From assembly GCA_009777055.1 (NCBI GenBank), contig WRMQ01000005.1, forward strand, positions 1 through 54,899: a stretch of 54,899 nt of DNA. Direction: 5' to 3'. The position numbers were made by a program, and so were the translations under genes. The stretch comes from Oscillospiraceae bacterium. Its GTDB lineage: Bacteria; Bacillota; Clostridia; Oscillospirales; Acutalibacteraceae. How positions within the stretch are numbered: position 1 is the first letter of the stretch; every line of letters starts with the position of its first letter. The notes under the pieces are model-generated. The model was not told the origin of the DNA. It saw only the letters and a program-made list of their open reading frames with translations, and made no database searches. Positions 1 to 54,899 of this stretch are shown in pieces.

Positions 1-802
1 TCCTTGTAGGCCTTGAGGGCCTTCGGCTCCAGATCAACCAGCCGGATGATGTCCACGGTGTCGGGCAAATCCAAGCACTCGGCCTTCGTCGCCCGGAACG
101 CCACGCAGTGCAGACGCTAGGTGAACTCCGGCTCCATGTGTCGCTTCATCACCGGGGTGTGCGAACCGTAGCCGGTCATATCGAAGTAGCGGCTGCGGAA
201 CCGATAGAACGAGGTCCCGTAGATGGCCGGGTTGAGATAGCGGTACTGCGAATAGACATCAATGGCTTTGTTGGTGATGATCGTGCCGGTGAGCAGCAGC
301 TTGAAGCACTTTTCGTTGCCGAACTTGTGCATGAACTTGCTGGCGTTTGTCGTGTGGCTTTTGATTTTGTGGGCCTCGTCCGCGATCACCAGGTCGGGCT
401 TCCAGTCCAGCAGGACATCGCCCAAGCGCCACGCGCTTTCGTAATTGACGACGGCAACGTGCAGGCCGGGGCCTGTGATGCCGGTCAATTGCTGCTGCTT
501 TTTTTGCTTGTCGCTGCCGTTGAGCAGCTGCAGGGTGTAGGGGAAGTCAGCCCACTTCGCGAACTCCTCCTCCCACACGCCGAGGATGGACAGCGGCGCG
601 ACGATCAGCACCCGCTTGATGCGGCCCGAGAGCCACAAGGCCCCGGCGATGCCGATGGTTGTCAGCGTCTTGCCCGTGCCCATCTCCATCAGAAGCGCGG
701 CCCCCGGCGAAGCGTCCTCGGTAAACAGGCGGTAGGAAAACTCGAAGGCACGGAGTTGGTGGTCGTAGGGGGCCGCCCGATGGGCATTTTTAGTTCAGCC
801 AA
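1..802 (-). pseudogene. Decayed SNF2-type DEAD/H helicase, truncated by window start
   Basis: The minus strand encodes a phage-like SNF2-family ATPase/helicase. Motif I (EMGTGKT), motif II (ADEAHKIK) and motif III (LLTGT) are visible in an open stretch of about 190 codons. The reading frame carries two lesions. Between a TTG start at 802 (preceded by AAAGGAGG, complement at 811-818) and PYDHQLRAFEF, the frame must shift at a run of five C (complement near 766-770); one more C would restore it. An in-frame TAG at 117-119 then interrupts the protein, although the same frame continues beyond it with family-like sequence (RLHCVAFRATKAECLDLPDT) to the window edge. Neighbouring genes use TAG as a normal stop, so recoding is unlikely. 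Helicases of this kind usually sit in phage or ICE replication modules, so this is probably a remnant of an older mobile element. Confidence 0.75.
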
Positions 803-879
803 TATGCATTCCTCCTTTGATTCGTTGGAGGCTGGCCAGCTCTCATTACGATTCTACTGCCCATGTGAGGGGAAAATCA

Positions 880-1018
880 GACTTTGAAAGTCGGAACGCA
901 ATATCGCTCCCAGCCGTTGATATATAAGGGTTTGAGCCAATTTGCAAAATAGCGAAAAAATCTATAATGTAGTCGAACCCTTGACACATAAGGGATTGCT
1001 GCGACTTTCAAAGTCGGA
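880..1018. repeat. Cluster of two 13-bp palindromes and two 14-bp direct repeats
   Basis: GACTTTGAAAGTC (880-892) and GACTTTCAAAGTC (1003-1015) are perfect 13-bp palindromes, each followed by GGA. Between them, TTGATATATAAGGG (917-930) and TTGACACATAAGGG (981-994) are near-identical direct repeats. The cluster lies in the gene-free stretch upstream of the decayed helicase. It could be an operator set, recombinase arm sites, or an insertion scar; the sequence alone does not decide. Confidence 0.6.
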
Positions 1019-1084
1019 CTTTATTTTCAAAAGACAAGAGCCACACACCCAAAGGCGCATGGCTCAGTGTTAATTTTGCGGCAG

Positions 1085-1261
1085 CTATACTGCGATAGCC
1101 TTTCGGCTCTCTTTCGTTTTCGTCCCCAGCGGCTCCACGCCAACGAGGGCCAAAAACTCATTGCGCGCACCAAACGGCAACCCAGCCATGTCCCGAAGGA
1201 TATACATATATGCGCGCTGCGGGCTGGCCGTTCCATGGACGATGGCTTCCGAAACTGGCAT
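1085..1261 (-). CDS. Small hypothetical protein (58 aa), possibly a gene remnant
   Basis: ATG at 1261 (minus) opens a 58-codon frame ending at TAG 1085-1087. The peptide has an amphipathic, protein-like composition (QRAYMYILRDMAGLPFGARN near residues 15-34). I do not recognise it. No ribosome binding site precedes the ATG, and an in-frame TAG lies four codons upstream, so this may be the 3' remnant of a longer mobile-element gene. It lies beside the decayed helicase and the repeat cluster, which fits a degraded element end. The remaining sequence from 820 to 1366 holds no other convincing gene. Confidence 0.3.
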   Translation of the reverse strand: MPVSEAIVHGTASPQRAYMYILRDMAGLPFGARNEFLALVGVEPLGTKTKESRKAIAV

Positions 1262-1366
1262 CAGACTGCGGGGCTAGGCAAACGGCACAGGTCGGTGCTG
1301 GAGTTGGTCATACATTGATCGGGTGCTAACAGTCATTAAACTAATTACTGATGAAGGAGCATTTGC

Positions 1367-3208
1367 ATGAGTATTCATCGTGTCAATCAATATCCTGTAT
1401 CCAGCCTTTTTAACCCGGAGGGGAAAATCGTCTTTGAAATCCCCAAGTACCAGCGGGAGTATACATGGGGAACAGGCCAACTGGAAAATCTTTTCGATGA
1501 TCTGGTTGAAAACAGCCCAGGGTATTTCCTTGGCACAATCATTTGTATTGACACAAGCATAGAGGCGATTGACGCACCGAAAAGGGAGGTCGTGGATGGC
1601 CAGCAGCGCCTGACTACGTTGAGCCTGCTTCTTGCCGCGCTGTACACGGAATTGTCTAAGTATCGCGGGACCATGAATGAAGATCAACAGGCCGATCTGC
1701 TGCAACTGAAGCGAAAGCTGGTATTGAAAGGCACCGAATCCGCGCTGCGTGTCGTCCCGCAGACACAAAATCACAACTTGGATGACTATAAGGGTGTCCT
1801 TGCGGAACAAAAAATCATATCACCGCATCGTATGCCGCCGTTTGCTGGCAACCGCAGAATAAAAAGGGCCTTCGAGTATTTCAAAAAGCGAATTGCAGCA
1901 GAAATTATGGAAGCACAGACCAACGATTCGCCTGAAGCGGCAGTGGCTATCCTGACCAATCTTTTGGATAAGGTCGGGGCCGCTACAATCGTAATGATTG
2001 AGGTTTCCAACCATGCCGATGCGTACACGCTGTTCGAATCATTGAACAATCGGGGCACACCGTTAACCGCAGTCGACCTAATCAAGAATCTACTTCTGGC
2101 ACAGCTTGATTTGCACGGCAACGAAAGCCTTGATTACTACTTCTCGCAATGGCAGCAAGTGCTTGAGTACATCGGCGACGATTATGCAGTTCAGGAGCGG
2201 TTTTTCCGGCACAACTACAATGCGTTCCGGCGCTCTGTGAACGCCCCGTTTTCACGCGGCGATGATTCGCGCCGATATCCCCTCGGCACATTGGCTACGC
2301 GCTCAACCCTGCTCAGTATTTATGAGAAGGTGATTAAGCGCGATCCAAAGCTGTTTTTGGATACGCTGATTGCCAATGCCGCGCTTTACTCCAAAATTAT
2401 TTTGCAAAGCTCTGACGGCCTGAACGCAGACCTAAAAGAAAACTACCAGAACCTTTCGCGTGTGCAGGGCGCTCCCGCCTATTTGCTGTTGCTGTTCTTT
2501 GAAAAAGAGCGAGAGGACCTCGCCCTTTCGGAAGCTGATTTGGTCAAAACAGTCAAACTACTCGTAAACTTTTTCGTTAGGCGCAACTTGACAGATACGC
2601 CTCCAACACGGGATTTGACGCGGATATTTATGAGCTTAATTGAAGAAATCGAAACCAAAGGTCTGACTGCGAGCGAGGTATATCAGGCTGTTCGAGACAG
2701 GATATTGTCCTGCTCTGCTTCTGATGCCGCGTTTGAGGAAAAACTGCGGGGGCCGGTCTACACGGACAATTATGACGCCACGCGGTTCATGCTTTGTATG
2801 CTGGCGGCAAAAGGGATGACCGTGGAAAACAAAGTTGACTTGTGGCACACGACGGCTAACCATCTGCATACCTGGACAGTGGAGCATATATTCCCGCAGG
2901 GAGAGAACATTCCGCAGTGCTGGATTGATATGATCGCTGACGGCAATGCCGCAAAAGCCAGGGAATATCAGGCACAGTATGTGCATACTCTCGGCAATCT
3001 CACGATTACAGGATACAACAGCACTCTCGGCAACCGCGCCTTTGAAGATAAGCGCGAGCGCAAAGACAGCGAAGGAAGGCCCAACGGCTATCGCAACGGA
3101 CTGAACTTGAACGCGGATGTTGTTAGCGCAGAGACTTGGAAGGTCGAAAATATAACCGCGCGAACGGTACGGCTGGTGCAGGATATCCTTGCGCTGTTTG
3201 AGCTGTAA
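1367..3208 (+). CDS. GmrSD-like DUF262/DUF1524 nuclease (613 aa)
   Basis: Likely a modification-dependent (type IV) restriction protein of the GmrSD kind, an anti-phage defence. The N-terminal DUF262 domain carries YQREYTW (about residues 28-34) and the nucleotide-binding motif D77-G-Q-Q-R81. The C-terminal DUF1524 HNH-type nuclease domain carries VEHIFPQ with H507, followed about 35 residues later by LGNLTITGYNSTLGN and FEDKR. In the family, the N-terminal domain uses NTP hydrolysis and the C-terminal domain cuts DNA. The length is normal for single-chain members. The start is set by GAAGGAG at 1350-1356. It stands alone between element remnants and the tRNA cluster, with no methyltransferase next to it, which fits a type IV enzyme. 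Its substrate modification cannot be read from sequence. Confidence 0.88.
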   Translation: MSIHRVNQYPVSSLFNPEGKIVFEIPKYQREYTWGTGQLENLFDDLVENSPGYFLGTIICIDTSIEAIDAPKREVVDGQQRLTTLSLLLAALYTELSKYRGTMNEDQQADLLQLKRKLVLKGTESALRVVPQTQNHNLDDYKGVLAEQKIISPHRMPPFAGNRRIKRAFEYFKKRIAAEIMEAQTNDSPEAAVAILTNLLDKVGAATIVMIEVSNHADAYTLFESLNNRGTPLTAVDLIKNLLLAQLDLHGNESLDYYFSQWQQVLEYIGDDYAVQERFFRHNYNAFRRSVNAPFSRGDDSRRYPLGTLATRSTLLSIYEKVIKRDPKLFLDTLIANAALYSKIILQSSDGLNADLKENYQNLSRVQGAPAYLLLLFFEKEREDLALSEADLVKTVKLLVNFFVRRNLTDTPPTRDLTRIFMSLIEEIETKGLTASEVYQAVRDRILSCSASDAAFEEKLRGPVYTDNYDATRFMLCMLAAKGMTVENKVDLWHTTANHLHTWTVEHIFPQGENIPQCWIDMIADGNAAKAREYQAQYVHTLGNLTITGYNSTLGNRAFEDKRERKDSEGRPNGYRNGLNLNADVVSAETWKVENITARTVRLVQDILALFEL

Positions 3209-3277
3209 AGCCCGCTTATCATAAAAGAACGAACCCCTCATAAAAGAATTTTCCCTCTAGCGCAAGCCATGAAATAC

Positions 3278-3335
3278 AAAAAAGGGGCCAGGCAGAGCCG
3301 AAATGCGCATTGCACAACGGCCTTGCCTGGCCCCT
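3278..3335 (-). terminator. Rho-independent terminator downstream of tRNA-Ser
   Basis: Read on the minus strand, an 11-bp GC stem (GGGGCCAGGCA / TGCCTGGCCCC, with a further GGCC/GGCT extension) is followed directly by six T. It lies downstream of the minus-strand tRNA-Ser and ends about 70 bp from the stop of the DUF262 gene, so it may also separate the convergent transcripts. Confidence 0.75.
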
Positions 3336-3343
3336 GAAAATTG

Positions 3344-3371
3344 CGAAAGCCTTTGATATCAAAGGCTTTCG
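3344..3371. repeat. Perfect 28-bp palindrome
   Basis: CGAAAGCCTTTGAT is followed immediately by its exact reverse complement, centred on GATATC. It sits between tRNA-Ser and its terminator. It could be a second hairpin in the tRNA trailer or a protein binding site. Confidence 0.7.
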
Positions 3372-3408
3372 GCTGCGTTGGTGATGCATCCATATCAACG
3401 TTGCAAAA

Positions 3409-3497
3409 TGGCGGAAGCGGTGGGATTCGAACCCACGAGCCCTTGCGGACTACTTGATTTCGAGTCAAGCTCGTTATGACCACTTCGATACGCTTCC
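3409..3497 (-). tRNA. tRNA-Ser(CGA)
   Basis: The minus strand gives acceptor GGAAGCG pairing with CGCTTCC, discriminator G and encoded CCA (3409-3411). The anticodon stem-loop is CTTGA-CTCGAAA-TCAAG, with anticodon CGA at 3460-3462. A long class II variable arm (GTAGTCCGCAAGGGCTCG region) and T-loop GGTTCGAATCC are present. It is transcribed from the promoter at 3543-3571. Confidence 0.95.
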
Positions 3498-3542
3498 ATA
3501 TTGAATTTAATCTTCAAGCACTTCGCGGTTCAGGCTTTCCAT

Positions 3543-3571
3543 ATTATACTCCATTGGGGGGGCCTTGTCAA
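3543..3571 (-). promoter_or_regulatory. Sigma-A promoter for tRNA-Ser
   Basis: On the minus strand, TTGACA (3566-3571), a 17-nt spacer and TATAAT (3543-3548) form a perfect consensus promoter about 45 nt upstream of the tRNA-Ser 5' end. Confidence 0.85.
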
Positions 3572-3760
3572 GCGTCAACGCTGATTTACAGCATTACATA
3601 CCGATTTTGGCTCATCGCAGCCATGTTTTTGCCGAAAACTTGAGACGTTGCAGGCTGTCGCCGAGGTTTTTGCGGATGCTTACAACGCGTTCGGCGAAGC
3701 CAAATTGCGCTGCCGCATTCCAACCAAGCATAAGTGGCCAAATCTAAAATCAAATTTCGC

Positions 3761-3789
3761 TTGACAAACGCTTCTTTTTGGATTATAAT
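3761..3789 (+). promoter_or_regulatory. Sigma-A promoter for tRNA-Trp
   Basis: TTGACA (3761-3766), a 17-nt spacer and TATAAT (3784-3789) precede tRNA-Trp by 11 nt. This is a perfect consensus promoter. Confidence 0.85.
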
Positions 3790-3800
3790 GATTTTGCCAT

Positions 3801-3876
3801 AGGGGTATAGCTCAGTTGGTAGAGCAGCGGTCTCCAAAACCGCGTGCCGAGGGTTCAAGTCCTTCTGCCCCTGCCA
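3801..3876 (+). tRNA. tRNA-Trp(CCA)
   Basis: Acceptor AGGGGTA pairs with TGCCCCT. The D-arm contains AGCTCAGTTGGTAGAGC. The anticodon arm is GCGGT-CTCCAAA-ACCGC with anticodon CCA at 3834-3836. T-arm GGGTTCAAGTCC, discriminator G and encoded CCA (3874-3876) follow. Its 3' end is a plausible integration site for the element whose integrase starts 336 bp downstream. Confidence 0.95.
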
Positions 3877-3898
3877 AAATTCAATAGGCCGAAAGAGT

Positions 3899-3938
3899 CC
3901 CGGAAACCCACATATCAAAGGGTTTCCGGGCTTTTTCT
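3899..3938 (+). terminator. Rho-independent terminator after tRNA-Trp
   Basis: An 11-bp perfect stem CCCGGAAACCC (3899-3909) / GGGTTTCCGGG (3920-3930) with a 10-nt loop is followed by CTTTTTCT, 22 nt past the tRNA CCA. Confidence 0.85.
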
Positions 3939-4025
3939 ATGCCTGGGAAAGCGCGCGGGTTGAAAGGAGGACGCGCCGAATAATCTCACATAATCCCTTC
4001 TAGTCACGCCGTTTCACTTGAAAAT

Positions 4026-4114
4026 TGGGGTCAAACTGGGGTCAAAACAGAGACGAAAAAAGCCTTGCACAGTACGCCTTTCGATGCCTTCGGCAAGCGT
4101 TAATTGGGGTCAAA
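4026..4114. repeat. Three copies of TGGGGTCAAA, probable integrase arm sites
   Basis: TGGGGTCAAA occurs at 4026-4035, 4037-4046 and 4105-4114 in the same orientation, between tRNA-Trp and the integrase gene. Short direct repeats beside a tyrosine integrase with an N-terminal arm-binding domain are typically its arm-type binding sites; the function here is inferred. The rest of 3877-4211 holds only the terminator at 3899. Confidence 0.6.
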
Positions 4115-4211
4115 GACGGACAAACACATTTTTTTGGCGAGAGTGCATTTTTTTATCCCCGTTCCGTCTCTTTAATGATTACCAGGACAAATGGAAACGG
4201 AGTGATTATTT

Positions 4212-5351
4212 TTGAACAGAAACGAAAATGGGTTCGGCAATGTACGCCAGCGAAGCGACGGCCGATGGGAAGCCCGGGTGCAAATCGGCACACATCCCGA
4301 TGGAAAGCCAATTCGCCGCAGCCTTTACGGCAAAACCAAGCCGGAGGTAACAAAGCAGCTGCGAAAACTGCTGAACGGCCCAAAGGAGATTCCCCGCGGC
4401 AAAATGAGCTTGGAGCGCTATATCACGGAATGGCTGGAGCAATACAAGCGCTGCGAGCTGAAGCCTTCGTCTTATGACCGCCTGGAAATCACCGTAAAGC
4501 AGCACATTATCCCGAACAGCGGATGTATCCAGCTTCACGCGGTTAGCTCTGCCGACATCCAGCGACACATTAACAAGATGCTTGAGGATGGTTATTCATA
4601 TTCCACCATCAAGAAAGTCTACGACGCTTATAACGCTTGTCTCAAGAAGGCGCTGGCAGACGATGATGTCGCTAAAAACCCGTGTTTATCGGTCCGGCTG
4701 CCCCGCAAGGATACGCTTGAGTCGAAAGAGATCGTAACACTTACGGCAGAGGAGGTCATGCGCTTCACCAATGAGGCGAAACGAGTCTATTCCAATGGGA
4801 AATCCGTGTACCGCCTGGGTTACGCCTTCATTCTGATCCTGAATACGGGCATCCGTGTCGGCGAGGCCCTTGCCCTGACTTGGGATTGCGTGGATTTTTC
4901 CAGGAAAACGCTGCGAATCAGAGCGAGCAAATCCTATGTGAAAAACCGCGACAAGAGCAATCCCAGCAGTTACAAGTATGTGGATGATACTACAAAAACC
5001 AAATCAGGCAACAGGATAATTCCGCTCAACGACTGTGCCCTGGAAGCGCTCCAGGAGCTACACAAAATCAACGGGCAGTTCAAGAATGTGCTTGCCTCGT
5101 CAAGCGGCCGGGTCAACCCACCGCGCAATTTTTCGCGTACGATCTGTGGTATCTACGAAAAAGCGGGTATCCAGCCCAGCGGCATCCATGCGCTGCGCCA
5201 TACTTTCGCTTCGCTGCTGTTCGCGAAAGGTACGGATGTGAAATACATTTCTAAATTGCTCGGACATAGCGATGTATTGATCACATATAACACCTACATC
5301 CATATTATCACGTTTGATACGGACGCTCTTACCATTTCCAATATCACCTGA
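4212..5351 (+). CDS. int: Tyrosine integrase (Tn916/phage type), 379 aa
   Basis: Integrates and excises the mobile element by site-specific recombination. The N-terminal arm-binding domain (about 1-50, GNVRQRSDGRWEARV) is followed by a SAM-like core-binding domain (about 65-160) and the catalytic domain. Catalytic residues are visible: R215 (TGIRVGE), H326-A-L-R329-H330, LGHSD and nucleophile Y362 (NTYIH). The start is TTG at 4212 with GGAG at 4199-4202, giving a start of the arm domain that matches the family. It lies just downstream of tRNA-Trp and three TGGGGTCAAA repeats, so I infer insertion at the tRNA. The C-terminal tail (FDTDALTISNIT) is not the usual basic tail and may be divergent. 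Confidence 0.93.
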   Translation: MNRNENGFGNVRQRSDGRWEARVQIGTHPDGKPIRRSLYGKTKPEVTKQLRKLLNGPKEIPRGKMSLERYITEWLEQYKRCELKPSSYDRLEITVKQHIIPNSGCIQLHAVSSADIQRHINKMLEDGYSYSTIKKVYDAYNACLKKALADDDVAKNPCLSVRLPRKDTLESKEIVTLTAEEVMRFTNEAKRVYSNGKSVYRLGYAFILILNTGIRVGEALALTWDCVDFSRKTLRIRASKSYVKNRDKSNPSSYKYVDDTTKTKSGNRIIPLNDCALEALQELHKINGQFKNVLASSSGRVNPPRNFSRTICGIYEKAGIQPSGIHALRHTFASLLFAKGTDVKYISKLLGHSDVLITYNTYIHIITFDTDALTISNIT

Positions 5352-5366
5352 ACCAAATACCGACTT

Positions 5367-5399
5367 GCCCCTGCGCTTGCATTACGCCTGCGCAGGGGC
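5367..5399 (+). terminator. Hairpin after integrase, probable terminator
   Basis: GCCCCTGCGC (5367-5376) pairs perfectly with GCGCAGGGGC (5390-5399), followed by TTATTTCATT. It lies 15 nt past the integrase stop and just before the ribosome binding site of the next gene. Confidence 0.6.
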
Positions 5400-5426
5400 T
5401 TATTTCATTGTTGAAAGGAGAACCCC

Positions 5427-6533
5427 ATGCCAACCTACCACCTGGAGCTAAAGCAGCTCGTCGATTACCCCCGCTGCCGCATCTACCGAGACTTCATCCG
5501 AAGCCTGATGGCTGACCGGAACCTTCATTCAAAAGGAGGTTCCGGTCTTTTTTATTTTACAACCCTGTGCAGCTACGCCAACTTCCGACCGTCCAACCGC
5601 CGGATCGAGGGCACGAGCTACGCGCTGATGCCCGGCGAATGGATCTGCCGCCTGTCGGAGGTCACGCAGTGGTTCCGTATGCGTTATCAGTGGCAGGCCC
5701 TGGCCGAGCTGGAATACCTGCAACGGCAGCAGTACATCACGTTCTCGCGACACGCCCGCGGGCAGCTGGTGAAGTTTCATATCACGGACTGGGAACTGTT
5801 CAACACAGTCCCCGGCTGCGACGGGCCCTGCCGGAAGGAGAGCGGCTTTTTCTTCCTCCCGGTCGCGAAAGCGAATGAACTCGTCAAGCTAGGGCGCTGC
5901 TCGGAGCTGGATATCGTGCTGGACCTCTGGATGCAGACGGTCTACAACGAGGACCGGGTGCGCGGCTCGGAGCTCGGCCCGGTGGTCTACTACCGCAACT
6001 GCACCGGCGACCCCTTCGCCAGCTATAACGAGCTGGCACAGCGCTGGGGCGTATCGAAATCGACGGCGGGCCGGGTGCTGAACCAGCTTGCCGAGCAGGA
6101 CTATCTTACGCTGGTTCCCTGCACGGGCCGCCGCGGCACCGTGATCTATCTCAATCATTATCTCTCGACGATGTTTGAAATTTCCGACGTCATGATCGAC
6201 AAGGAGGAGGTTGCCATGACCCTGCACGTCAACGTCAAAGTGTGCGACGACCCCGCCGCCCGCGTCTCAGAATCGCAGATTCGCGTCTCAGATTTGATCC
6301 CCAGCGTGCCAAAATCGCATACGCTGCAAATCGTCCGAAAAGCGGCGCAAACCCTTGCCGTGTTTGGGATTCCGTGCTGTGAGTGCTCCCACGCCCTATA
6401 TAACTTATTTCTTTTTCCCGACTGCCTGGGGGAACCAACCGCCAACCTGGAGATTTATTGCGGCCAAGGCGGCAAACAGCGCTATTGCTTCGAGCTGCGG
6501 GCGGCGCGGCAGGAGGGGGGCGGGCCGGTATGA
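5427..6533 (+). CDS. Winged-helix DNA-binding protein (368 aa), possible replication or regulatory protein
   Basis: A putative DNA-binding protein at the head of the element's plus-strand genes. Residues about 55-115 (PGEWICRLSEVTQWFRMRYQWQALAELEYLQRQQYI) look like a first winged helix, and about 200-250 (SYNELAQRWGVSKSTAGRVLNQLAEQDYLTLV) are a clear second helix-turn-helix with recognition helix SKSTAGRVLNQL. Proteins of this layout occur in clostridial ICEs near the integrase, where they are annotated as MarR-like or replication-initiation-like; I cannot separate these. GAAAGGAG precedes the ATG. It overlaps the next gene by ATGA, indicating translational coupling. A strong terminator-like hairpin lies inside the first 43 codons (5514-5553), suggesting attenuation within the coding region. 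The C-terminal third (about 270-368) is unassigned. Confidence 0.7.
   Translation: MPTYHLELKQLVDYPRCRIYRDFIRSLMADRNLHSKGGSGLFYFTTLCSYANFRPSNRRIEGTSYALMPGEWICRLSEVTQWFRMRYQWQALAELEYLQRQQYITFSRHARGQLVKFHITDWELFNTVPGCDGPCRKESGFFFLPVAKANELVKLGRCSELDIVLDLWMQTVYNEDRVRGSELGPVVYYRNCTGDPFASYNELAQRWGVSKSTAGRVLNQLAEQDYLTLVPCTGRRGTVIYLNHYLSTMFEISDVMIDKEEVAMTLHVNVKVCDDPAARVSESQIRVSDLIPSVPKSHTLQIVRKAAQTLAVFGIPCCECSHALYNLFLFPDCLGEPTANLEIYCGQGGKQRYCFELRAARQEGGGPV
5514..5553 (+). terminator. Intragenic terminator-like hairpin in the winged-helix gene
   Basis: GACCGGAACC (5514-5523) pairs perfectly with GGTTCCGGTC (5538-5547) and is followed by six T (5548-5553). The loop contains AAAAGGAGG, an anti-Shine-Dalgarno-complementary stretch. 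It lies at codons 30-43 of the gene starting at 5427, so termination here would cut the transcript early. Confidence 0.6.
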
Positions 6534-7060
6534 GCAAAAAGACGCCGAACGCGCCTGAAAAAGACCCGCTGTTCCACGACACCTGGAAGCTGCTGCAAAA
6601 ATACCGTGACGTGGTGTGGAGCCTGGAGCTCTCCGTGCAGCACGTGAAAAAGAGCTTCGAGATCGAGTTCGGCACCAGCGTGGACGAATTCCTCGACTCC
6701 GTGCAGTGCGCCGGACTGGAGCTTGCGGGCACGAAGATTGAGCGGCACATAAGATGCATCGAGCGCAGCAACAAGATGCTCAAAATGCTGGAATCGGCGG
6801 TGGAGCTGCTGCGGGCCAAGCACAAGAACGGGGAGGCGTATTACTGGGTGCTGTATTATACGTACCTTTCGCCGCAGGAGCTGAAGGACGTAGACGAGAT
6901 CATCACTTCCTTGCAGCCGCATATCCGGGACATCAGCAGCAGCACGTATTACCGCAAGCGGCGCGATGCGATCGAGGCGTTGGGCGCTGTGCTGTGGGGG
7001 TATACCGCGAGGGATACGGCGGCGCTGCTGGAGCAGTTTTTCCCGGAGGGACAGTCCTAA
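6530..7060 (+). CDS. Sigma-like / RinA-ArpU-like transcription regulator (176 aa)
   Basis: Probably a transcription regulator. The C-terminal part (EAYYWVLYYTYLSPQ and SSSTYYRKRRDAIEALGAVLWG) resembles the region-4-like helix-turn-helix of phage late activators and small sigma factors; the N-terminal part is helical and unassigned. The start at ATG 6530 overlaps the preceding TGA (ATGA) and has AGGAGGGGGG at 6511-6520; an upstream ATG in the same frame lies inside the previous gene and lacks a site. The gene probably forms an operon with the winged-helix protein. Its stop overlaps the stop of the convergent DUF4143 ATPase by four bases, an unusually tight junction. It could control the transfer operon promoter at 8488, but that is inference. 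Confidence 0.6.
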   Translation: MSKKTPNAPEKDPLFHDTWKLLQKYRDVVWSLELSVQHVKKSFEIEFGTSVDEFLDSVQCAGLELAGTKIERHIRCIERSNKMLKMLESAVELLRAKHKNGEAYYWVLYYTYLSPQELKDVDEIITSLQPHIRDISSSTYYRKRRDAIEALGAVLWGYTARDTAALLEQFFPEGQS

Positions 7061-8355
7061 ACAGTTACGCAGAAAACCGCATAAAGCGGCACACTCTTGA
7101 TTCCGTTCTCAAAGCCAAAGTTCTTCGCCGACACCCGTATAGAGTATTCGGGCTCGTAAATCTCCCGGTAGCTGCGCAAGCTCTTGGAGCGCACATTGTC
7201 GGCCGATTTCGCCTCCAGGGGGATGATATTGCCCTGGCGGTCCTGGAACACGAAGTCCACCTCGGCCTTGCCCTGGGAGGTCCAGTAATACGGTGTGATG
7301 CCGTTGGCGGCAAGGGCCTGGCAGATATAATTCTCGGCCAGAGCGCCCTTGAAGCCATCGAAGCTGTGTGGGGTATGCATAACCACGCCTGGCGCGATGC
7401 CGAACTTCGAGCACAACAGGCCCGTGTCCACCATGTAGACTTTGAATGCCTCATTCTGCGCATAGACGGACAGGGGCAGTTTACCCTCGGTCACGTGTAC
7501 GCACTTGTGGATCATCCCAGCCGCCCGCAGCCATTCCAGGGCGACCTCATACTCAGTAGCCCGTGCGCCGGATTTGATCACGCGATACTGGAATTTTTGA
7601 TTTTCTTTCGCAAGCTGCGCCGGGATTGAAGCCCAGGCCGCCATGATACGGGTAGTCTCCTGCGGCGTGGCGTATTTCGCCATGTCGGCAATGTAGGAAT
7701 CGTTGAGCGTCTTTTGTAGGGCACCCACGAAATCGAAGTCCCGCGTGTCGGCGTACTCCCGCACCACGCGGGGCAGGCCGCCCGCCACCAAGTAGGTCTT
7801 GTACCAATCCAGAGCTGTTTCATGAAGCGCCAGAGGCGTGAAGCCCTCATAGGCCTCGCGGATCAGCGCGCACAGCTCCCGTTGCCCCATGGCCCACAGG
7901 AACTCCTCGAAGTCCATGGGGTACAGATGGAGCATGTCCACTTTCCCCACCGGGAACGAAAACTTTGTGCGCTTCATCGCAACCCCGAGCAGGCTGCCCG
8001 CAGCGATGACATGATATTGCGGCGCCTGCTCGCAGAAATATTTCAGCGAGGTCAGTGCCGGTTCGCAGGCCTGGATTTCGTCGAAGATGATCAGCGTATC
8101 CCCGGGCAGGATGCTCGTGCCGCTGAACGCCGCCAGCTCCCGCACGATGCGCTCCGGGTTCAGGTCGCGCGCAAAGATGGCGGGGATCTCCTGCGACTCC
8201 TCCATGCTGAAGTACGCCACGTTGGTATAATGCCGTTTCCCGAAGGAGAGCAGGGAGTGTGTCTTGCCCACCTGCCGCGCGCCTTGCACGATCAAAGGCA
8301 TTCGATCTTGCTTGTTCTTCCAGGCCAGCAGAGAAGATTCGATCTTACGTTCCAT
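7057..8355 (-). CDS. AAA ATPase with DUF4143 domain (432 aa)
   Basis: A cytoplasmic ATPase of the AAA_14/DUF4143 family. Walker A is G25-A-R-Q-V-G-K31-T32, Walker B is LIIFD92-E93, and the sensor-like AAGSLLG follows near residue 117. The C-terminal DUF4143 domain contains EVDFVFQ and PLEAKSADN, a spacing resembling a PD-(D/E)XK nuclease core. The family's role is not settled; members are common in accessory islands and have been proposed to act in defence or toxin-like functions. It lies on the minus strand between two plus-strand transfer blocks and converges with the regulator at 7060. Length is normal for the family. The start follows an AGGTGAAC stretch at the plus-strand complement just after 8355, a modest ribosome binding site. 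Confidence 0.85.
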   Translation of the reverse strand: MERKIESSLLAWKNKQDRMPLIVQGARQVGKTHSLLSFGKRHYTNVAYFSMEESQEIPAIFARDLNPERIVRELAAFSGTSILPGDTLIIFDEIQACEPALTSLKYFCEQAPQYHVIAAGSLLGVAMKRTKFSFPVGKVDMLHLYPMDFEEFLWAMGQRELCALIREAYEGFTPLALHETALDWYKTYLVAGGLPRVVREYADTRDFDFVGALQKTLNDSYIADMAKYATPQETTRIMAAWASIPAQLAKENQKFQYRVIKSGARATEYEVALEWLRAAGMIHKCVHVTEGKLPLSVYAQNEAFKVYMVDTGLLCSKFGIAPGVVMHTPHSFDGFKGALAENYICQALAANGITPYYWTSQGKAEVDFVFQDRQGNIIPLEAKSADNVRSKSLRSYREIYEPEYSIRVSAKNFGFENGIKSVPLYAVFCVTV

Positions 8356-8423
8356 AAAGTGTGTTCACCTCACACTTATTATAACCAATAAAGGAATTGT
8401 TGTCAAGAGCGGAGTTCTATTTT

Positions 8424-8516
8424 GTATGAAATTGCATTCGACACAAAATTGGGACAGTTTTGACATGAAATTGGGAGCGCTGTGCTATTGACCCGTGATT
8501 TCCGATGTGCTATACT
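8424..8516 (+). promoter_or_regulatory. Promoter of the transfer operon with upstream direct repeats
   Basis: TTGACC (8488-8493), a 17-nt spacer and TATACT (8511-8516) form a good sigma-A promoter. Upstream, GACACAAAATTGGGA (8440-8454) and GACATGAAATTGGGA (8462-8476) are direct repeats 22 bp apart, about two helical turns, and a weaker TGAAATTG lies at 8427-8434. The placement just upstream of -35 suggests activator binding sites. Confidence 0.65.
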
Positions 8517-8556
8517 ATCCATGCTCGAAATTGTACCCCGCCGAGCGCAATAAAAT

Positions 8557-8597
8557 ACGACAGCCGGCGCCCCGTCCCCCGGGGCGTCTTTTGTCGT
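8557..8597 (+). terminator. Leader hairpin, possible attenuator of transfer operon
   Basis: CGCCCCG (8568-8574) and CGGGGCG (8580-8586) form a GC stem followed by TCTTTTG; an outer stem ACGACA (8557-8562) / TGTCGT (8592-8597) can also pair. It lies between the promoter and the first gene, so it would act as a leader attenuator or a stabilising hairpin. Confidence 0.5.
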
Positions 8598-8627
8598 CCA
8601 AATTTCAAGAACATGGAGGTTCCCCGC

Positions 8628-9020
8628 ATGAAACACAAGCTCAAAATCCCAGTTCTCACCCCACAAAGCCTGACGGCTTTGCAGGGACCCCGAGTCAGGC
8701 ACCTGTACACCGCATTCCTGATCCCCATCCTGCTGGCAGCCGGCGCGCTGCCCGCATTGGCCGCGCCCTCCGTTTGGGAGAAGGCCAGCGAGATTATGAA
8801 GGACGTGTACAACCAAATCCTCTTGATCTCCACCATCGCCGCCGTTGTGACCGCGGCTGTCGCGCTGCTGCTGATGAACTTCAGCAAGAACGGCAAAACC
8901 GTCGACGAAAGCAGGTCCTGGCTCAAGCGCATCATCATCACCTGGGCGATTTTAAATGGGCTGGGGTTCATTATGAGTTATGTCACGCCGTTTTTTGCCG
9001 ACGGCAAGTGGAACGCGTAA
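8628..9020 (+). CDS. VirB2-like T4SS pilin/membrane protein (130 aa)
   Basis: Small membrane protein at the start of the transfer operon. It has a long basic N-terminus, a hydrophobic segment ending in an Ala-rich signal-peptidase-like site (about residues 24-45, LLAAGALPALAA), and two further hydrophobic helices (about 60-82 and 98-116). This layout, and its position directly before a multi-spanning channel protein, match VirB2/TrbC-type pilin subunits in Gram-positive T4SS. The start at 8628 is chosen because TGGAGG lies at 8613-8618; earlier in-frame ATGs lie in the leader hairpin. The family match is by size, topology and context, not by strong motifs. Confidence 0.65.
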   Translation: MKHKLKIPVLTPQSLTALQGPRVRHLYTAFLIPILLAAGALPALAAPSVWEKASEIMKDVYNQILLISTIAAVVTAAVALLLMNFSKNGKTVDESRSWLKRIIITWAILNGLGFIMSYVTPFFADGKWNA

Positions 9021-9032
9021 GGGGGGACAAGC

Positions 9033-9743
9033 ATGGGCATATTAGACGGCATCGTCAAATGGCTGGCCGAGCAGGTGATGCACGGCCTGGACCTTCTCAC
9101 GACCTCGGTGCTGGGCGCGCTCGGCAGCGACATGACCTCGTTCCTGCGCTACTTCCCCGCGGCCGAAACCCTCTACAACGTGTTCGTGGCCCTGGCCATC
9201 GGCCTGATTTTGCTCAATCTGGTGTGGCAGCTGTTTCGCAATTTCGGGCTTCATATGGGTGTGGAGGCCGAGGACCCTGTGAAGCTCACGCTGCGCTCGC
9301 TGCTGTTCATCCTGATTATCTGGTTTTCTAACGACATCGTTGACATGATTCTCAAAATCGGCGGCACACCCTACAGCTGGATCCTCACCGCCGAACTGCC
9401 GCCCATCAGCTTCGCCAGCTTCAGCGCGGTGATCACCGTGATCCTGGGCGTAGTCGCCAACGGGGCCGTGGCCATCATCGGGCTGATCCTGGTGCTGGTG
9501 CTTGCCTGGAACTACGTCAAGCTCCTGCTGGAGGCGGCCGAGCGCTACATCCTGCTGGGCGTACTGGCCTACACCGCGCCGGTGGCCTTCGCCACGGGGG
9601 CCTCGCAGTCCACGGGCAACGTCTTCAAGTCCTGGTGCCGGATGCTGGGCGGGCAGATATTCCTGCTCGTCATGAACGCCTGGTGCCTGCGGCTGTTCAC
9701 CAGCATGGTGGGCAATTTCATCTCGAATCCATTGTTTATGTAG
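9033..9743 (+). CDS. VirB6/TrbL-like T4SS inner-membrane channel protein (236 aa)
   Basis: A polytopic membrane protein with about five to six hydrophobic helices: roughly 45-65, 85-105, 125-150, 150-172, 178-195 and 205-225. Family-like features are the amphipathic N-terminus (GILDGIVKWLAEQVMHGLDLLTTSVLGAL) and the conserved RYILLGVLAYTAPVAFATGAS region with KSWCRMLGGQIFLLVMNAW. VirB6/TrbL proteins form part of the transmembrane DNA-transfer channel. AAGGGGGG precedes the start. It follows the pilin gene by 12 bp and precedes the next gene by 12 bp, so all are co-transcribed. No enzymatic motif is expected or seen. Confidence 0.75.
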   Translation: MGILDGIVKWLAEQVMHGLDLLTTSVLGALGSDMTSFLRYFPAAETLYNVFVALAIGLILLNLVWQLFRNFGLHMGVEAEDPVKLTLRSLLFILIIWFSNDIVDMILKIGGTPYSWILTAELPPISFASFSAVITVILGVVANGAVAIIGLILVLVLAWNYVKLLLEAAERYILLGVLAYTAPVAFATGASQSTGNVFKSWCRMLGGQIFLLVMNAWCLRLFTSMVGNFISNPLFM

Positions 9744-9755
9744 AAGGGAGCGCCA

Positions 9756-10700
9756 ATGAAAAAATTACAGAACGCCTTGATATTGCTGCTCTTTCTGCTT
9801 GCAGCCTTCTCGATCTCCGCATTCGCCGTCACGGAGGCCGAGGTGCAGGCCCAGGTCGCCGCCTCAAGCAAAGAGGCCGTATCCGGCAACCTGTTCATCT
9901 GGTTTTTGTGCGCCATCGCATTCCTGAAGGTCAGCCAGAAAATCGACAGCTTCATGGGCAGCCTGGGCGTCAATGTGGGGCACACCGGCGGCAATCTGAT
10001 GGCCGAGGCCATGGTGGCCGCCCGGGGTATCCAGATGGGCTGGCAGGTGGCGGGCGGCGGCGGATTCGGCAAGTCCGGCGGCACGGGCGCAAGCAGCGCC
10101 GGCGGCCAATCAGGGCCCGCGGGCGGCAGCGCGGGCGGGGGTACACGCTTTTTACAGGGCGGCCTGGCCGGCGCGGTCAGCCGGCAATTCACGAACAGCG
10201 CCATGCACAGCGCCACGAACCAGGGCGGCAACATGATCACCGGCAACGCGTTCAAAACCTCCATGACCAAGGGCGGCGACTTCGCCAACAGCATCATCAG
10301 CAGCGTCGCCCAGGGCGATATCCGGCAGATTGGCAGCATCACCGGCGACACCGCCAACCAGGCTGTGGTGTCGTACATGGGCCTCGCGGGCAAGCCAGAC
10401 GCGCCGACCTACAGCAACGCGGAGATCGGCGGCGGGCTCATCATGGGCACGGAGACGTCAACCATTAATCCCGAGGGCGTCCAGTTCGGCATGTACCAGG
10501 CCGAGCAGTACATGGCCCCCGAGCAGGGGCACTATGACGTCGTGCAGTCGGTGGACGGCGCGAAATGGTACCGGCAGTACGCCGTGGACAGCGTCGAGAA
10601 AATCCCCTATGAGAAGCCCGGTGTGCCCGGAAAGGTCGCGTATGAGGAAAGCATCGTGCAAAAGCTGCCGCCGGTGCCCAAGCGGAAGGATCGGGTGTAG
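9756..10700 (+). CDS. Exported Gly/Ser-rich conjugation-operon protein (314 aa)
   Basis: Unrecognised beyond context. It has a signal peptide (about 1-24, MKKLQNALILLLFLLAAFS), a hydrophobic helix at about 43-60, then a Gly/Ser/Ala-rich low-complexity stretch (about 100-130). The C-terminal half is soluble and polar, ending in a basic tail (VPKRKDRV). In related ICEs an equivalent gene often follows the VirB6/TrbL gene and may provide the extended tail that larger TrbL proteins carry in one chain. It is separated from its neighbours by 12 bp and 2 bp, within the transfer operon. The stop is TAG, showing that TAG is a normal stop here. Confidence 0.6.
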   Translation: MKKLQNALILLLFLLAAFSISAFAVTEAEVQAQVAASSKEAVSGNLFIWFLCAIAFLKVSQKIDSFMGSLGVNVGHTGGNLMAEAMVAARGIQMGWQVAGGGGFGKSGGTGASSAGGQSGPAGGSAGGGTRFLQGGLAGAVSRQFTNSAMHSATNQGGNMITGNAFKTSMTKGGDFANSIISSVAQGDIRQIGSITGDTANQAVVSYMGLAGKPDAPTYSNAEIGGGLIMGTETSTINPEGVQFGMYQAEQYMAPEQGHYDVVQSVDGAKWYRQYAVDSVEKIPYEKPGVPGKVAYEESIVQKLPPVPKRKDRV

Positions 10701-10702
10701 CC

Positions 10703-12046
10703 ATGGCCGATCAATCCAGCGCATTGCAAAACGCTGCCGGCGCCGCAAACACAACTGTGAAAGTCGGCAAGGCAGTCTCCGCGGCGGCAAAAGGCGCCGC
10801 CACTGCCGGGCCCTATGGCGCGGCGGCCATGGCTGTCTGGGAAAACCGACAGCTTGCGGCCAAGATCGTTGCGGCCGCGTCGTTCCTGCTGGCCCTGCCG
10901 GTGCTGTACATCATGATGCTGCCCTCGCTGATCTTCGGCGGTCTGGCCGCCAGCGCCGAGGGCCTGCCCATCCTGAACGACAACGCCGCCATCTACGCGA
11001 ATATCGAGGACGTGAGCCGCCGTGTTGGCGAGGCCATCGACTCCGCTCACATGGCGGTGCTCGCCAGGATTGAAGCGGAAATTCAGAAGCTGGCTGAGGG
11101 CCAGGAGCACGAAACCGTTGACGATTTCGATGCGAATGCCCTGTTTGACATCAGCCTGCTGATCTCCCAATACTGCGCCTACAAGGACAATTACGAGGAT
11201 ATCTCCGCCGATGATTTGATTGATATCATCGAAAAACACAAAGAAGAGCTATTCGTTTTTGAGATGACCCAACAGGAAAAACCCTTTCAGGTCAAGGTGC
11301 TCAAGGACGTGAAAAAGACCGTCACAGAGTACATCGACAGCCTCGTGCTTGACGACCGGGGACAGTACCGCATGGGAAAAGTCGCGGTGCTGACAGAAAC
11401 CTGGGTCAAGGAAGAGGTGGAGGAAACACAGACCGTCACGGTCGCCACGTTCACGGTGAAGTTCGTTGGTGCGGACTACTTCGCCAATGAAGTCTTTCGT
11501 CTGGACGAAGAGAAAACGGCCTATGCCAACGAGCTGGCGCAAAACCTGGCGATCTTCCTGAACGATTTCTACGATGAAACCGTGCCCAGCAACGGCACAC
11601 ATGGCAGCATCGCGGACCGGCTCAAGGATGACAATAGTGTCTATGCCGGCGGCGAGTTCGCCGCGCCGGTCGCGGGCTGGAAGCCGCTTGTCACATCCGA
11701 ATTCGGCACTCGTTCCGACCCATTCACCAACAAGTCCAGCTATCACAGCGGCATCGACATCGGCCTGCCCGAGGGCACGGAGGTGGTTGCCGCAGCGGAC
11801 GGCACGGTGCTGTTCGTCAAGAAAATGACCACGGGCTACGGCTGGCACCTGGCCATCAACCACGGCGGCAAGCTCGTGACGCTTTACGCCCACCTGAGCA
11901 AGATTCTCGTGGAGGAGGGCCAGGAGGTATACAAGGGCGACCCGATCGCGGAATCCGGCAACACGGGCAGGTCTACCGGGCCGCACCTGCACTTCGAGGT
12001 CATCCTTGACGGCAAGCCGGTCGAGCCCCGAGGGTATATACAATAA
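10703..12046 (+). CDS. T4SS-associated M23 peptidoglycan hydrolase (447 aa)
   Basis: A membrane-anchored cell-wall endopeptidase that likely opens peptidoglycan for the transfer channel, playing the role of VirB1. A cytoplasmic N-terminus (about 1-50) leads to one transmembrane helix (about 55-80, IVAAASFLLALPVLYIMMLPSL), a helical extracellular stalk (80-300), and a C-terminal M23/LytM domain. The metal-binding motifs are HSGIDIG (H and D ligands near residue 350) and HLHFE near 430, both intact. The start follows the previous stop by two bases with a weak AAGGA 13 nt upstream. Gram-positive T4SS often carry a two-domain SLT/NlpC hydrolase; here only M23 is seen. Confidence 0.85.
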   Translation: MADQSSALQNAAGAANTTVKVGKAVSAAAKGAATAGPYGAAAMAVWENRQLAAKIVAAASFLLALPVLYIMMLPSLIFGGLAASAEGLPILNDNAAIYANIEDVSRRVGEAIDSAHMAVLARIEAEIQKLAEGQEHETVDDFDANALFDISLLISQYCAYKDNYEDISADDLIDIIEKHKEELFVFEMTQQEKPFQVKVLKDVKKTVTEYIDSLVLDDRGQYRMGKVAVLTETWVKEEVEETQTVTVATFTVKFVGADYFANEVFRLDEEKTAYANELAQNLAIFLNDFYDETVPSNGTHGSIADRLKDDNSVYAGGEFAAPVAGWKPLVTSEFGTRSDPFTNKSSYHSGIDIGLPEGTEVVAAADGTVLFVKKMTTGYGWHLAINHGGKLVTLYAHLSKILVEEGQEVYKGDPIAESGNTGRSTGPHLHFEVILDGKPVEPRGYIQ

Positions 12047-12063
12047 GGAAAGGAGGCGCCCCC

Positions 12064-12180
12064 ATGGATTTGGAATGCGTATTGGGCTTCGTCAAAGAGC
12101 TGCCCAACTACCTGGACATGTTTGTCCGCCTGTGCATTGAGCTCGCGACTCATGCGCTCAGCATCATCAACGCGATGTAG
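12064..12180 (+). CDS. Micro-peptide A of a paralogous pair (38 aa)
   Basis: ATG at 12064 with AAAGGAGG at 12049-12056 opens a 38-codon frame ending TAG. The peptide begins MDLECVLGFVKELPNYLDMF and continues with an amphipathic helix ending SIINAM. It is clearly related to the next small frame: M-x-LECV, a KE-P motif, LD and a downstream R are shared at equivalent positions. It lies directly after the M23 hydrolase in the transfer operon. I do not know a family. Conservation between the two copies and their strong ribosome binding sites argue that both are translated. Confidence 0.65.
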   Translation: MDLECVLGFVKELPNYLDMFVRLCIELATHALSIINAM

Positions 12181-12215
12181 TTCAGCCATGCAAAATTTTG
12201 AGAAAGGAGTCTCCC

Positions 12216-12314
12216 ATGTTTACCCTGGAATGCGTCTACGCGCTGCTCAAGGAATTCCCGAGCTTCCTGGACATCGTTGTCCGCCACCTCATCCAAATTC
12301 TCAGCGCGGTGTAA
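12216..12314 (+). CDS. Micro-peptide B of a paralogous pair (32 aa)
   Basis: ATG at 12216 with GAAAGGAG at 12202-12209 opens a 32-codon frame ending TAA. It begins MFTLECVYALLKEFPSFLDIV and ends with HLIQILSAV. It aligns without gaps to micro-peptide A over its first 23 residues (shared LECV, L-KE-P, LD, VR). The two genes are 35 bp apart, a recent or constrained tandem duplication. The predicted form is an amphipathic or membrane-associated helix. A strong hairpin follows at 12329. Confidence 0.65.
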   Translation: MFTLECVYALLKEFPSFLDIVVRHLIQILSAV

Positions 12315-12328
12315 ACCATCTAAACGGA

Positions 12329-12375
12329 GAAAGGCAGCACGGGCTTAGCCGTATTGGGTTAAGCCCATGCCTTTC
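12329..12375. terminator. Hairpin between transfer operon and YhcG-type gene
   Basis: GAAAGGCA (12329-12336) pairs with TGCCTTTC (12368-12375), and GGGCTTA (12341-12347) pairs with TAAGCCC (12360-12366), giving 15 bp with an internal loop. It lies between two converging units. T-runs are weak, so termination is probable rather than certain. Confidence 0.5.
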
Positions 12376-12380
12376 AGTGT

Positions 12381-13403
12381 TTATTCCGAGTCCAGCTTGC
12401 GGAAATCATCCAAACGCAGTTCTCGCTTGAGTTCTTCTTCTGTCGGCAGATAGGTAAAATATTTTGAGGCAAAAATCTGCGTGTTGTCTTCCGGCAGGGT
12501 GAATTTCACAACGGCGTCGCTCTTGTCGGCACAAAGAACAATGCCGATGGGCGGATTGTCGCCCTCGTTCATCATCTCACGGGTGTAATAATTGACGTAC
12601 ATCTGCATTTGACCCAAGTCCTGGTGCTTCAAATCTCCGATCTTCAAGTCAATGAGTACAAAGCATTTCAGGATATAGTTGTAAAAAACGAGGTCGATCC
12701 AAAAATGACGTCCATCAAAAGTGAAGCGCTTCTGCCGCGCCACGAAGGAAAAACCGCGTCCCAGCTCCAACAGGAAGAACTGTAGGTGGTCGATCACCGC
12801 CTGCTCCAGCTCCTGCTCGTAATAGTGCGGATTTTCTTTCAGATCGAGAAATTCCAGCACATAGGGGTCATGGATGATTTTTTCGTATTCGGGCTTTGGC
12901 TCAAGTGCCTGTACCTCGGCAGCTACGGATTCTTTATCCCGGCTGGCCAGCAGACGGTCATAGAAGAAGGAATTGATCTGGCGCTCTAACTGGCGCGTGC
13001 TCCAACCGGATTTGGCGCATTCCTCCAGATAAAATGTGCGGTGTTTTTCATCACTTACCTTCATCAGCGCCCGGTAATGCGTCCAACTCAATTCGGTACG
13101 CAGTGCGTTCCGAATTGGAAACGTCACATAAAATTGGCGCATATTGCGCAAATTCCGCTCATCGAAGCCACGGCCAAACTCTGCCGTGAGCCGTTCAGAT
13201 ATAAATCGGAGCAGCTGTTTCCCATAGCCCGCACGGTCATTGCCGCCGCAGGCCCGGTGTAATTGCTCTCCAATTTCCCAATATGCCTCCACCATAGCGG
13301 CGTTGATAGCAGCATATACCCGGTTCTGCGCAGTGATCAAGCTGCGCCGGATTGTACCGTAGGTTTCATCCATCTGGATGGGATTGCTTAATTCATCGTT
13401 CAT
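12381..13403 (-). CDS. YhcG/DUF1016-type PD-(D/E)XK nuclease (340 aa)
   Basis: An N-terminal DUF1016 helical domain (YGTIRRSLITAQNRVYAAINAAMVEAYWEIG pattern, then FDERNLRNMRQFY) precedes a C-terminal nuclease fold. The nuclease core is visible as FWIDLVFYN followed by CFVLIDLKIGDLKHQDLGQMQMYVNYY, giving D, D-x-K and the downstream Q of PD-(D/E)XK enzymes. Members occur widely in accessory DNA; the target is not established. The start at 13403 is chosen because GGAGG lies at the complement of 13409-13413; an ATG nine codons earlier lacks a site. It is on the minus strand between the micro-peptides and VirB4, another cargo unit in a transfer-operon gap. The length is normal for the family. Confidence 0.88.
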   Translation of the reverse strand: MNDELSNPIQMDETYGTIRRSLITAQNRVYAAINAAMVEAYWEIGEQLHRACGGNDRAGYGKQLLRFISERLTAEFGRGFDERNLRNMRQFYVTFPIRNALRTELSWTHYRALMKVSDEKHRTFYLEECAKSGWSTRQLERQINSFFYDRLLASRDKESVAAEVQALEPKPEYEKIIHDPYVLEFLDLKENPHYYEQELEQAVIDHLQFFLLELGRGFSFVARQKRFTFDGRHFWIDLVFYNYILKCFVLIDLKIGDLKHQDLGQMQMYVNYYTREMMNEGDNPPIGIVLCADKSDAVVKFTLPEDNTQIFASKYFTYLPTEEELKRELRLDDFRKLDSE

Positions 13404-13504
13404 GACATCCTCCGGGAAACAGTATATCAATAATTATAACTGAACCAGACAACAAAGGCAAGGTTTTCTTGCCATCAAACATAAAAAAGAACAGGAGCCC
13501 GCCC

Positions 13505-16375
13505 ATGGCCGACAAACACGAGGCGCCGGACACCTACGTCATTCCCCCGAATTTCATCGAAACCGGCACCATCTTCGGCGGCATGTTCAAGCTGCGCAAC
13601 GCCATCGAGGCCGGCGTACTTGCCGCCGCCGCGGGGCTGCCCTTTTTGCGGTTGCAGGTGTCCCTGACCACGAAGATCATCCTGCTGTGCCTGACGGCCC
13701 TGCCTCTGGGCCTCATTGCCCTCATCGGCGTCAGCGGCGAAAGCCTCAGTTCGTTCATCATGAATTTCTTCCGGTTCGTAAAGAACAGGCGGGTGATCAA
13801 GGGCAGCGTGCCCATCACGGCGCGTCCGGCCAAGAAAGCGCGCCAGCCCAAAAGCGAGGTGGACGCCCTGAAGCAGCAGCTGCGGGAGGCCAAGCGAAAG
13901 CAGAAACCCCCGCAGCCTGTCCGCCCGGGTAAAAAGCGCAAGGCCACCACCGCGGATTATCTCAACATCGAAAAAATTGAAAACGGCGTCGTCTACACGC
14001 GGGACCACCGGTATGTCAAGATCATTGAGGTGGTCCCGATTAATTTTTTGCTCCGCAGCGCCCGCGAGCAGCGCAATATTATCTACTCGTTTATCAGCTT
14101 TTTGAAAATCAGCCCGGTGAAGATGCAGTTCAAGGTGCTCACCAAGCGGGCGGATATCGGTCGGCACATCCAGCACGTGCGCGAGGATATTGCCCGGGAG
14201 CCGGACGAGCGCTGCCGGGCCCTCCAGGAGGACTACGAGCAGCTGCTGCGCCGGATCGGCTCCAAGGAGGCCGTGACACGCCGTTTCTTTATCATATTTG
14301 AATACGAGCCCGTCGGCCGCAGGGACAACAACCCCATCGAGGCCATATCGGCATTGCAGGGCGCCGTGAATACCGCCAGGACATTCCTCCTGCAATGCGG
14401 CAATGAAATTCTCAGCAGCGACAACGAGGACGAATTCACCGCCGATGTGCTGTACAACATCCTCAACCGCAGGAGCAGCGCGGATAAGCCTCTGGCCGAG
14501 CGCGCAGCCGAGGTCATGGCACGCTACGTGGAACAGGGCCGGGAGGCCGAACTTGATCTTATCCCGGCGGCGGAATTCTTCGCGCCTGATCAGCTGAATT
14601 TCAAGCACGGGCGTTACATCTATATGGACGGCGTGTACCATTCCTACCTGCTGATTCCCTCCGGCGGGTTCAAGCACAGGGTCAGCGCGGGCTGGCTGTC
14701 GCTGCTGGTCAACGCGGGCGACGGCATCGATGTGGACGTATTCCTCCAAAAGCAGCCCAAGGACCGCGTCATGCAGCGCCTGGGCCAACAGCTGCGCATC
14801 AACCGCTCGAAAATCAAGGACGCCAGCGACACCAACACGGATTTCGACGACATCGAGGGCGCCATCCGCTCCGGCTACTTCCTCAAGGAGGGCCTGGCCG
14901 ACAACGAGGATTTCTACTACATGAACATCCTCATCACCATCACGGCGGAATCGGCTGATGAGCTTGAATGGCGCACATCTGAGATGAAAAAGCTGATGAT
15001 TTCGCAGGACCTGGACGTGGCCGTATGTACCTTCCGGCAGGAGCAGGCGTTCAACTCCGCCCTGCCGCTGATCGCACTGGAGAAGAAGCTGTTCGAGCGC
15101 GGCAAGCGCAACGTGCTCACCCTGGGCGCGGCCAGCTGCTACCCCTTCACCAGCTTCGAGATGTGCGACGACAACGGCATTTTGCTGGGCGTCAACAAGC
15201 ACAACAACAGCCTGATCATCGTGGACATCTTCAATTCCCGGGTCTACAAGAACGCCAACATGGCTATTATGGGCACATCGGGCGCGGGAAAAACCTACAC
15301 CATGCAGCTCATGGCCCTGCGGATGCGCCGAAAAAATATACAAGTTTTTATCATCGCCCCGCTGAAGGGGCATGAGTTCTACCGGGCCTGCCAAAACATC
15401 GGCGGGTCCTTCGTGCAGGTATCCCCCGCTTCGCGCAACTGCATCAACGTGATGGAGATTCGTCAAATTGATAACTCCGTCAGCGAGCTGCTGGACGGCA
15501 GCACCATGGACCGCTCGGAGCTGGCCGCGAAGATACAGCGCCTGCACATCTTTTTTTCGCTGCTGATCCCCGACATGAACCACGAGGAAAAGCAGCTGCT
15601 GGATGAAGCGCTCATTAGAACTTACGCCGAAAAGGGTATCACCCATAACAACGACAGCCTCCCAGATCCCGAACACCCGGAGCGATACAGGGAAATGCCC
15701 ATTCTGGGCGACCTGCACGCCATCCTCCTGCAAAAAGACGAAACCCGGCGCATGGCAAACATCCTCAACCGCCTGGTGCACGGCTCCGCCAGCTCCTTCA
15801 ACCAGCAGACCAACGTGGACCTGGAAAACAAGTACGTCGTTCTGGATATCTCGGAGCTGACCGGCGACCTGCTCACGGTGGGCATGTTCGTGGCGCTGGA
15901 TTTCGTCTGGGACAAGGCCAAAAAGAACCGCACGGAGGAAAAGGCCATCTTCATCGACGAGACCTGGCAGCTCATCGGCGCGGGAAGCAACCGCCTGGCG
16001 GCCGAGTTCGTGCTGGAAATCTTCAAGATCATCCGCGGCTACGGCGGCAGCGCCATCTGCGCCACCCAGGACCTCAACGACTTTTTCGCACTGGACGACG
16101 GCAAGTACGGCAAGGGCATCATCAACAACGCCAAGACGAAGATCATCCTCAACCTGGAGGACGAGGAGGCCCGGCGCGTGCAGCAGGTGCTGCACCTTTC
16201 CGAGGCCGAGGTCATGGCGATCACCCACTTCGAGCGCGGCAACGGGCTGATCTCCACGAACAACAACAACATCACCGTGGAGTTCAAATCAAGCCCCCTG
16301 GAGGGTTCCCTGATCACGTCTGACAGGCGGGAACTGATGGAGCTGATGGCCCGCAAACGCGCTATACGCAATTAA
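13505..16375 (+). CDS. virB4: PrgI-VirB4 fusion, T4SS ATPase (956 aa)
   Basis: The main motor ATPase of the conjugation channel. The N-terminal 110 residues (PPNFIETGTIFGGMFKLRNAIEAG, then two hydrophobic helices around 35-75) match the PrgI/VirB3-like membrane protein usually encoded separately. A basic linker rich in K and R (about 100-145) joins it to the VirB4/TraC ATPase. Walker A is GTSGAGKT at about residues 590-597 and Walker B is AIFIDETWQ near residue 815. The start at 13505 has AGGAG about 11 nt upstream; a longer frame from 13469 lacks one. The stop overlaps a 16-bp inverted repeat. It acts at the membrane with the VirB6-like protein and the VirD4 coupling protein. Confidence 0.92.
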   Translation: MADKHEAPDTYVIPPNFIETGTIFGGMFKLRNAIEAGVLAAAAGLPFLRLQVSLTTKIILLCLTALPLGLIALIGVSGESLSSFIMNFFRFVKNRRVIKGSVPITARPAKKARQPKSEVDALKQQLREAKRKQKPPQPVRPGKKRKATTADYLNIEKIENGVVYTRDHRYVKIIEVVPINFLLRSAREQRNIIYSFISFLKISPVKMQFKVLTKRADIGRHIQHVREDIAREPDERCRALQEDYEQLLRRIGSKEAVTRRFFIIFEYEPVGRRDNNPIEAISALQGAVNTARTFLLQCGNEILSSDNEDEFTADVLYNILNRRSSADKPLAERAAEVMARYVEQGREAELDLIPAAEFFAPDQLNFKHGRYIYMDGVYHSYLLIPSGGFKHRVSAGWLSLLVNAGDGIDVDVFLQKQPKDRVMQRLGQQLRINRSKIKDASDTNTDFDDIEGAIRSGYFLKEGLADNEDFYYMNILITITAESADELEWRTSEMKKLMISQDLDVAVCTFRQEQAFNSALPLIALEKKLFERGKRNVLTLGAASCYPFTSFEMCDDNGILLGVNKHNNSLIIVDIFNSRVYKNANMAIMGTSGAGKTYTMQLMALRMRRKNIQVFIIAPLKGHEFYRACQNIGGSFVQVSPASRNCINVMEIRQIDNSVSELLDGSTMDRSELAAKIQRLHIFFSLLIPDMNHEEKQLLDEALIRTYAEKGITHNNDSLPDPEHPERYREMPILGDLHAILLQKDETRRMANILNRLVHGSASSFNQQTNVDLENKYVVLDISELTGDLLTVGMFVALDFVWDKAKKNRTEEKAIFIDETWQLIGAGSNRLAAEFVLEIFKIIRGYGGSAICATQDLNDFFALDDGKYGKGIINNAKTKIILNLEDEEARRVQQVLHLSEAEVMAITHFERGNGLISTNNNNITVEFKSSPLEGSLITSDRRELMELMARKRAIRN

Positions 16376-16435
16376 TGCGCGCTAATACGCATTAGCAAAA
16401 AAACGCCGTTTTCGTAAAACGTATTAGCGCGCATT
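16374..16435. repeat. 16-bp perfect inverted repeat after virB4
   Basis: AATGCGCGCTAATACG (16374-16389) is repeated inverted at 16420-16435 with a 30-nt spacer. An inner GCTAAT-ACGC-ATTAGC palindrome (16381-16396) overlaps the left arm. It covers the virB4 stop codon and lies upstream of the next gene, so it may be an operator, a processing hairpin or an attenuator. Confidence 0.7.
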
Positions 16436-16458
16436 CAAAACGTATAAGGGAGGCCCCC

Positions 16459-16947
16459 ATGAAAACCAGGGACACCAAAAAGGCCGGGGATCTGCTGCGC
16501 ACGCTGGCCGAGTACAAAACCCTGCGGTTAGAGCAGGCCCTGCGGCTGTTCCCCGGGCCGGTCATCAGCTATTTACGCAGGCAAGGCCGAATCTGTGATC
16601 GTCCTGAAGGGCGCATCGCGGCAAGCGAGGACGTTTCGCCTGACCCCGGCGCGGAAAAGGCCGTCTGGCTGCTGCTGGACTTCATCGGCCGTGTGGACTA
16701 CCACGCCGCCGGCGATTTTCCCGTGACACTGTACTTCTTCCTGGGCGAGGAGCTTTACGAAGTCGTATACATCCCGCCCGGGCAGGAAACGCTGATTTGC
16801 CACGCCATGGCTGCTCACCAAGCCAGCAGCAAACGTATCTGTATAATAGAAAGCACAGAACAAATAGAAAAAATCGACTTCCCCGGCATCAGCGGCTTTT
16901 GCACCGTGAACGAGGCCGGGGATATTCAATATTACCAAAGGAATTAG
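16459..16947 (+). CDS. DUF5697-like ICE protein (162 aa)
   Basis: A small cytoplasmic protein of a type often found between VirB4 and VirD4 genes in clostridial ICEs; I assign it to DUF5697 by overall pattern with moderate certainty. The N-terminus (KAGDLLRTLAEYKTLRLEQALRLFP and ISYLRRQGRI) looks like a winged-helix DNA-binding domain. The C-terminus (AVWLLLDFIGRVDYH, FPVTLYFFLGEELYEVVYIPPGQE) is an alpha/beta domain. AAGGGAGG precedes the ATG. It is followed three bases later by the next gene, so both are co-translated. The exact function is unknown. Confidence 0.6.
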   Translation: MKTRDTKKAGDLLRTLAEYKTLRLEQALRLFPGPVISYLRRQGRICDRPEGRIAASEDVSPDPGAEKAVWLLLDFIGRVDYHAAGDFPVTLYFFLGEELYEVVYIPPGQETLICHAMAAHQASSKRICIIESTEQIEKIDFPGISGFCTVNEAGDIQYYQRN

Positions 16948-16950
16948 CAA

Positions 16951-17625
16951 ATGAACGAGCATTATTTTTTCAAGCGGCTGCACGGCATCCAGGACGATAT
17001 CCGCCGCCTGCAGAGCGCCGCCTTCGCGTTGGGGGCCTCGAATTACAGGGACTACCCGGAGAATTTCCTGGAGCTGAGCCTGGACACCGCCGTGCGGGCC
17101 GAAAAGCTGGCCTGCAAGCTCCGGCACCTGATCGGCGATTACGGCCAGATTCAGAGGGCTCCGTTGATGGAGCGCGTTGCCGATGCGCAGGGCGTTACGG
17201 TTGCCCGGGAGGGCGATGCCCTCGCGATTACGATCCCCCGCCTGCTGCCGAAGTCGCGAAAACCCCGCGGCAGCGAGTTCATCAACCAGCCGCTGCACTA
17301 CGCCCTGGCGCAATATTGCGAGGCCAACACAATCGATAAATTCCGGGAATGCGCCGTCTGCTTCGTGCATGTGTACGATGAAAATCTGTCGCTGGGGCGC
17401 ATCCGCGACTACGACAACCTGGAGCTGCGGCACATCCTCAACACCATTTCAACCTTCCTCATGACCGACGACAGCGGCGCGCTGTGCGATGTTTTCAACA
17501 CAACGGAGCTGGGCGAAACGGACTGTACGCGGGTCTACATCATGCCGCAGGAACAGCTGCCGGGCTTCATCGCGAAGCTCAAAAACAGTCCAAATTTTAT
17601 GTCCAATTTTACAGACTTTTCGTAG
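16951..17625 (+). CDS. DUF6100-like ICE protein (224 aa)
   Basis: A soluble protein with no enzymatic motif that I recognise. The central part (FINQPLHYALAQYCE and VCFVHVYDE) and the stretch RDYDNLELRHILNTISTFLMTDD resemble the DUF6100 family of clostridial ICEs; the assignment is by pattern memory and moderate. The start ATG at 16951 lies three bases after the previous stop. The C-terminus contains PQEQLPGFIAKLKNSP. It belongs to the block VirB4 / DUF5697 / DUF6100 / winged-helix protein / VirD4, so it probably helps substrate processing or regulation of transfer. Confidence 0.55.
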   Translation: MNEHYFFKRLHGIQDDIRRLQSAAFALGASNYRDYPENFLELSLDTAVRAEKLACKLRHLIGDYGQIQRAPLMERVADAQGVTVAREGDALAITIPRLLPKSRKPRGSEFINQPLHYALAQYCEANTIDKFRECAVCFVHVYDENLSLGRIRDYDNLELRHILNTISTFLMTDDSGALCDVFNTTELGETDCTRVYIMPQEQLPGFIAKLKNSPNFMSNFTDFS

Positions 17626-17756
17626 GACCAAATCCGTTATGCTCTCAGAAGCATCAAACGCTTGATACACAATGGATTGAAGCCCTATCGCAAGTGAAAA
17701 AATACCCGAAGTATGGCTACCCTATGGTACAAAACCCCGGTAGAAGGAGGTGCCCC

Positions 17757-18851
17757 ATGCCCTCGCAGTCGGACGCGGTCTTGGCGCTTGCCGCCATCGC
17801 AGGCGAACTCCCCGCAGCCGCCCTTCGCAGGCTGATTGTGAGCGAGGATTACCGTTATAAAGTCATTGCGGACCTAAAAGCAAAGAAGCTAATCAAGCTG
17901 TTCGCACGTGATGGGGTAAAAGGCTATCGGCTCACGGCCAAAGCAAAGGAGCTGTTGCTGACAACCAACCCCGCACGTTTTAGTTTTTTCCTCACGGGGA
18001 ATGCCGACACAAACAAGCTCCACACCGAAGTCACCCGCCGCCTGCGCCTGCACCGAAACGCCGAGGCGGTCATCACCCTGCTGCACGCCGGCGCGGCCCT
18101 CTTCCCCGGCGAAAAGCCCGCCCTGTTTGGCGTGCCCCCCGCAGCCGTATCGCAGCCGCCCGCAGCCGCGTTCTACTTCTCCCGCGAGATGAAGAACGTC
18201 GGCGAGGAGCACCTGAAGATCCGCAGCTCGCGGGCCTCGGGCCTGCTGCTCACGGACAGTGAGTTGCTGCTGGTGTATAACACGGGCGCAAATTTGATGA
18301 AATGGGAGTACCAGACCGAGCTGCGCTGCAAGGTACTGATGACTACACGTTTCTGCCAGGATGCTGGCACCATACTCTATCCCGGCGGGCAGGCACGGGC
18401 CCTCATGCTGGGGGCCGGCATGGACACGGCGCTCACGCTGCTGGACAGCACCGGCGGGTATAAACGGCAGTTTTTTCGCTTGGATGGCGCCTTTGAGCGG
18501 TTCTACTTCGCGCCGAACACGCCCGGGGGCGAAACACAGGTGAAGATTTTGTGCGCAAGTGAAATCCGTGAGGCCTTGCGGCAATTGCTGCTTTCGGATT
18601 TACAGCCGCCGCAGCCGGGCCTGCGCGTGGAGCACGACGCCCTTCGCGGCGACGGCGTGCCCGTGCTGCTGGCATACGAATTCGACATGGAGCGCCTGCG
18701 GCGGTTCCGGGATTCTTTGCAGATGTTCGGCGGCTTCGGCCTGGTGGTCTGCTTCGATTTTCAGCAGGCGGTGCTGGAGGAATATCTGGCGGGGGTGGCT
18801 GAGTTTCAGGCGGTGAGCTTGGAGAAGGTCAGGCAGCGGTTCGGGATATGA
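17757..18851 (+). CDS. Winged-helix conjugation protein (364 aa), Replic_Relax-like
   Basis: The N-terminal 75 residues (VLALAAIAGELPAAALRRLI, YRYKVIADLKAKKLIKLFARDGVKGYRLTAKAKELL) form a winged-helix domain of the kind seen in replication-relaxation family proteins of Gram-positive elements. The remainder is an alpha/beta protein with no relaxase HUH or catalytic tyrosine motif that I can identify. The start at 17757 is set by AGAAGGAGG; the frame is open further upstream but without a start site. It precedes the VirD4 gene, interrupted only by the DUF3800 cargo. It may bind the origin of transfer or act in place of a classical accessory protein. The function is inferred from context. Confidence 0.55.
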   Translation: MPSQSDAVLALAAIAGELPAAALRRLIVSEDYRYKVIADLKAKKLIKLFARDGVKGYRLTAKAKELLLTTNPARFSFFLTGNADTNKLHTEVTRRLRLHRNAEAVITLLHAGAALFPGEKPALFGVPPAAVSQPPAAAFYFSREMKNVGEEHLKIRSSRASGLLLTDSELLLVYNTGANLMKWEYQTELRCKVLMTTRFCQDAGTILYPGGQARALMLGAGMDTALTLLDSTGGYKRQFFRLDGAFERFYFAPNTPGGETQVKILCASEIREALRQLLLSDLQPPQPGLRVEHDALRGDGVPVLLAYEFDMERLRRFRDSLQMFGGFGLVVCFDFQQAVLEEYLAGVAEFQAVSLEKVRQRFGI

Positions 18852-18855
18852 AAAT

Positions 18856-18874
18856 GGCGGGGGAAATCCCCGCC
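18856..18874. terminator. GC hairpin at 3' end of DUF3800 cassette
   Basis: GGCGGGG (18856-18862) pairs with CCCCGCC (18868-18874) around a 5-nt loop. The same seven-base stem recurs at 19578-19596 on the other side of the DUF3800 gene. It lies between converging genes, so it may terminate either; on the minus strand it is followed by ATTTTC. Confidence 0.55.
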
Positions 18875-18880
18875 GGCATG

Positions 18881-19555
18881 TTAAATACGTTTTCTGCGGA
18901 TGGCCCTCAGATAGGACTTGTACAAATCTTTTTCGGATAAGAAGAAGGCCAATTCGGATTTCGAAAGCATTTTTCGCTCCGCCTTCAAGGCAGCCAACTC
19001 CAATGAGCATATCATGTCCGCAGCCTGGAACAACTTGTAGTCAGCAGGCGCAACCGTGCGAAACTCCACATTCCCCAACACTGACCTAAAAACAGCGACC
19101 AAGATGCTATTGAGCTCCATTTGTCCATGGTCGTAATAAACAATGACTTTATCATATTCAAGGAAATGCTCCTGATTGGAAGCTATAAATGCTTCCAGCT
19201 GTTTCGTAAGGCGATCTCCCAATTCGCTGGCAGAATCCAGTTGCTTCTTATCCACGGACAGTGTTGTGTATGTAATATCGGCCATACGGGCGAAATTGTA
19301 CAGCGCGTTAAAAATTTGCTTGCGCTCAAGCATATTCAACGAAACAAATTCGTACTCCCTGCGGATCAGCGGCCCCGCGTGTACAGTGTAATCTGGTATG
19401 CCGCGCCGCCTCATAGATTCCTGCAACTGCACCAGATTTGGTGTAATGTCTTTAGTCTGATCGTGGAAAACCAACGTCACCAGATAAAATGGGGAACGCT
19501 GGTCATATTTTCCGAATGAGCCGCTTTCATCAATAAACACGCTCGCTGTCCGCAT
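18881..19555 (-). CDS. DUF3800 domain protein (224 aa)
   Basis: A DUF3800 protein, a family with an RNase H-like fold predicted from conserved acidic residues. The N-terminal motif F-I-D9-E10-S-G-S-F-G is intact, the central VIVYYDHGQ supplies another acidic pair, and the C-terminal QAADMICSLELAALKAE is the family's typical second motif. The biochemical role is not established. The start at 19555 is chosen because GGAG lies nine bases upstream; an ATG five codons earlier (19570) is possible. It is a self-contained minus-strand unit with its own promoter (19653-19681) and a structured leader ending in a terminator just before the start codon. It interrupts the transfer block before VirD4. Confidence 0.85.
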   Translation of the reverse strand: MRTASVFIDESGSFGKYDQRSPFYLVTLVFHDQTKDITPNLVQLQESMRRRGIPDYTVHAGPLIRREYEFVSLNMLERKQIFNALYNFARMADITYTTLSVDKKQLDSASELGDRLTKQLEAFIASNQEHFLEYDKVIVYYDHGQMELNSILVAVFRSVLGNVEFRTVAPADYKLFQAADMICSLELAALKAERKMLSKSELAFFLSEKDLYKSYLRAIRRKRI

Positions 19556-19570
19556 AACCGTCTTCTCCAT

Positions 19571-19646
19571 AAAAAAAGGCGGGGTAACTCCCCGCCGTGG
19601 GTGGACCCGGGTCTTTCGACCAGTCCAGAACGATCTTTCAATCGCT
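19571..19646 (-). ncRNA. Structured leader RNA upstream of DUF3800 (candidate DUF3800 motif RNA)
   Basis: Read on the minus strand from the predicted start near 19646: a small hairpin CGAT/ATCG, then TGGAC-T-GGTC-GAAA-GACC-CGG-GTCCA, a nine-pair stem capped by a GNRA tetraloop (19602-19627), then GGCGGGG-AGTTA-CCCCGCC followed by seven T (19571-19596). The final hairpin is a textbook Rho-independent terminator ending one base before a possible ATG. Structured RNA families named DUF3800 motifs have been described upstream of DUF3800 genes; membership of this one needs a covariance search. It could be an attenuating leader or a small RNA. Confidence 0.7.
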
Positions 19647-19652
19647 AACCCT

Positions 19653-19681
19653 ATTATAGCGGATAAACCCGAATTTGTCAA
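19653..19681 (-). promoter_or_regulatory. Perfect sigma-A promoter for leader RNA and DUF3800
   Basis: On the minus strand, TTGACA (19676-19681), 17-nt spacer and TATAAT (19653-19658). Transcription would start near 19646 and pass through the structured leader. Confidence 0.85.
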
Positions 19682-19769
19682 GCTTTTTTTGCATAACCTC
19701 GAATCCCGCTACATTCATAGTATACTCCATCCCGCGCAATAAATCAACAGAAAATTTTGGAGACACCCT

Positions 19770-21620
19770 ATGAACCCCAAAAAACTCTGGAAGCTCCTCC
19801 TCTTCACCCCGCCCATCCTCTTGATCACCCTCTACGGCGGCGGCTACCTAGGCCAGTTCATCGCCAACTACGGGCGCTGGCAGGCGGAGGGCCACGCCCC
19901 GGGCGACGGCACCTTCCCGCCCTTCCCATCGACCGCCCCAATAGAATGCGTGAAAGCAATATTCGACTTCCCATACGGCTTGTATGGGTTGTTTGTTTTT
20001 CTTGTGGCCATCGCGCTGCTGGTGCTGATGGTCATGCGCCTGGGCCGGGGCGACAACAAGGGCGGCGTGGATCGCGAGCGCAACTTCGACTACTCCGCCA
20101 AGGGCACCTACGGCACGTCCGGGTTCATGACGGAAACGGAATTCGCCGGGGTCCTTGAGCTGCACAGCAGCCCCCGGACGGCCCGGGGGACGATCCTGGG
20201 CAGCCTCAACGGCAAGACCGTCTGTGTGCCCGCGCAGCCGAAAATGAACCGCAACGCGGCGGTCTACGGCGCCAGCGGCACCATGAAGTCCCGCGCCTAC
20301 GCCCGCAACATGATCTTCCAGTGCGCCCGCCGGGGCGAGAGCCTTTTCGTAACCGACCCGAAGTCGGAGCTGTACGAGGACATGGCAGGCTATCTGCGCC
20401 GGCAGGGTTACACCGTGCGTGTGTTCAACCTGGTCAACCCCGAGCACTCCGACAGCTGGAATTGCCTGGGCGAAATTGAGGGCAGCGAAATCATGGCCCA
20501 GGTGTTCAGCGACGTGGTCATTAAGAACACCGGCTCGACTAAAGGCGACCATTTTTGGGACAACTCAGAGCTCAATCTGCTGAAAGCGCTCGTTTTGTAT
20601 GTTGAGCAGGGCTACCCGCCGGAATCGAAAAACATGGGCGAGGTCTACAAGCTGCTCACGCTCAAGAGCGAACGCGAGCTCAACGCCCTGTTCGACGTGC
20701 TGCCCATATCCCACCCGGCCAAGGCGCCCTTCGCCATCTTCCGGCAGGCGGCCGAGAACGTGCGCGGAGGCATCATCATCGGCCTGGGCAGCCGGCTCCA
20801 GGTGTTCCAAAACAAGCTCATCTGCGAGATCACCGCCCACAATGAGATCGACCTGACCCTGCCCGGCAAGCAGAAATGCGCGTATTTCATCATAACAAGT
20901 GACCAGGATTCCACTTTTGACTTCCTGGCGTCGCTGTTTTTCTCGTTCGTGTTCATCAAGCTGGTGCGCTACGCGGACAAGCACGGCGAGGGCGGGCGGC
21001 TGCCTGTGCCGGTGCACATCATCGGCGACGAATGGCCCAACATCGGCACCGTGCCGGATTTTCCGAAGAAAATATCAACGATCCGTTCAAGAGATATTTC
21101 TATCTCAGTTATCTTTCAAAACCTGGCGCAATTGCAGAACAGATACCCCCTCAACCAGTGGCAGGAGATCCTGGGCAACTGCGACTGCCAGCTGTTTTTA
21201 GGCGCCACCGACGAGCTTACAGCCAAGTTTATCTCCGACCGCACGGGCGTGGTCACGGTGGGGGTCAGCAGCCGGGCCAAGACCCTGGGGACCTGGCGCG
21301 TGTCGAACTACACGCCGGAATACCGGGAAACATCCTCCGTGGGCAAGCGCAATTTGCTCACCCCGGACGAGGTGCTGCGCCTGCCCATCCAGCAGGCCCT
21401 GGTGATCCTGCGCGGGCAAAAGGTGCTCAAGGTGGACAAGTTCGACTACACCCGGCACCCGGAGGCGAAAAAGCTCGTGCGCGAAAAGGCCACGGCGTAT
21501 ACACCCGAGTGGCGCGGCGGCAGTTATTCCATGCAGCCGGACAGCAGCCCCATAAAACCCGTTCCATCGGTGCGGCCCACAAAGGCCAAGCCTGCGGATA
21601 AAGACTCCATTTTATCTTGA
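19770..21620 (+). CDS. virD4: VirD4/TraG-type coupling protein (616 aa)
   Basis: The T4SS coupling ATPase that brings the DNA-protein substrate to the channel. Two N-terminal transmembrane helices (about 8-32 and 68-90) precede the ATPase domain. Walker A is G-A-S-G-T-M-K-S at about residues 167-174; the T-M-K-S form is usual in this clostridial subfamily. Walker B is HIIGDEWPN near residue 419. Later motifs FQNLAQLQNRYP and LGATDELTAKFISDRTG are conserved in TraG proteins. GGAG lies seven to ten bases before the ATG. It is separated from its upstream partners by the DUF3800 cargo and from the S1-domain gene by an IS110 insertion. Confidence 0.93.
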   Translation: MNPKKLWKLLLFTPPILLITLYGGGYLGQFIANYGRWQAEGHAPGDGTFPPFPSTAPIECVKAIFDFPYGLYGLFVFLVAIALLVLMVMRLGRGDNKGGVDRERNFDYSAKGTYGTSGFMTETEFAGVLELHSSPRTARGTILGSLNGKTVCVPAQPKMNRNAAVYGASGTMKSRAYARNMIFQCARRGESLFVTDPKSELYEDMAGYLRRQGYTVRVFNLVNPEHSDSWNCLGEIEGSEIMAQVFSDVVIKNTGSTKGDHFWDNSELNLLKALVLYVEQGYPPESKNMGEVYKLLTLKSERELNALFDVLPISHPAKAPFAIFRQAAENVRGGIIIGLGSRLQVFQNKLICEITAHNEIDLTLPGKQKCAYFIITSDQDSTFDFLASLFFSFVFIKLVRYADKHGEGGRLPVPVHIIGDEWPNIGTVPDFPKKISTIRSRDISISVIFQNLAQLQNRYPLNQWQEILGNCDCQLFLGATDELTAKFISDRTGVVTVGVSSRAKTLGTWRVSNYTPEYRETSSVGKRNLLTPDEVLRLPIQQALVILRGQKVLKVDKFDYTRHPEAKKLVREKATAYTPEWRGGSYSMQPDSSPIKPVPSVRPTKAKPADKDSILS

Positions 21621-21885
21621 AAGTCCTGCAAATAAAAGTCAAGCCCTAAACGCGAAATAATCGTGAAGAGTTGTCGAGAACCAGCAGGACAAAAAGGAGG
21701 TCATAGCAAAGCTCGACGTCAGCCACAGTGTTTTTTGCAAGCCGGCACCGCAATTCAAGTGAGATGCAATCATGTGCCAATGCCGCAGAGCGGCATCGCC
21801 CCACATCCCATTATGCTTTGAGGAGCGTTGTCAAGGTCGGGTCGTATTTTTTCGCCTATGTCCTGACCGCGAAAAAATCTCCACC

Positions 21886-23133
21886 CTACCCTTGACAAGG
21901 AAAGCGATCTTCTTCAGGAAGCGTTTTGTCGAGATGTTCCTTGACGCGGGCGTAGTAAATGCGAAGGAACTTGTTCGCGCAGGCGGTGGTGCACACGTAA
22001 TACTTCTTTCCCTCGGCCCGCTTTTTGGCGTAGAACTGGTAGACCGGCTCGCCCACAGGCTTTTTCTTGACGTATGTATTGACCGCCTGAAACAGGACTT
22101 TTCGCAGCAGCGGTGAGCCGCTTTTCGATGTCTTGTCGCTTTGGGACACATGCTTGCCGGACGAATTGTCGCCGGGATCAACGCCTGCGAAAGCGACCAG
22201 GGACTTGCGGCTGGTGAAGTCGCGTACGTCGCCGATCTCGCCCATCAGCTGCGGGCCGATAGTGGGGCCCACGCCGTAAATGCCCATGACAACATCGTAT
22301 TCCGGCATCATTTGGGCCAGGCGCAGCATCTCGGCGCGGTAGATTTCAACTGTGCGGGAGATACTGGTCAGTTGCCTGGCGGCCTCGGTGACAAGCATTT
22401 TGGTGTTGGTGTTTTTGGGCAGCGTGGTGACGTGCCCTAAACTGCAAACCCATAGATCGGCGGCTTTTGCCTCTCTGAAATGGTAGCCAAAACGCTTGCA
22501 CCACTTGCGGTAGCGCTCAATGAAGGCGGCTTCGCTCATGCCGGCAATGCATTCGCAGTGCCAGAACGTCGTGACGAAATCCACCCATTTTTCGTGTCCG
22601 TCCGGCTTGGCGGGACTGTCGTGCAGTTCGTTCGCGCCCGGGAACACCTGATCCAGCATGGCGATGAGGTTGTTCTTCAACTGCACCTTGATCTTGCTGT
22701 ACAGGTTGTACTGGCGGCTGAATTGCTTGAGTTTCGCCCGCGCCGCTTCCACGGGTGTGTATTCCCGCAGCTCGTTCCAGTTTTGCAGGCCGTATCTGGC
22801 CATTTTGCGGGCGTCCGCTTTGTCGTTCTTGTTCTTTCGCAGCGTGTTATTCCCGAAGTCCTTGGTCAGCTTGGGATTGACCACGCTGACGAAGTTCCCG
22901 ACCTCGTGGAGTTCCTGGGCCACCGGCTCATGGTATCGCCCTGTAGCCTCCATGACCACCCGAACCTCGGGCCCGTTGTACCCCAGCAACTTAATGTCGT
23001 AGGCCAGGCGTTCCAGCGCGGCGGCGGTGTGCACGACATCTCGCGGCTTCCACACCACTTCCCCGGGGAAGCGTATCGCCGCCACCGTGCTGTGTCCCTT
23101 GGACACGTCGATTCCGACTGAGATTGCGTTCAT
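21886..23133 (-). CDS. IS110-family transposase (415 aa)
   Basis: A DEDD-type recombinase that moves the element by RNA-guided site selection. The N-terminal RuvC-like domain shows GIDVSKGHSTVAA (D9), VVMEATGRYHEP (E near 62), and NKNDKADARKMA (paired D residues near 98-103). The C-terminal transposase_20 domain shows GIYGVGPTIGPQLMGEIGDVRDFTSRKSLVAFAGVDPGDNSSG, including the catalytic serine region SGSPLLRKVLFQAV. The start at 23133 is set by AGGAGG at the complement of about 23140-23145; a longer frame starts 30 codons earlier without a site. It appears intact. It is transcribed against the transfer genes. Confidence 0.93.
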   Translation of the reverse strand: MNAISVGIDVSKGHSTVAAIRFPGEVVWKPRDVVHTAAALERLAYDIKLLGYNGPEVRVVMEATGRYHEPVAQELHEVGNFVSVVNPKLTKDFGNNTLRKNKNDKADARKMARYGLQNWNELREYTPVEAARAKLKQFSRQYNLYSKIKVQLKNNLIAMLDQVFPGANELHDSPAKPDGHEKWVDFVTTFWHCECIAGMSEAAFIERYRKWCKRFGYHFREAKAADLWVCSLGHVTTLPKNTNTKMLVTEAARQLTSISRTVEIYRAEMLRLAQMMPEYDVVMGIYGVGPTIGPQLMGEIGDVRDFTSRKSLVAFAGVDPGDNSSGKHVSQSDKTSKSGSPLLRKVLFQAVNTYVKKKPVGEPVYQFYAKKRAEGKKYYVCTTACANKFLRIYYARVKEHLDKTLPEEDRFPCQG

Positions 23134-23169
23134 CTTGTTCCTCCTGTGATTGTATTTCGCAACTGGAAT

Positions 23170-23353
23170 CCATCTTTGTTCATCGCCGATACAATCTCCT
23201 GAGTGACACGAACGCACCAACATCCCTTCAGGTGGCTCTGGGGAAGCGGCGGGACTACCTGCGTAAATCGAACGGCTGCGAATGAGAGAGATGGTTACTG
23301 ACTTTCATACGGGCGCGTAGCCCCTGGATGATCTGTAATCCAATTGCTCTCCC
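23170..23353 (-). ncRNA. Candidate IS110 bridge RNA
   Basis: IS110 elements encode a bridge RNA in the non-coding end flanking the transposase, and this 5' flank is about 300 bp. On the minus strand an extended -10 (TGTTAGAAT, complement 23354-23362) precedes GGGAGAG (complement 23347-23353), which can pair with CTCTCTC (complement 23284-23290) to close a loop containing an inner hairpin GGGGC-TAC-GC-G-CCC. This resembles one target or donor loop of a bridge RNA. The 3' end is a guess. Donor and target guides could not be assigned. Confidence 0.35.
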
Positions 23354-23442
23354 ATTCTAACAGCTTTGGCGTGAACACGAAAACAGACACGGCTGGCTGC
23401 CGTGCCTATCACCGTAATTATATTGTAGGAGGATGATCGCAA

Positions 23443-24594
23443 ATGCCAAGAAAAAAAGCGGAAACGGAAGTGATCGAGGATGAACAGACCCTGGAACAAG
23501 CGCAGGATATTCCTCTCCCGGAGGAAGTGCCGCCGGCCCCGCCTCCTCCCGAGGAGCCGCCCCGCCCGCGAAGGGCGCGCGCGCCAAAGAAGGCGGAGCC
23601 TCCCGGAGAAACCGCCGTAATAGCGGCAGCGTCAGCAGAACTGCCTTCAGAAAAACCGCCACCCAAGCCGCCGCCGCGCGCAAGAGCGGCCTCCGTGCTG
23701 ACCATCGAAGCGGGCGGCCAAATCGAAACCCCGGAGGACCAGGCAGAGCAAATCTGGCATGAAATCCGCAATGCCCTGCGCACGCGCAAAATCCTCACGG
23801 GCAGCCTGGGCGGCATGGAGCGCGGCGACAGCGGCAGCGTCATCGCCGTGGCGGACTACAAGGGCCTGCGCGTGGCCATCCCCCTGTCCGAGATGATGAT
23901 CGACCTGGCGGAGGACGGCGGGCAGCGCGGCGAAATGCTGCTGCGGCAGAGCAAAATCCTGGGGAATTCCCTGGGCGCCGAGATCGATTTCATCGTCAAG
24001 GGGGCCGACACCAAAACCCGCAGTATCGTTGCTTCCCGCAGGGACGCCATGCTTAAGAAGCGCAAGCTGTTCTACTTCGACTTCGACGCCAAAATCTCCA
24101 AGCTACCCCGGGTGTATGAAGGCCGTATCGTGCAGGCCCGCGTCGTCGCCGTGGCGGAGAAGGCCGTGCGGGTGGAAATCTTCGGCGCGGAGTGCGCTAT
24201 CCTCGCCCGCGACCTGAGCCACGACTGGATCGGCGACGCCCGGGACTATTACCACGTGGGCGATGAAATCCTCGTGAAGATCCTTGAGGTCAGGGGAGAT
24301 TCCCCGGAGGATTTGCGCGTGCGCGCCGACGTCAGGAGCATCGCCGAGAACGCCGCCCGGGACAACCTGGAGAAATGCAAGGTCCAGGGCAAATACGCCG
24401 GCAAGGTCACGGACGTGCGCAGGGGCTCGGTGTTCCTGCGGCTGGGCATCGGCGTCAACGCCATCGCCCACACCTGCTACGACAACCGCATGCCCGGCAA
24501 AAAGGACGACGTCAGCTTCGTTGTCACCCACCTGGACCGGGATCGCAACGTGGCCATGGGCATCATCACGCGCATCATCAAACAAAACATATAG
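23443..24594 (+). CDS. S1-domain RNA-binding protein of ICE (383 aa)
   Basis: A soluble protein with a Pro/Glu/Lys-rich disordered N-terminus (about 1-90, EEVPPAPPPPEEPPRPRRAR) and two or more S1-like OB-fold domains. These are visible as LPRVYEGRIVQARVVAVAEKAVRVEIFGAE (about 225-260) and KVQGKYAGKVTDVRRGSVFLRLGIGVNAIAH (about 310-345). Proteins with this architecture follow the VirD4 gene in many clostridial ICEs and are usually annotated as S1 RNA-binding; their role in transfer is unknown. TAGGAGG precedes the ATG. The IS110 insertion probably separates it from its former operon partners. It ends 18 bp before the adhesin gene. Confidence 0.75.
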   Translation: MPRKKAETEVIEDEQTLEQAQDIPLPEEVPPAPPPPEEPPRPRRARAPKKAEPPGETAVIAAASAELPSEKPPPKPPPRARAASVLTIEAGGQIETPEDQAEQIWHEIRNALRTRKILTGSLGGMERGDSGSVIAVADYKGLRVAIPLSEMMIDLAEDGGQRGEMLLRQSKILGNSLGAEIDFIVKGADTKTRSIVASRRDAMLKKRKLFYFDFDAKISKLPRVYEGRIVQARVVAVAEKAVRVEIFGAECAILARDLSHDWIGDARDYYHVGDEILVKILEVRGDSPEDLRVRADVRSIAENAARDNLEKCKVQGKYAGKVTDVRRGSVFLRLGIGVNAIAHTCYDNRMPGKKDDVSFVVTHLDRDRNVAMGIITRIIKQNI

Positions 24595-24612
24595 AAAGAG
24601 AGAACGATCCCT

Positions 24613-27600
24613 ATGAAACACACCAAACGCATCCTCAGCCTCCTCCTCGCGGCCATGCTCACGCTCGGCCTTCTGGTCCCCGCCGCGCAGGCCCTGGACC
24701 TTTCGCAGCCCTACGAGGTCAGCTGGGACCATACTTTGACGGACGAAAACAACAACGCCTTCAGGTGGTACACCGGCCTGACCGCGCAAAACAACCCCTA
24801 CGGCTACGCGCTTCCCGCGCAAGAGCGCTCCATGCACGATTACACGGTCAAGCGCCTGGGGCTCACCGGCGACAACAGCAACTGGACCTACGACCAGGAT
24901 TTCCTGTACGCCTTTTGCGTGGAGCACGGCGTGCCCATCAACAACAAAACGGAATACCGGGGCAGCAGCAACCCCAATCACGGCGACAAGTGGGCGGCGA
25001 TGAGCGCCGGCCAGAGGAATTTGATCCAGCTGGCGCTGGCCCACGGTTATCCCAATGGCCCGAGAAGCATTCCCACCGTCACGTCGAAGGACGCCAACGC
25101 CAGCTACGCGGCGACCCAGCTGATCGTCTGGCAGATTTCGTTCGGCTTCAGGACTTCGCCCACGGCGCTCAATGACCGAACTTACCCCATGAGCGGCCAC
25201 ACTGGCACGATGACGCAACAGCTTCTCCAAAATGCGCACCTGAAGCGCTATTACGACGCGATCCTGACCGAAATGGCGAACCATTACGCCATCCCCAGCT
25301 TCGCCGGCGCGACGGAAGCGGCGGCGCCGACGTATACCATGACCTACTCCGGCGGGCAATACCACCTGACGCTGACGGACAGCAACGGCGTACTCCCCGA
25401 TTTCACTGGGGTGTCCAACGGCGGCCTGGACGCCGGGTTCAGCGGGAATTCCCTGGTGATCAATTCGTCCGCGCCCATCACGGGAACGGCGACCATCGCG
25501 CTGACAAAACGGCTGGGGAATTCCCAGACCACCGGCTTCCTGATCTGGACTGTGCCCGGCAAGGAGGGCGATAATCAGGATATGGTCACCGGGGTTGGCG
25601 TCGCGCCCGTGCCGGCCTACGTTAAAATCACCACCGCCGCGCAGCCGACTGGGAACCTGCGCATAGAGAAAACCGCGACGGGTATGCCTGTCCCCTCCGG
25701 TTTCCAATTCGAGGTGCGCGATTCCGGCAACGCGCTCGTCGGCACGTATACGACCGGCATCACAGGGATCATCAATATCCCCGACCTGCCAACCGGGTCA
25801 TACACGGTGCGCGAAATCAACATTCCCGATGAATATATCGTGGAGGGCAGCAACCCCAAGAGCCTGTCCGTGTTCGAGAACGAGACCAGCGTCGTCACCT
25901 TCCGAAATCTTCGGCAGGAGGGCAGGATCATTGTCAGAAAGGTGAACGCCAATCCATCCATGGGGAGCCACAGCCTCGCCGGGGCCCAATTTGAGATCTG
26001 GAGCCCAAGCGGCAATGTGCTGTATGGAACCATTACAACGGACTTCAGCGGCACCGCGATCAGCGACACGCTCTGGCTCGGGGATTATGTCATCAAAGAA
26101 AAGTCCCCGCCGACGGGCTTTATCCGTAACCCGAACTCCTTCCCCGTGACGCTTTCCGCGGGCAGCAGCGGCGTGGATTGCATTGAGGTGGAGGTTACGG
26201 TTCCGCAGCAGCCCCAGCCCGGCCGCATCAACATCAATAAATCCAATTCCAATCCGGCGCTCGGCTCGTACAGCCTTGCCGGCGCGGTGTTCGGCATCTA
26301 CGACGCGAGCGGCACAGTCCTGCTGCAAACCGTGACCACCGGCAGCGATGGCCGCGCCCAGAGCGGCGATTTACCGCTTTCGCTGTATGTCGTGAAGGAA
26401 TTGTCGGCCCCGTATGGGTTCGTGAAAAACGGAAATTCTTTCAACGCGCAGCTCAATTACGCAGGGGCCGAAGCACAATACGCCTACACCGCCGTCGATG
26501 TTCCCGAACGTCCCCAGACCGGGATTATCCGCGTGCATAAAACGAACTCGAACCCTTCGATGGGTGATTACGCCTTGAGTGGCGCTGTTTTCGAGGTGCG
26601 CAACAGTTCGGGCACGCTGGTGGATACCATCACCAGCAACAGCAATGGGCTTGCGCAGACCAAAGAGCTTCCGCTCGGGTCGTACAGCATCAAGGAGGTC
26701 ACGGCCCCGTGGGGTTTTGTGTTAAATAGCAACACATACACTGCCACGCTTTCGTATGCGACCGATGAAATCAGCACCGTCTACGCCGACGTGACCATCC
26801 CGAACCGCCCCCAGACCGGGACCATTAAAGTCACCAAGCTGGACAAGGATACCGGGGCGACCGCCCAGGGCGACGCCGTTTTGACAGGCGCGGTTTTTGA
26901 GATTTACGCGTCCGATAAGACCACTTTATTGGACACCCTCTACTGCGGGAGCAACAGCGCGGCAACTTCCCGCGAGCTTCCCCTGGGGACGTACTATTAC
27001 AAAGAGCGGAACCAGCCCGTGGGCTACCTGCCCGACGCGCCGGGGGCCTTCTACGAAGTGAAGATCGAGTACGCCGGGCAGAATGTGACCATCGTCGAAA
27101 AATCCGGCGACGTGAAGAATCAGGTCATCCTTGGACAGATCGCGCTGACCAAGCATACGGATCAGCCCGACCCGAATGTTGACCCGCCCAATCCGCAGGT
27201 GGAGCAGCCCCTGGAGGGAGCCATCTTCGAGATTTATCTGAAGTCCGCGGGCTCCTACAACGCCGCCAAGGCGACAGAAAAGGATCGCATCACGACAAAT
27301 CAAAACGGTTATGCCATCACGAAAAAGCTGCCCTACGGGGTATACGTCGTGCATGAAGTGTCAGCCCCCGGCGATGTCAAGCTCGTCGCGCCGTTTGATG
27401 TGTTCATCTCCCAAGATGGCCAGGTATATCGCTTCATACTGAACAATCCGATGTTCACCTCCCTGGTCAAGATCGTCAAGACCGATGCCGAGACGGGCAA
27501 GACCATCCCCCTGGCGGGCACCAGCTTCAAGGTCAAAGACGTGGCGACCGGCAAGTGGGTTGTGCAGCGTATTAACTATCCCACGCCCATGGACCTGGAG

Positions 27601-30600
27601 GTGTACGAAACCGCTGCGGACGGCACCCTCGTGATGCCCTATGCGCTGCCCAGCGGGAGCTATGAGCTTTATGAACAGCGAGCCCCGTATGGCTATCTGC
27701 TCGGGATCACGCCCATCCCCTTCACGATCCATTCCTCCCAGGCCACCCCGGAGATGATTGAGGTCAAGGTGCCCAACAAGCCGGTGAAGGGCATCATCAA
27801 GCTGGAGAAGACCGGCGATATGCTTGTGGGCGTCACGGAGATCGAGACGGAGTTCGGCACGCAGCTCCAGCCTGTCTACGCCCCCGGCGGCGTCAGCGGC
27901 GCGGTATTCCAGGTGATCGCGGCCGAGGACGTCAGAACGCCCGACGGCACCGTGCGCTACACCAAGGGCACAGTGGTCGATACTTTGACCACCGTCAATG
28001 GCAAGGCCGAGTCCAAGCAGCTCTATCTGGGGAATTATGAGCTGCGGGAAACAAAAACAGTGGAGCCCTTCATCCTGAATCCCGGGCCCCACTTCGTCTC
28101 GCTTGTTTATGAGAATCAAGAGGTTGCGGTCGTCAGTTCGCCCATCACAATCCACAACGTCCGGCAAGAGATTTCCATTGAGCTGCAGAAGCTGATGGAG
28201 CGCCCCGTGGACGCCCCCGAGGGATTCAACGCATTCGCGGACGTCACCTTTGGCCTGTTCGCCGACCAGGATTTCAAGGCGGCCAACGGCTCCGTAGTCA
28301 TTTCCAAGGGCAGCCTGGTGTCGCTGATCACTGTCGATGAAAACGGCAAAGGCGCTGTGCAGGGCAGTTATCCCTTCGGAAAATATTTTGTGCAGGAGCT
28401 CAAAACCAATGCTTATTATCAGCTCGTGGACACGAAATATCCCGTCGAGGCCAAGTATGCCGGCAGCGACAAGGCCGTCGCCCACATCCAGGTGCACAAT
28501 GGCGGCATCGCGCTGCCCAACGAGCTGAAGCCGGGCCGGCTCACCGTACTCAAGCTGGGCGAGCAGCTTGTGGGCTTCACCCAGACTGAGATGGACGGCT
28601 ACACCGTCAGCCAACCCCAATACGAGCTGCGCGGCCTGCCCGGCGCGAAGTTCGACGTCGTGGCGGCCCAGGACATCTACAACGTCTACGGCAAGCGCAT
28701 CCACCAAAAGGGCGACCTGATGGACACAATCGTCACAGGCGAGGACGGCCGGGCCGCCACGAAGCTGCTGCCCCTGGCGCGCTACGAGCTGGTGGAGGTC
28801 GAGAGCCCGGCGGGATACGCGATGCTGAGAGAACAGCCGAGAATTGTCCTCGGCATCGAGGGCAGCGTGCTCACCGAGATACTTTCCAAGGAAGTCACGG
28901 TCATCAACCGGCGTTCCCGCGCCAATCTCAGGCTGAACAAATCGGTGGAACGGCCCGAGAACGAGCCCGCGGATTACAACCCCTACAAGGACATCCTGTT
29001 CGGGATTTTCGCGGCGGAGGACCTTCTCGGCGCGGACGGCGCGCTCGCCATCCCGAAGGATGCCCTGCTGGAAATCCTGCGCTTCGACGCAAGGGGCCAG
29101 GCCGAGATGGAAACCGATTTGCCCTATGGAAGCTACTACGCGAAAGAGCTGCAAACGGCTCCCGGCTACGAGCTGCTCGAAAGGACGTACACGTTCCAGT
29201 TTGCGATACAATGCGGGCCCCTTGTCGCGACCATCGACATCAACGGCGGCAAGCCCGTGCACAACAAGCTGCTGCGCGGCGGGCTGGAGATCATCAAAAC
29301 CTTCGAGGGAAAAATGACGCCTATCGCGGGCGTGCCGTTCGTTATCACGGGCAAAACCGTGGTCGGCACGGACTACCGCGGCGAGTTTGTCACGGACGAA
29401 AATGGTAAAATCCTCGTGGAGGGGCTGCTGATCGGCGAGTACGTCGTCGAGGAGCTCGGCAGTGCGCTGACCGCGGGGTATGTCCTCAGCGAGCAGGAAG
29501 CCATCACGGTCGCCGCCGGCGAAATCGCCCGCATGACCATCGAAAACAAAGCCATGCGCGGCAGCCTGAAGGTCATCAAAACCTTCGAGGGCAAAGAAAT
29601 CCCCCTCGCGGGCGTGCCCTTCCTGATCACCGGCAAGACCGTGATCGGCCAGGATTTCAGCGCGCAGGTCGTGACCGATGAAAACGGCGAGATCATGCTG
29701 GACGGCCTCTTGATCGGCGAGTACACCGTGCAGGAGCTTCAGTCTGATTTGACCCTGGGCTATGTGCTCAGCGAGGCCCAGGCCATCGCCGTCGCGCACG
29801 ACAAGATCGCCGAGATGAAAATCCACAACAAGCTCCAGCGCGGCAGCCTGAAGATCGTCAAGACCTTTGAGGAGCGGGAAGTCAGCATCGCGGGCGTGCC
29901 CTTCACGGTGGAGGGGACCTCCCTGGCGGGCATCCCGTACTTGGAGAGCTTTGTCACGGACAAGGACGGCATGATTCTCATTGAGGGCCTGCCCGTCGGC
30001 CAGTACACCGTGCGTGAGTTGGACGACAATCTCACCGAGGGCTACGTCCTCTCCAAGACCCAGACGGCCATCGTCGCGGCGGACCAGCTCACGGAGCTCA
30101 CCATCGACAACAAGCTCCAGCGCGGCAATCTCAAAATTATAAAGACCTTTGAAGGCCTGGAGAAGCCCATTGAGAAAGTGCCGTTCGTCGTGGAGGGGAC
30201 CTCCAAGACCGGTGTAAAATTCAGCGAAACCTTCTACACCAACGCTGAGGGCGTCATCCTGGTCGAGGGGCTTCCCATTGGGGACTACACCATCCGCGAG
30301 CAGAACAGCGACCTGACAAAGGGCTACGTTCTGGCAGAAGACAAGACCGTGACCATCAAGGCCGACGCTACGACCGAGGTATCCATTGAGAACAAGCTCC
30401 AGCGGGGTAATCTCAAAATCATTAAGACCTTCGAGGGCCTGAAAAAACCCGTCGCGGGGGTCAAGTTCACTGTGGAGGGCGTGACCGCCGCCGGCGGGAA
30501 ATTCTACGGCGAATACGAAACCGACAAGGACGGCGTTATCCTCGTTGAGGGCCTGCCCGTCGGCGAGTATGTCGTGAAAGAAGTCGCCTCGGAGCTGAAC

Positions 30601-31122
30601 CTGGGCTATGTTCTGGCAGACGCACAGGTGGTTGTCATCAAGGAGGGGGAAACCACGGAGCTTGAGATTGAGAATAAGATCATCATCGGCCTGATCAAAA
30701 TCAAGAAGGTGGACGCCGTCACCGGCGAGCCCGTGGAGGGCGCTGAATTCGGGCTCTATCAGGGGCTCAAGCGAATCGCCACCGCCACCAGCGATGCCGA
30801 CGGCTGGGCGCTTTTCGTCAACATCCCTTACGGCGATTACGAAATCAGGGAGCTCAAGGCCGCGCCGGGCTACAAAAAAACAGACGCCCGCTACAAGGTG
30901 GAGATCCGCAAGCACGACGTCGCCGTCGAGTTCGAGATCCCCAACGAGCCAATCCCGGGTAACGTTCCGCCCGGCGCGAAGCCGCCCAAGACCGGCGACA
31001 ACAGCCTGCTGGTTGTCTGGGTCGCGCTTGCCGTGCTGGGCGCGGCGGGCGCCGTTACGGTGCTCCTGCTGCGCAAGCGCAGGTGCGAGGAGGAGCCGGC
31101 GGACGCCTTGGAAGAGGAGTAA
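24613..31122 (+). CDS. Giant thioester/Cna-B adhesin with PPKTG sorting signal (2169 aa)
   Basis: A cell-wall-anchored surface adhesin. The signal peptide is about residues 1-27 (ending AAQA). An N-terminal thioester domain follows: C102 (AFCVEHG) and T168-Q169-L-I-V-W form the Cys-Gln pair typical of domains that bond covalently to host targets. About eighteen SpaA/Cna-B domains follow (recurrent pattern LAGA-FEI and G-Y-ELRE), many likely with internal Lys-Asn isopeptide bonds. Five of them are tandem repeats of exactly 94 residues (29275-30684). The C-terminus has PPKTGD (2124-2129), a hydrophobic helix and KRRC, a sortase signal. It lies 18 bp after the S1-domain gene, in line with the transfer genes, so it may mediate mating-pair contact or host adhesion. 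Confidence 0.93.
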   Translation: MKHTKRILSLLLAAMLTLGLLVPAAQALDLSQPYEVSWDHTLTDENNNAFRWYTGLTAQNNPYGYALPAQERSMHDYTVKRLGLTGDNSNWTYDQDFLYAFCVEHGVPINNKTEYRGSSNPNHGDKWAAMSAGQRNLIQLALAHGYPNGPRSIPTVTSKDANASYAATQLIVWQISFGFRTSPTALNDRTYPMSGHTGTMTQQLLQNAHLKRYYDAILTEMANHYAIPSFAGATEAAAPTYTMTYSGGQYHLTLTDSNGVLPDFTGVSNGGLDAGFSGNSLVINSSAPITGTATIALTKRLGNSQTTGFLIWTVPGKEGDNQDMVTGVGVAPVPAYVKITTAAQPTGNLRIEKTATGMPVPSGFQFEVRDSGNALVGTYTTGITGIINIPDLPTGSYTVREINIPDEYIVEGSNPKSLSVFENETSVVTFRNLRQEGRIIVRKVNANPSMGSHSLAGAQFEIWSPSGNVLYGTITTDFSGTAISDTLWLGDYVIKEKSPPTGFIRNPNSFPVTLSAGSSGVDCIEVEVTVPQQPQPGRININKSNSNPALGSYSLAGAVFGIYDASGTVLLQTVTTGSDGRAQSGDLPLSLYVVKELSAPYGFVKNGNSFNAQLNYAGAEAQYAYTAVDVPERPQTGIIRVHKTNSNPSMGDYALSGAVFEVRNSSGTLVDTITSNSNGLAQTKELPLGSYSIKEVTAPWGFVLNSNTYTATLSYATDEISTVYADVTIPNRPQTGTIKVTKLDKDTGATAQGDAVLTGAVFEIYASDKTTLLDTLYCGSNSAATSRELPLGTYYYKERNQPVGYLPDAPGAFYEVKIEYAGQNVTIVEKSGDVKNQVILGQIALTKHTDQPDPNVDPPNPQVEQPLEGAIFEIYLKSAGSYNAAKATEKDRITTNQNGYAITKKLPYGVYVVHEVSAPGDVKLVAPFDVFISQDGQVYRFILNNPMFTSLVKIVKTDAETGKTIPLAGTSFKVKDVATGKWVVQRINYPTPMDLEVYETAADGTLVMPYALPSGSYELYEQRAPYGYLLGITPIPFTIHSSQATPEMIEVKVPNKPVKGIIKLEKTGDMLVGVTEIETEFGTQLQPVYAPGGVSGAVFQVIAAEDVRTPDGTVRYTKGTVVDTLTTVNGKAESKQLYLGNYELRETKTVEPFILNPGPHFVSLVYENQEVAVVSSPITIHNVRQEISIELQKLMERPVDAPEGFNAFADVTFGLFADQDFKAANGSVVISKGSLVSLITVDENGKGAVQGSYPFGKYFVQELKTNAYYQLVDTKYPVEAKYAGSDKAVAHIQVHNGGIALPNELKPGRLTVLKLGEQLVGFTQTEMDGYTVSQPQYELRGLPGAKFDVVAAQDIYNVYGKRIHQKGDLMDTIVTGEDGRAATKLLPLARYELVEVESPAGYAMLREQPRIVLGIEGSVLTEILSKEVTVINRRSRANLRLNKSVERPENEPADYNPYKDILFGIFAAEDLLGADGALAIPKDALLEILRFDARGQAEMETDLPYGSYYAKELQTAPGYELLERTYTFQFAIQCGPLVATIDINGGKPVHNKLLRGGLEIIKTFEGKMTPIAGVPFVITGKTVVGTDYRGEFVTDENGKILVEGLLIGEYVVEELGSALTAGYVLSEQEAITVAAGEIARMTIENKAMRGSLKVIKTFEGKEIPLAGVPFLITGKTVIGQDFSAQVVTDENGEIMLDGLLIGEYTVQELQSDLTLGYVLSEAQAIAVAHDKIAEMKIHNKLQRGSLKIVKTFEEREVSIAGVPFTVEGTSLAGIPYLESFVTDKDGMILIEGLPVGQYTVRELDDNLTEGYVLSKTQTAIVAADQLTELTIDNKLQRGNLKIIKTFEGLEKPIEKVPFVVEGTSKTGVKFSETFYTNAEGVILVEGLPIGDYTIREQNSDLTKGYVLAEDKTVTIKADATTEVSIENKLQRGNLKIIKTFEGLKKPVAGVKFTVEGVTAAGGKFYGEYETDKDGVILVEGLPVGEYVVKEVASELNLGYVLADAQVVVIKEGETTELEIENKIIIGLIKIKKVDAVTGEPVEGAEFGLYQGLKRIATATSDADGWALFVNIPYGDYEIRELKAAPGYKKTDARYKVEIRKHDVAVEFEIPNEPIPGNVPPGAKPPKTGDNSLLVVWVALAVLGAAGAVTVLLLRKRRCEEEPADALEEE
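29275..30684 (+). repeat. Five tandem 282-bp coding repeats in the adhesin
   Basis: Repeat units begin at 29275, 29557, 29839, 30121 and 30403, each exactly 282 bp (94 codons). Every unit starts RG-L-(E/K)-II/VKTFE and contains GVPF, VTDENG and a second half with E-L-LT-GYVL. Equal lengths with diverged sequence imply recurrent duplication or gene conversion. Confidence 0.9.
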
Positions 31123-31136
31123 CGCAATAAACAAAG

Positions 31137-31164
31137 GCGGGCCCGGTGTGAGAGCCGGGCCCGC
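31137..31164. terminator. Bidirectional hairpin between adhesin and toxin gene
   Basis: GCGGGCCCGG (31137-31146) pairs perfectly with CCGGGCCCGC (31155-31164). On the minus strand it is followed by CTTTGTTTA. It lies between convergent genes 15 bp past the adhesin stop. Confidence 0.6.
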
Positions 31165-31185
31165 TGATTTCCGCGGCGCTTGAAG

Positions 31186-31446
31186 CTAATCGTCATAATG
31201 CCCTTTGCAGGATAAAATCTCAATCATACCGCCCTGAATTCGATAAATCAGGCGGTTTGTTTCATCGATCCGCCTGCTCCAAAAACCATTGAACTCTCCT
31301 TTGAGGGGTTCAGGCTTTCCTATGCCCACGTTGCTGTTGCGCGATATATCCTGCAACAGCGCATTGATGCGCCTGATCGTCTTTTTGTCCTGCGACTGCC
31401 AGTAAAGGTAGTCCTCCCACGCTTCCTCAAACCAAATTTTCTTCAT
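31186..31446 (-). CDS. yoeB: YoeB/Txe-family toxin (86 aa)
   Basis: A ribosome-dependent mRNA endonuclease toxin of the RelE superfamily. Length and motifs match YoeB: WEDYLYWQSQDKKTIRRIN near the N-terminus, GIGKPEPLKGEFNGFWSRRID in the centre and IEILSCKGHYDD at the C-terminus, which includes the catalytic His-Tyr pair. The start overlaps the antitoxin stop by four bases, giving coupled translation. The pair sits on the minus strand behind the adhesin and likely stabilises the element. It appears intact. Confidence 0.9.
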   Translation of the reverse strand: MKKIWFEEAWEDYLYWQSQDKKTIRRINALLQDISRNSNVGIGKPEPLKGEFNGFWSRRIDETNRLIYRIQGGMIEILSCKGHYDD

Positions 31447-31709
31447 TCAGACACCTCGATGATGTCATGCTCTACGCCCTTGCCGTTATTCAGGGCAACG
31501 ACGCCCCGACGCAGATGGGCAAGGTTGCTTTCGCCGTAAAACGGATCGGATATCGTTGTAACATCAAACGGCAGACGCCTTTCCCGCAGCACCGCGCGGG
31601 CAAACATGTTAAACGCTGTGGTGGAATTCATTCCGACCAGAGCGCAAAACTCATCCAACTGCCGTTTCACGTCGCTATCCATGCGGACGCTGAAAGTTGT
31701 CTGTGACAC
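31443..31709 (-). CDS. relB: RelB/DinJ-family antitoxin (88 aa)
   Basis: The antitoxin partner of the adjacent toxin. The N-terminal ribbon-helix-helix (TTFSVRMDSDVKRQLDEFCALVGMNSTTAFNMFARAVL) binds DNA; the C-terminal part (SDPFYGESNLAHLRRGVVALNNGKG) wraps the toxin. I chose GTG at 31709 because AGGAGG (complement 31718-31723) lies eight bases upstream; the longer frame starts inside that site. It overlaps the toxin gene by four bases. RelB/DinJ antitoxins usually pair with RelE/YafQ; pairing with a YoeB-type toxin is a known mixed arrangement. Confidence 0.88.
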   Translation of the reverse strand: MSQTTFSVRMDSDVKRQLDEFCALVGMNSTTAFNMFARAVLRERRLPFDVTTISDPFYGESNLAHLRRGVVALNNGKGVEHDIIEVSE

Positions 31710-31744
31710 GAATAACACCTCCTATCAGGTTTGTTTATACTGAT

Positions 31745-31773
31745 ATTATAACCTGCCAGGTGCGTTTTGTCAA
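31745..31773 (-). promoter_or_regulatory. Toxin-antitoxin promoter with operator in the spacer
   Basis: On the minus strand, TTGACA (31768-31773), 17-nt spacer and TATAAT (31745-31750). The spacer holds the palindrome ACCTGCCAGGT (31751-31761), placed for autorepression by the antitoxin. A related CCTATCAGG lies near 31720-31728. Confidence 0.8.
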
Positions 31774-31811
31774 TTGATTTTCAAGAAAAATTTGCCGAAA
31801 GGAGTTTTCCC

Positions 31812-32168
31812 ATGCCAATCCCCCGCTGCCAGACCGCCCCGAAGATCCTCATGGCCTTCCTCAACGCCACCGGCGGCAACTGGCGAAACTCCCTTTACGT
31901 CGACTGCCGCGTGTGCCGGATCGGCCGCTGCGACCACCCGGATTTCCTCTACGTCCCCGACGAGGACGGCGGCGTCATCCTGCTGCCCGTGCGCGACGCC
32001 GAAATCGTCTTCGGGCAGATGATGGACAAGAGCGAATGCCTCAGCGTTGTCAGCAACGCACAGTTCAACGATCTTTTCACGCAATACCTCAAGCGCTTTG
32101 AAGACGGGGAATATCCCTGCGCGCTGCTGCGGCTGTGCGCCGAGCAATCGAAGCCGCCCGAACTGTGA
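31812..32168 (+). CDS. Hypothetical protein with Cys cluster (118 aa)
   Basis: Not recognised. ATG at 31812 has GAAAGGAG at 31797-31804. The peptide has a basic start, then VDCRVCRIGRCDHPDF (about residues 30-45), four Cys/His positions that could bind a metal, and an acidic alpha/beta remainder (LLPVRDAEIVFGQMMDKSECLSVVSN, FNDLFTQYLKRFEDGEYPCALLRL). It is followed 87 bp later by the sigma factor, so the two may be co-transcribed. The gap 32169-32255 holds no clear site. Confidence 0.6.
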   Translation: MPIPRCQTAPKILMAFLNATGGNWRNSLYVDCRVCRIGRCDHPDFLYVPDEDGGVILLPVRDAEIVFGQMMDKSECLSVVSNAQFNDLFTQYLKRFEDGEYPCALLRLCAEQSKPPEL

Positions 32169-32255
32169 ACAAACTGTAAATTTTGAAAAAATCCGGCTTT
32201 TGGGTCAAAAAACGCGTTTTCGCGGAGCGTAGGGGGGTGGAAGGAGTGAAACGCA

Positions 32256-32780
32256 ATGAAATTGACCCATGAGCAGCAGGCCCTTGTGGCCGAACACCTT
32301 GACGTTGTGGCGGACGCAATCAAATACAGCATCCGCGCCAACGAAAACATACCGAGCCTGGGCCGCGACGACCTGTATCAGGAGGGCTGCGTCGCCCTGT
32401 GCCGCGCAGCACAAAGCTACAACGGCGGCGTACAATTCAAAACATACGCGCAGAAGGTCGTGAAAAACCGGCTGATCGACCACTGCCGGCAGGCGCTGCG
32501 GCAGCATACCCACGTGGTTCCGATGGAAGAACAGGAATTACCCGCAGGCGATTATTCTCCCGTGCAGCCGGACGCCCTGGCCGCGCTGGCCCGGGTCAAG
32601 CCGCAATACACCGGCGTCGCCCTCAAGGGCATCGAGGCCATGGAGCTGAAGATCAAGGGCTATTCCGGCACGGAAATCGCGGCGCTCTACGGCGCAAAGC
32701 CCAACGAGGTCGGCGCGTGGATCAGCCGGGCACGGCGGAAGCTGCTGCGCGACGCAGAATTTATGGCGGTCATTTGTTGA
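32256..32780 (+). CDS. Sigma-70 family factor (174 aa)
   Basis: A small sigma factor. Region 2 is LGRDDLYQEGCVALCRAAQSYNGGVQFKTYAQKVVKNRLIDHCRQ (about residues 34-78), with the core-binding and -10 recognition features typical of the family. Region 4 is AMELKIKGYSGTEIAALYGAKPNEVGAWISRARRKLL (about 125-162), a helix-turn-helix. The linker is short, as in group 4 and ICE-borne factors. GGAAGGAG lies about eight to fifteen bases before the ATG. It likely directs element or surface-gene promoters; no anti-sigma factor is adjacent. It converges with the next ATPase gene. Confidence 0.85.
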   Translation: MKLTHEQQALVAEHLDVVADAIKYSIRANENIPSLGRDDLYQEGCVALCRAAQSYNGGVQFKTYAQKVVKNRLIDHCRQALRQHTHVVPMEEQELPAGDYSPVQPDALAALARVKPQYTGVALKGIEAMELKIKGYSGTEIAALYGAKPNEVGAWISRARRKLLRDAEFMAVIC

Positions 32781-32787
32781 AAACCAT

Positions 32788-33987
32788 CTATTCCAATAGA
32801 AAGCTGATCAAGTTCACGCTGCGGATACCGTCGAAGTCGGCCATTGGCGTACGATCCATTGACAGGACCACTTTTTCGTAATTATCGGCAATGGCCCGCA
32901 GCGGGCGCAGCTCCCGCTCGCGCGTTTCCTCCGCCAGCATGGTGGCCGTCACCTGGTAATACACGGCTTGCCCCGGCCTGGTGGCGATAAAATCCACTTC
33001 CTGACCGGCCAGGCTGCCGATTTTCACATCGAAGCCCCGGCGCAGCAACTCAAAGTAAACTATGTTTTCCAGTACAAAGCCGTAATCCTGTCCGCGCCGG
33101 CCGACCAGTTCGCCGCGGATCCCGGTGTCCACAATATAATACTTGCCCTGGGTTTTCAGCTGTTGCTTGCCCTTGAGATCATACCGCCCCGCCCGATAAA
33201 GCACATAGGCGTTGATCAGCATACGCAGGTAGTTGTCTATGGTTTCGCTGGAGGTTTTGCGCCCCGCGCTGGTCAGGTAATCGCTGATTTTCTTGGAGGT
33301 CACCAGGCTGCCGACGTTCCCCGCCATAAAGCGGACCACGCTTTCCAACAGCGCCGGGTCGCGCACCTCGTTGCGCTGTATTACGTCCTTCATGACAATC
33401 GTGCTGTAAATCCCCGCGATGTAGGGGCGGATCGCGGACTCGTGCTCCCGCAGTTCCGTAATGCCCGGCAGCCCGCCGTGTTCGACATATTCATTGAAAT
33501 ACCCCTGCAGGTCGCCGGCTGTACTGTAGGCGTTGAAATCCAGGAACTCCCTGAACGACAGCGGAAGCATATGGATCTCGATATACCGCCCGGCCAGCAG
33601 CGACGACAGCTCCGAGGACAGCAAATGCCCGTTCGAGCCGGTGATATAGATATCCAGCCGCTGGTCGAGCCGCAGGGAATTCACCGCGCGTTCCCATTCG
33701 CCAACCATCTGCACTTCGTCCAGCAGGACATAGGTTTTGGGCGCGTCCGGGATATGACGCAGGATGTATTCGTTCAGCTGCCTGTAATCCCTGACCGCGT
33801 CAAATTCCAGGGACTCGAAATTCATGCGGACAACAGCGGCGGGCGCAACACCATGGGACAGCAGATATTCGGTATACAAATCCAGCAGCGAGGATTTACC
33901 GCAGCGACGCACCCCGGTGATCACCTTGATTAGCGACTTGTCTTTCAGCTCAATGAGCCGATTGAGATAGGTATCCCTGTTTTTCAT
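32788..33987 (-). CDS. Second DUF4143 AAA ATPase (399 aa)
   Basis: A cytoplasmic ATPase of the AAA_14/DUF4143 family, only distantly similar to the one at 7057. Walker A is G25-V-R-R-C-G-K31-S32, Walker B is TYVLLDEVQ near residue 90, followed by ITGSNGHLLS. The C-terminal domain contains QEVDFIATRPGQAVYYQVTA, a PD-(D/E)XK-like pattern with Q in place of the usual E/K segment. The family is common in accessory DNA and of unsettled function. It has its own promoter (34009-34037) divergent from the next gene, and AAGGAGATGATCAG precedes the ATG. Another minus-strand cargo unit. Confidence 0.85.
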   Translation of the reverse strand: MKNRDTYLNRLIELKDKSLIKVITGVRRCGKSSLLDLYTEYLLSHGVAPAAVVRMNFESLEFDAVRDYRQLNEYILRHIPDAPKTYVLLDEVQMVGEWERAVNSLRLDQRLDIYITGSNGHLLSSELSSLLAGRYIEIHMLPLSFREFLDFNAYSTAGDLQGYFNEYVEHGGLPGITELREHESAIRPYIAGIYSTIVMKDVIQRNEVRDPALLESVVRFMAGNVGSLVTSKKISDYLTSAGRKTSSETIDNYLRMLINAYVLYRAGRYDLKGKQQLKTQGKYYIVDTGIRGELVGRRGQDYGFVLENIVYFELLRRGFDVKIGSLAGQEVDFIATRPGQAVYYQVTATMLAEETRERELRPLRAIADNYEKVVLSMDRTPMADFDGIRSVNLISFLLE

Positions 33988-34008
33988 CTGATCATCTCCT
34001 TGATTTCT

Positions 34009-34037
34009 ATTATAAACGAAACAAAGAGAGAAATCAA
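34009..34037 (-). promoter_or_regulatory. Promoter of the second DUF4143 gene
   Basis: On the minus strand, TTGATT (34032-34037), 17-nt spacer, TATAAT (34009-34014), 22 nt upstream of the start codon at 33987. Confidence 0.7.
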
Positions 34038-34071
34038 GAAATATTTCGGTTATAACTGAAAATTATTTTTG

Positions 34072-34100
34072 TTGAAAACCTGCTTTGCCATTCGTATAGA
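34072..34100 (+). promoter_or_regulatory. Promoter for the unknown gene at 34129
   Basis: TTGAAA (34072-34077), 17-nt spacer, TATAGA (34095-34100), divergent from the promoter at 34009-34037. Good -35, fair -10. Confidence 0.55.
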
Positions 34101-34128
34101 ATACAAAAAGCACAGGAGGTATTCAGCT

Positions 34129-34818
34129 ATGGTAACATTTTTCGCCGCCGCCGGGCGCTACGAGCTGCGCCGCACCCCGGAAGGGCAGTACCCCGTGGTC
34201 ATTTTACACGACGAGGAGCACGTCCTGGATATCCAGGAAATGATCCTCTGGTCCAGCGCGATGTGGTCGGTTCTGACCTATGACGAGCTGCTGCGGGAAT
34301 TTGCCCGCAAGGAGCGCGAGGCCCATGTGCTCGGCGACGTCAGCTTCGACGGCTACCTGAAGCGGTTAATGCAACGCGGCCTGATCGTTTCGGGCAGGGG
34401 CTACACCGCCGCGGAAGCGCTGTACGCCTTGGTTGCGAAGCTCCGTGTGTTCCCGCTGCGCGAGGGGCTGCCGGTCAAGCTGGCGGCGTTCATCCACCTG
34501 ACCTTCGAGCGGAAACTGCCTCTGGCGGTCACTCGCAAAATCTTCGCGCCGCCACGGATGACGCCGTTGGAACAGCAAGTCTTCGCGTTGAGCGAGCAGG
34601 CTTTGCTGACCGCGGAGGAGCTGATCCGCCTGGTAGACGGCCAGATCATGGACATTTCCACCGAGCATAAGCTGCTGGCGGCTTTGTATCCCGACGGCCC
34701 GCCGGTGCCGGAGGTGGGCGTCAATTTTGATTACGCGCTGTCCCCGAACCGGCTGAAGGTCACGGAAGCAGTCGTAAATCTTTATCTGCAAAAACGAATT
34801 CTACTTGAGCCTATCTGA
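34129..34818 (+). CDS. Hypothetical soluble protein (229 aa)
   Basis: Not recognised. The start is set by CAGGAGG at 34112-34118. There is no signal peptide or membrane segment. The sequence is helical with winged-helix-like stretches (MWSVLTYDELLREFARKE, GYLKRLMQRGLIVSGRGYTAAEAL at about 60-105), and a second similar pattern (SEQALLTAEELIRLVDGQI). It may be a transcription regulator. It forms a two-gene unit with the following membrane protein, 14 bp away. Confidence 0.6.
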   Translation: MVTFFAAAGRYELRRTPEGQYPVVILHDEEHVLDIQEMILWSSAMWSVLTYDELLREFARKEREAHVLGDVSFDGYLKRLMQRGLIVSGRGYTAAEALYALVAKLRVFPLREGLPVKLAAFIHLTFERKLPLAVTRKIFAPPRMTPLEQQVFALSEQALLTAEELIRLVDGQIMDISTEHKLLAALYPDGPPVPEVGVNFDYALSPNRLKVTEAVVNLYLQKRILLEPI

Positions 34819-34832
34819 AAGGAATGATTTTC

Positions 34833-35315
34833 TTGCTAAAACAAATCCCCGCGCCGCTGCTGCGCAAGATTGTGATTACCGCGGCGATCGGTATCGGCTG
34901 CACTGTTTTCGGCCTGGCCTACTGGATCGCCGCGAAGGACCGCATCCTATTGTTCCTCAGCCTGGCGCTGCTGATTGCCTGCCTGTACCGCGCATGGTCG
35001 CTGTATCAGCTTGCCGCAAAGCGAAATTACAAAGTGCTGGAGGGCGTTTGCGTTGACGTCACCGGCCGGTTGGCCGGGAAAACGAAAGAGATCCGACTAC
35101 TGGACGATTCGGACAAGGAGCACAGCCTGCGCCTGCCGAAAAATTGCGGCTTGAAGCTTGGCAGACGGTACAGGCTGTACTTCGACAAGCGCAGCCAGCA
35201 CGAAACCGGCAACGGATTCCTGGACGCCGCGCTGGCGGCCAACGGGTTCCTGGGCTATGAGGAGGCCGCCCCGGCGGACACAGCCCCGGAAGAAACAAGC
35301 GCCCCCGAGGAATAA
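34833..35315 (+). CDS. Two-helix membrane protein (160 aa)
   Basis: Not recognised. Two adjacent transmembrane helices (about 12-30 and 36-55) are followed by a basic, beta-rich cytoplasmic or extracellular domain (VLEGVCVDVTGRLAGKTKEIRLL, LRLPKNCGLKLGRRYRLYFD) and an acidic Pro-rich tail ending in TSAPEE. I chose TTG at 34833 because AAAGGA ends just before ATG 34824, too close for that codon; ATG 34824 would add three residues. A strong terminator follows. Confidence 0.55.
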   Translation: MLKQIPAPLLRKIVITAAIGIGCTVFGLAYWIAAKDRILLFLSLALLIACLYRAWSLYQLAAKRNYKVLEGVCVDVTGRLAGKTKEIRLLDDSDKEHSLRLPKNCGLKLGRRYRLYFDKRSQHETGNGFLDAALAANGFLGYEEAAPADTAPEETSAPEE

Positions 35316-35318
35316 GGC

Positions 35319-35363
35319 GAACCTGCGAATGCTTCACGGCGTTCGCAGGTTCTTTCTTTTTTT
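35319..35363 (+). terminator. Rho-independent terminator
   Basis: GAACCTGCGAA (35319-35329) pairs perfectly with TTCGCAGGTTC (35342-35352), followed by TTTCTTTTTTT. It ends the unit 34129-35315. Confidence 0.85.
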
Positions 35364-35380
35364 ATGATGACTTCCCGCAA

Positions 35381-35409
35381 TTGACGGCACAGGCCCGCTA
35401 TGCTAAAAT
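35381..35409 (+). promoter_or_regulatory. Promoter into the recombinase region
   Basis: TTGACG (35381-35386), 17-nt spacer, TAAAAT (35404-35409). It reads toward the second recombinase gene through about 340 bp of non-coding sequence containing several stem-loops (GCGGAAA/TTTCCGC, TTTCAA/TTGAAA). Confidence 0.6.
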
Positions 35410-35532
35410 GATGCATTGCCCTGCGCGGAAAGTTTCATAATTTCCGCACATTCGCGAAAACTGCCTGCCGGAGAAGGTCCCCCGGAGGCGAAATCCTTTC
35501 AAACAATTGAAAAATCCGGAGGGTTCGAGCCC

Positions 35533-35562
35533 ATTCTAACAGTGCGCAAGCGGGTTTGTCAA
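35533..35562 (-). promoter_or_regulatory. Minus-strand promoter inside the recombinase-flanked segment
   Basis: On the minus strand, TTGACA (35557-35562), 18-nt spacer, TAGAAT (35533-35538) with an extended TG. It reads away from the recombinase and away from the surface-protein genes, toward the left inverted repeat. No convincing gene lies downstream of it in this orientation. Confidence 0.6.
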
Positions 35563-35747
35563 TTAGATGGGAAGAAAAAGAAAGCGATTTAAAAGGCGAA
35601 ATTCACCCGATTCCCGGATGTTGACAGAGCCGCGGAAATATGTTTGGGAATTTAAACCGCGGCGCTGGGAAAAGTTGCGATTTGATGTGCTGAATTATAA
35701 ACCGTCAAATAAGCCGTCGTAAAAAGCGGAAGGAAAGGGGTTTTTGC

Positions 35748-36884
35748 ATGGCCAGACGCGGTGAAAATATCTACCACAGGAAGGACGGGCGCTGGGAGGG
35801 CCGGTATATCAAGGGCCGCAGGCCCGACGGCAAGGCGCTGTTCGGCTCCGTCTACGGGCGCACGTACAGCGAGGCAAAAAACAAGCTGATCCCGCTGAAG
35901 GCCGCGCATTGCGGCCCGCGCCCGGCCGGGAGCACCGCGCCGTTCCGGGAGCACCTGCTGGCGCACCTGGCGCAAAAGGGGGCAAGCCATATCAAGGCGT
36001 CGTCGCTGAGCAGCTACCACAGGATCGTGCACAACCATCTTTTGCCCGGGCTGGGGACGTACCCGGCGCACCAGCTCACGCCGGGGCACGTAACGTGCTT
36101 CCTGGACGGCCTGCGCGGGTCCGGCCTGAGCGGCGGCACGGTTTTGAACATATTCCGCTTCCTCGCGGGCGTGACGAAGCAGGCCGCGCGGTCGGGCGCG
36201 ATGGCGGGGGACGTCTGCGAAGGGATTTCATTGCCGCGGCCGAAACGCAAGAAGGTCAGCGCGCTGTCGCGCGGGCAGCAGGAAGCCGTGGAAAAGGCGG
36301 CGCTGGCGGCGATCCGGGGCAGCGGCTCCGCCCTTGGGCTGGACGTCATGATCGCGCTGAACACAGGCATGCGCGTGGGCGAAATCTGCGCGCTGCGCTG
36401 GGGCGACGTGGACCTTGAAAGCGGCGTAATCCACGTCAGCCATACGCTCCAGCGCTTGAGCCTTTACGGGCAGGGAGCGAAGGCCGGGCCTCAAACGGCT
36501 ATCGTGATGGACGCGCCGAAAAGCGAAGCCTCCGAGCGGGACATCCCGGTCAACACCCTGCTTCTGCGGCTGCTGCGTGCAAAACGGCAGCGCGCCGGGG
36601 GCGAATTCGTGATGGAGGGGCGGCGCGGGCCGGTGGAGCCCCGTGTGCTGCAATACCGCTTCGGCAAGCTGCTGGAACGGGCGCGGCTGCCCCATTTTGG
36701 CTACCACGCGCTGCGGCACAGCTTCGCCACGCGCTGCGCGGAGCTCCACGTGGACACGGCGACCATCAGCAGGCTGCTGGGCCATTCCTCCATCAGGACG
36801 GCGGAGGAAACCTACGTCCATTCCCTGATGGAGCAGCGCTTCAAGGCTGTCTACAAGCTCGACGAGCTGGCGTTGGCGGCGTAG
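35748..36884 (+). CDS. Second tyrosine recombinase (378 aa)
   Basis: A site-specific recombinase of the phage integrase family. The N-terminal arm-binding domain is GENIYHRKDGRWEGRYIKGR; the core-binding helical domain covers about 65-155. Catalytic residues are intact: R209 (GMRVGE), H320-A-L-R323-H324, LGHSS and Y356 (ETYVHS). GGAAAGGGG precedes the ATG. It is unrelated in detail to the integrase at 4212. Inverted 15-bp and direct 12-bp repeats flank it, and it sits at the boundary of the surface-protein island, so it could be an invertase for that island or the integrase of a separate element. Confidence 0.92.
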   Translation: MARRGENIYHRKDGRWEGRYIKGRRPDGKALFGSVYGRTYSEAKNKLIPLKAAHCGPRPAGSTAPFREHLLAHLAQKGASHIKASSLSSYHRIVHNHLLPGLGTYPAHQLTPGHVTCFLDGLRGSGLSGGTVLNIFRFLAGVTKQAARSGAMAGDVCEGISLPRPKRKKVSALSRGQQEAVEKAALAAIRGSGSALGLDVMIALNTGMRVGEICALRWGDVDLESGVIHVSHTLQRLSLYGQGAKAGPQTAIVMDAPKSEASERDIPVNTLLLRLLRAKRQRAGGEFVMEGRRGPVEPRVLQYRFGKLLERARLPHFGYHALRHSFATRCAELHVDTATISRLLGHSSIRTAEETYVHSLMEQRFKAVYKLDELALAA

Positions 36885-36950
36885 TTGCCTCCAATAATTT
36901 TCCGGGCGGCAAGGAGCCGCCTGCTTTGCCATGCCAAAAATACGAACAAG

Positions 36951-36997
36951 CGGCCGGGGACCCTTGAAAGCCCGCGGCTGCGCCGGTTTTTATTTTT
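36951..36997 (+). terminator. Probable terminator after second recombinase
   Basis: A GC-rich interrupted stem (GCGGCCGGG with CCCGCGGCTGC) is followed by GGTTTTTATTTTTG. The stem is imperfect. The rest of 36885-37255 contains the CCGTC repeats, the right inverted repeat and a CAGCGG/CCGCTG stem near 37139-37184, but no gene I can support. Confidence 0.4.
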
Positions 36998-37255
36998 GCG
37001 CGGCACATTGCAAAAAAATAAGCCGTCACGCAAGCCGTCAGGGCGTGTGCGAACCCCTTTGGTATAGCGGGTTGCGCGCCGTGTCACGCGAATGTGCGGA
37101 ACTCGCGAAACGCAGGCAGCTATGCCAGTATACACAACAGCGGCAGTGAAAGTCAAATGAAGTATACCGCTTTAAGCCGCTGACAGGTCAAGTGGTATTT
37201 TCAATCTTTCCAATACGGCGCAAGTCAACAGGACGCTGAAAGAAAAGGAAGAGCT

Positions 37256-37606
37256 ATGGATAATATGCAGGGCTTCGCCTATCAACAGCAATACGTCTAT
37301 CCGCCCCAACAAAACGCGTGGCAATATCAGGCTGTCCAACAGCAGCCGTTTGACGCGCCGGATGACTGCGGTTGGGACGCGTTGCTTGAGCAAATCGGCA
37401 GCACAACCGACGCGCCGCCTCCCCAGGCCCAACGCGAACCCCCGGCCGAGGCCGCAACTATCACGAAGCAACAGCTGCGCTCACTCAACCGCAGGCACCT
37501 GTTGATCATGGTCTGCAATCTGCAAGAAAGGCTGCGACAGGAAATACGGGAAAAAGAACGGATGCTCCTGGCGTACCAGGCGGGCTCTTCGCAAGGACGG
37601 CAGTAA
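37256..37606 (+). CDS. Short coiled-coil protein, cassette copy A (116 aa)
   Basis: First gene of a three-gene cassette. The N-terminal 65 residues are Gln/Tyr/Pro-rich and disordered (YQQQYVYPPQQNAWQYQ). The C-terminal 45 residues are a charged coiled coil, TKQQLRSLNRRHLL then RLRQEIREKERMLLA. That C-terminus is paralogous to the protein at 52525 (ITEKQLRALSKKHLL, RREKEFLLRA). No known family. AAAGGAAGAG precedes the ATG. It may regulate, or act as scaffold for, the signal peptidase and surface protein that follow; the position is the same in both cassette copies. Confidence 0.7.
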   Translation: MDNMQGFAYQQQYVYPPQQNAWQYQAVQQQPFDAPDDCGWDALLEQIGSTTDAPPPQAQREPPAEAATITKQQLRSLNRRHLLIMVCNLQERLRQEIREKERMLLAYQAGSSQGRQ

Positions 37607-37640
37607 TCAGGCCGTTAAAAAAACAAAGAGGACGTTAAAA

Positions 37641-38240
37641 ATGAAACAGAACGTGCGTAAACAAGCCGGCGCCTTTGGGTATCCGACCGTGGAAATACTT
37701 CGCGGCGAAATCGCGCGCTGCGAACGGATGGCGTCTTACGGACGATTGGCAGGCGGCATTTTGGCAGCTATCCTGGCGGCTGCGGCCGCGGTTATTCTAG
37801 TGACGAACCTTTGGGTTTCGGTGCTGCGGGTCGACGGCTCCAGCATGAACCCGCTGCTGCAGACAGACGGGATCGTTCTGGCCGTGAAAAGCGAGACTGT
37901 CGAGAAGACAGACGTCATCGCCTTTACCCGCGACAATCAGCTCCACATCAAGCGCGTGATCGCCACGGCGGGCGACCGGGTGGACATCGACAGCGGGGGC
38001 ATCGTATCCGTCAACGGACGGCCCTTGGACGAACCGTATATCACACAGCCCAGCCTGGGCAGCTGCGATATCGAGTTCCCATACACAATCCCATCCGGGA
38101 CTGTGTTCGTTTTGGGCGACAACCGCGCGGACAGCATAGACAGCCGCGACAGCCGCTTCGGGCCGGTGAGCAGGGAGCAGCTCGCGGGGAAGGTCAGGTT
38201 CAGCATATGGCCGCTCTCACGGCTCGGAAGTATTGCATAA
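37641..38240 (+). CDS. Signal peptidase I, cassette copy A (199 aa)
   Basis: A membrane serine protease that removes signal peptides. One transmembrane helix (about 35-58) precedes the S26 catalytic domain. The Ser-Lys dyad is intact: S68 (D-G-S-S68-M-N-P) and K104 (HIKRVIA). FVLGDNR and SxDSRxxGPV (box E) follow. It is the bacterial (P-type) form, having Lys rather than the His of SipW. It is paralogous to the one at 52804 over its full length. Placement directly before a giant surface protein with an unusual leader suggests a dedicated processing role, as for pilus-island signal peptidases in streptococci. An ATG start follows AGAGGACG. Confidence 0.9.
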   Translation: MKQNVRKQAGAFGYPTVEILRGEIARCERMASYGRLAGGILAAILAAAAAVILVTNLWVSVLRVDGSSMNPLLQTDGIVLAVKSETVEKTDVIAFTRDNQLHIKRVIATAGDRVDIDSGGIVSVNGRPLDEPYITQPSLGSCDIEFPYTIPSGTVFVLGDNRADSIDSRDSRFGPVSREQLAGKVRFSIWPLSRLGSIA

Positions 38241-38263
38241 AAAACATAGGACGGTGCGGAAGA

Positions 38264-41200
38264 ATGAAGAGGAATGATACGGTCATGGGGAAAATTTTAG
38301 CGGACAAACGGCGCGGGAAGATCGCTTTGGCTGTCTTTGCGCCGCTGCTGGCTGCTGTGGTCGTGCTCACGGGCATATTGTCCTTGCTGCCCGCGTTGAC
38401 GGCCGGGCCCGTAACCGTGGCCGACGTCATATGGAACTACCCCACCGCCTATGAAGAGGACGAGGTGGCGCAATACGGCCAGGAGGGGCGGGTCACGTCC
38501 ATGTCGGCCTGGACCTCGTGGGCGCTGGACCACCCTGGAACTGACCCCATCCTCTTCACACCGGGCACATCCGGCACCGACCCAAGGCTGCCGGACGACG
38601 ACGTTATCTACACGCCGACAGGCATCGGCGGTTACGCGCCGGTATACGGCCACGGCACAAAGACGCAGGACCTGCTCCCCCGCGACAAAAACAGAGGCGA
38701 GCGCCATGTCGTCAAGTCGGACTGGAGGGATGAGAACAACTTCGCCGTACTCGCGCCGGACAACCAGTTCGCGGTTGCCGACCCGGCGACGGGCAACCTG
38801 AAATGGCCCGACGTCTACCGCAATCTGAAATTTTACGGCTACGACAAAACAGCCGGCACCTTCGACTTCTGGTACGCGGAGGCGCTGCTGCGCTGCGTGG
38901 AGGTTACCTTCGATATTATACCGGACGACATGGATTACACCAGAAAATGGGCTGTGGGCACGTTTATCAACGGCGCCATGTCCAGCATTTCTTCCAAATA
39001 CACCGGCTATGCCATTGTCATCTCCTGCCCCGGCAGCAACGACCCCAACATCCCCGCCCCCGCCAAAATGGAGCTGGTCTGGATCGACGGCTGGAAGCCG
39101 GACGACGAATATTTCGACGTCCGCGGCGAGTTCGTCAAGAAATGCGTCCCGGTCATGACCATCGCCACCGGCATTACGGGCGCGCCTGACCAGGTCTACC
39201 GGTTCCAGATGCTGCGCAACACGACCACAGGGCAATTCAAGCTGTTTATGGCGGCTCCCTTAAGCGGCAAGGCGCAGCTGATCGTCGATATGCAGAACCC
39301 GAAGAATCTCAACAAAAGCGGCAATATCACACCGAACAGCTACTGCGGCTTCGGCGCTTTCACCGGCTATTACACCGGACCCGCGCCCGCTGTGCTTTCG
39401 ATCATGAAGTTCGAGCGCATCCGTTTTTTGCGTGAATCCACCATGAAGCCGGTGACGACCCATGCTACCGTGAAATTTCTGGACGTCAGCAACAGGAGCA
39501 ATGTGATCGCGACAGAGCAGACCAAGCCCATCCTTTCCAGCATCAACGCCATGTTCCTTTCCGGCGGGACTTTTAACGACAACGTAAACTGGGGTGTCTC
39601 CGGCGACAGATACAGGATCACGCCGCCTAAAACCATCACCGACGGCGGCGACGTCTGGAACTACGTGGGCTCCAACCGGCACCCCACCTACCCTGACCCC
39701 CAAATCCCGCTGGATATGCTTACCTACGGCGCGGTCCCCGACGACAATATTACCGAGCTTTACTATAAAAAAGAGGTTCCGCCCGAGCCGCCCGAGCCGC
39801 CGGGGCCGGGCGACCCCCCGCTTCCTCCCGACCCCTTCACGCTGAGCAAGGACGCGGCCGGGGGCAACGGCGCCCTGCTGAACCCCGTGGAAATCAACGC
39901 GGGCAGCACCATAGACTACACCCTCAACCTGACAAACCCCCGCGCGGCACAAAACGCGCCGGCACAGCCCGGCGACCCGGGCGAGCCTGAGGGGCTTGTG
40001 TTTACGGAGATATGGGCCGGCAACAACCACGAGGCCATAGCAAAGGGCTCGGACGGTAAGTTTTACAGCTGGGGGCGGAACAACCTCGGCCAGCTGGGCC
40101 TGGGCGACACCACAGACCGTGACACTCCCACTGAGATAACGGGCCTGAACGGAAAAAATATTACCGAGATTCATGCAGGTAATTACTTCTTCGTAGCAAA
40201 GGGAGCGGACGGGAAGTTTTACGGCTGGGGGGCGAACGACGTCGGCCAGCTGGGCCTGGGCGGTGCGATGACTCGCTACACCCCCTCCGAGATCACCGGG
40301 CTGAACGGCAAAAGCATTACCGATATTTGGGTGGGAAACAATTTTACCTTCGCGAAAGGCGCGGACGGGAAGTTTTACAGCTGGGGGAGTAACAACAACG
40401 GCCAGCTGGGCCTGGGCGATTCCGGCTCGGCGACCCACCGCTACACCCCCACCGAGGTCACCGCGCTGAGCGACAAAAACATCACCGATATTTGGGCGCC
40501 AGACTCTTTTGTCATTGCGAAAGGCATTGACGGTAAACTTTACAGCTGGGGAAGGAATAGCGCCGGACAGCTGGGCCTGGGCGATATGACGGCGCGTAAT
40601 ACTCCCACAGAGATTACAAACCTGAACGGATTAAATATCACCGACATTTGGATATCAATTTCGACACAGCCTTCCGTCGTCGCGAAAGGCGCGGACGGCA
40701 AGTTTTACGGCTGGGGAAGCAACTTCTTTAGCGAAATGGGGCAGGGCTTCAACCTTACTGCCCCCACATCATACCTTGAGCCCATCGAAATAACGGGGCT
40801 GAACGGGAAAAACATTGAGGAGGTTTATCCGGGGCGCGGCTGTTTCATCGCAAAGGGCACGAACGGCAAATTCTACGGCTGGGGACGGAACAACAACGGC
40901 CAGCTGGGCCTGGGTCCGAGCGCGTTGTCCACGATATATGAGCCCACCGAAATCACCGGTCTGAACGGGTTAAATATTTCCAAAATATACCCGGTGCTGG
41001 GAACCGCCTCATCCAGCTGTTATGGTTCTTTCTTTGCGCAAAGCACGGACGGTACATTTTACAGCTGGGGGTATAACGGCCAGGGACAGCTGGCTTTAGG
41101 CGATACGGCCAACCGCAACACACCCACCGAGGTCCCCGCGCTGAACGGCAAAAATATAACTGAGCTTTATGCTCTCGAAAGTCAAAACAACGTTGCTTCT

Positions 41201-44200
41201 GTCTTCGCCAAGGGCGCGGACGGCAAGGCGTATGTCTGGGGTTACAATCTCTACGGCCAGCTGGGCCTGGGCGACACCACAGACAGAACCACCCCCACGC
41301 TAAACCCCAACTTCTCCTTTGACGCCGGGGTGTTTACGGATATATGGCAGGGCGGGAGTTACAGCACCATCGCTTTTAATATAGCCAAAGCGGCCAACGG
41401 CAAATTTTACGCCTGGGGATCCAACAACAACGGTCAGCTGGGCCTGGGCGATACCGTAGACAGAGACGTGCCCACAGAAATCACGGCGCTGAACGGCAAA
41501 AACATTACGGATATATTGATATCCGTTCGTTCTGTGTTTGCCAAGGGCGCGGACGGCAAGTTTTATGGATGGGGTCAGAACATCAACAGCCAGCTGGCTC
41601 TGGGCGATACCGTAAACAGAGACGTGCCCACAGAGATCACGGCGCTGAACGGCAAAAATATTACCGGATTCAGACTCGTTGGCAGCTCAGGTGTATTTGC
41701 AAAAGGAGCTGACGGTAAATGGTACGGCTGGGGATTCAACTCCTCCGGATCGCTGGCTCTTGGTGATACCACACGGAGAAGCCTGCCCGAACAAATCACC
41801 GCGTTTAACGGTTTGGGCATCGTTGAGGTTGTTGCTTCCGAGTATTCTGGCATCGCCAAAGGAAATAACGGAAAATGGTACGGCTGGGGGCGTAACGACA
41901 ACGGCCACCTGGGCCTGGGGGATAACACAAACAGAGCCTGGCCTACCGAGATCACCGGACTGAACGGGTTAAATATCACAGATTTGTATTTCTCGGGCAG
42001 CAACTCAACTGAACTATCTGTTTTCGCGAAGGGGCTGGACGGAAAGGTTTACGCCTGGGGATATAACAGCAGCCTCGGGGATCTGGGCCTGGGCGATGAT
42101 CTTGGCAGGAATATACCCACTCAGATCACCGGGGTGTTACTCGGCAAAAACATTTCCGAGCTTTTCATGGGCCAATACATTTACACTAAAATCGCGAAGG
42201 ACGCGGACGGCAAGTTTTACACATGGGGCCCGTATACCGCCTCCGTCGGCTGGGGCGCACGGCTTTTGCCCGAAGAGCTAACCTCCGGCTGGAGCGGCAA
42301 GGGTATTTCAGATATTTATTTAAACAGTGACGCTAACATCTACAACGCCGCGATTATGGCAAAAAACACCAACGGACAGCTTTTCTCAATGGGGAGAGGT
42401 ACAGTGCTTGGGCTGGGGGGCGGTTCTGCCCTTTCCACCCTCACCCAGATCTCCGCGCTGGACGGGAAATTTATCACGGATCTCTGGAGCCGGAACGGCT
42501 CCTCCATCGCCAAGGACGCCGAGGGCAGATATTACAGCTGGGGATACAACGGTGCCGGCCAGCTGGGCCTGGGCGACACCGCGGACCGCAACACCCCCAC
42601 CGAGATCACCGAACTGCCGGTGCTGACGTATACCAGCGACAGCGGGCCGGCCGACACGCGGCTTGTGTTTGAGCAGATATGGAAAAGCGATTACAGGCGC
42701 AGCTTTATCGCCAAAGCCACGGACGGTAAGTATTACGGCTGGGGCTACGGCGGCGGCTATTACCTTGGCAACAACGACACGTCGGATCAATTGACCCCGG
42801 TTCACATTCCCAGCCTGGACGGCAAGGACATCGCCAAAATCGTTTTCGGCAACAAGACCACCTTTGCCGTGGGCACGGACGGTAAGCTGTATTCCGCCGG
42901 GAATACTGCCAACTCTACCGGCAGAAACGCCGTGCACGCCACGTTTATCGAGGTCGGGCAGAGCGGCAATAATCTGAACGGCAAGGCCGTTACCGATGTG
43001 TGGATCGCTATCGCTCCTACTTCATTAGACGACAGCGTCATCGTTAAAACATCAACCGGAGATTTTTATGTCTGGGGCAGTACTATTGCTCTGCTTGGCA
43101 TGGGCATTGTCTCGGCGGTTACGCCGGCGCTTAACAACAATCTGAACGGTATAACAGAAATTTATCCCTGCGGACACGCCTTCATCGCGAAGGACGCAGC
43201 CGGTAAGCTTTACGTCTGGGGCTATAACGCCATGGGTGAGCTTGGCAGGAACGGGCCCATAGACCTCTCTTTTACGGAAGTCACGCCTTTTGAGCTTACT
43301 TCCTTCGGCTTCGCGGGCAATTTATTGAACGGCAAGACCGTCACGGACGTATGGACGGCACCCGGCTACGGCGTCACAGGCGGCACCGTCATGGTCAAAA
43401 CCACGGAAAACAAAATATACAGCTGGGGGCGCGGCGCCACAGGCATTACCGGCTTCGGCGACACGACAAACCTGGCCGCGCCCAAGGAAGTCACAACGTT
43501 GTCCGGCAAAAACATCACCGATGTCTGGTTCGGGTACGGTCACGGCATAGCCAGAGGCGACGACGGCAAATTTTACAGCTGGGGCAACAACAACATGGGG
43601 CAGCTGGGCCGCGGGTCCGTCCCGTCAGGGTCGCTTCCGGGTGAAATAGACACGATGGACGACCTGGGCGTCACGGATGTATATATGGGCGACAACTTTA
43701 CGATTGTCAAAGCCGCCGGCGGCAAGTTTTACGGCTGGGGGCAGAATGACGTTTATAACCTTGGCATGAACAGCACGACGAATTTGTACTCTCCCACGGA
43801 ATTGGGACTTCTGCAAAGCAGAGGGATCATCGACCTGTGGATTTCAGGGAACGGCGTCGTTTCCCAGGCCGCCAGCGGCGACGTATGGGTCTGGGGCGAA
43901 AGCGGCAACGGCGCTTTCGGGGAGGGCAGCTCCAACACAACCTTGCAAAAGCCCACGCTGAACGCAACTTACCGCTTCGAGCCAAACTACAGCGCCTACT
44001 ACTTCATCGTAACCGACCTACTCCCTGAGAACATGACCCTGCAAATGGACGGGGACGACCCGTGGTACTCAATAAGCGGCGTGGATCCGTCCGCTCTGGG
44101 CGAGCTGTACGCGATCAAAACCACGGAGAAAGGCCAGGAGCGCATCACCTTCTACTTTACCGCACTGCCCTCGGCCACGGTCAAATTCAACTTCAAGGCC

Positions 44201-47035
44201 GAGGCAAGCACGGGCGCGTTCTTTAACGGGCACGACCCGTCGGAGGTGCAGTTTAAAATGCTCTGGGCCTCCGACCCGGCGGACCAGGTAACCGATACGT
44301 CAAACGGCACATATCATGCCACCGGCATCAAAACCGTGACGGAAAAGTACCGCGACCTCGCCCACCCCGACACAACCATGCTCTACCCCGATACCGAAAC
44401 GGGCGTGGTCCCGCCCGCCGTCTACAACGGCACGGGCAGGAACGTCGGGCTCACGGGCTGGGTGTACTGCGGCTACCGGCTGTTTGACGGCGAAACACCT
44501 ATCGACAGCTATACGCCGGGCGCTCCGCCGTCCGCCTGGGACGTGGCTTCGCTCACCGACCCGGTCGTCGTATATTACTATCAATGCATCCCCAAAATCA
44601 GGATCAACTGCGTCAACGAGGCCAATCCCTCCGATATCCTGTACACCGGCACGGCGACGGCCTCCCTCGGCGCGGACTGGAACCTGACGGTCACCTACAT
44701 CAGCTTTATTCAAAGCGGCCTGACGGTCACCGGCAAGGGTAGCCTCGACGGCGATTGGACCTATTTCAATGAATACAGCAAGGGCGTCGGCGCGCGCGTG
44801 CCCGGAGAGCCTCCCGCGCCCGTATTCACCGCGTCGCAGATACAAGGCGCGGTGGGTCAGCCGGAGCTTGTGCTGACGCTGTACTTCACCGACAACGCGG
44901 TGAGGATCGAATACCGGGAATACAAGACCACCTACACCGAACGCCAGAACAGCATGTTCCTGTTCTACGAATGCGAATGCCAGGATCACAATGACGGCAG
45001 GAACAGCTCCTACAACCTCCTGCTGGCAAACGGCGCTCCCTTTGACGTTTCGTCCTGCCCGGAGGCGGCGAACGCCATCACAAATCTCAGCGCGATGCCG
45101 TATAAGATCACCAATTTCGGCGGCAACACCGGCTATAAGGAGTTCGCCGGCTGGTCGGACGACGGCGGCGTAACCGTAAAAACAACGGAGCCGCCCAACC
45201 CGGCGCTGCCCAGCTACGCGAGTGTACTGCGCCCGGGTAAAACGGTCATACTCTACTACGAAACCGGCGACACATTTATGGTCACGGAAGAATATCATCT
45301 GATGGACAGCACGCCGCTGCTGCCCCCGAAGCCCTCTCCCGATGACCTAAAGACCGGCAGAGACTATTTCGACCCGACCGGTCCCGAGGCGATCAGCGGC
45401 TATAACTACGCGGGCTACAAGCTCGGCTCCGACACAGCGCCTCTCATACAGGGGCTTCCGGGCAGGTGGTATGAGGATATGACCATCATCTACTGCTACG
45501 AGGCGCGTATGCCCACCGACCCGAACGTGAACAAAGGCGCATCTCCCGGCCCAGGCACGGAACAGGAGCCGTGGCCCGTTTATGTCGGCAATACGATCAC
45601 CTACACGATCACTGTGGAGGATCTGCCGAATTTGGATCCGGAACTGTTCCCGCAGAAAAACGAAGCCTATGAATACACGGTTCCGGCGTCCGGTACCTAC
45701 AAGCTGGAGACCTGGGGCGCGCAGGGCGGCAACTACAGCACGACGTATCAGGGCGGCAAGGGCGGCTATTCATACGGTGAAATTTATCTTGAAAAAGATG
45801 ATACCCTGTATATTTACGTCGGCAGCCAGGCCGGATATAACGGCGGCGGCTCAAGTATAGCGGACCCAAACCTCACAGGCGGCGGCGCTACCGATATCCG
45901 AAAGGGCGGAACCGCGCTTTCAGACCGCATTCTGGTAGCTGGCGGCGGCGGCGGCGCGGGCCATAACGCAAACGGCGGCGCGGGTGGCGGAACGTCGGCT
46001 ACAGCCGGCGCCAACGGAGGCAACAGTACAGGCGGCGCCGGCGGTACGCAATTGGCGCACTCAAATACTCCTTCCGCAAATACCACAAACGGAGCTTTAG
46101 GCACCGGCGGCAGTTCCACATATACGCTTACAAATAACCGTGCCAGCGGAAGCGGCGGCGGCGGATATTACGGCGGCAACCCGGGAACCCAACCCGGCGG
46201 CGGAAACGGTGTGGGAAGCGGCGGCGGCGGCGGAAGCGGCTATATCAGCGCGTCCCTGACCAGCGCGAACACATATGCTACCGGTGCGTCGGGTTATGTG
46301 GCCAGTCCCGGAGGAACGAACGGCTACGCAAAAATCACGCCGGTGGATGTGGAACTGAGCCTTTCCATTTACGATACGCTTCCCGCGGGTCTGGAATATC
46401 TCAGTAGCAGCATCACCCCGGATAACGAGGACGAGGTTCTGACGCAGATTGCGTACGCAAAAGCCAACGACATGTTCATCGGCGAAACCGACCTGGTGTG
46501 GACGGTGCCCTTCGACGGCCAGCAGGCCTCGGTTTCCGTGGAAATCACCGCGAAGGTCGTTGACTATGGGAAGGTGTTCGAAAACACCGCTATGGCGGCA
46601 TACAACGGTAAAAACTTCTGGTCCAACACCACCTGGCACAGCGAAGCGACGCCCGGCGGCATCGTGACGGTCACCCAGCGGTACCTGGAGCTGGGCACCG
46701 AAGCCATGCTGTCGCCGCCGATCGTCGACGGGCTGCAAAAAGGCGCGGCGCTGTTAGGGACGTTTTTCACGAAAAAGACCATCACGCTGTGCGACTACGC
46801 CGGTTATTCCGTCGGCGGCGCGGAGATGGCGGAGGGCATGCCCCCGGCTATGGAGATCAACGAAGACACGGAGATCATCTACTATTACAATGCGCTGACA
46901 GGCGGCCCAATCTTCCCGATGGTCGGCGGCATAGGTGCGGCGGTACCCATCGCCGCGGGCACATTGCTTATGCTCCTGTCGTGCGCGGGCGCGGCGGCAT
47001 ACAAACGCCGCAGGCGGCGGCCGGCCGGTCTGTAG
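38264..47035 (+). CDS. Giant RCC1-repeat surface protein, cassette copy A (2923 aa)
   Basis: A very large exported protein. The leader (MKRNDTVMGKILADKRRGKIALAV, then a hydrophobic helix to about residue 45, ending ALTAG) matches the leader of the protein at 53446. After a 500-residue N-terminal region of unknown fold come about 24 RCC1-type beta-propeller repeats (about 580-1905, pattern WG-N-GQLGLGD). Next are MucBP/InlB-like domains (VTEKYRDLAHPD, FNEYSKG), then a Gly-rich domain (about 2465-2692, LETWGAQGG and VAGGGGGAGHNANGGAGGG), then a DUF11-like part. The C-terminus has FPMVGGIG, a hydrophobic helix and KRRRRRP, like a sortase signal with T replaced by V. I place the start at 38264 by comparison with the paralogue; the frame is open further upstream inside the peptidase gene. 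Confidence 0.88.
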   Translation: MKRNDTVMGKILADKRRGKIALAVFAPLLAAVVVLTGILSLLPALTAGPVTVADVIWNYPTAYEEDEVAQYGQEGRVTSMSAWTSWALDHPGTDPILFTPGTSGTDPRLPDDDVIYTPTGIGGYAPVYGHGTKTQDLLPRDKNRGERHVVKSDWRDENNFAVLAPDNQFAVADPATGNLKWPDVYRNLKFYGYDKTAGTFDFWYAEALLRCVEVTFDIIPDDMDYTRKWAVGTFINGAMSSISSKYTGYAIVISCPGSNDPNIPAPAKMELVWIDGWKPDDEYFDVRGEFVKKCVPVMTIATGITGAPDQVYRFQMLRNTTTGQFKLFMAAPLSGKAQLIVDMQNPKNLNKSGNITPNSYCGFGAFTGYYTGPAPAVLSIMKFERIRFLRESTMKPVTTHATVKFLDVSNRSNVIATEQTKPILSSINAMFLSGGTFNDNVNWGVSGDRYRITPPKTITDGGDVWNYVGSNRHPTYPDPQIPLDMLTYGAVPDDNITELYYKKEVPPEPPEPPGPGDPPLPPDPFTLSKDAAGGNGALLNPVEINAGSTIDYTLNLTNPRAAQNAPAQPGDPGEPEGLVFTEIWAGNNHEAIAKGSDGKFYSWGRNNLGQLGLGDTTDRDTPTEITGLNGKNITEIHAGNYFFVAKGADGKFYGWGANDVGQLGLGGAMTRYTPSEITGLNGKSITDIWVGNNFTFAKGADGKFYSWGSNNNGQLGLGDSGSATHRYTPTEVTALSDKNITDIWAPDSFVIAKGIDGKLYSWGRNSAGQLGLGDMTARNTPTEITNLNGLNITDIWISISTQPSVVAKGADGKFYGWGSNFFSEMGQGFNLTAPTSYLEPIEITGLNGKNIEEVYPGRGCFIAKGTNGKFYGWGRNNNGQLGLGPSALSTIYEPTEITGLNGLNISKIYPVLGTASSSCYGSFFAQSTDGTFYSWGYNGQGQLALGDTANRNTPTEVPALNGKNITELYALESQNNVASVFAKGADGKAYVWGYNLYGQLGLGDTTDRTTPTLNPNFSFDAGVFTDIWQGGSYSTIAFNIAKAANGKFYAWGSNNNGQLGLGDTVDRDVPTEITALNGKNITDILISVRSVFAKGADGKFYGWGQNINSQLALGDTVNRDVPTEITALNGKNITGFRLVGSSGVFAKGADGKWYGWGFNSSGSLALGDTTRRSLPEQITAFNGLGIVEVVASEYSGIAKGNNGKWYGWGRNDNGHLGLGDNTNRAWPTEITGLNGLNITDLYFSGSNSTELSVFAKGLDGKVYAWGYNSSLGDLGLGDDLGRNIPTQITGVLLGKNISELFMGQYIYTKIAKDADGKFYTWGPYTASVGWGARLLPEELTSGWSGKGISDIYLNSDANIYNAAIMAKNTNGQLFSMGRGTVLGLGGGSALSTLTQISALDGKFITDLWSRNGSSIAKDAEGRYYSWGYNGAGQLGLGDTADRNTPTEITELPVLTYTSDSGPADTRLVFEQIWKSDYRRSFIAKATDGKYYGWGYGGGYYLGNNDTSDQLTPVHIPSLDGKDIAKIVFGNKTTFAVGTDGKLYSAGNTANSTGRNAVHATFIEVGQSGNNLNGKAVTDVWIAIAPTSLDDSVIVKTSTGDFYVWGSTIALLGMGIVSAVTPALNNNLNGITEIYPCGHAFIAKDAAGKLYVWGYNAMGELGRNGPIDLSFTEVTPFELTSFGFAGNLLNGKTVTDVWTAPGYGVTGGTVMVKTTENKIYSWGRGATGITGFGDTTNLAAPKEVTTLSGKNITDVWFGYGHGIARGDDGKFYSWGNNNMGQLGRGSVPSGSLPGEIDTMDDLGVTDVYMGDNFTIVKAAGGKFYGWGQNDVYNLGMNSTTNLYSPTELGLLQSRGIIDLWISGNGVVSQAASGDVWVWGESGNGAFGEGSSNTTLQKPTLNATYRFEPNYSAYYFIVTDLLPENMTLQMDGDDPWYSISGVDPSALGELYAIKTTEKGQERITFYFTALPSATVKFNFKAEASTGAFFNGHDPSEVQFKMLWASDPADQVTDTSNGTYHATGIKTVTEKYRDLAHPDTTMLYPDTETGVVPPAVYNGTGRNVGLTGWVYCGYRLFDGETPIDSYTPGAPPSAWDVASLTDPVVVYYYQCIPKIRINCVNEANPSDILYTGTATASLGADWNLTVTYISFIQSGLTVTGKGSLDGDWTYFNEYSKGVGARVPGEPPAPVFTASQIQGAVGQPELVLTLYFTDNAVRIEYREYKTTYTERQNSMFLFYECECQDHNDGRNSSYNLLLANGAPFDVSSCPEAANAITNLSAMPYKITNFGGNTGYKEFAGWSDDGGVTVKTTEPPNPALPSYASVLRPGKTVILYYETGDTFMVTEEYHLMDSTPLLPPKPSPDDLKTGRDYFDPTGPEAISGYNYAGYKLGSDTAPLIQGLPGRWYEDMTIIYCYEARMPTDPNVNKGASPGPGTEQEPWPVYVGNTITYTITVEDLPNLDPELFPQKNEAYEYTVPASGTYKLETWGAQGGNYSTTYQGGKGGYSYGEIYLEKDDTLYIYVGSQAGYNGGGSSIADPNLTGGGATDIRKGGTALSDRILVAGGGGGAGHNANGGAGGGTSATAGANGGNSTGGAGGTQLAHSNTPSANTTNGALGTGGSSTYTLTNNRASGSGGGGYYGGNPGTQPGGGNGVGSGGGGGSGYISASLTSANTYATGASGYVASPGGTNGYAKITPVDVELSLSIYDTLPAGLEYLSSSITPDNEDEVLTQIAYAKANDMFIGETDLVWTVPFDGQQASVSVEITAKVVDYGKVFENTAMAAYNGKNFWSNTTWHSEATPGGIVTVTQRYLELGTEAMLSPPIVDGLQKGAALLGTFFTKKTITLCDYAGYSVGGAEMAEGMPPAMEINEDTEIIYYYNALTGGPIFPMVGGIGAAVPIAAGTLLMLLSCAGAAAYKRRRRRPAGL
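40005..43980 (+). repeat. About 24 RCC1-like coding repeats
   Basis: Repeats of roughly 48-55 codons, each with W/YGxNxxGQLGLGDTxxRxTPTEI followed by LNGKNITDI and FAKGADGKFY. At the typical seven blades per propeller they could form three propellers. The DNA copies are diverged, so this is not a recent expansion throughout; those near 41400-41700 are the most alike. Confidence 0.85.
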
Positions 47036-47109
47036 CATCCCCCCGCATCCGCGGGTTCACATAAAGCCCCCTAAAAAAAACAAAAAGAAAAGAAAAGGAG
47101 TCCCAAAGC

Positions 47110-48648
47110 ATGAAACTTCGAAAAATCATCCCCCTGATCCTGGCGCTGGCCATGACCCTGGCCTTCGCCCTGCCGATGAGCGTGTCGGCGGCTGGCGAAA
47201 ACGCGACCCTGACCATCAACGCGCCCAACAACTATGTCATCGACAGCGCCAACTTCACCGCCTACAAGCTCTTCGACGCATCGGCCAGCGGTGAAAACTA
47301 CAGCTACGTGCCCGCAATCGACTTCACCGCTTTCCTGGGCGTGGAGGGCAACGAAGGGTTTGTCGACCCTGACCTCCTGGGCTACATTGATGCCCATCGC
47401 GACGAAGGCGACCTCATTGATTTGAACATTGCCTTGACGGCCTTCGCCAAGGACCACGGTTTCGACCTTACGAAGAAAACCGCCACGCAAATCGACGCGA
47501 ACAGCGTAAAGTTTACCGGCCTGGACTACGGTTACTATTTGGTTGTGGACACTTCATCAGGCGGCAAGGGCTTCAGCAACCTTTACACCGTCGAAGCGCC
47601 CTCCCAGGAGAACAACAACAATACCGTCCAGCTCAAGGTTGATTTGCCGACGATTACGGACAAGCAGGTTTCCAAGGACGGCGAAACCTACGACAGCAGC
47701 ATCGACGCCAAGATCGGCGACACTGTATACTTTGAAATCACCACAAAAGTTCCGGCGATGGAAGGCTACACCAGCTATGAATTCATTGTGGTCGACGAGA
47801 TGAGCAAGGGTTTGAGCTTTAACGATGACGTTAGCGTGACCATCAACGCAGTCGGCTACGCCAGCACAAATTATGACGTAACGCATAACCCTATCGCCTC
47901 CGGCCCCAAGGAGGGCGGCACTAAAATCGAAATCGACTTCGTGAATATCTTCGCCCAGAAAGTCAACGCCGGCAAGGTTATCGTCATCACCTACTCCGCC
48001 GTGCTGACCGCGGCAGCCGCTGATTCTCTCGGCGCGGACAACAGCGCCACCCTGAAGTACAGCAACGACCCCTACGACGAGGGAACCGGGAGCTCCGAAG
48101 CGAAGATAGCCGATGTGGAAACCTTCAAGCTGGACATCCTCGCCTACGACGCCAACGGCGGCAAGGCGGCGAGCACGACAAACGGCCTGGAAAATGCCAA
48201 GTTCAACCTGTTCGACGGCGCAAAGAAGCTCTGGTTCATCGAGGATGGCGGCAAGTACATTGTCACGGACGCAGCGGATGAAAACAAAATCGATACCCTC
48301 GTTTCCGACGGGGACGGCATGATCTACATCATCGGCCTTGACATCGGGACGTACAGCTTGCAAGAGACGTTGCCCCCCGAGGGCTTCAACGAAACCGCCA
48401 CGAACCCCATCGAGATCGTGATCTCAAGCACGGAGGGCGTACCCCATATCAAGGTTGGCAACAATGCTGCTGAGGCCGGAAGCCAGGTGAACGTCCCCCA
48501 TATGAGCGGCGGCATTTTGCCCGGCACCGGCGGCATCGGCGCGGTGAAGGTGGTCCTCGGCGGCTGCGCCCTTATGGGCCTGGCGGCATTCGGCTTCGCC
48601 TTCTTCGTGCGCAGGAAAAGGCGCGCCGGAGCGATGCAGGCGGCGTAA
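47110..48648 (+). CDS. Pilus backbone subunit, SpaA type (512 aa)
   Basis: A sortase-polymerised major pilin. The signal peptide is about 1-28 (ending SVSAA). The middle contains an isopeptide-forming D2-type domain (LPTITDKQVSKDG, with Lys of a pilin-like motif, then VDEMSKGLSF) and a Cna-B domain (ENAKFNLFDG, GTYSLQETLPPEGF). The C-terminal signal is LPGTG (470-474), a hydrophobic helix and RRKRR. AAAAGGAG precedes the ATG. The class C sortase follows 29 bp later, so polymerisation is local. Its LPGTGGIG context matches FPMVGGIG of the giant protein upstream. Confidence 0.92.
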   Translation: MKLRKIIPLILALAMTLAFALPMSVSAAGENATLTINAPNNYVIDSANFTAYKLFDASASGENYSYVPAIDFTAFLGVEGNEGFVDPDLLGYIDAHRDEGDLIDLNIALTAFAKDHGFDLTKKTATQIDANSVKFTGLDYGYYLVVDTSSGGKGFSNLYTVEAPSQENNNNTVQLKVDLPTITDKQVSKDGETYDSSIDAKIGDTVYFEITTKVPAMEGYTSYEFIVVDEMSKGLSFNDDVSVTINAVGYASTNYDVTHNPIASGPKEGGTKIEIDFVNIFAQKVNAGKVIVITYSAVLTAAAADSLGADNSATLKYSNDPYDEGTGSSEAKIADVETFKLDILAYDANGGKAASTTNGLENAKFNLFDGAKKLWFIEDGGKYIVTDAADENKIDTLVSDGDGMIYIIGLDIGTYSLQETLPPEGFNETATNPIEIVISSTEGVPHIKVGNNAAEAGSQVNVPHMSGGILPGTGGIGAVKVVLGGCALMGLAAFGFAFFVRRKRRAGAMQAA

Positions 48649-48677
48649 CGCCGGCTCCAAAGAATAGACAACATGAG

Positions 48678-49535
48678 ATGAGGCCTATGAAGAAGAAGTA
48701 TGTAACCTGTGCCATCGGCGGCGCTTTTATACTGGTGTTCCTCATAGGCCTCTGCGCGGCGCTGTACCCCTTTATAGGCAATTATCTCAATTCCCGCAGC
48801 CAGGCCCAGGCCGTCGCGCACTACTTCGAAGACGTTTCGGGCATGGACGGCGAAAAAATACAGGAGGCCCTGGAGGCCGCGCGGGAATACAACAGGCAGC
48901 TCCTGCGCGAAAGCAACCGCTTCGAGTTCACGCCGGAGAGTACGCAGGCGTACAGGGCGCGGCTCAACGCCGGCCGCGGGGTTATGGGCATCCTGACCAT
49001 CGGCAAGATCGACGTCAAGCTGCCCATCTACCACGGCACGGACGAGGGCGTGCTGCAGGAGGGCCTGGGGCATATGCAGGGAACCTCGCTGCCAGTGGGC
49101 GGCATCGGAACCCACTCCTTTATTACAGGGCACCGCGGCCTGCCCTCGTCCACCCTGCTGACCCACCTGAACAAGCTGGCCGAGGGCGACGTTTTTACGC
49201 TCTTCGTCCTGGGCGAAACCCTGACCTACCGGGTGGACGACATCCAGACCGTGCTGCCCAACCAGCTCAGAACCCTGGACATCGACCCGGACATGGACTA
49301 TTGCACCCTGGTTACCTGCACGCCCTACGGCGTGAACACCCACCGGCTGCTGGTGCGCGGGCAGCGCACGGAGAACGCGCCGGGCGAGGATTGGAAGGAA
49401 ATCCACGCCAACGCGAAGCGGCTCGAAAAGTTCAATATTATTTTGCTGTTTATGGTTCCGGCCCTGCCGGCCCTGCTAATATTCACGGTCCTGCGGTGCA
49501 GGAAAATCCGCAAAGGAGGAATCGTTTACTTATGA
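48678..49535 (+). CDS. srtC: Class C (pilin-polymerising) sortase (285 aa)
   Basis: A membrane transpeptidase that links pilin subunits. N-terminal (about 10-32) and C-terminal (about 250-272) transmembrane helices are both present, as in class C. The catalytic residues are H152 (ITGHRGLP), C214 (VTCTPYG) and the Arg of THRLLVRG near 223. Between the helix and the core, residues about 55-90 include a lid-like region. An alternative start at 48687 (MKKKYV) is possible. It overlaps the next gene by ATGA. It serves the backbone at 47110 and the minor pilin at 49532. Confidence 0.93.
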   Translation: MRPMKKKYVTCAIGGAFILVFLIGLCAALYPFIGNYLNSRSQAQAVAHYFEDVSGMDGEKIQEALEAAREYNRQLLRESNRFEFTPESTQAYRARLNAGRGVMGILTIGKIDVKLPIYHGTDEGVLQEGLGHMQGTSLPVGGIGTHSFITGHRGLPSSTLLTHLNKLAEGDVFTLFVLGETLTYRVDDIQTVLPNQLRTLDIDPDMDYCTLVTCTPYGVNTHRLLVRGQRTENAPGEDWKEIHANAKRLEKFNIILLFMVPALPALLIFTVLRCRKIRKGGIVYL

Positions 49536-50254
49536 AACGATTGCTGTTAATTACGCTCGCGGCCGCCTGCCTGCTGCTGCCGGCCGCGCACGCCGTGTCC
49601 GCCGCCGGGCCGGAACCCCTGACGATCATTATAAAATACGGCGGAGAAGCGCTCGCCGGGATCAACGTGGCAGTCTGCCGCGTCGCCGGCGAGAGAGAGG
49701 GAAGCGGCGGTGTGATGTATGAGGCTTCGCAGGCGTTTTCCGGCGCGGGGGCCGATTTTTTAAACCTGACCGAAGAAAAGAATATCGCCCTGGCCGCAGC
49801 CCTCAACAGATATGCCGCCGCGAATCATATTGAGAGAAGCGCCAAGCTTACGGACAGCGAAGGCAAGGCTGTTTTCGCGGGCTTGCCCGACGGATTATAT
49901 CTCGTGGCGCAAATGGACGCTGAAAGCAGCGAGTACATCATCGCGCCCTACCTGGTCGTCCTGCCCCGCGACGCGGTTTCGCTCCCGAAATCCGAGCCGG
50001 TCAAGCGCGAGCCCCCAACGACCACCGCCGCGCCCGCTTCAAGCGCAAACGAGGGCGGGCCGGACTATGCCCTGCCGGGAACCGGGGAGCCTGACGCGGA
50101 CGCAAGCAAGCCCGGCAGGTTCACCCTGCCGAAAACCGACGACCTGAACAACCTGGCCCTCTGGCTTGTCATTATGGGCGGCAGCTGCGCGGGCTTCGTG
50201 ACTGTGGTTCTTCTGGCAAGGAAGCGCAAACGGCGCGAAAAGAATCCTGCTTAG
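49532..50254 (+). CDS. Minor pilin with two sorting-like motifs (240 aa)
   Basis: A small exported pilin-like protein. The signal peptide is about 1-25. A single Cna-B-like fold follows (KYGGEALAGINVAVCRVA, LTDSEGKAVFAGLPDGLYLVAQ). A Pro/Thr/Ala-rich stretch leads to LPGTG (181-185) and, 13 residues later, LPKTD (199-203), a hydrophobic helix and KRKRREK. LPKTD is at the usual distance from the helix, so it is the likely sortase site; LPGTG may be a relic or a second site. AAAGGAGG precedes the ATG, which overlaps the sortase stop. It probably caps or anchors the pilus. Confidence 0.85.
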   Translation: MKRLLLITLAAACLLLPAAHAVSAAGPEPLTIIIKYGGEALAGINVAVCRVAGEREGSGGVMYEASQAFSGAGADFLNLTEEKNIALAAALNRYAAANHIERSAKLTDSEGKAVFAGLPDGLYLVAQMDAESSEYIIAPYLVVLPRDAVSLPKSEPVKREPPTTTAAPASSANEGGPDYALPGTGEPDADASKPGRFTLPKTDDLNNLALWLVIMGGSCAGFVTVVLLARKRKRREKNPA

Positions 50255-50351
50255 CGTCCCGGCGCAGTGCTCCGCGGCAGTCAAGTCCTAACAGAATCCC
50301 CTGATTTTACTTTCTTCACTTTTCTCTTTCTTTGTTCTTTCCTTTGTCCTT

Positions 50352-50491
50352 CCCCCCGGCTCTGCAAGGATGCCGGGGGGCGCGGGGACGGCGCCGATTA
50401 CGTATCCGAACGGATACTTATATATTTCGGGGACGTCCAAAGCAAAGGCCGTTCAAATCCCCGGCTCTGCTATAAAACAGGGCCGGGGGAT
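50352..50491 (+). promoter_or_regulatory. Leader region with hairpins and a 7-2-7 inverted repeat
   Basis: CCCCCCGGC (50352-50360) / GCCGGGGGG (50372-50380) may end the pilin unit. GTATCCG (50402-50408) / CGGATAC (50411-50417) is a compact palindrome, a possible operator. ATCCCCGGC (50457-50465) / GCCGGGGGAT (50482-50491) forms a leader stem before the LytTR gene. No gene lies in 50255-50571. Confidence 0.55.
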
Positions 50492-50571
50492 CTTCCCGGA
50501 GGAACCGGGACCATGCAAATTGACGTGAAAACGCATTCTTCAAAAATGAAACCCGACAGGAGGTGACCTGC

Positions 50572-51294
50572 TTGAATGCCCTGCGCATCGTCATATGCGA
50601 CACAAACCCGGCGGAGCTGGACCGGCACGCGGCGCTGTGCCGGGCGATCTGCGAACGGAAACAGATTCCGGCCCTTTTCACGAAGTTTTCCAGCAGCCAG
50701 ACGCTGCTGTTCGAGATGCTGGATCCGGCCTTTTCCTCCGCGGCCAGCATCCTTGTGCTGGAGCCCTTCAACGGCTGCGAGGTGGTCGCCGAAGCGGTGC
50801 GGCAAGCGGGCTATGACGGCATTATCCTGTACCACAGCTGGGCGACGAAGAAGGAATATTTTTACCAGGCGTTCGACGCGGGGGCCTACAATTACGTTGA
50901 AAAAGGCGGCTACACCCGGTTCGAGACGGTATTCGAGAGTGCCCTGGAGGCCGCCCTGCGGCTGGAACGCCATTACATTTTCCTCAACTGCGCCGGAGAG
51001 TACCGCCAAATTGACCTGCGGGATATCTACTATTTCGAACCGGCACTGAACCACATGATCTGCGTTTGGTACAAAACCGGCAAATTCCTTTTTCAAGACA
51101 GCCTGTCCAACCTGGAAAAACGCCTGAAGGGCCACGGCTTCATCCGGATCCACCGCTCCTATCTGGTGGCTTTGAACGCGGTATACCGCGCGGCGTTCGA
51201 TCAAGTGACACTCGTCAACAAAAAAATCATCCCGGTCGGCCGCGGCAATTACGCCGCGCTGAAAGAAGCCCTGGACAAATGGAGCCGAATATAG
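50572..51294 (+). CDS. LytTR response regulator with degenerate receiver (240 aa)
   Basis: A transcription regulator. The N-terminal receiver-like domain (1-120) has VICDTN with a single acidic residue (D10), and the phospho-acceptor position reads L-V-L-E64-P-F, Glu instead of Asp; K111 (YVEKGG) is kept. The C-terminal LytTR DNA-binding domain (about 140-240) shows IDLRDIYYFEP, GFIRIHRSYLVALNAV and IIPVGRGNY, all typical. The start is TTG at 50572 with AGGAGG eight bases upstream. No sensor kinase is adjacent. It follows the pilin genes and precedes a Cys-repeat membrane protein, so it likely controls the island independently of phosphorylation. Confidence 0.88.
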   Translation: MNALRIVICDTNPAELDRHAALCRAICERKQIPALFTKFSSSQTLLFEMLDPAFSSAASILVLEPFNGCEVVAEAVRQAGYDGIILYHSWATKKEYFYQAFDAGAYNYVEKGGYTRFETVFESALEAALRLERHYIFLNCAGEYRQIDLRDIYYFEPALNHMICVWYKTGKFLFQDSLSNLEKRLKGHGFIRIHRSYLVALNAVYRAAFDQVTLVNKKIIPVGRGNYAALKEALDKWSRI

Positions 51295-51308
51295 GCACGG
51301 AGGTTTGT

Positions 51309-52214
51309 ATGCGTAAAATCAAACGCATCGTCCGGATATGCCGGACGACCGTGCTCCTCGCGGCCTTGCTGTGCCTGTCCGCGCGCGCCGCCCCGCTTGA
51401 TGAATGCGACGCGGGCCGGCACCGATACGCGGAAACCCAGCGGGTCGCGGCCACGGCAATGGAGGACGGCAGGGTCGAATACACCTGCGGCGTCTGCGGG
51501 CACCAGTACGCGGATACTATTTTCGCCACCGACCACCTTTGGGGCGGCTGGGTGACCGACAGGCGGCCCACCTGCACCGAGGCGGGGGAAAGGCACAGGA
51601 CCTGTACCCGTGATCAGCGCCATGACCAGTATGGCGCAATACCGGCCCTCGGGCATGACTACAAAGAATCCATTGTCAACCCCGGCTGCGAACAGGCGGG
51701 CGAGAAAACCTTCGCCTGCACCCGCTGCGGTGACAAATATACCGAGCGCATTGCGCCGCTCAAACACGAGTACAAAGAGGCCGGTAAGCTCGAACCCTCC
51801 TGCCTCGAGCCGGGGAAGAAAACCTTCGTCTGCGCCAACGACTCCGCGCACAGCTACGAGGAAAGTATCCCGGCCATCGGCAGCCACGACTTCGACGAAT
51901 GGCAGGTGGAAACCCCAGCCGGGGAGGGCACGGAGGGCACTGAAGCGCGTAAATGCGCCCGCTGCGGCCTGGTGGAGCCCCGGACGATTGCGGCGCTGCC
52001 CGTGCCGACCACCGAGCCGCCCACCGAACCGCCAGACACGCTGCCCGTGATGGACATCGTCCTGGTCAGCGCGAACGCCGTGTCCCTGGGCTTTTGGGCG
52101 TTTCTTCTGATTCCATATTTGGTATGCTTTTTTTACATTCGGAAGCGGCGCAGGATCGTGGAGGAACGCGACGCGCTGCGGAAAGAGGCGGACGATCTTT
52201 ATGGCTATGAGTAA
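51309..52214 (+). CDS. Exported Cys/His-repeat membrane protein (301 aa)
   Basis: Not assigned to a named family. A signal peptide (about 1-27, ending ARA) is followed by about four 38-42-residue repeats with paired cysteines and IPALGHDY-like endings: YTCGVCGHQY, HRTCTRDQRHDQY, FACTRCGDKY, FVCANDSAHSY and RKCARCGL. Such repeats are common in clostridial surface proteins. A Thr/Pro-rich linker (TTEPPTEPPDT) leads to a C-terminal transmembrane helix (about 256-280) and a cytoplasmic coiled tail. There is no sortase motif. It lies 14 bp after the LytTR gene and overlaps the next gene. Confidence 0.75.
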   Translation: MRKIKRIVRICRTTVLLAALLCLSARAAPLDECDAGRHRYAETQRVAATAMEDGRVEYTCGVCGHQYADTIFATDHLWGGWVTDRRPTCTEAGERHRTCTRDQRHDQYGAIPALGHDYKESIVNPGCEQAGEKTFACTRCGDKYTERIAPLKHEYKEAGKLEPSCLEPGKKTFVCANDSAHSYEESIPAIGSHDFDEWQVETPAGEGTEGTEARKCARCGLVEPRTIAALPVPTTEPPTEPPDTLPVMDIVLVSANAVSLGFWAFLLIPYLVCFFYIRKRRRIVEERDALRKEADDLYGYE

Positions 52215-52407
52215 TTGGCTGGAGCTTGCCGCCCTGCTGCTGGGCATCGCCGCGGGCCTGGTCCTGTGGCGGGCCTGCAAGCGGAAGCTCAAGCGGGAAA
52301 GCGGGTTTGAGGGGATCGCCACGGAGCACGGCAGGCTGGCCAGGCGGCAGCAGCTGGATGCCGAGGAAGAAATCAAGCGCCTGAAAGCGCGCCTGGGCAG
52401 GAAATAA
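52201..52407 (+). CDS. Small membrane protein with coiled tail (68 aa)
   Basis: One transmembrane helix (about 8-25, LAALLLGIAAGLVLWRA) followed by a charged helical tail (EEIKRLKARLGRK). ATG 52201 overlaps the previous gene; ATG 52207 is an equally good start. It is probably translated by coupling. No family is recognised. The next 117 bp to 52524 hold no clear site. Confidence 0.55.
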   Translation: MAMSNWLELAALLLGIAAGLVLWRACKRKLKRESGFEGIATEHGRLARRQQLDAEEEIKRLKARLGRK

Positions 52408-52524
52408 CCCGGCCCCATGTATGGCCACCTGCGGTTCAGGCATTGTTTTTTGCGGTTGGAGTAGTTTTCAAGCACAACCGAAGGTTTTTATGCTACCGTA
52501 ACTTTTGAGGGAGAGGGATGAATC

Positions 52525-52749
52525 GTGCGGACCAACCAGAATAATCTGAGCGAAGCCGAAATGGACGACGTGCTGGGACTGCTGGATTCGTGCCTGCCTT
52601 CGTCGCTGCCGAACGGAACCGGCTCGGCTATCACGGAAAAGCAGCTGCGGGCGCTGAGCAAAAAACACCTGCTCATGATGATATACGATCTTGAAAAGGA
52701 GCTTGAGCAAGAAAGAAGAGAAAAGGAATTCCTGCTCCGGGCGCGCTGA
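52525..52749 (+). CDS. Short coiled-coil protein, cassette copy B (74 aa)
   Basis: Paralogue of the protein at 37256. It lacks the Gln/Pro-rich N-terminus and has an acidic start (EAEMDDVLGLLDSCLPSSLP) followed by the shared coiled coil (ITEKQLRALSKKHLLMMIYD, LEQERREKEFLLRA). GTG start at 52525 with GAGAGGG at about 52511-52517. It again directly precedes a signal peptidase I gene. Confidence 0.75.
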   Translation: MRTNQNNLSEAEMDDVLGLLDSCLPSSLPNGTGSAITEKQLRALSKKHLLMMIYDLEKELEQERREKEFLLRAR

Positions 52750-52803
52750 AACCGGCTTCCCGCGTGGGAGGCCAAGGACGTAAAAACAAAAAGGATGTTA
52801 ACA

Positions 52804-53403
52804 ATGGAATTGAATATAATACGCGAGCAGGTCGACAGGCTTGGCCGCCCGGGCCTGCCGATGCTCAGGCGGGAAATCGCGCGGCACGAGCGCAGGGAAG
52901 CCTATGTAAAGCTGGCGCTGGGCGCGCTGGCGGGCCTCCTGGCAGTCACGGGCGCAATTATAATCGTCACAAACCTGTGGGTGACCTTATTGCAGGTGGA
53001 CGGCTCGAGCATGAACCCGCTGCTGCGAATGGACGAGGTCATCCTAGCGGTGAACACGGACAACCCGGCGAAGAACGACGTCATCGCGTTCTACCACAAC
53101 AACAAGCTGCATATCAAGCGCGTGATCGCCGCGGCGGGCGAGCTGGTGAATATTGATGACAACGGCATGGTGACGGTCAATGGCCGGCCGCTGGCCGAGC
53201 CCTATGTGGCGCAGCCCAGCCGGGGCAGCTGCGATATCCCCTTCCCCTACCAGGTGCCCGACGGGACGGTGTTCGTCCTGGGCGACAACCGGCCCTCGTC
53301 CCTGGACAGCCGCGACAGCCGCTTCGGCCCGGTGCCGAAGGAGCAGATCGTCGGCAGGGTTGTTTTCAGGCTATGGCCCCTGCGGGGAGGGAGCAAGCTA
53401 TGA
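52804..53403 (+). CDS. Signal peptidase I, cassette copy B (199 aa)
   Basis: Full-length paralogue of the peptidase at 37641. S69 (DGSSMNP) and K105 (HIKRVIA) form the intact Ser-Lys dyad; FVLGDNR and LDSRDSRFGPV follow. One transmembrane helix at about 36-58. I chose ATG 52804 because AAAAAGG lies nine bases upstream and because the upstream sequence resembles that of copy A; ATG 52795 abuts the ribosome binding site. The two copies differ most in the N-terminal 35 residues, which may fit different partners. Confidence 0.9.
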   Translation: MELNIIREQVDRLGRPGLPMLRREIARHERREAYVKLALGALAGLLAVTGAIIIVTNLWVTLLQVDGSSMNPLLRMDEVILAVNTDNPAKNDVIAFYHNNKLHIKRVIAAAGELVNIDDNGMVTVNGRPLAEPYVAQPSRGSCDIPFPYQVPDGTVFVLGDNRPSSLDSRDSRFGPVPKEQIVGRVVFRLWPLRGGSKL

Positions 53404-53445
53404 CAACAGATCATTTAACAGATTCATTGGAGGATGGTGCCGCGT

Positions 53446-54899
53446 ATGAACACAGAGTCTAACGCAACCTTGGGGAAAATCCTTGCGGGGAAAAAGCGCA
53501 TGAGGATAGCACTGGCTGTCCTGGCGCCGCTTTGCGTTGTCGTTGTGACGCTGGCGGTTGTGCTGTCGCTGCGGGGCGCGCTGGCGGCCACCGTTACAGG
53601 TACGCCCAGCACGGTAAACAGCCATGTGGAGAATTTCACGTTTAACCCCAGCGCCACACATACATATCAAAGCGATGTCAACCTTGCGGCATTGGCTAAT
53701 GGTCCTTATTCTCATTTTCCCGGATTTACATTGCAATCCTCCGGGTCCTCCCCCACCAATCACGTTTTTACGTGCGGCGACCCTGAAGTGCCTCAGCCGA
53801 GCGAAAAGCCCAGCGGTACCACCTTGACATACGGGTTTGGAGGAACCTACACGCAAGCAAAGAACCGGAAAGATTTCCCCTCGGCGCTGGCTTATTCTCT
53901 TATGCTCCCGAATTACGGAGCGAAGCTCACCCTTAGCGAATTCAACGAATTAATGGGTCTTACGGGCACGAACGCTGTAACCGCAGACCAACGGACGATT
54001 CTAATGCACGCCGCCGCTATGTTCTATGAATTCAAGGATAGATATCCCAACCCGCCAAGCGGAACAAGCTGGAGCACAACTAACGATACTTTATGGCCCA
54101 AAAAGCTGCCTTTAATCCCCGGAAGCGCAACGCTTTATGATATAGGTTTTGCAGACATGTTTTACGGCTGGTCATGGGCTGTTGGCATGGAGGACGACCA
54201 CACCACTTTTCTCAACTGGTTTTATACGATTCTGGCAAGGATAGAAGCGTTGATGACGGCTTACAACAGCACAGCTTCGGGGCAGAGTACCTCAAGCCTT
54301 TGGATGAGCTATGACGATGCGACAAAACGCCTGACCTTTGGGTATACAGGCTACCAGCCGCCAACCAGCTCATCCTATCCCACGCTGTCATGGACCATCA
54401 CGGGCGGCGGCACTGTCACGGTTCAGAAAAACGGAGCGGGTGCTTCAATCACAAGCGGCTCCGCCGTTGATATAACCGCCTATTACACAGTAAACTATAC
54501 CGGCAGCGGCAGTGTCGCGTTCACCCTGGCGGACGACAGAAACTTTTTGCAGGGCGGCAGCATAGAAGGATATTTGCTGCAAACGACTACTTTGCTCAAT
54601 ATCAACACCTACCCTGACCCCGTAATGCGCGCAAAGATGTTGGCCTTTTTTTCACCCCTTACTTCCATTCCTTATCAGCGCATGCTGATCGGCCATTCAA
54701 AGTGGGTCAAGCTCAGGTGCGGGCTGACTGTGACGGGTACGACGCCTGAACCCGCCACCGCCGCCATCCAGGTGAACAAGACGGTCAACAAGAACGGCTC
54801 GCCCACGGACCCGGCTTTTACGTTCAACATCGTGCGGGTCACGGATGAAACGGGCAGCACGGCAGTTACCGGTACGGGGGCCTACAGCTCGTCCCAGAA
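53446..54899 (+). CDS. Large surface protein, cassette copy B, truncated by window end (at least 484 aa)
   Basis: Open from ATG 53446 (TTGGAGG at 53428-53434) to the window edge with no stop. The leader MNTESNATLGKILAGKKRMR plus a hydrophobic helix ending RGALAA matches the leader of the giant protein at 38264 (GKILA, then basic, then IALAV-APL). The mature part begins TVTGTPSTV. Residues about 100-330 are a globular region of unknown fold. Near the end, IQVNKTVNKNGSPTDPAFTFNI resembles a pilin isopeptide domain of the FctA/Spy0128 kind. The C-terminal anchoring signal is outside the window. Confidence 0.8.
   Translation, partial: MNTESNATLGKILAGKKRMRIALAVLAPLCVVVVTLAVVLSLRGALAATVTGTPSTVNSHVENFTFNPSATHTYQSDVNLAALANGPYSHFPGFTLQSSGSSPTNHVFTCGDPEVPQPSEKPSGTTLTYGFGGTYTQAKNRKDFPSALAYSLMLPNYGAKLTLSEFNELMGLTGTNAVTADQRTILMHAAAMFYEFKDRYPNPPSGTSWSTTNDTLWPKKLPLIPGSATLYDIGFADMFYGWSWAVGMEDDHTTFLNWFYTILARIEALMTAYNSTASGQSTSSLWMSYDDATKRLTFGYTGYQPPTSSSYPTLSWTITGGGTVTVQKNGAGASITSGSAVDITAYYTVNYTGSGSVAFTLADDRNFLQGGSIEGYLLQTTTLLNINTYPDPVMRAKMLAFFSPLTSIPYQRMLIGHSKWVKLRCGLTVTGTTPEPATAAIQVNKTVNKNGSPTDPAFTFNIVRVTDETGSTAVTGTGAYSSSQ

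Follow-up and report, generated by a model that had tools for sequence, protein, structure and literature searches.

A signal peptidase and a small helical protein accompany a shared leader of giant tip adhesins in clostridial sortase-pilus operons

Why some pilus islands encode a signal peptidase of their own is an unsettled point. The srtF cluster of Streptococcus suis (sipF, sfp2, sfp1, srtF) runs from signal peptidase through ancillary pilin and backbone pilin to a class C sortase, the same order as in the operons described below. Its SipF peptidase has conserved Ser and Lys; deletion of sipF leaves export and polymerisation of the backbone in place, with weaker high polymers; processing of the sfp2 product was not visible, sfp2 being a pseudogene in that strain; and the parts of the report drawn on here mention no helical partner gene (PMC2797073). 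SipA/LepA of the streptococcal FCT and PI-2 pilus islands are likewise signal-peptidase-like proteins encoded inside a sortase-pilus island, and in SipA of S. pyogenes, according to the sections of the paper cited, Asp and Gly replace Ser and Lys and activity is absent (PMC4049620). SipW of B. subtilis, as presented in the excerpt used, is likewise a dedicated signal peptidase, encoded in the same operon as the surface-fibre proteins TasA and TapA (PMC4551309).

The locus compared with these lies in a window of 54,899 nucleotides, the whole stretch of DNA analysed (positions 1-54,899, forward strand, of contig WRMQ01000005.1; Oscillospiraceae bacterium, GCA_009777055.1); all genes named below are on the + strand. 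An earlier note on this DNA described the order small coiled-coil protein, signal peptidase, giant exported protein as occurring twice, and that is the arrangement we find. The first set comprises a small helical protein of 116 aa (cc1, 37256..37606, recognised by sequence comparison and an AlphaFold model), an apparently dedicated signal peptidase (SPase copy 1, 37641..38240) and a giant protein of 2923 aa (38264..47035), from its domains and position a probable tip adhesin; the second comprises cc2 (74 aa, 52525..52749, by sequence comparison), SPase copy 2 (52795..53403) and a second tip adhesin (53446..54899) cut off by the contig end. The members are paralogous pairwise, as the note also held: cc at 47% over 45 aa (E 1e-12), SPase at 61% over 188 aa (E 1e-82), and the giants through leaders alignable over about 50 aa, their mature parts being dissimilar (best E 0.55, nothing significant, with the second giant incomplete).

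Beyond the trio that the note described, the first set runs on into a backbone pilin (47110..48648; GramPos_pilinBB and SpaA domain matches, LPGTG, a short ordinary signal peptide), a class C sortase (48678..49535; NF033745, 253.7 bits against a cut-off of 160) and a minor pilin (49532..50254), which was assigned from position, paralogy and an LPKTDD sorting-signal-like end, with pilin-family matches weak and below cut-off, and which shares 68% identity over 219 aa with its counterpart in locus C12. The genome holds six cc-SPase-giant sets, two on this contig and four elsewhere; the four further sets rule out a chance likeness of the two trios and, with the continuation into pilin and sortase genes, identify the repeated unit as a pilus operon, ordered cc, SPase, giant tip adhesin, backbone pilin, sortase C, minor pilin. 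Judged by its genes, a class C sortase, a backbone pilin with a sorting signal and ancillary pilins, this is an operon of SpaA type, and the trio is its front half. S. suis, in the material cited, has one such cluster, the window's genome six sets, and a relative (G468) a single cc-SPase pair that would serve loci elsewhere. The second operon of the window is preceded by a regulator module: a LytTR-type regulator (50563..51294; PF04397), found upstream of cc in four of the six loci of this genome with this one counted, a membrane protein with CxxC repeats (51309..52214; tblastn matches at three paralogous loci, no curated profile above cut-off) and a small membrane protein of 68 aa (52201..52407; tblastn matches at two paralogous loci, 69 and 75%).

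Both window peptidases are, by profile, bacterial type I signal peptidases of family S26 (TIGR02227, 114.1 and 118.4 bits against a cut-off of 47; PF10502 above cut-off, E 5e-31 for copy 1), copy 2 also by paralogy to copy 1. The SipW system differs in peptidase type, and the trio has in addition a sortase pilus and cc: against TIGR02228, the archaeal/ER-type model to which SipW presumably belongs, copy 1 reaches 18.7 bits (cut-off 51.85) and copy 2 is absent from the match list. The best solved-structure match of the trio SPases is signal peptidase IB (4wvg), and their profile also matches solved SipA (4n31) and LepA (4k8w). Alignment shows the Ser and Lys of the catalytic dyad in both window copies, which rules out a dead SipA: unlike S. 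pyogenes SipA, with which they have the sortase-pilus operon location in common, the trio SPases keep the dyad. Over a wider set Ser is present in 57 and Lys in 55 of 58 SPases, and the dyad is intact in 55/58 overall and in 48/48 of those with cc; the three that have lost it (at least the Lys) are all among the eight loci without cc (five loci beyond script parsing were assigned by eye). The trio SPase is probably catalytically competent. That it is the housekeeping enzyme is made unlikely by scores and gene neighbours: the presumed housekeeping peptidases, also of family S26, score about 160 bits or less against our SPase alignment (A4), and at five of the six such loci examined (L069-L072 and L230, not L068) a YlqF-like GTPase lies downstream, judged by eye, with cc beside none of the six. 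An AlphaFold model from a five-sequence input predicts long N-terminal helices (mean pLDDT 60.8).

The small helical protein has in cc1 a Pro/Gln-rich N-terminus and then a conserved helix, ITxxQLRxLxRRHLLxM..., modelled as a single long helix at residues 71-111 (block means 85-96 for 71-110) with the remainder at low confidence (mean pLDDT 63.8). The window copies match no Pfam or NCBIfam family; membership of a known coiled-coil family was rejected on this ground and on the DivIVA-like scores of a relative, the long cc at L034, which are far under the cut-offs (21.7 bits against 260, 15.1 against 28). Across the set, length and termini vary widely and a membrane segment is lacking (top 19-residue hydropathy at most 1.41 in 48/48). 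The cc-SPase gap has a median of 2.5 nt, and 37 of 46 pairs overlap or lie no more than 20 nt apart (start codons script-picked, two wider pairs excluded). In G406 the SPase N-terminus carries a cc-like segment, LKGLSREDLVDVLY, possibly a cc-SPase fusion, the match being weak (12 bits, E 0.34).

The earlier note had proposed following cc by profile search and testing its co-occurrence with SPase and leader across Clostridia, and had named cc homologues lying mostly away from signal peptidases as an outcome that would speak against it. What the searches returned was the reverse. In the window's own genome cc adjoins SPase in all six sets; a profile built solely from that genome finds seven genes in five other genomes, all seven adjoining the same SPase type, and a wider profile finds 15 in 13 held-out Clostridia genomes (nine genera), all 15 preceding such an SPase. 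Pooled, all 22 held-out cc genes stand ahead of SPase, in one case downstream of a second cc-like gene. The cc family is an unannotated one, and a signal peptidase is the sole context found for it in this analysis. A scan of genome contigs gave four loci, the fourth of which (L029) is a Spirochaetes match at 30% identity.

The leaders of the tip adhesins (38264..38401 in the first, 53446-53586 in the second) combine a long basic n-region, a long hydrophobic stretch and the ending [P/T]-[A/G]-x-[T/S/A]; in tip adhesin 1 alignments place the putative cut between ...LLPALT and AGP.... Among 40 tip leaders the inferred -3 position is A or G in all 40, -1 is T in 27, A in 8, S in 4 and G in one, and -4 is P in 28, counts made on the same alignment from which the motif was picked. 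The median n-region is 21 aa long in the tips and 6 aa long in 12 backbone pilins; greater n-region length, taken as a sign of cc dependence, gave no clean separation. A looser canonical [AVSTGLI]-x-A sits close to where the hydrophobic stretch ends in 31/40 tip leaders and 12/12 pilins, so the housekeeping peptidase might cut such leaders too. Behind the leader, tip adhesin 1 has RCC1-like repeats, a glycine-rich domain and a C-terminal FPMVGG sorting-signal-like end, and tip adhesin 2 resembles (64% over 369 aa) the adhesin of C70, which has FctA and thioester domains. Comparison with the paralogue C12 locates the boundary behind the leader of tip adhesin 1 in the DNA: between C5a and C12, 53-58 of every 60 nucleotides are identical through the SPase end and the leader, then identity drops to background level, showing a swap point directly after the leader, which was retained while the mature part was exchanged.

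At genome level the strong leader (E<=1e-8) is almost confined to genomes with cc and SPase: it was found in 15 of 293, and 14 of the 15 have both (hypergeometric 3.5e-20 by genome, 8.9e-14 by genus). This cut-off was fixed after a gap was seen between 2.1e-9 and 1.7e-6; at E<=0.001 there are 31 genomes, and the 16 with weaker hits only were treated as probable chance. At most the best 22 candidates per genome were scored in the leader search, and the best 10 in the class-wide SPase search, so absences of either are soft. Eight of the 15 leader genomes had supplied rows for building the leader profile; among the seven that had not, cc and SPase are present in six (two of them related to G262, one to G175). 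The leader of L060 stands at a contig start, where no cc call is possible. G450 has a leader with no cc and, among the best candidates scored, no SPase of trio type at E<=1e-45; leader-like proteins without cc also occur in G054, G108 and G308, and the G406 tip is leader-like by eye only, unscored by the profile. Conversely, the pair occurs with no strong leader in three of the 17 cc genomes (G366, G493 and G115, the last truncated by its contig), and the pair of G199 has only an ordinary pilin next to it. Leader and SPase are unlinked in G468 and G451 and 17 kb apart in G455. In G468 a single cc and a single SPase of trio type stand with neither sortase nor pilins near them (within a 20-kb stretch of the same strand), and five leader proteins lie at other loci, where no complete SPase lies in the stretch read and one locus holds a 50-aa SPase remnant, an arrangement which suggests that the pair acts in trans.

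These comparisons fit the dedicated peptidase and specific leader of the modular export route that the earlier note had envisaged; its free-standing cassette has to give way to a part of sortase-pilus operons. As we picture it, the tip adhesin would enter the Sec pathway by a leader of uncommon build, in which some 20 residues, mostly basic or polar, precede the long hydrophobic stretch with its [P/T]-[A/G]-x-[T/S/A] end, while the ordinary pilins of the operons, with their short signal peptides, presumably use the housekeeping peptidase. The uncut leader would hold the tip protein in the membrane, anchor-like, until the dedicated SPase acts; cytosolic cc would pair with the SPase on the inner face of the membrane, most probably by way of the enzyme's N-terminal cytosolic segment and perhaps of the leader n-region, and recruit the enzyme or time the cut. 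One SPase and cc could serve all leader-bearing proteins of the cell whatever their mature part, and such indifference would make adhesin domains exchangeable behind one leader. The sequences themselves show the trio, the leader, the intact dyad, the co-occurrence across genomes, the unlinked arrangement in G468 and the swap point; the bond cut, the enzyme that cuts it and the binding of cc to SPase or leader are what we infer; the scheme as a whole we regard as somewhat likelier to hold than to fail. The broader proposition, that Clostridia possess a dedicated, trans-acting maturation route for pilus-tip and giant adhesins, with an active SPase I, a cytosolic helical cofactor of a new family and a leader with a -1 Thr/Ser rule unused by the housekeeping peptidase, by which pilus assembly would receive whatever adhesin stands behind the leader, is put forward tentatively, as somewhat less likely than not. 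To our knowledge no type I signal peptidase has a cytosolic partner, and searches of openly licensed literature gave no title or abstract opening that describes cc or a leader-specific peptidase in clostridial pili. With a conserved partner gene and a leader that can be recognised, the question of island-encoded peptidases gains a testable answer, that the peptidase is meant for the tip protein, and the leader offers a way to list the tip adhesins of uncultured gut Clostridia.

The SPase might instead be a SipA-like assembly factor for the whole pilus, with cc a scaffold gathering SPase, sortase C and pilins at one membrane site and the hydrophobic stretch of the leader serving localisation. 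The genes mostly move together as one operon, and in partial Mantel tests over 27 operons leader distances follow sortase given SPase (r 0.51, p 0.0005) more than SPase given sortase (r 0.12, p 0.064), so that the leader is not tracking the SPase in particular; coevolution of SPase and leader beyond that of the operon was not found by this distance correlation. The pair adjoins ordinary pilins at L121 and L142; the long cc of L034 has its weak DivIVA-like match; and GAS SipA is reported, in the sections cited, as essential for polymerisation without activity (PMC4049620). The dyad retained in every SPase with cc, and the G468 pair standing apart from sortase and pilins with its leader proteins elsewhere, run counter to this explanation, which we consider unlikely.

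Still less probable, to our minds, is that cc, with a regulatory or some other role, is a mere co-resident of the operon and the dedicated SPase reads the leader alone. G054 does have SPase and a leader-like tip without cc, SPase occurs without cc at L136, L137 and L139, and the variability of cc fits a bystander; set against these are the position of all 22 held-out cc genes before SPase, the possible fusion in G406 and the absence of any match of cc to a DNA-binding family among the curated ones. That the trio is merely kept through duplication and movement of whole operons, leader and SPase being functionally unconnected and the housekeeping peptidase cutting the leader, would suit six paralogous sets in one genome, distances correlated among all operon genes and the looser canonical sites, and is very improbable in view of the co-occurrence of leader and SPase where they are unlinked or 17 kb apart and of a leader retained across an exchange of the mature part. 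A promoter and terminator scan came out somewhat above shuffles (11 against 6.6 and 31 against 21.7).

The earlier note placed two trios in the window, each comprising a short coiled-coil protein (here cc, a small helical protein), a signal peptidase I (SPase) and a giant surface protein (here a putative pilus-tip adhesin), and both lie where it put them: cc1 (37256-37606), SPase1 (37641-38240) and a giant protein of 2923 aa (38264-47035), then cc2 (52525-52749), SPase2 (52795-53403) and the other giant protein, incomplete at the contig end. The pairwise paralogy that it described also holds, at 47% identity over 45 aa for cc and 61% over 188 aa for SPase. The first giant protein gene is followed by those of a backbone pilin (47110-48648), a class C sortase (48678-49535) and a minor pilin (49532-50254); upstream of cc2 are a LytTR regulator, a CxxC-repeat membrane protein and a small membrane protein (50563-52407). 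Searching the genome (2.5 Mb in 151 contigs, of which the window is one complete contig) with SPase2 gave ten matches, six at ≥61% identity, and with cc2 eight matches at E≤10; the six of the latter at E≤5e-7 are each upstream of one of these six SPases. Among the six sets so defined, C5a and C5b in the window and C12, C21, C34 and C70 elsewhere, those with enough downstream sequence (C5a, C12, C21, C34) continue with genes for backbone pilin, sortase and a complete or partial minor pilin, and a regulator precedes cc in four (C5b, C70, C21, C34). The giant proteins differ in their domains, which are of types typical of tip adhesins: RCC1-like repeats in C5a, FctA and a thioester domain in C70, a glycine-rich domain with FctA in C12, an ice-binding-like adhesive domain with FctA in C21, and SpaA domains in C34. 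The RCC1-like array of 38264-47035 runs to 19 PF00415 stretches. Tip proteins, seen at the end of 38264-47035 and at loci L020 and L021, have unusual sorting-signal-like C-termini (FPMVGG, LPMVGG, FPDVGG); the backbone has LPGTGG.

C5a and C12 DNA share 53-58 of every 60 bases through the end of the SPase gene, the spacer and the N-terminal export element, or leader, of the tip protein, and identity is at background level immediately past it. As proteins, the two leaders have 89% identity across 47 aa; beyond them, similarity between the mature parts (2863 and 2095 aa) is confined to partial stretches, the best two reaching 37% across 193 aa and 23% across 374 aa.

The association of cc with SPase extends well beyond this genome. 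A profile built solely from the six cc proteins of the genome (A1) matched 6 of 100 genomes of the family, its own included; all seven matching genes in the other five adjoin an SPase of matching type that scores 275-336 bits. A broader, 27-row profile (A6), applied to 147 genomes from the order, found 27 genes in 20 genomes: 25 adjoin such an SPase, a recombinase-like gene intervening in one; one adjoins an apparently broken SPase (L098, G219:C99); and the weakest match, in G208, has neighbours that look like fatty-acid genes. Because many of these order-level matches were themselves training rows of A6, the fair test is the class sample, where cc is present in 17 of 293 genomes. Thirteen of the 17, from nine genera, were neither used nor seen earlier, and SPase is downstream of cc for all 15 of their cc genes. 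On neither the A1 nor this held-out set, then, do cc homologues mostly stand away from signal peptidases, the outcome that would have told against the proposed trio. In six loci read around SPases with lower scores (up to about 160 bits) no cc was seen, and a YlqF-like GTPase is downstream in five. Of 46 stretches from loci of the trio type, at least 14 have the full order of cc, SPase, leader protein, backbone, sortase C and minor pilin, many others being contig-limited. At L153, in G366, cc is followed by a further cc-like gene, a divergent SPase (171 bits) and then an open frame 4000 aa or longer. By eye, tyrosine-recombinase-like genes lie beside or inside the loci L048 (own-strand 1-567) and L057 (548-1408), possibly reflecting phase variation or insertion.

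Forty tip leaders from cc-SPase loci can be aligned: about 20 residues, many of them basic, a long hydrophobic stretch and a common end motif, which was picked on the same alignment that supplies its counts. The inferred -3 position is A or G in all 40, -1 is T in 27, A in 8, S in 4 and G in 1, and -4 is P in 28; type I signal peptidases seldom have substrates with Thr at -1. Backbone pilins of these loci (n=12) have a median n-region of 6 residues, and A-x-A close to the end of the hydrophobic stretch is found in 8 of the 12 as against 7 of the 40 tips; the looser [AVSTGLI]-x-A is found in 31/40 tips and 12/12 backbone pilins. These loose canonical sites in most leaders slightly lower our confidence in the mechanism proposed below. 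In four tip proteins no NCBIfam model matched the leader. A leader profile (A7) at E≤0.001 picks out exactly the six tips of the genome; the signal peptide of a further giant adhesin in the window (24613-31122; thioester and 17 SpaA stretches), which is remote from the trios, is short and of the ordinary kind.

The Ser and Lys of the catalytic dyad are intact in 55 of 58 SPases examined (five of the 55 judged by eye), including 48/48 with cc. The three lacking at least Lys (G108, G308, G453) are all among the eight loci without cc (Fisher 0.002, kinship uncorrected; two loci excluded, one with cc detected by A1 only, the other in G406). In G453, of the same genus as G406, both residues are missing and the tip signal looks ordinary; a loss of the same kind is reported for Streptococcus pyogenes SipA (PMC4049620). 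The N-terminus of the G406 SPase has a segment weakly resembling the cc core (12 bits, E 0.34), and the next gene a stretch leader-like by eye, to which the leader profile gives no score. Also by eye, the SPases of L136, L137 and L139, without a separate cc, have their own N-terminal coiled-coil-like stretch, with an ordinary pilin next, and at L138 (G054:C1, minus-strand ORF 4336-6069) a trio-type SPase and, ahead of it, a P-loop ATPase part resembling DUF4143 proteins form a single open frame.

Leader and cc-SPase pair keep company even when unlinked. At E≤1e-8, a cut placed at a visible gap, A7 found the leader in 15 of the same 293 class genomes, and 14 of them, all except G450, have cc and SPase (hypergeometric 3.5e-20 by genome, 8.9e-14 by genus, kinship uncorrected). 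In G468 a single cc (E≤1) is paired with a single SPase of this type (E≤1e-45); the 20 kb read there show neither sortase nor LPxTG protein on that strand. The leader proteins of G468 number five, each at a different locus away from the pair, none with a complete SPase. Four of the five adjoin a pilin-like LPxTG protein, three of these with sortase C as well; the fifth is contig-limited, with a 50-aa SPase remnant upstream. Pair and leader protein are on separate contigs in G451 and 17 kb apart in G455.

The best account, to which we incline modestly on this comparative evidence, is an active pilus-type signal peptidase I that specialises in the tip leader and is partnered in the cytosol by cc: SPase would process the leader specifically, perhaps at the end motif, and cc would act with it from the cytosolic side. 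What sequence comparison itself establishes is the gene association, the leader, the intact dyad and the arrangement in trans. Window cc copies matched nothing in Pfam or NCBIfam, no membrane stretch was found in cc, and AlphaFold models cc1 as a single long helix after a low-confidence N-terminal part. Besides the loose canonical sites, other findings tell against this account. Across 27 operons, partial Mantel tests gave r 0.12 (p 0.064) for SPase-leader given sortase and r 0.51 (p 0.0005) for sortase-leader given SPase; the leader therefore does not track SPase in particular. Nor is cc strictly tied to the leader, since leader-like tips occur in the absence of cc in G054, G108 and G308, and a strong leader is missing in 3 of the 17 cc genomes (G115, where the contig ends after SPase, G366 and G493). 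In S. suis, loss of the comparable SipF reportedly weakened backbone polymers without abolishing them, and the ancillary protein gene was a pseudogene (PMC2797073); that protein being the expected substrate, persistence of the polymers would follow from a tip-dedicated peptidase.

The closest named loci are in MAGs labelled Coriobacteriia (L026) and Oscillospiraceae (L027), both presumably from termite guts, judging by sample codes, and in Lachnospiraceae (L028). The L026 locus has a 467-aa cc, and its placement reflects either horizontal transfer or a misbinned contig. The window also probably contains an integrated conjugative element (13469-36884) whose end adjoins the first pilus operon, since a TraG-like conjugation ATPase (13469-16375), the giant adhesin remote from the trios and a tyrosine integrase (35748-36884) lie within it.
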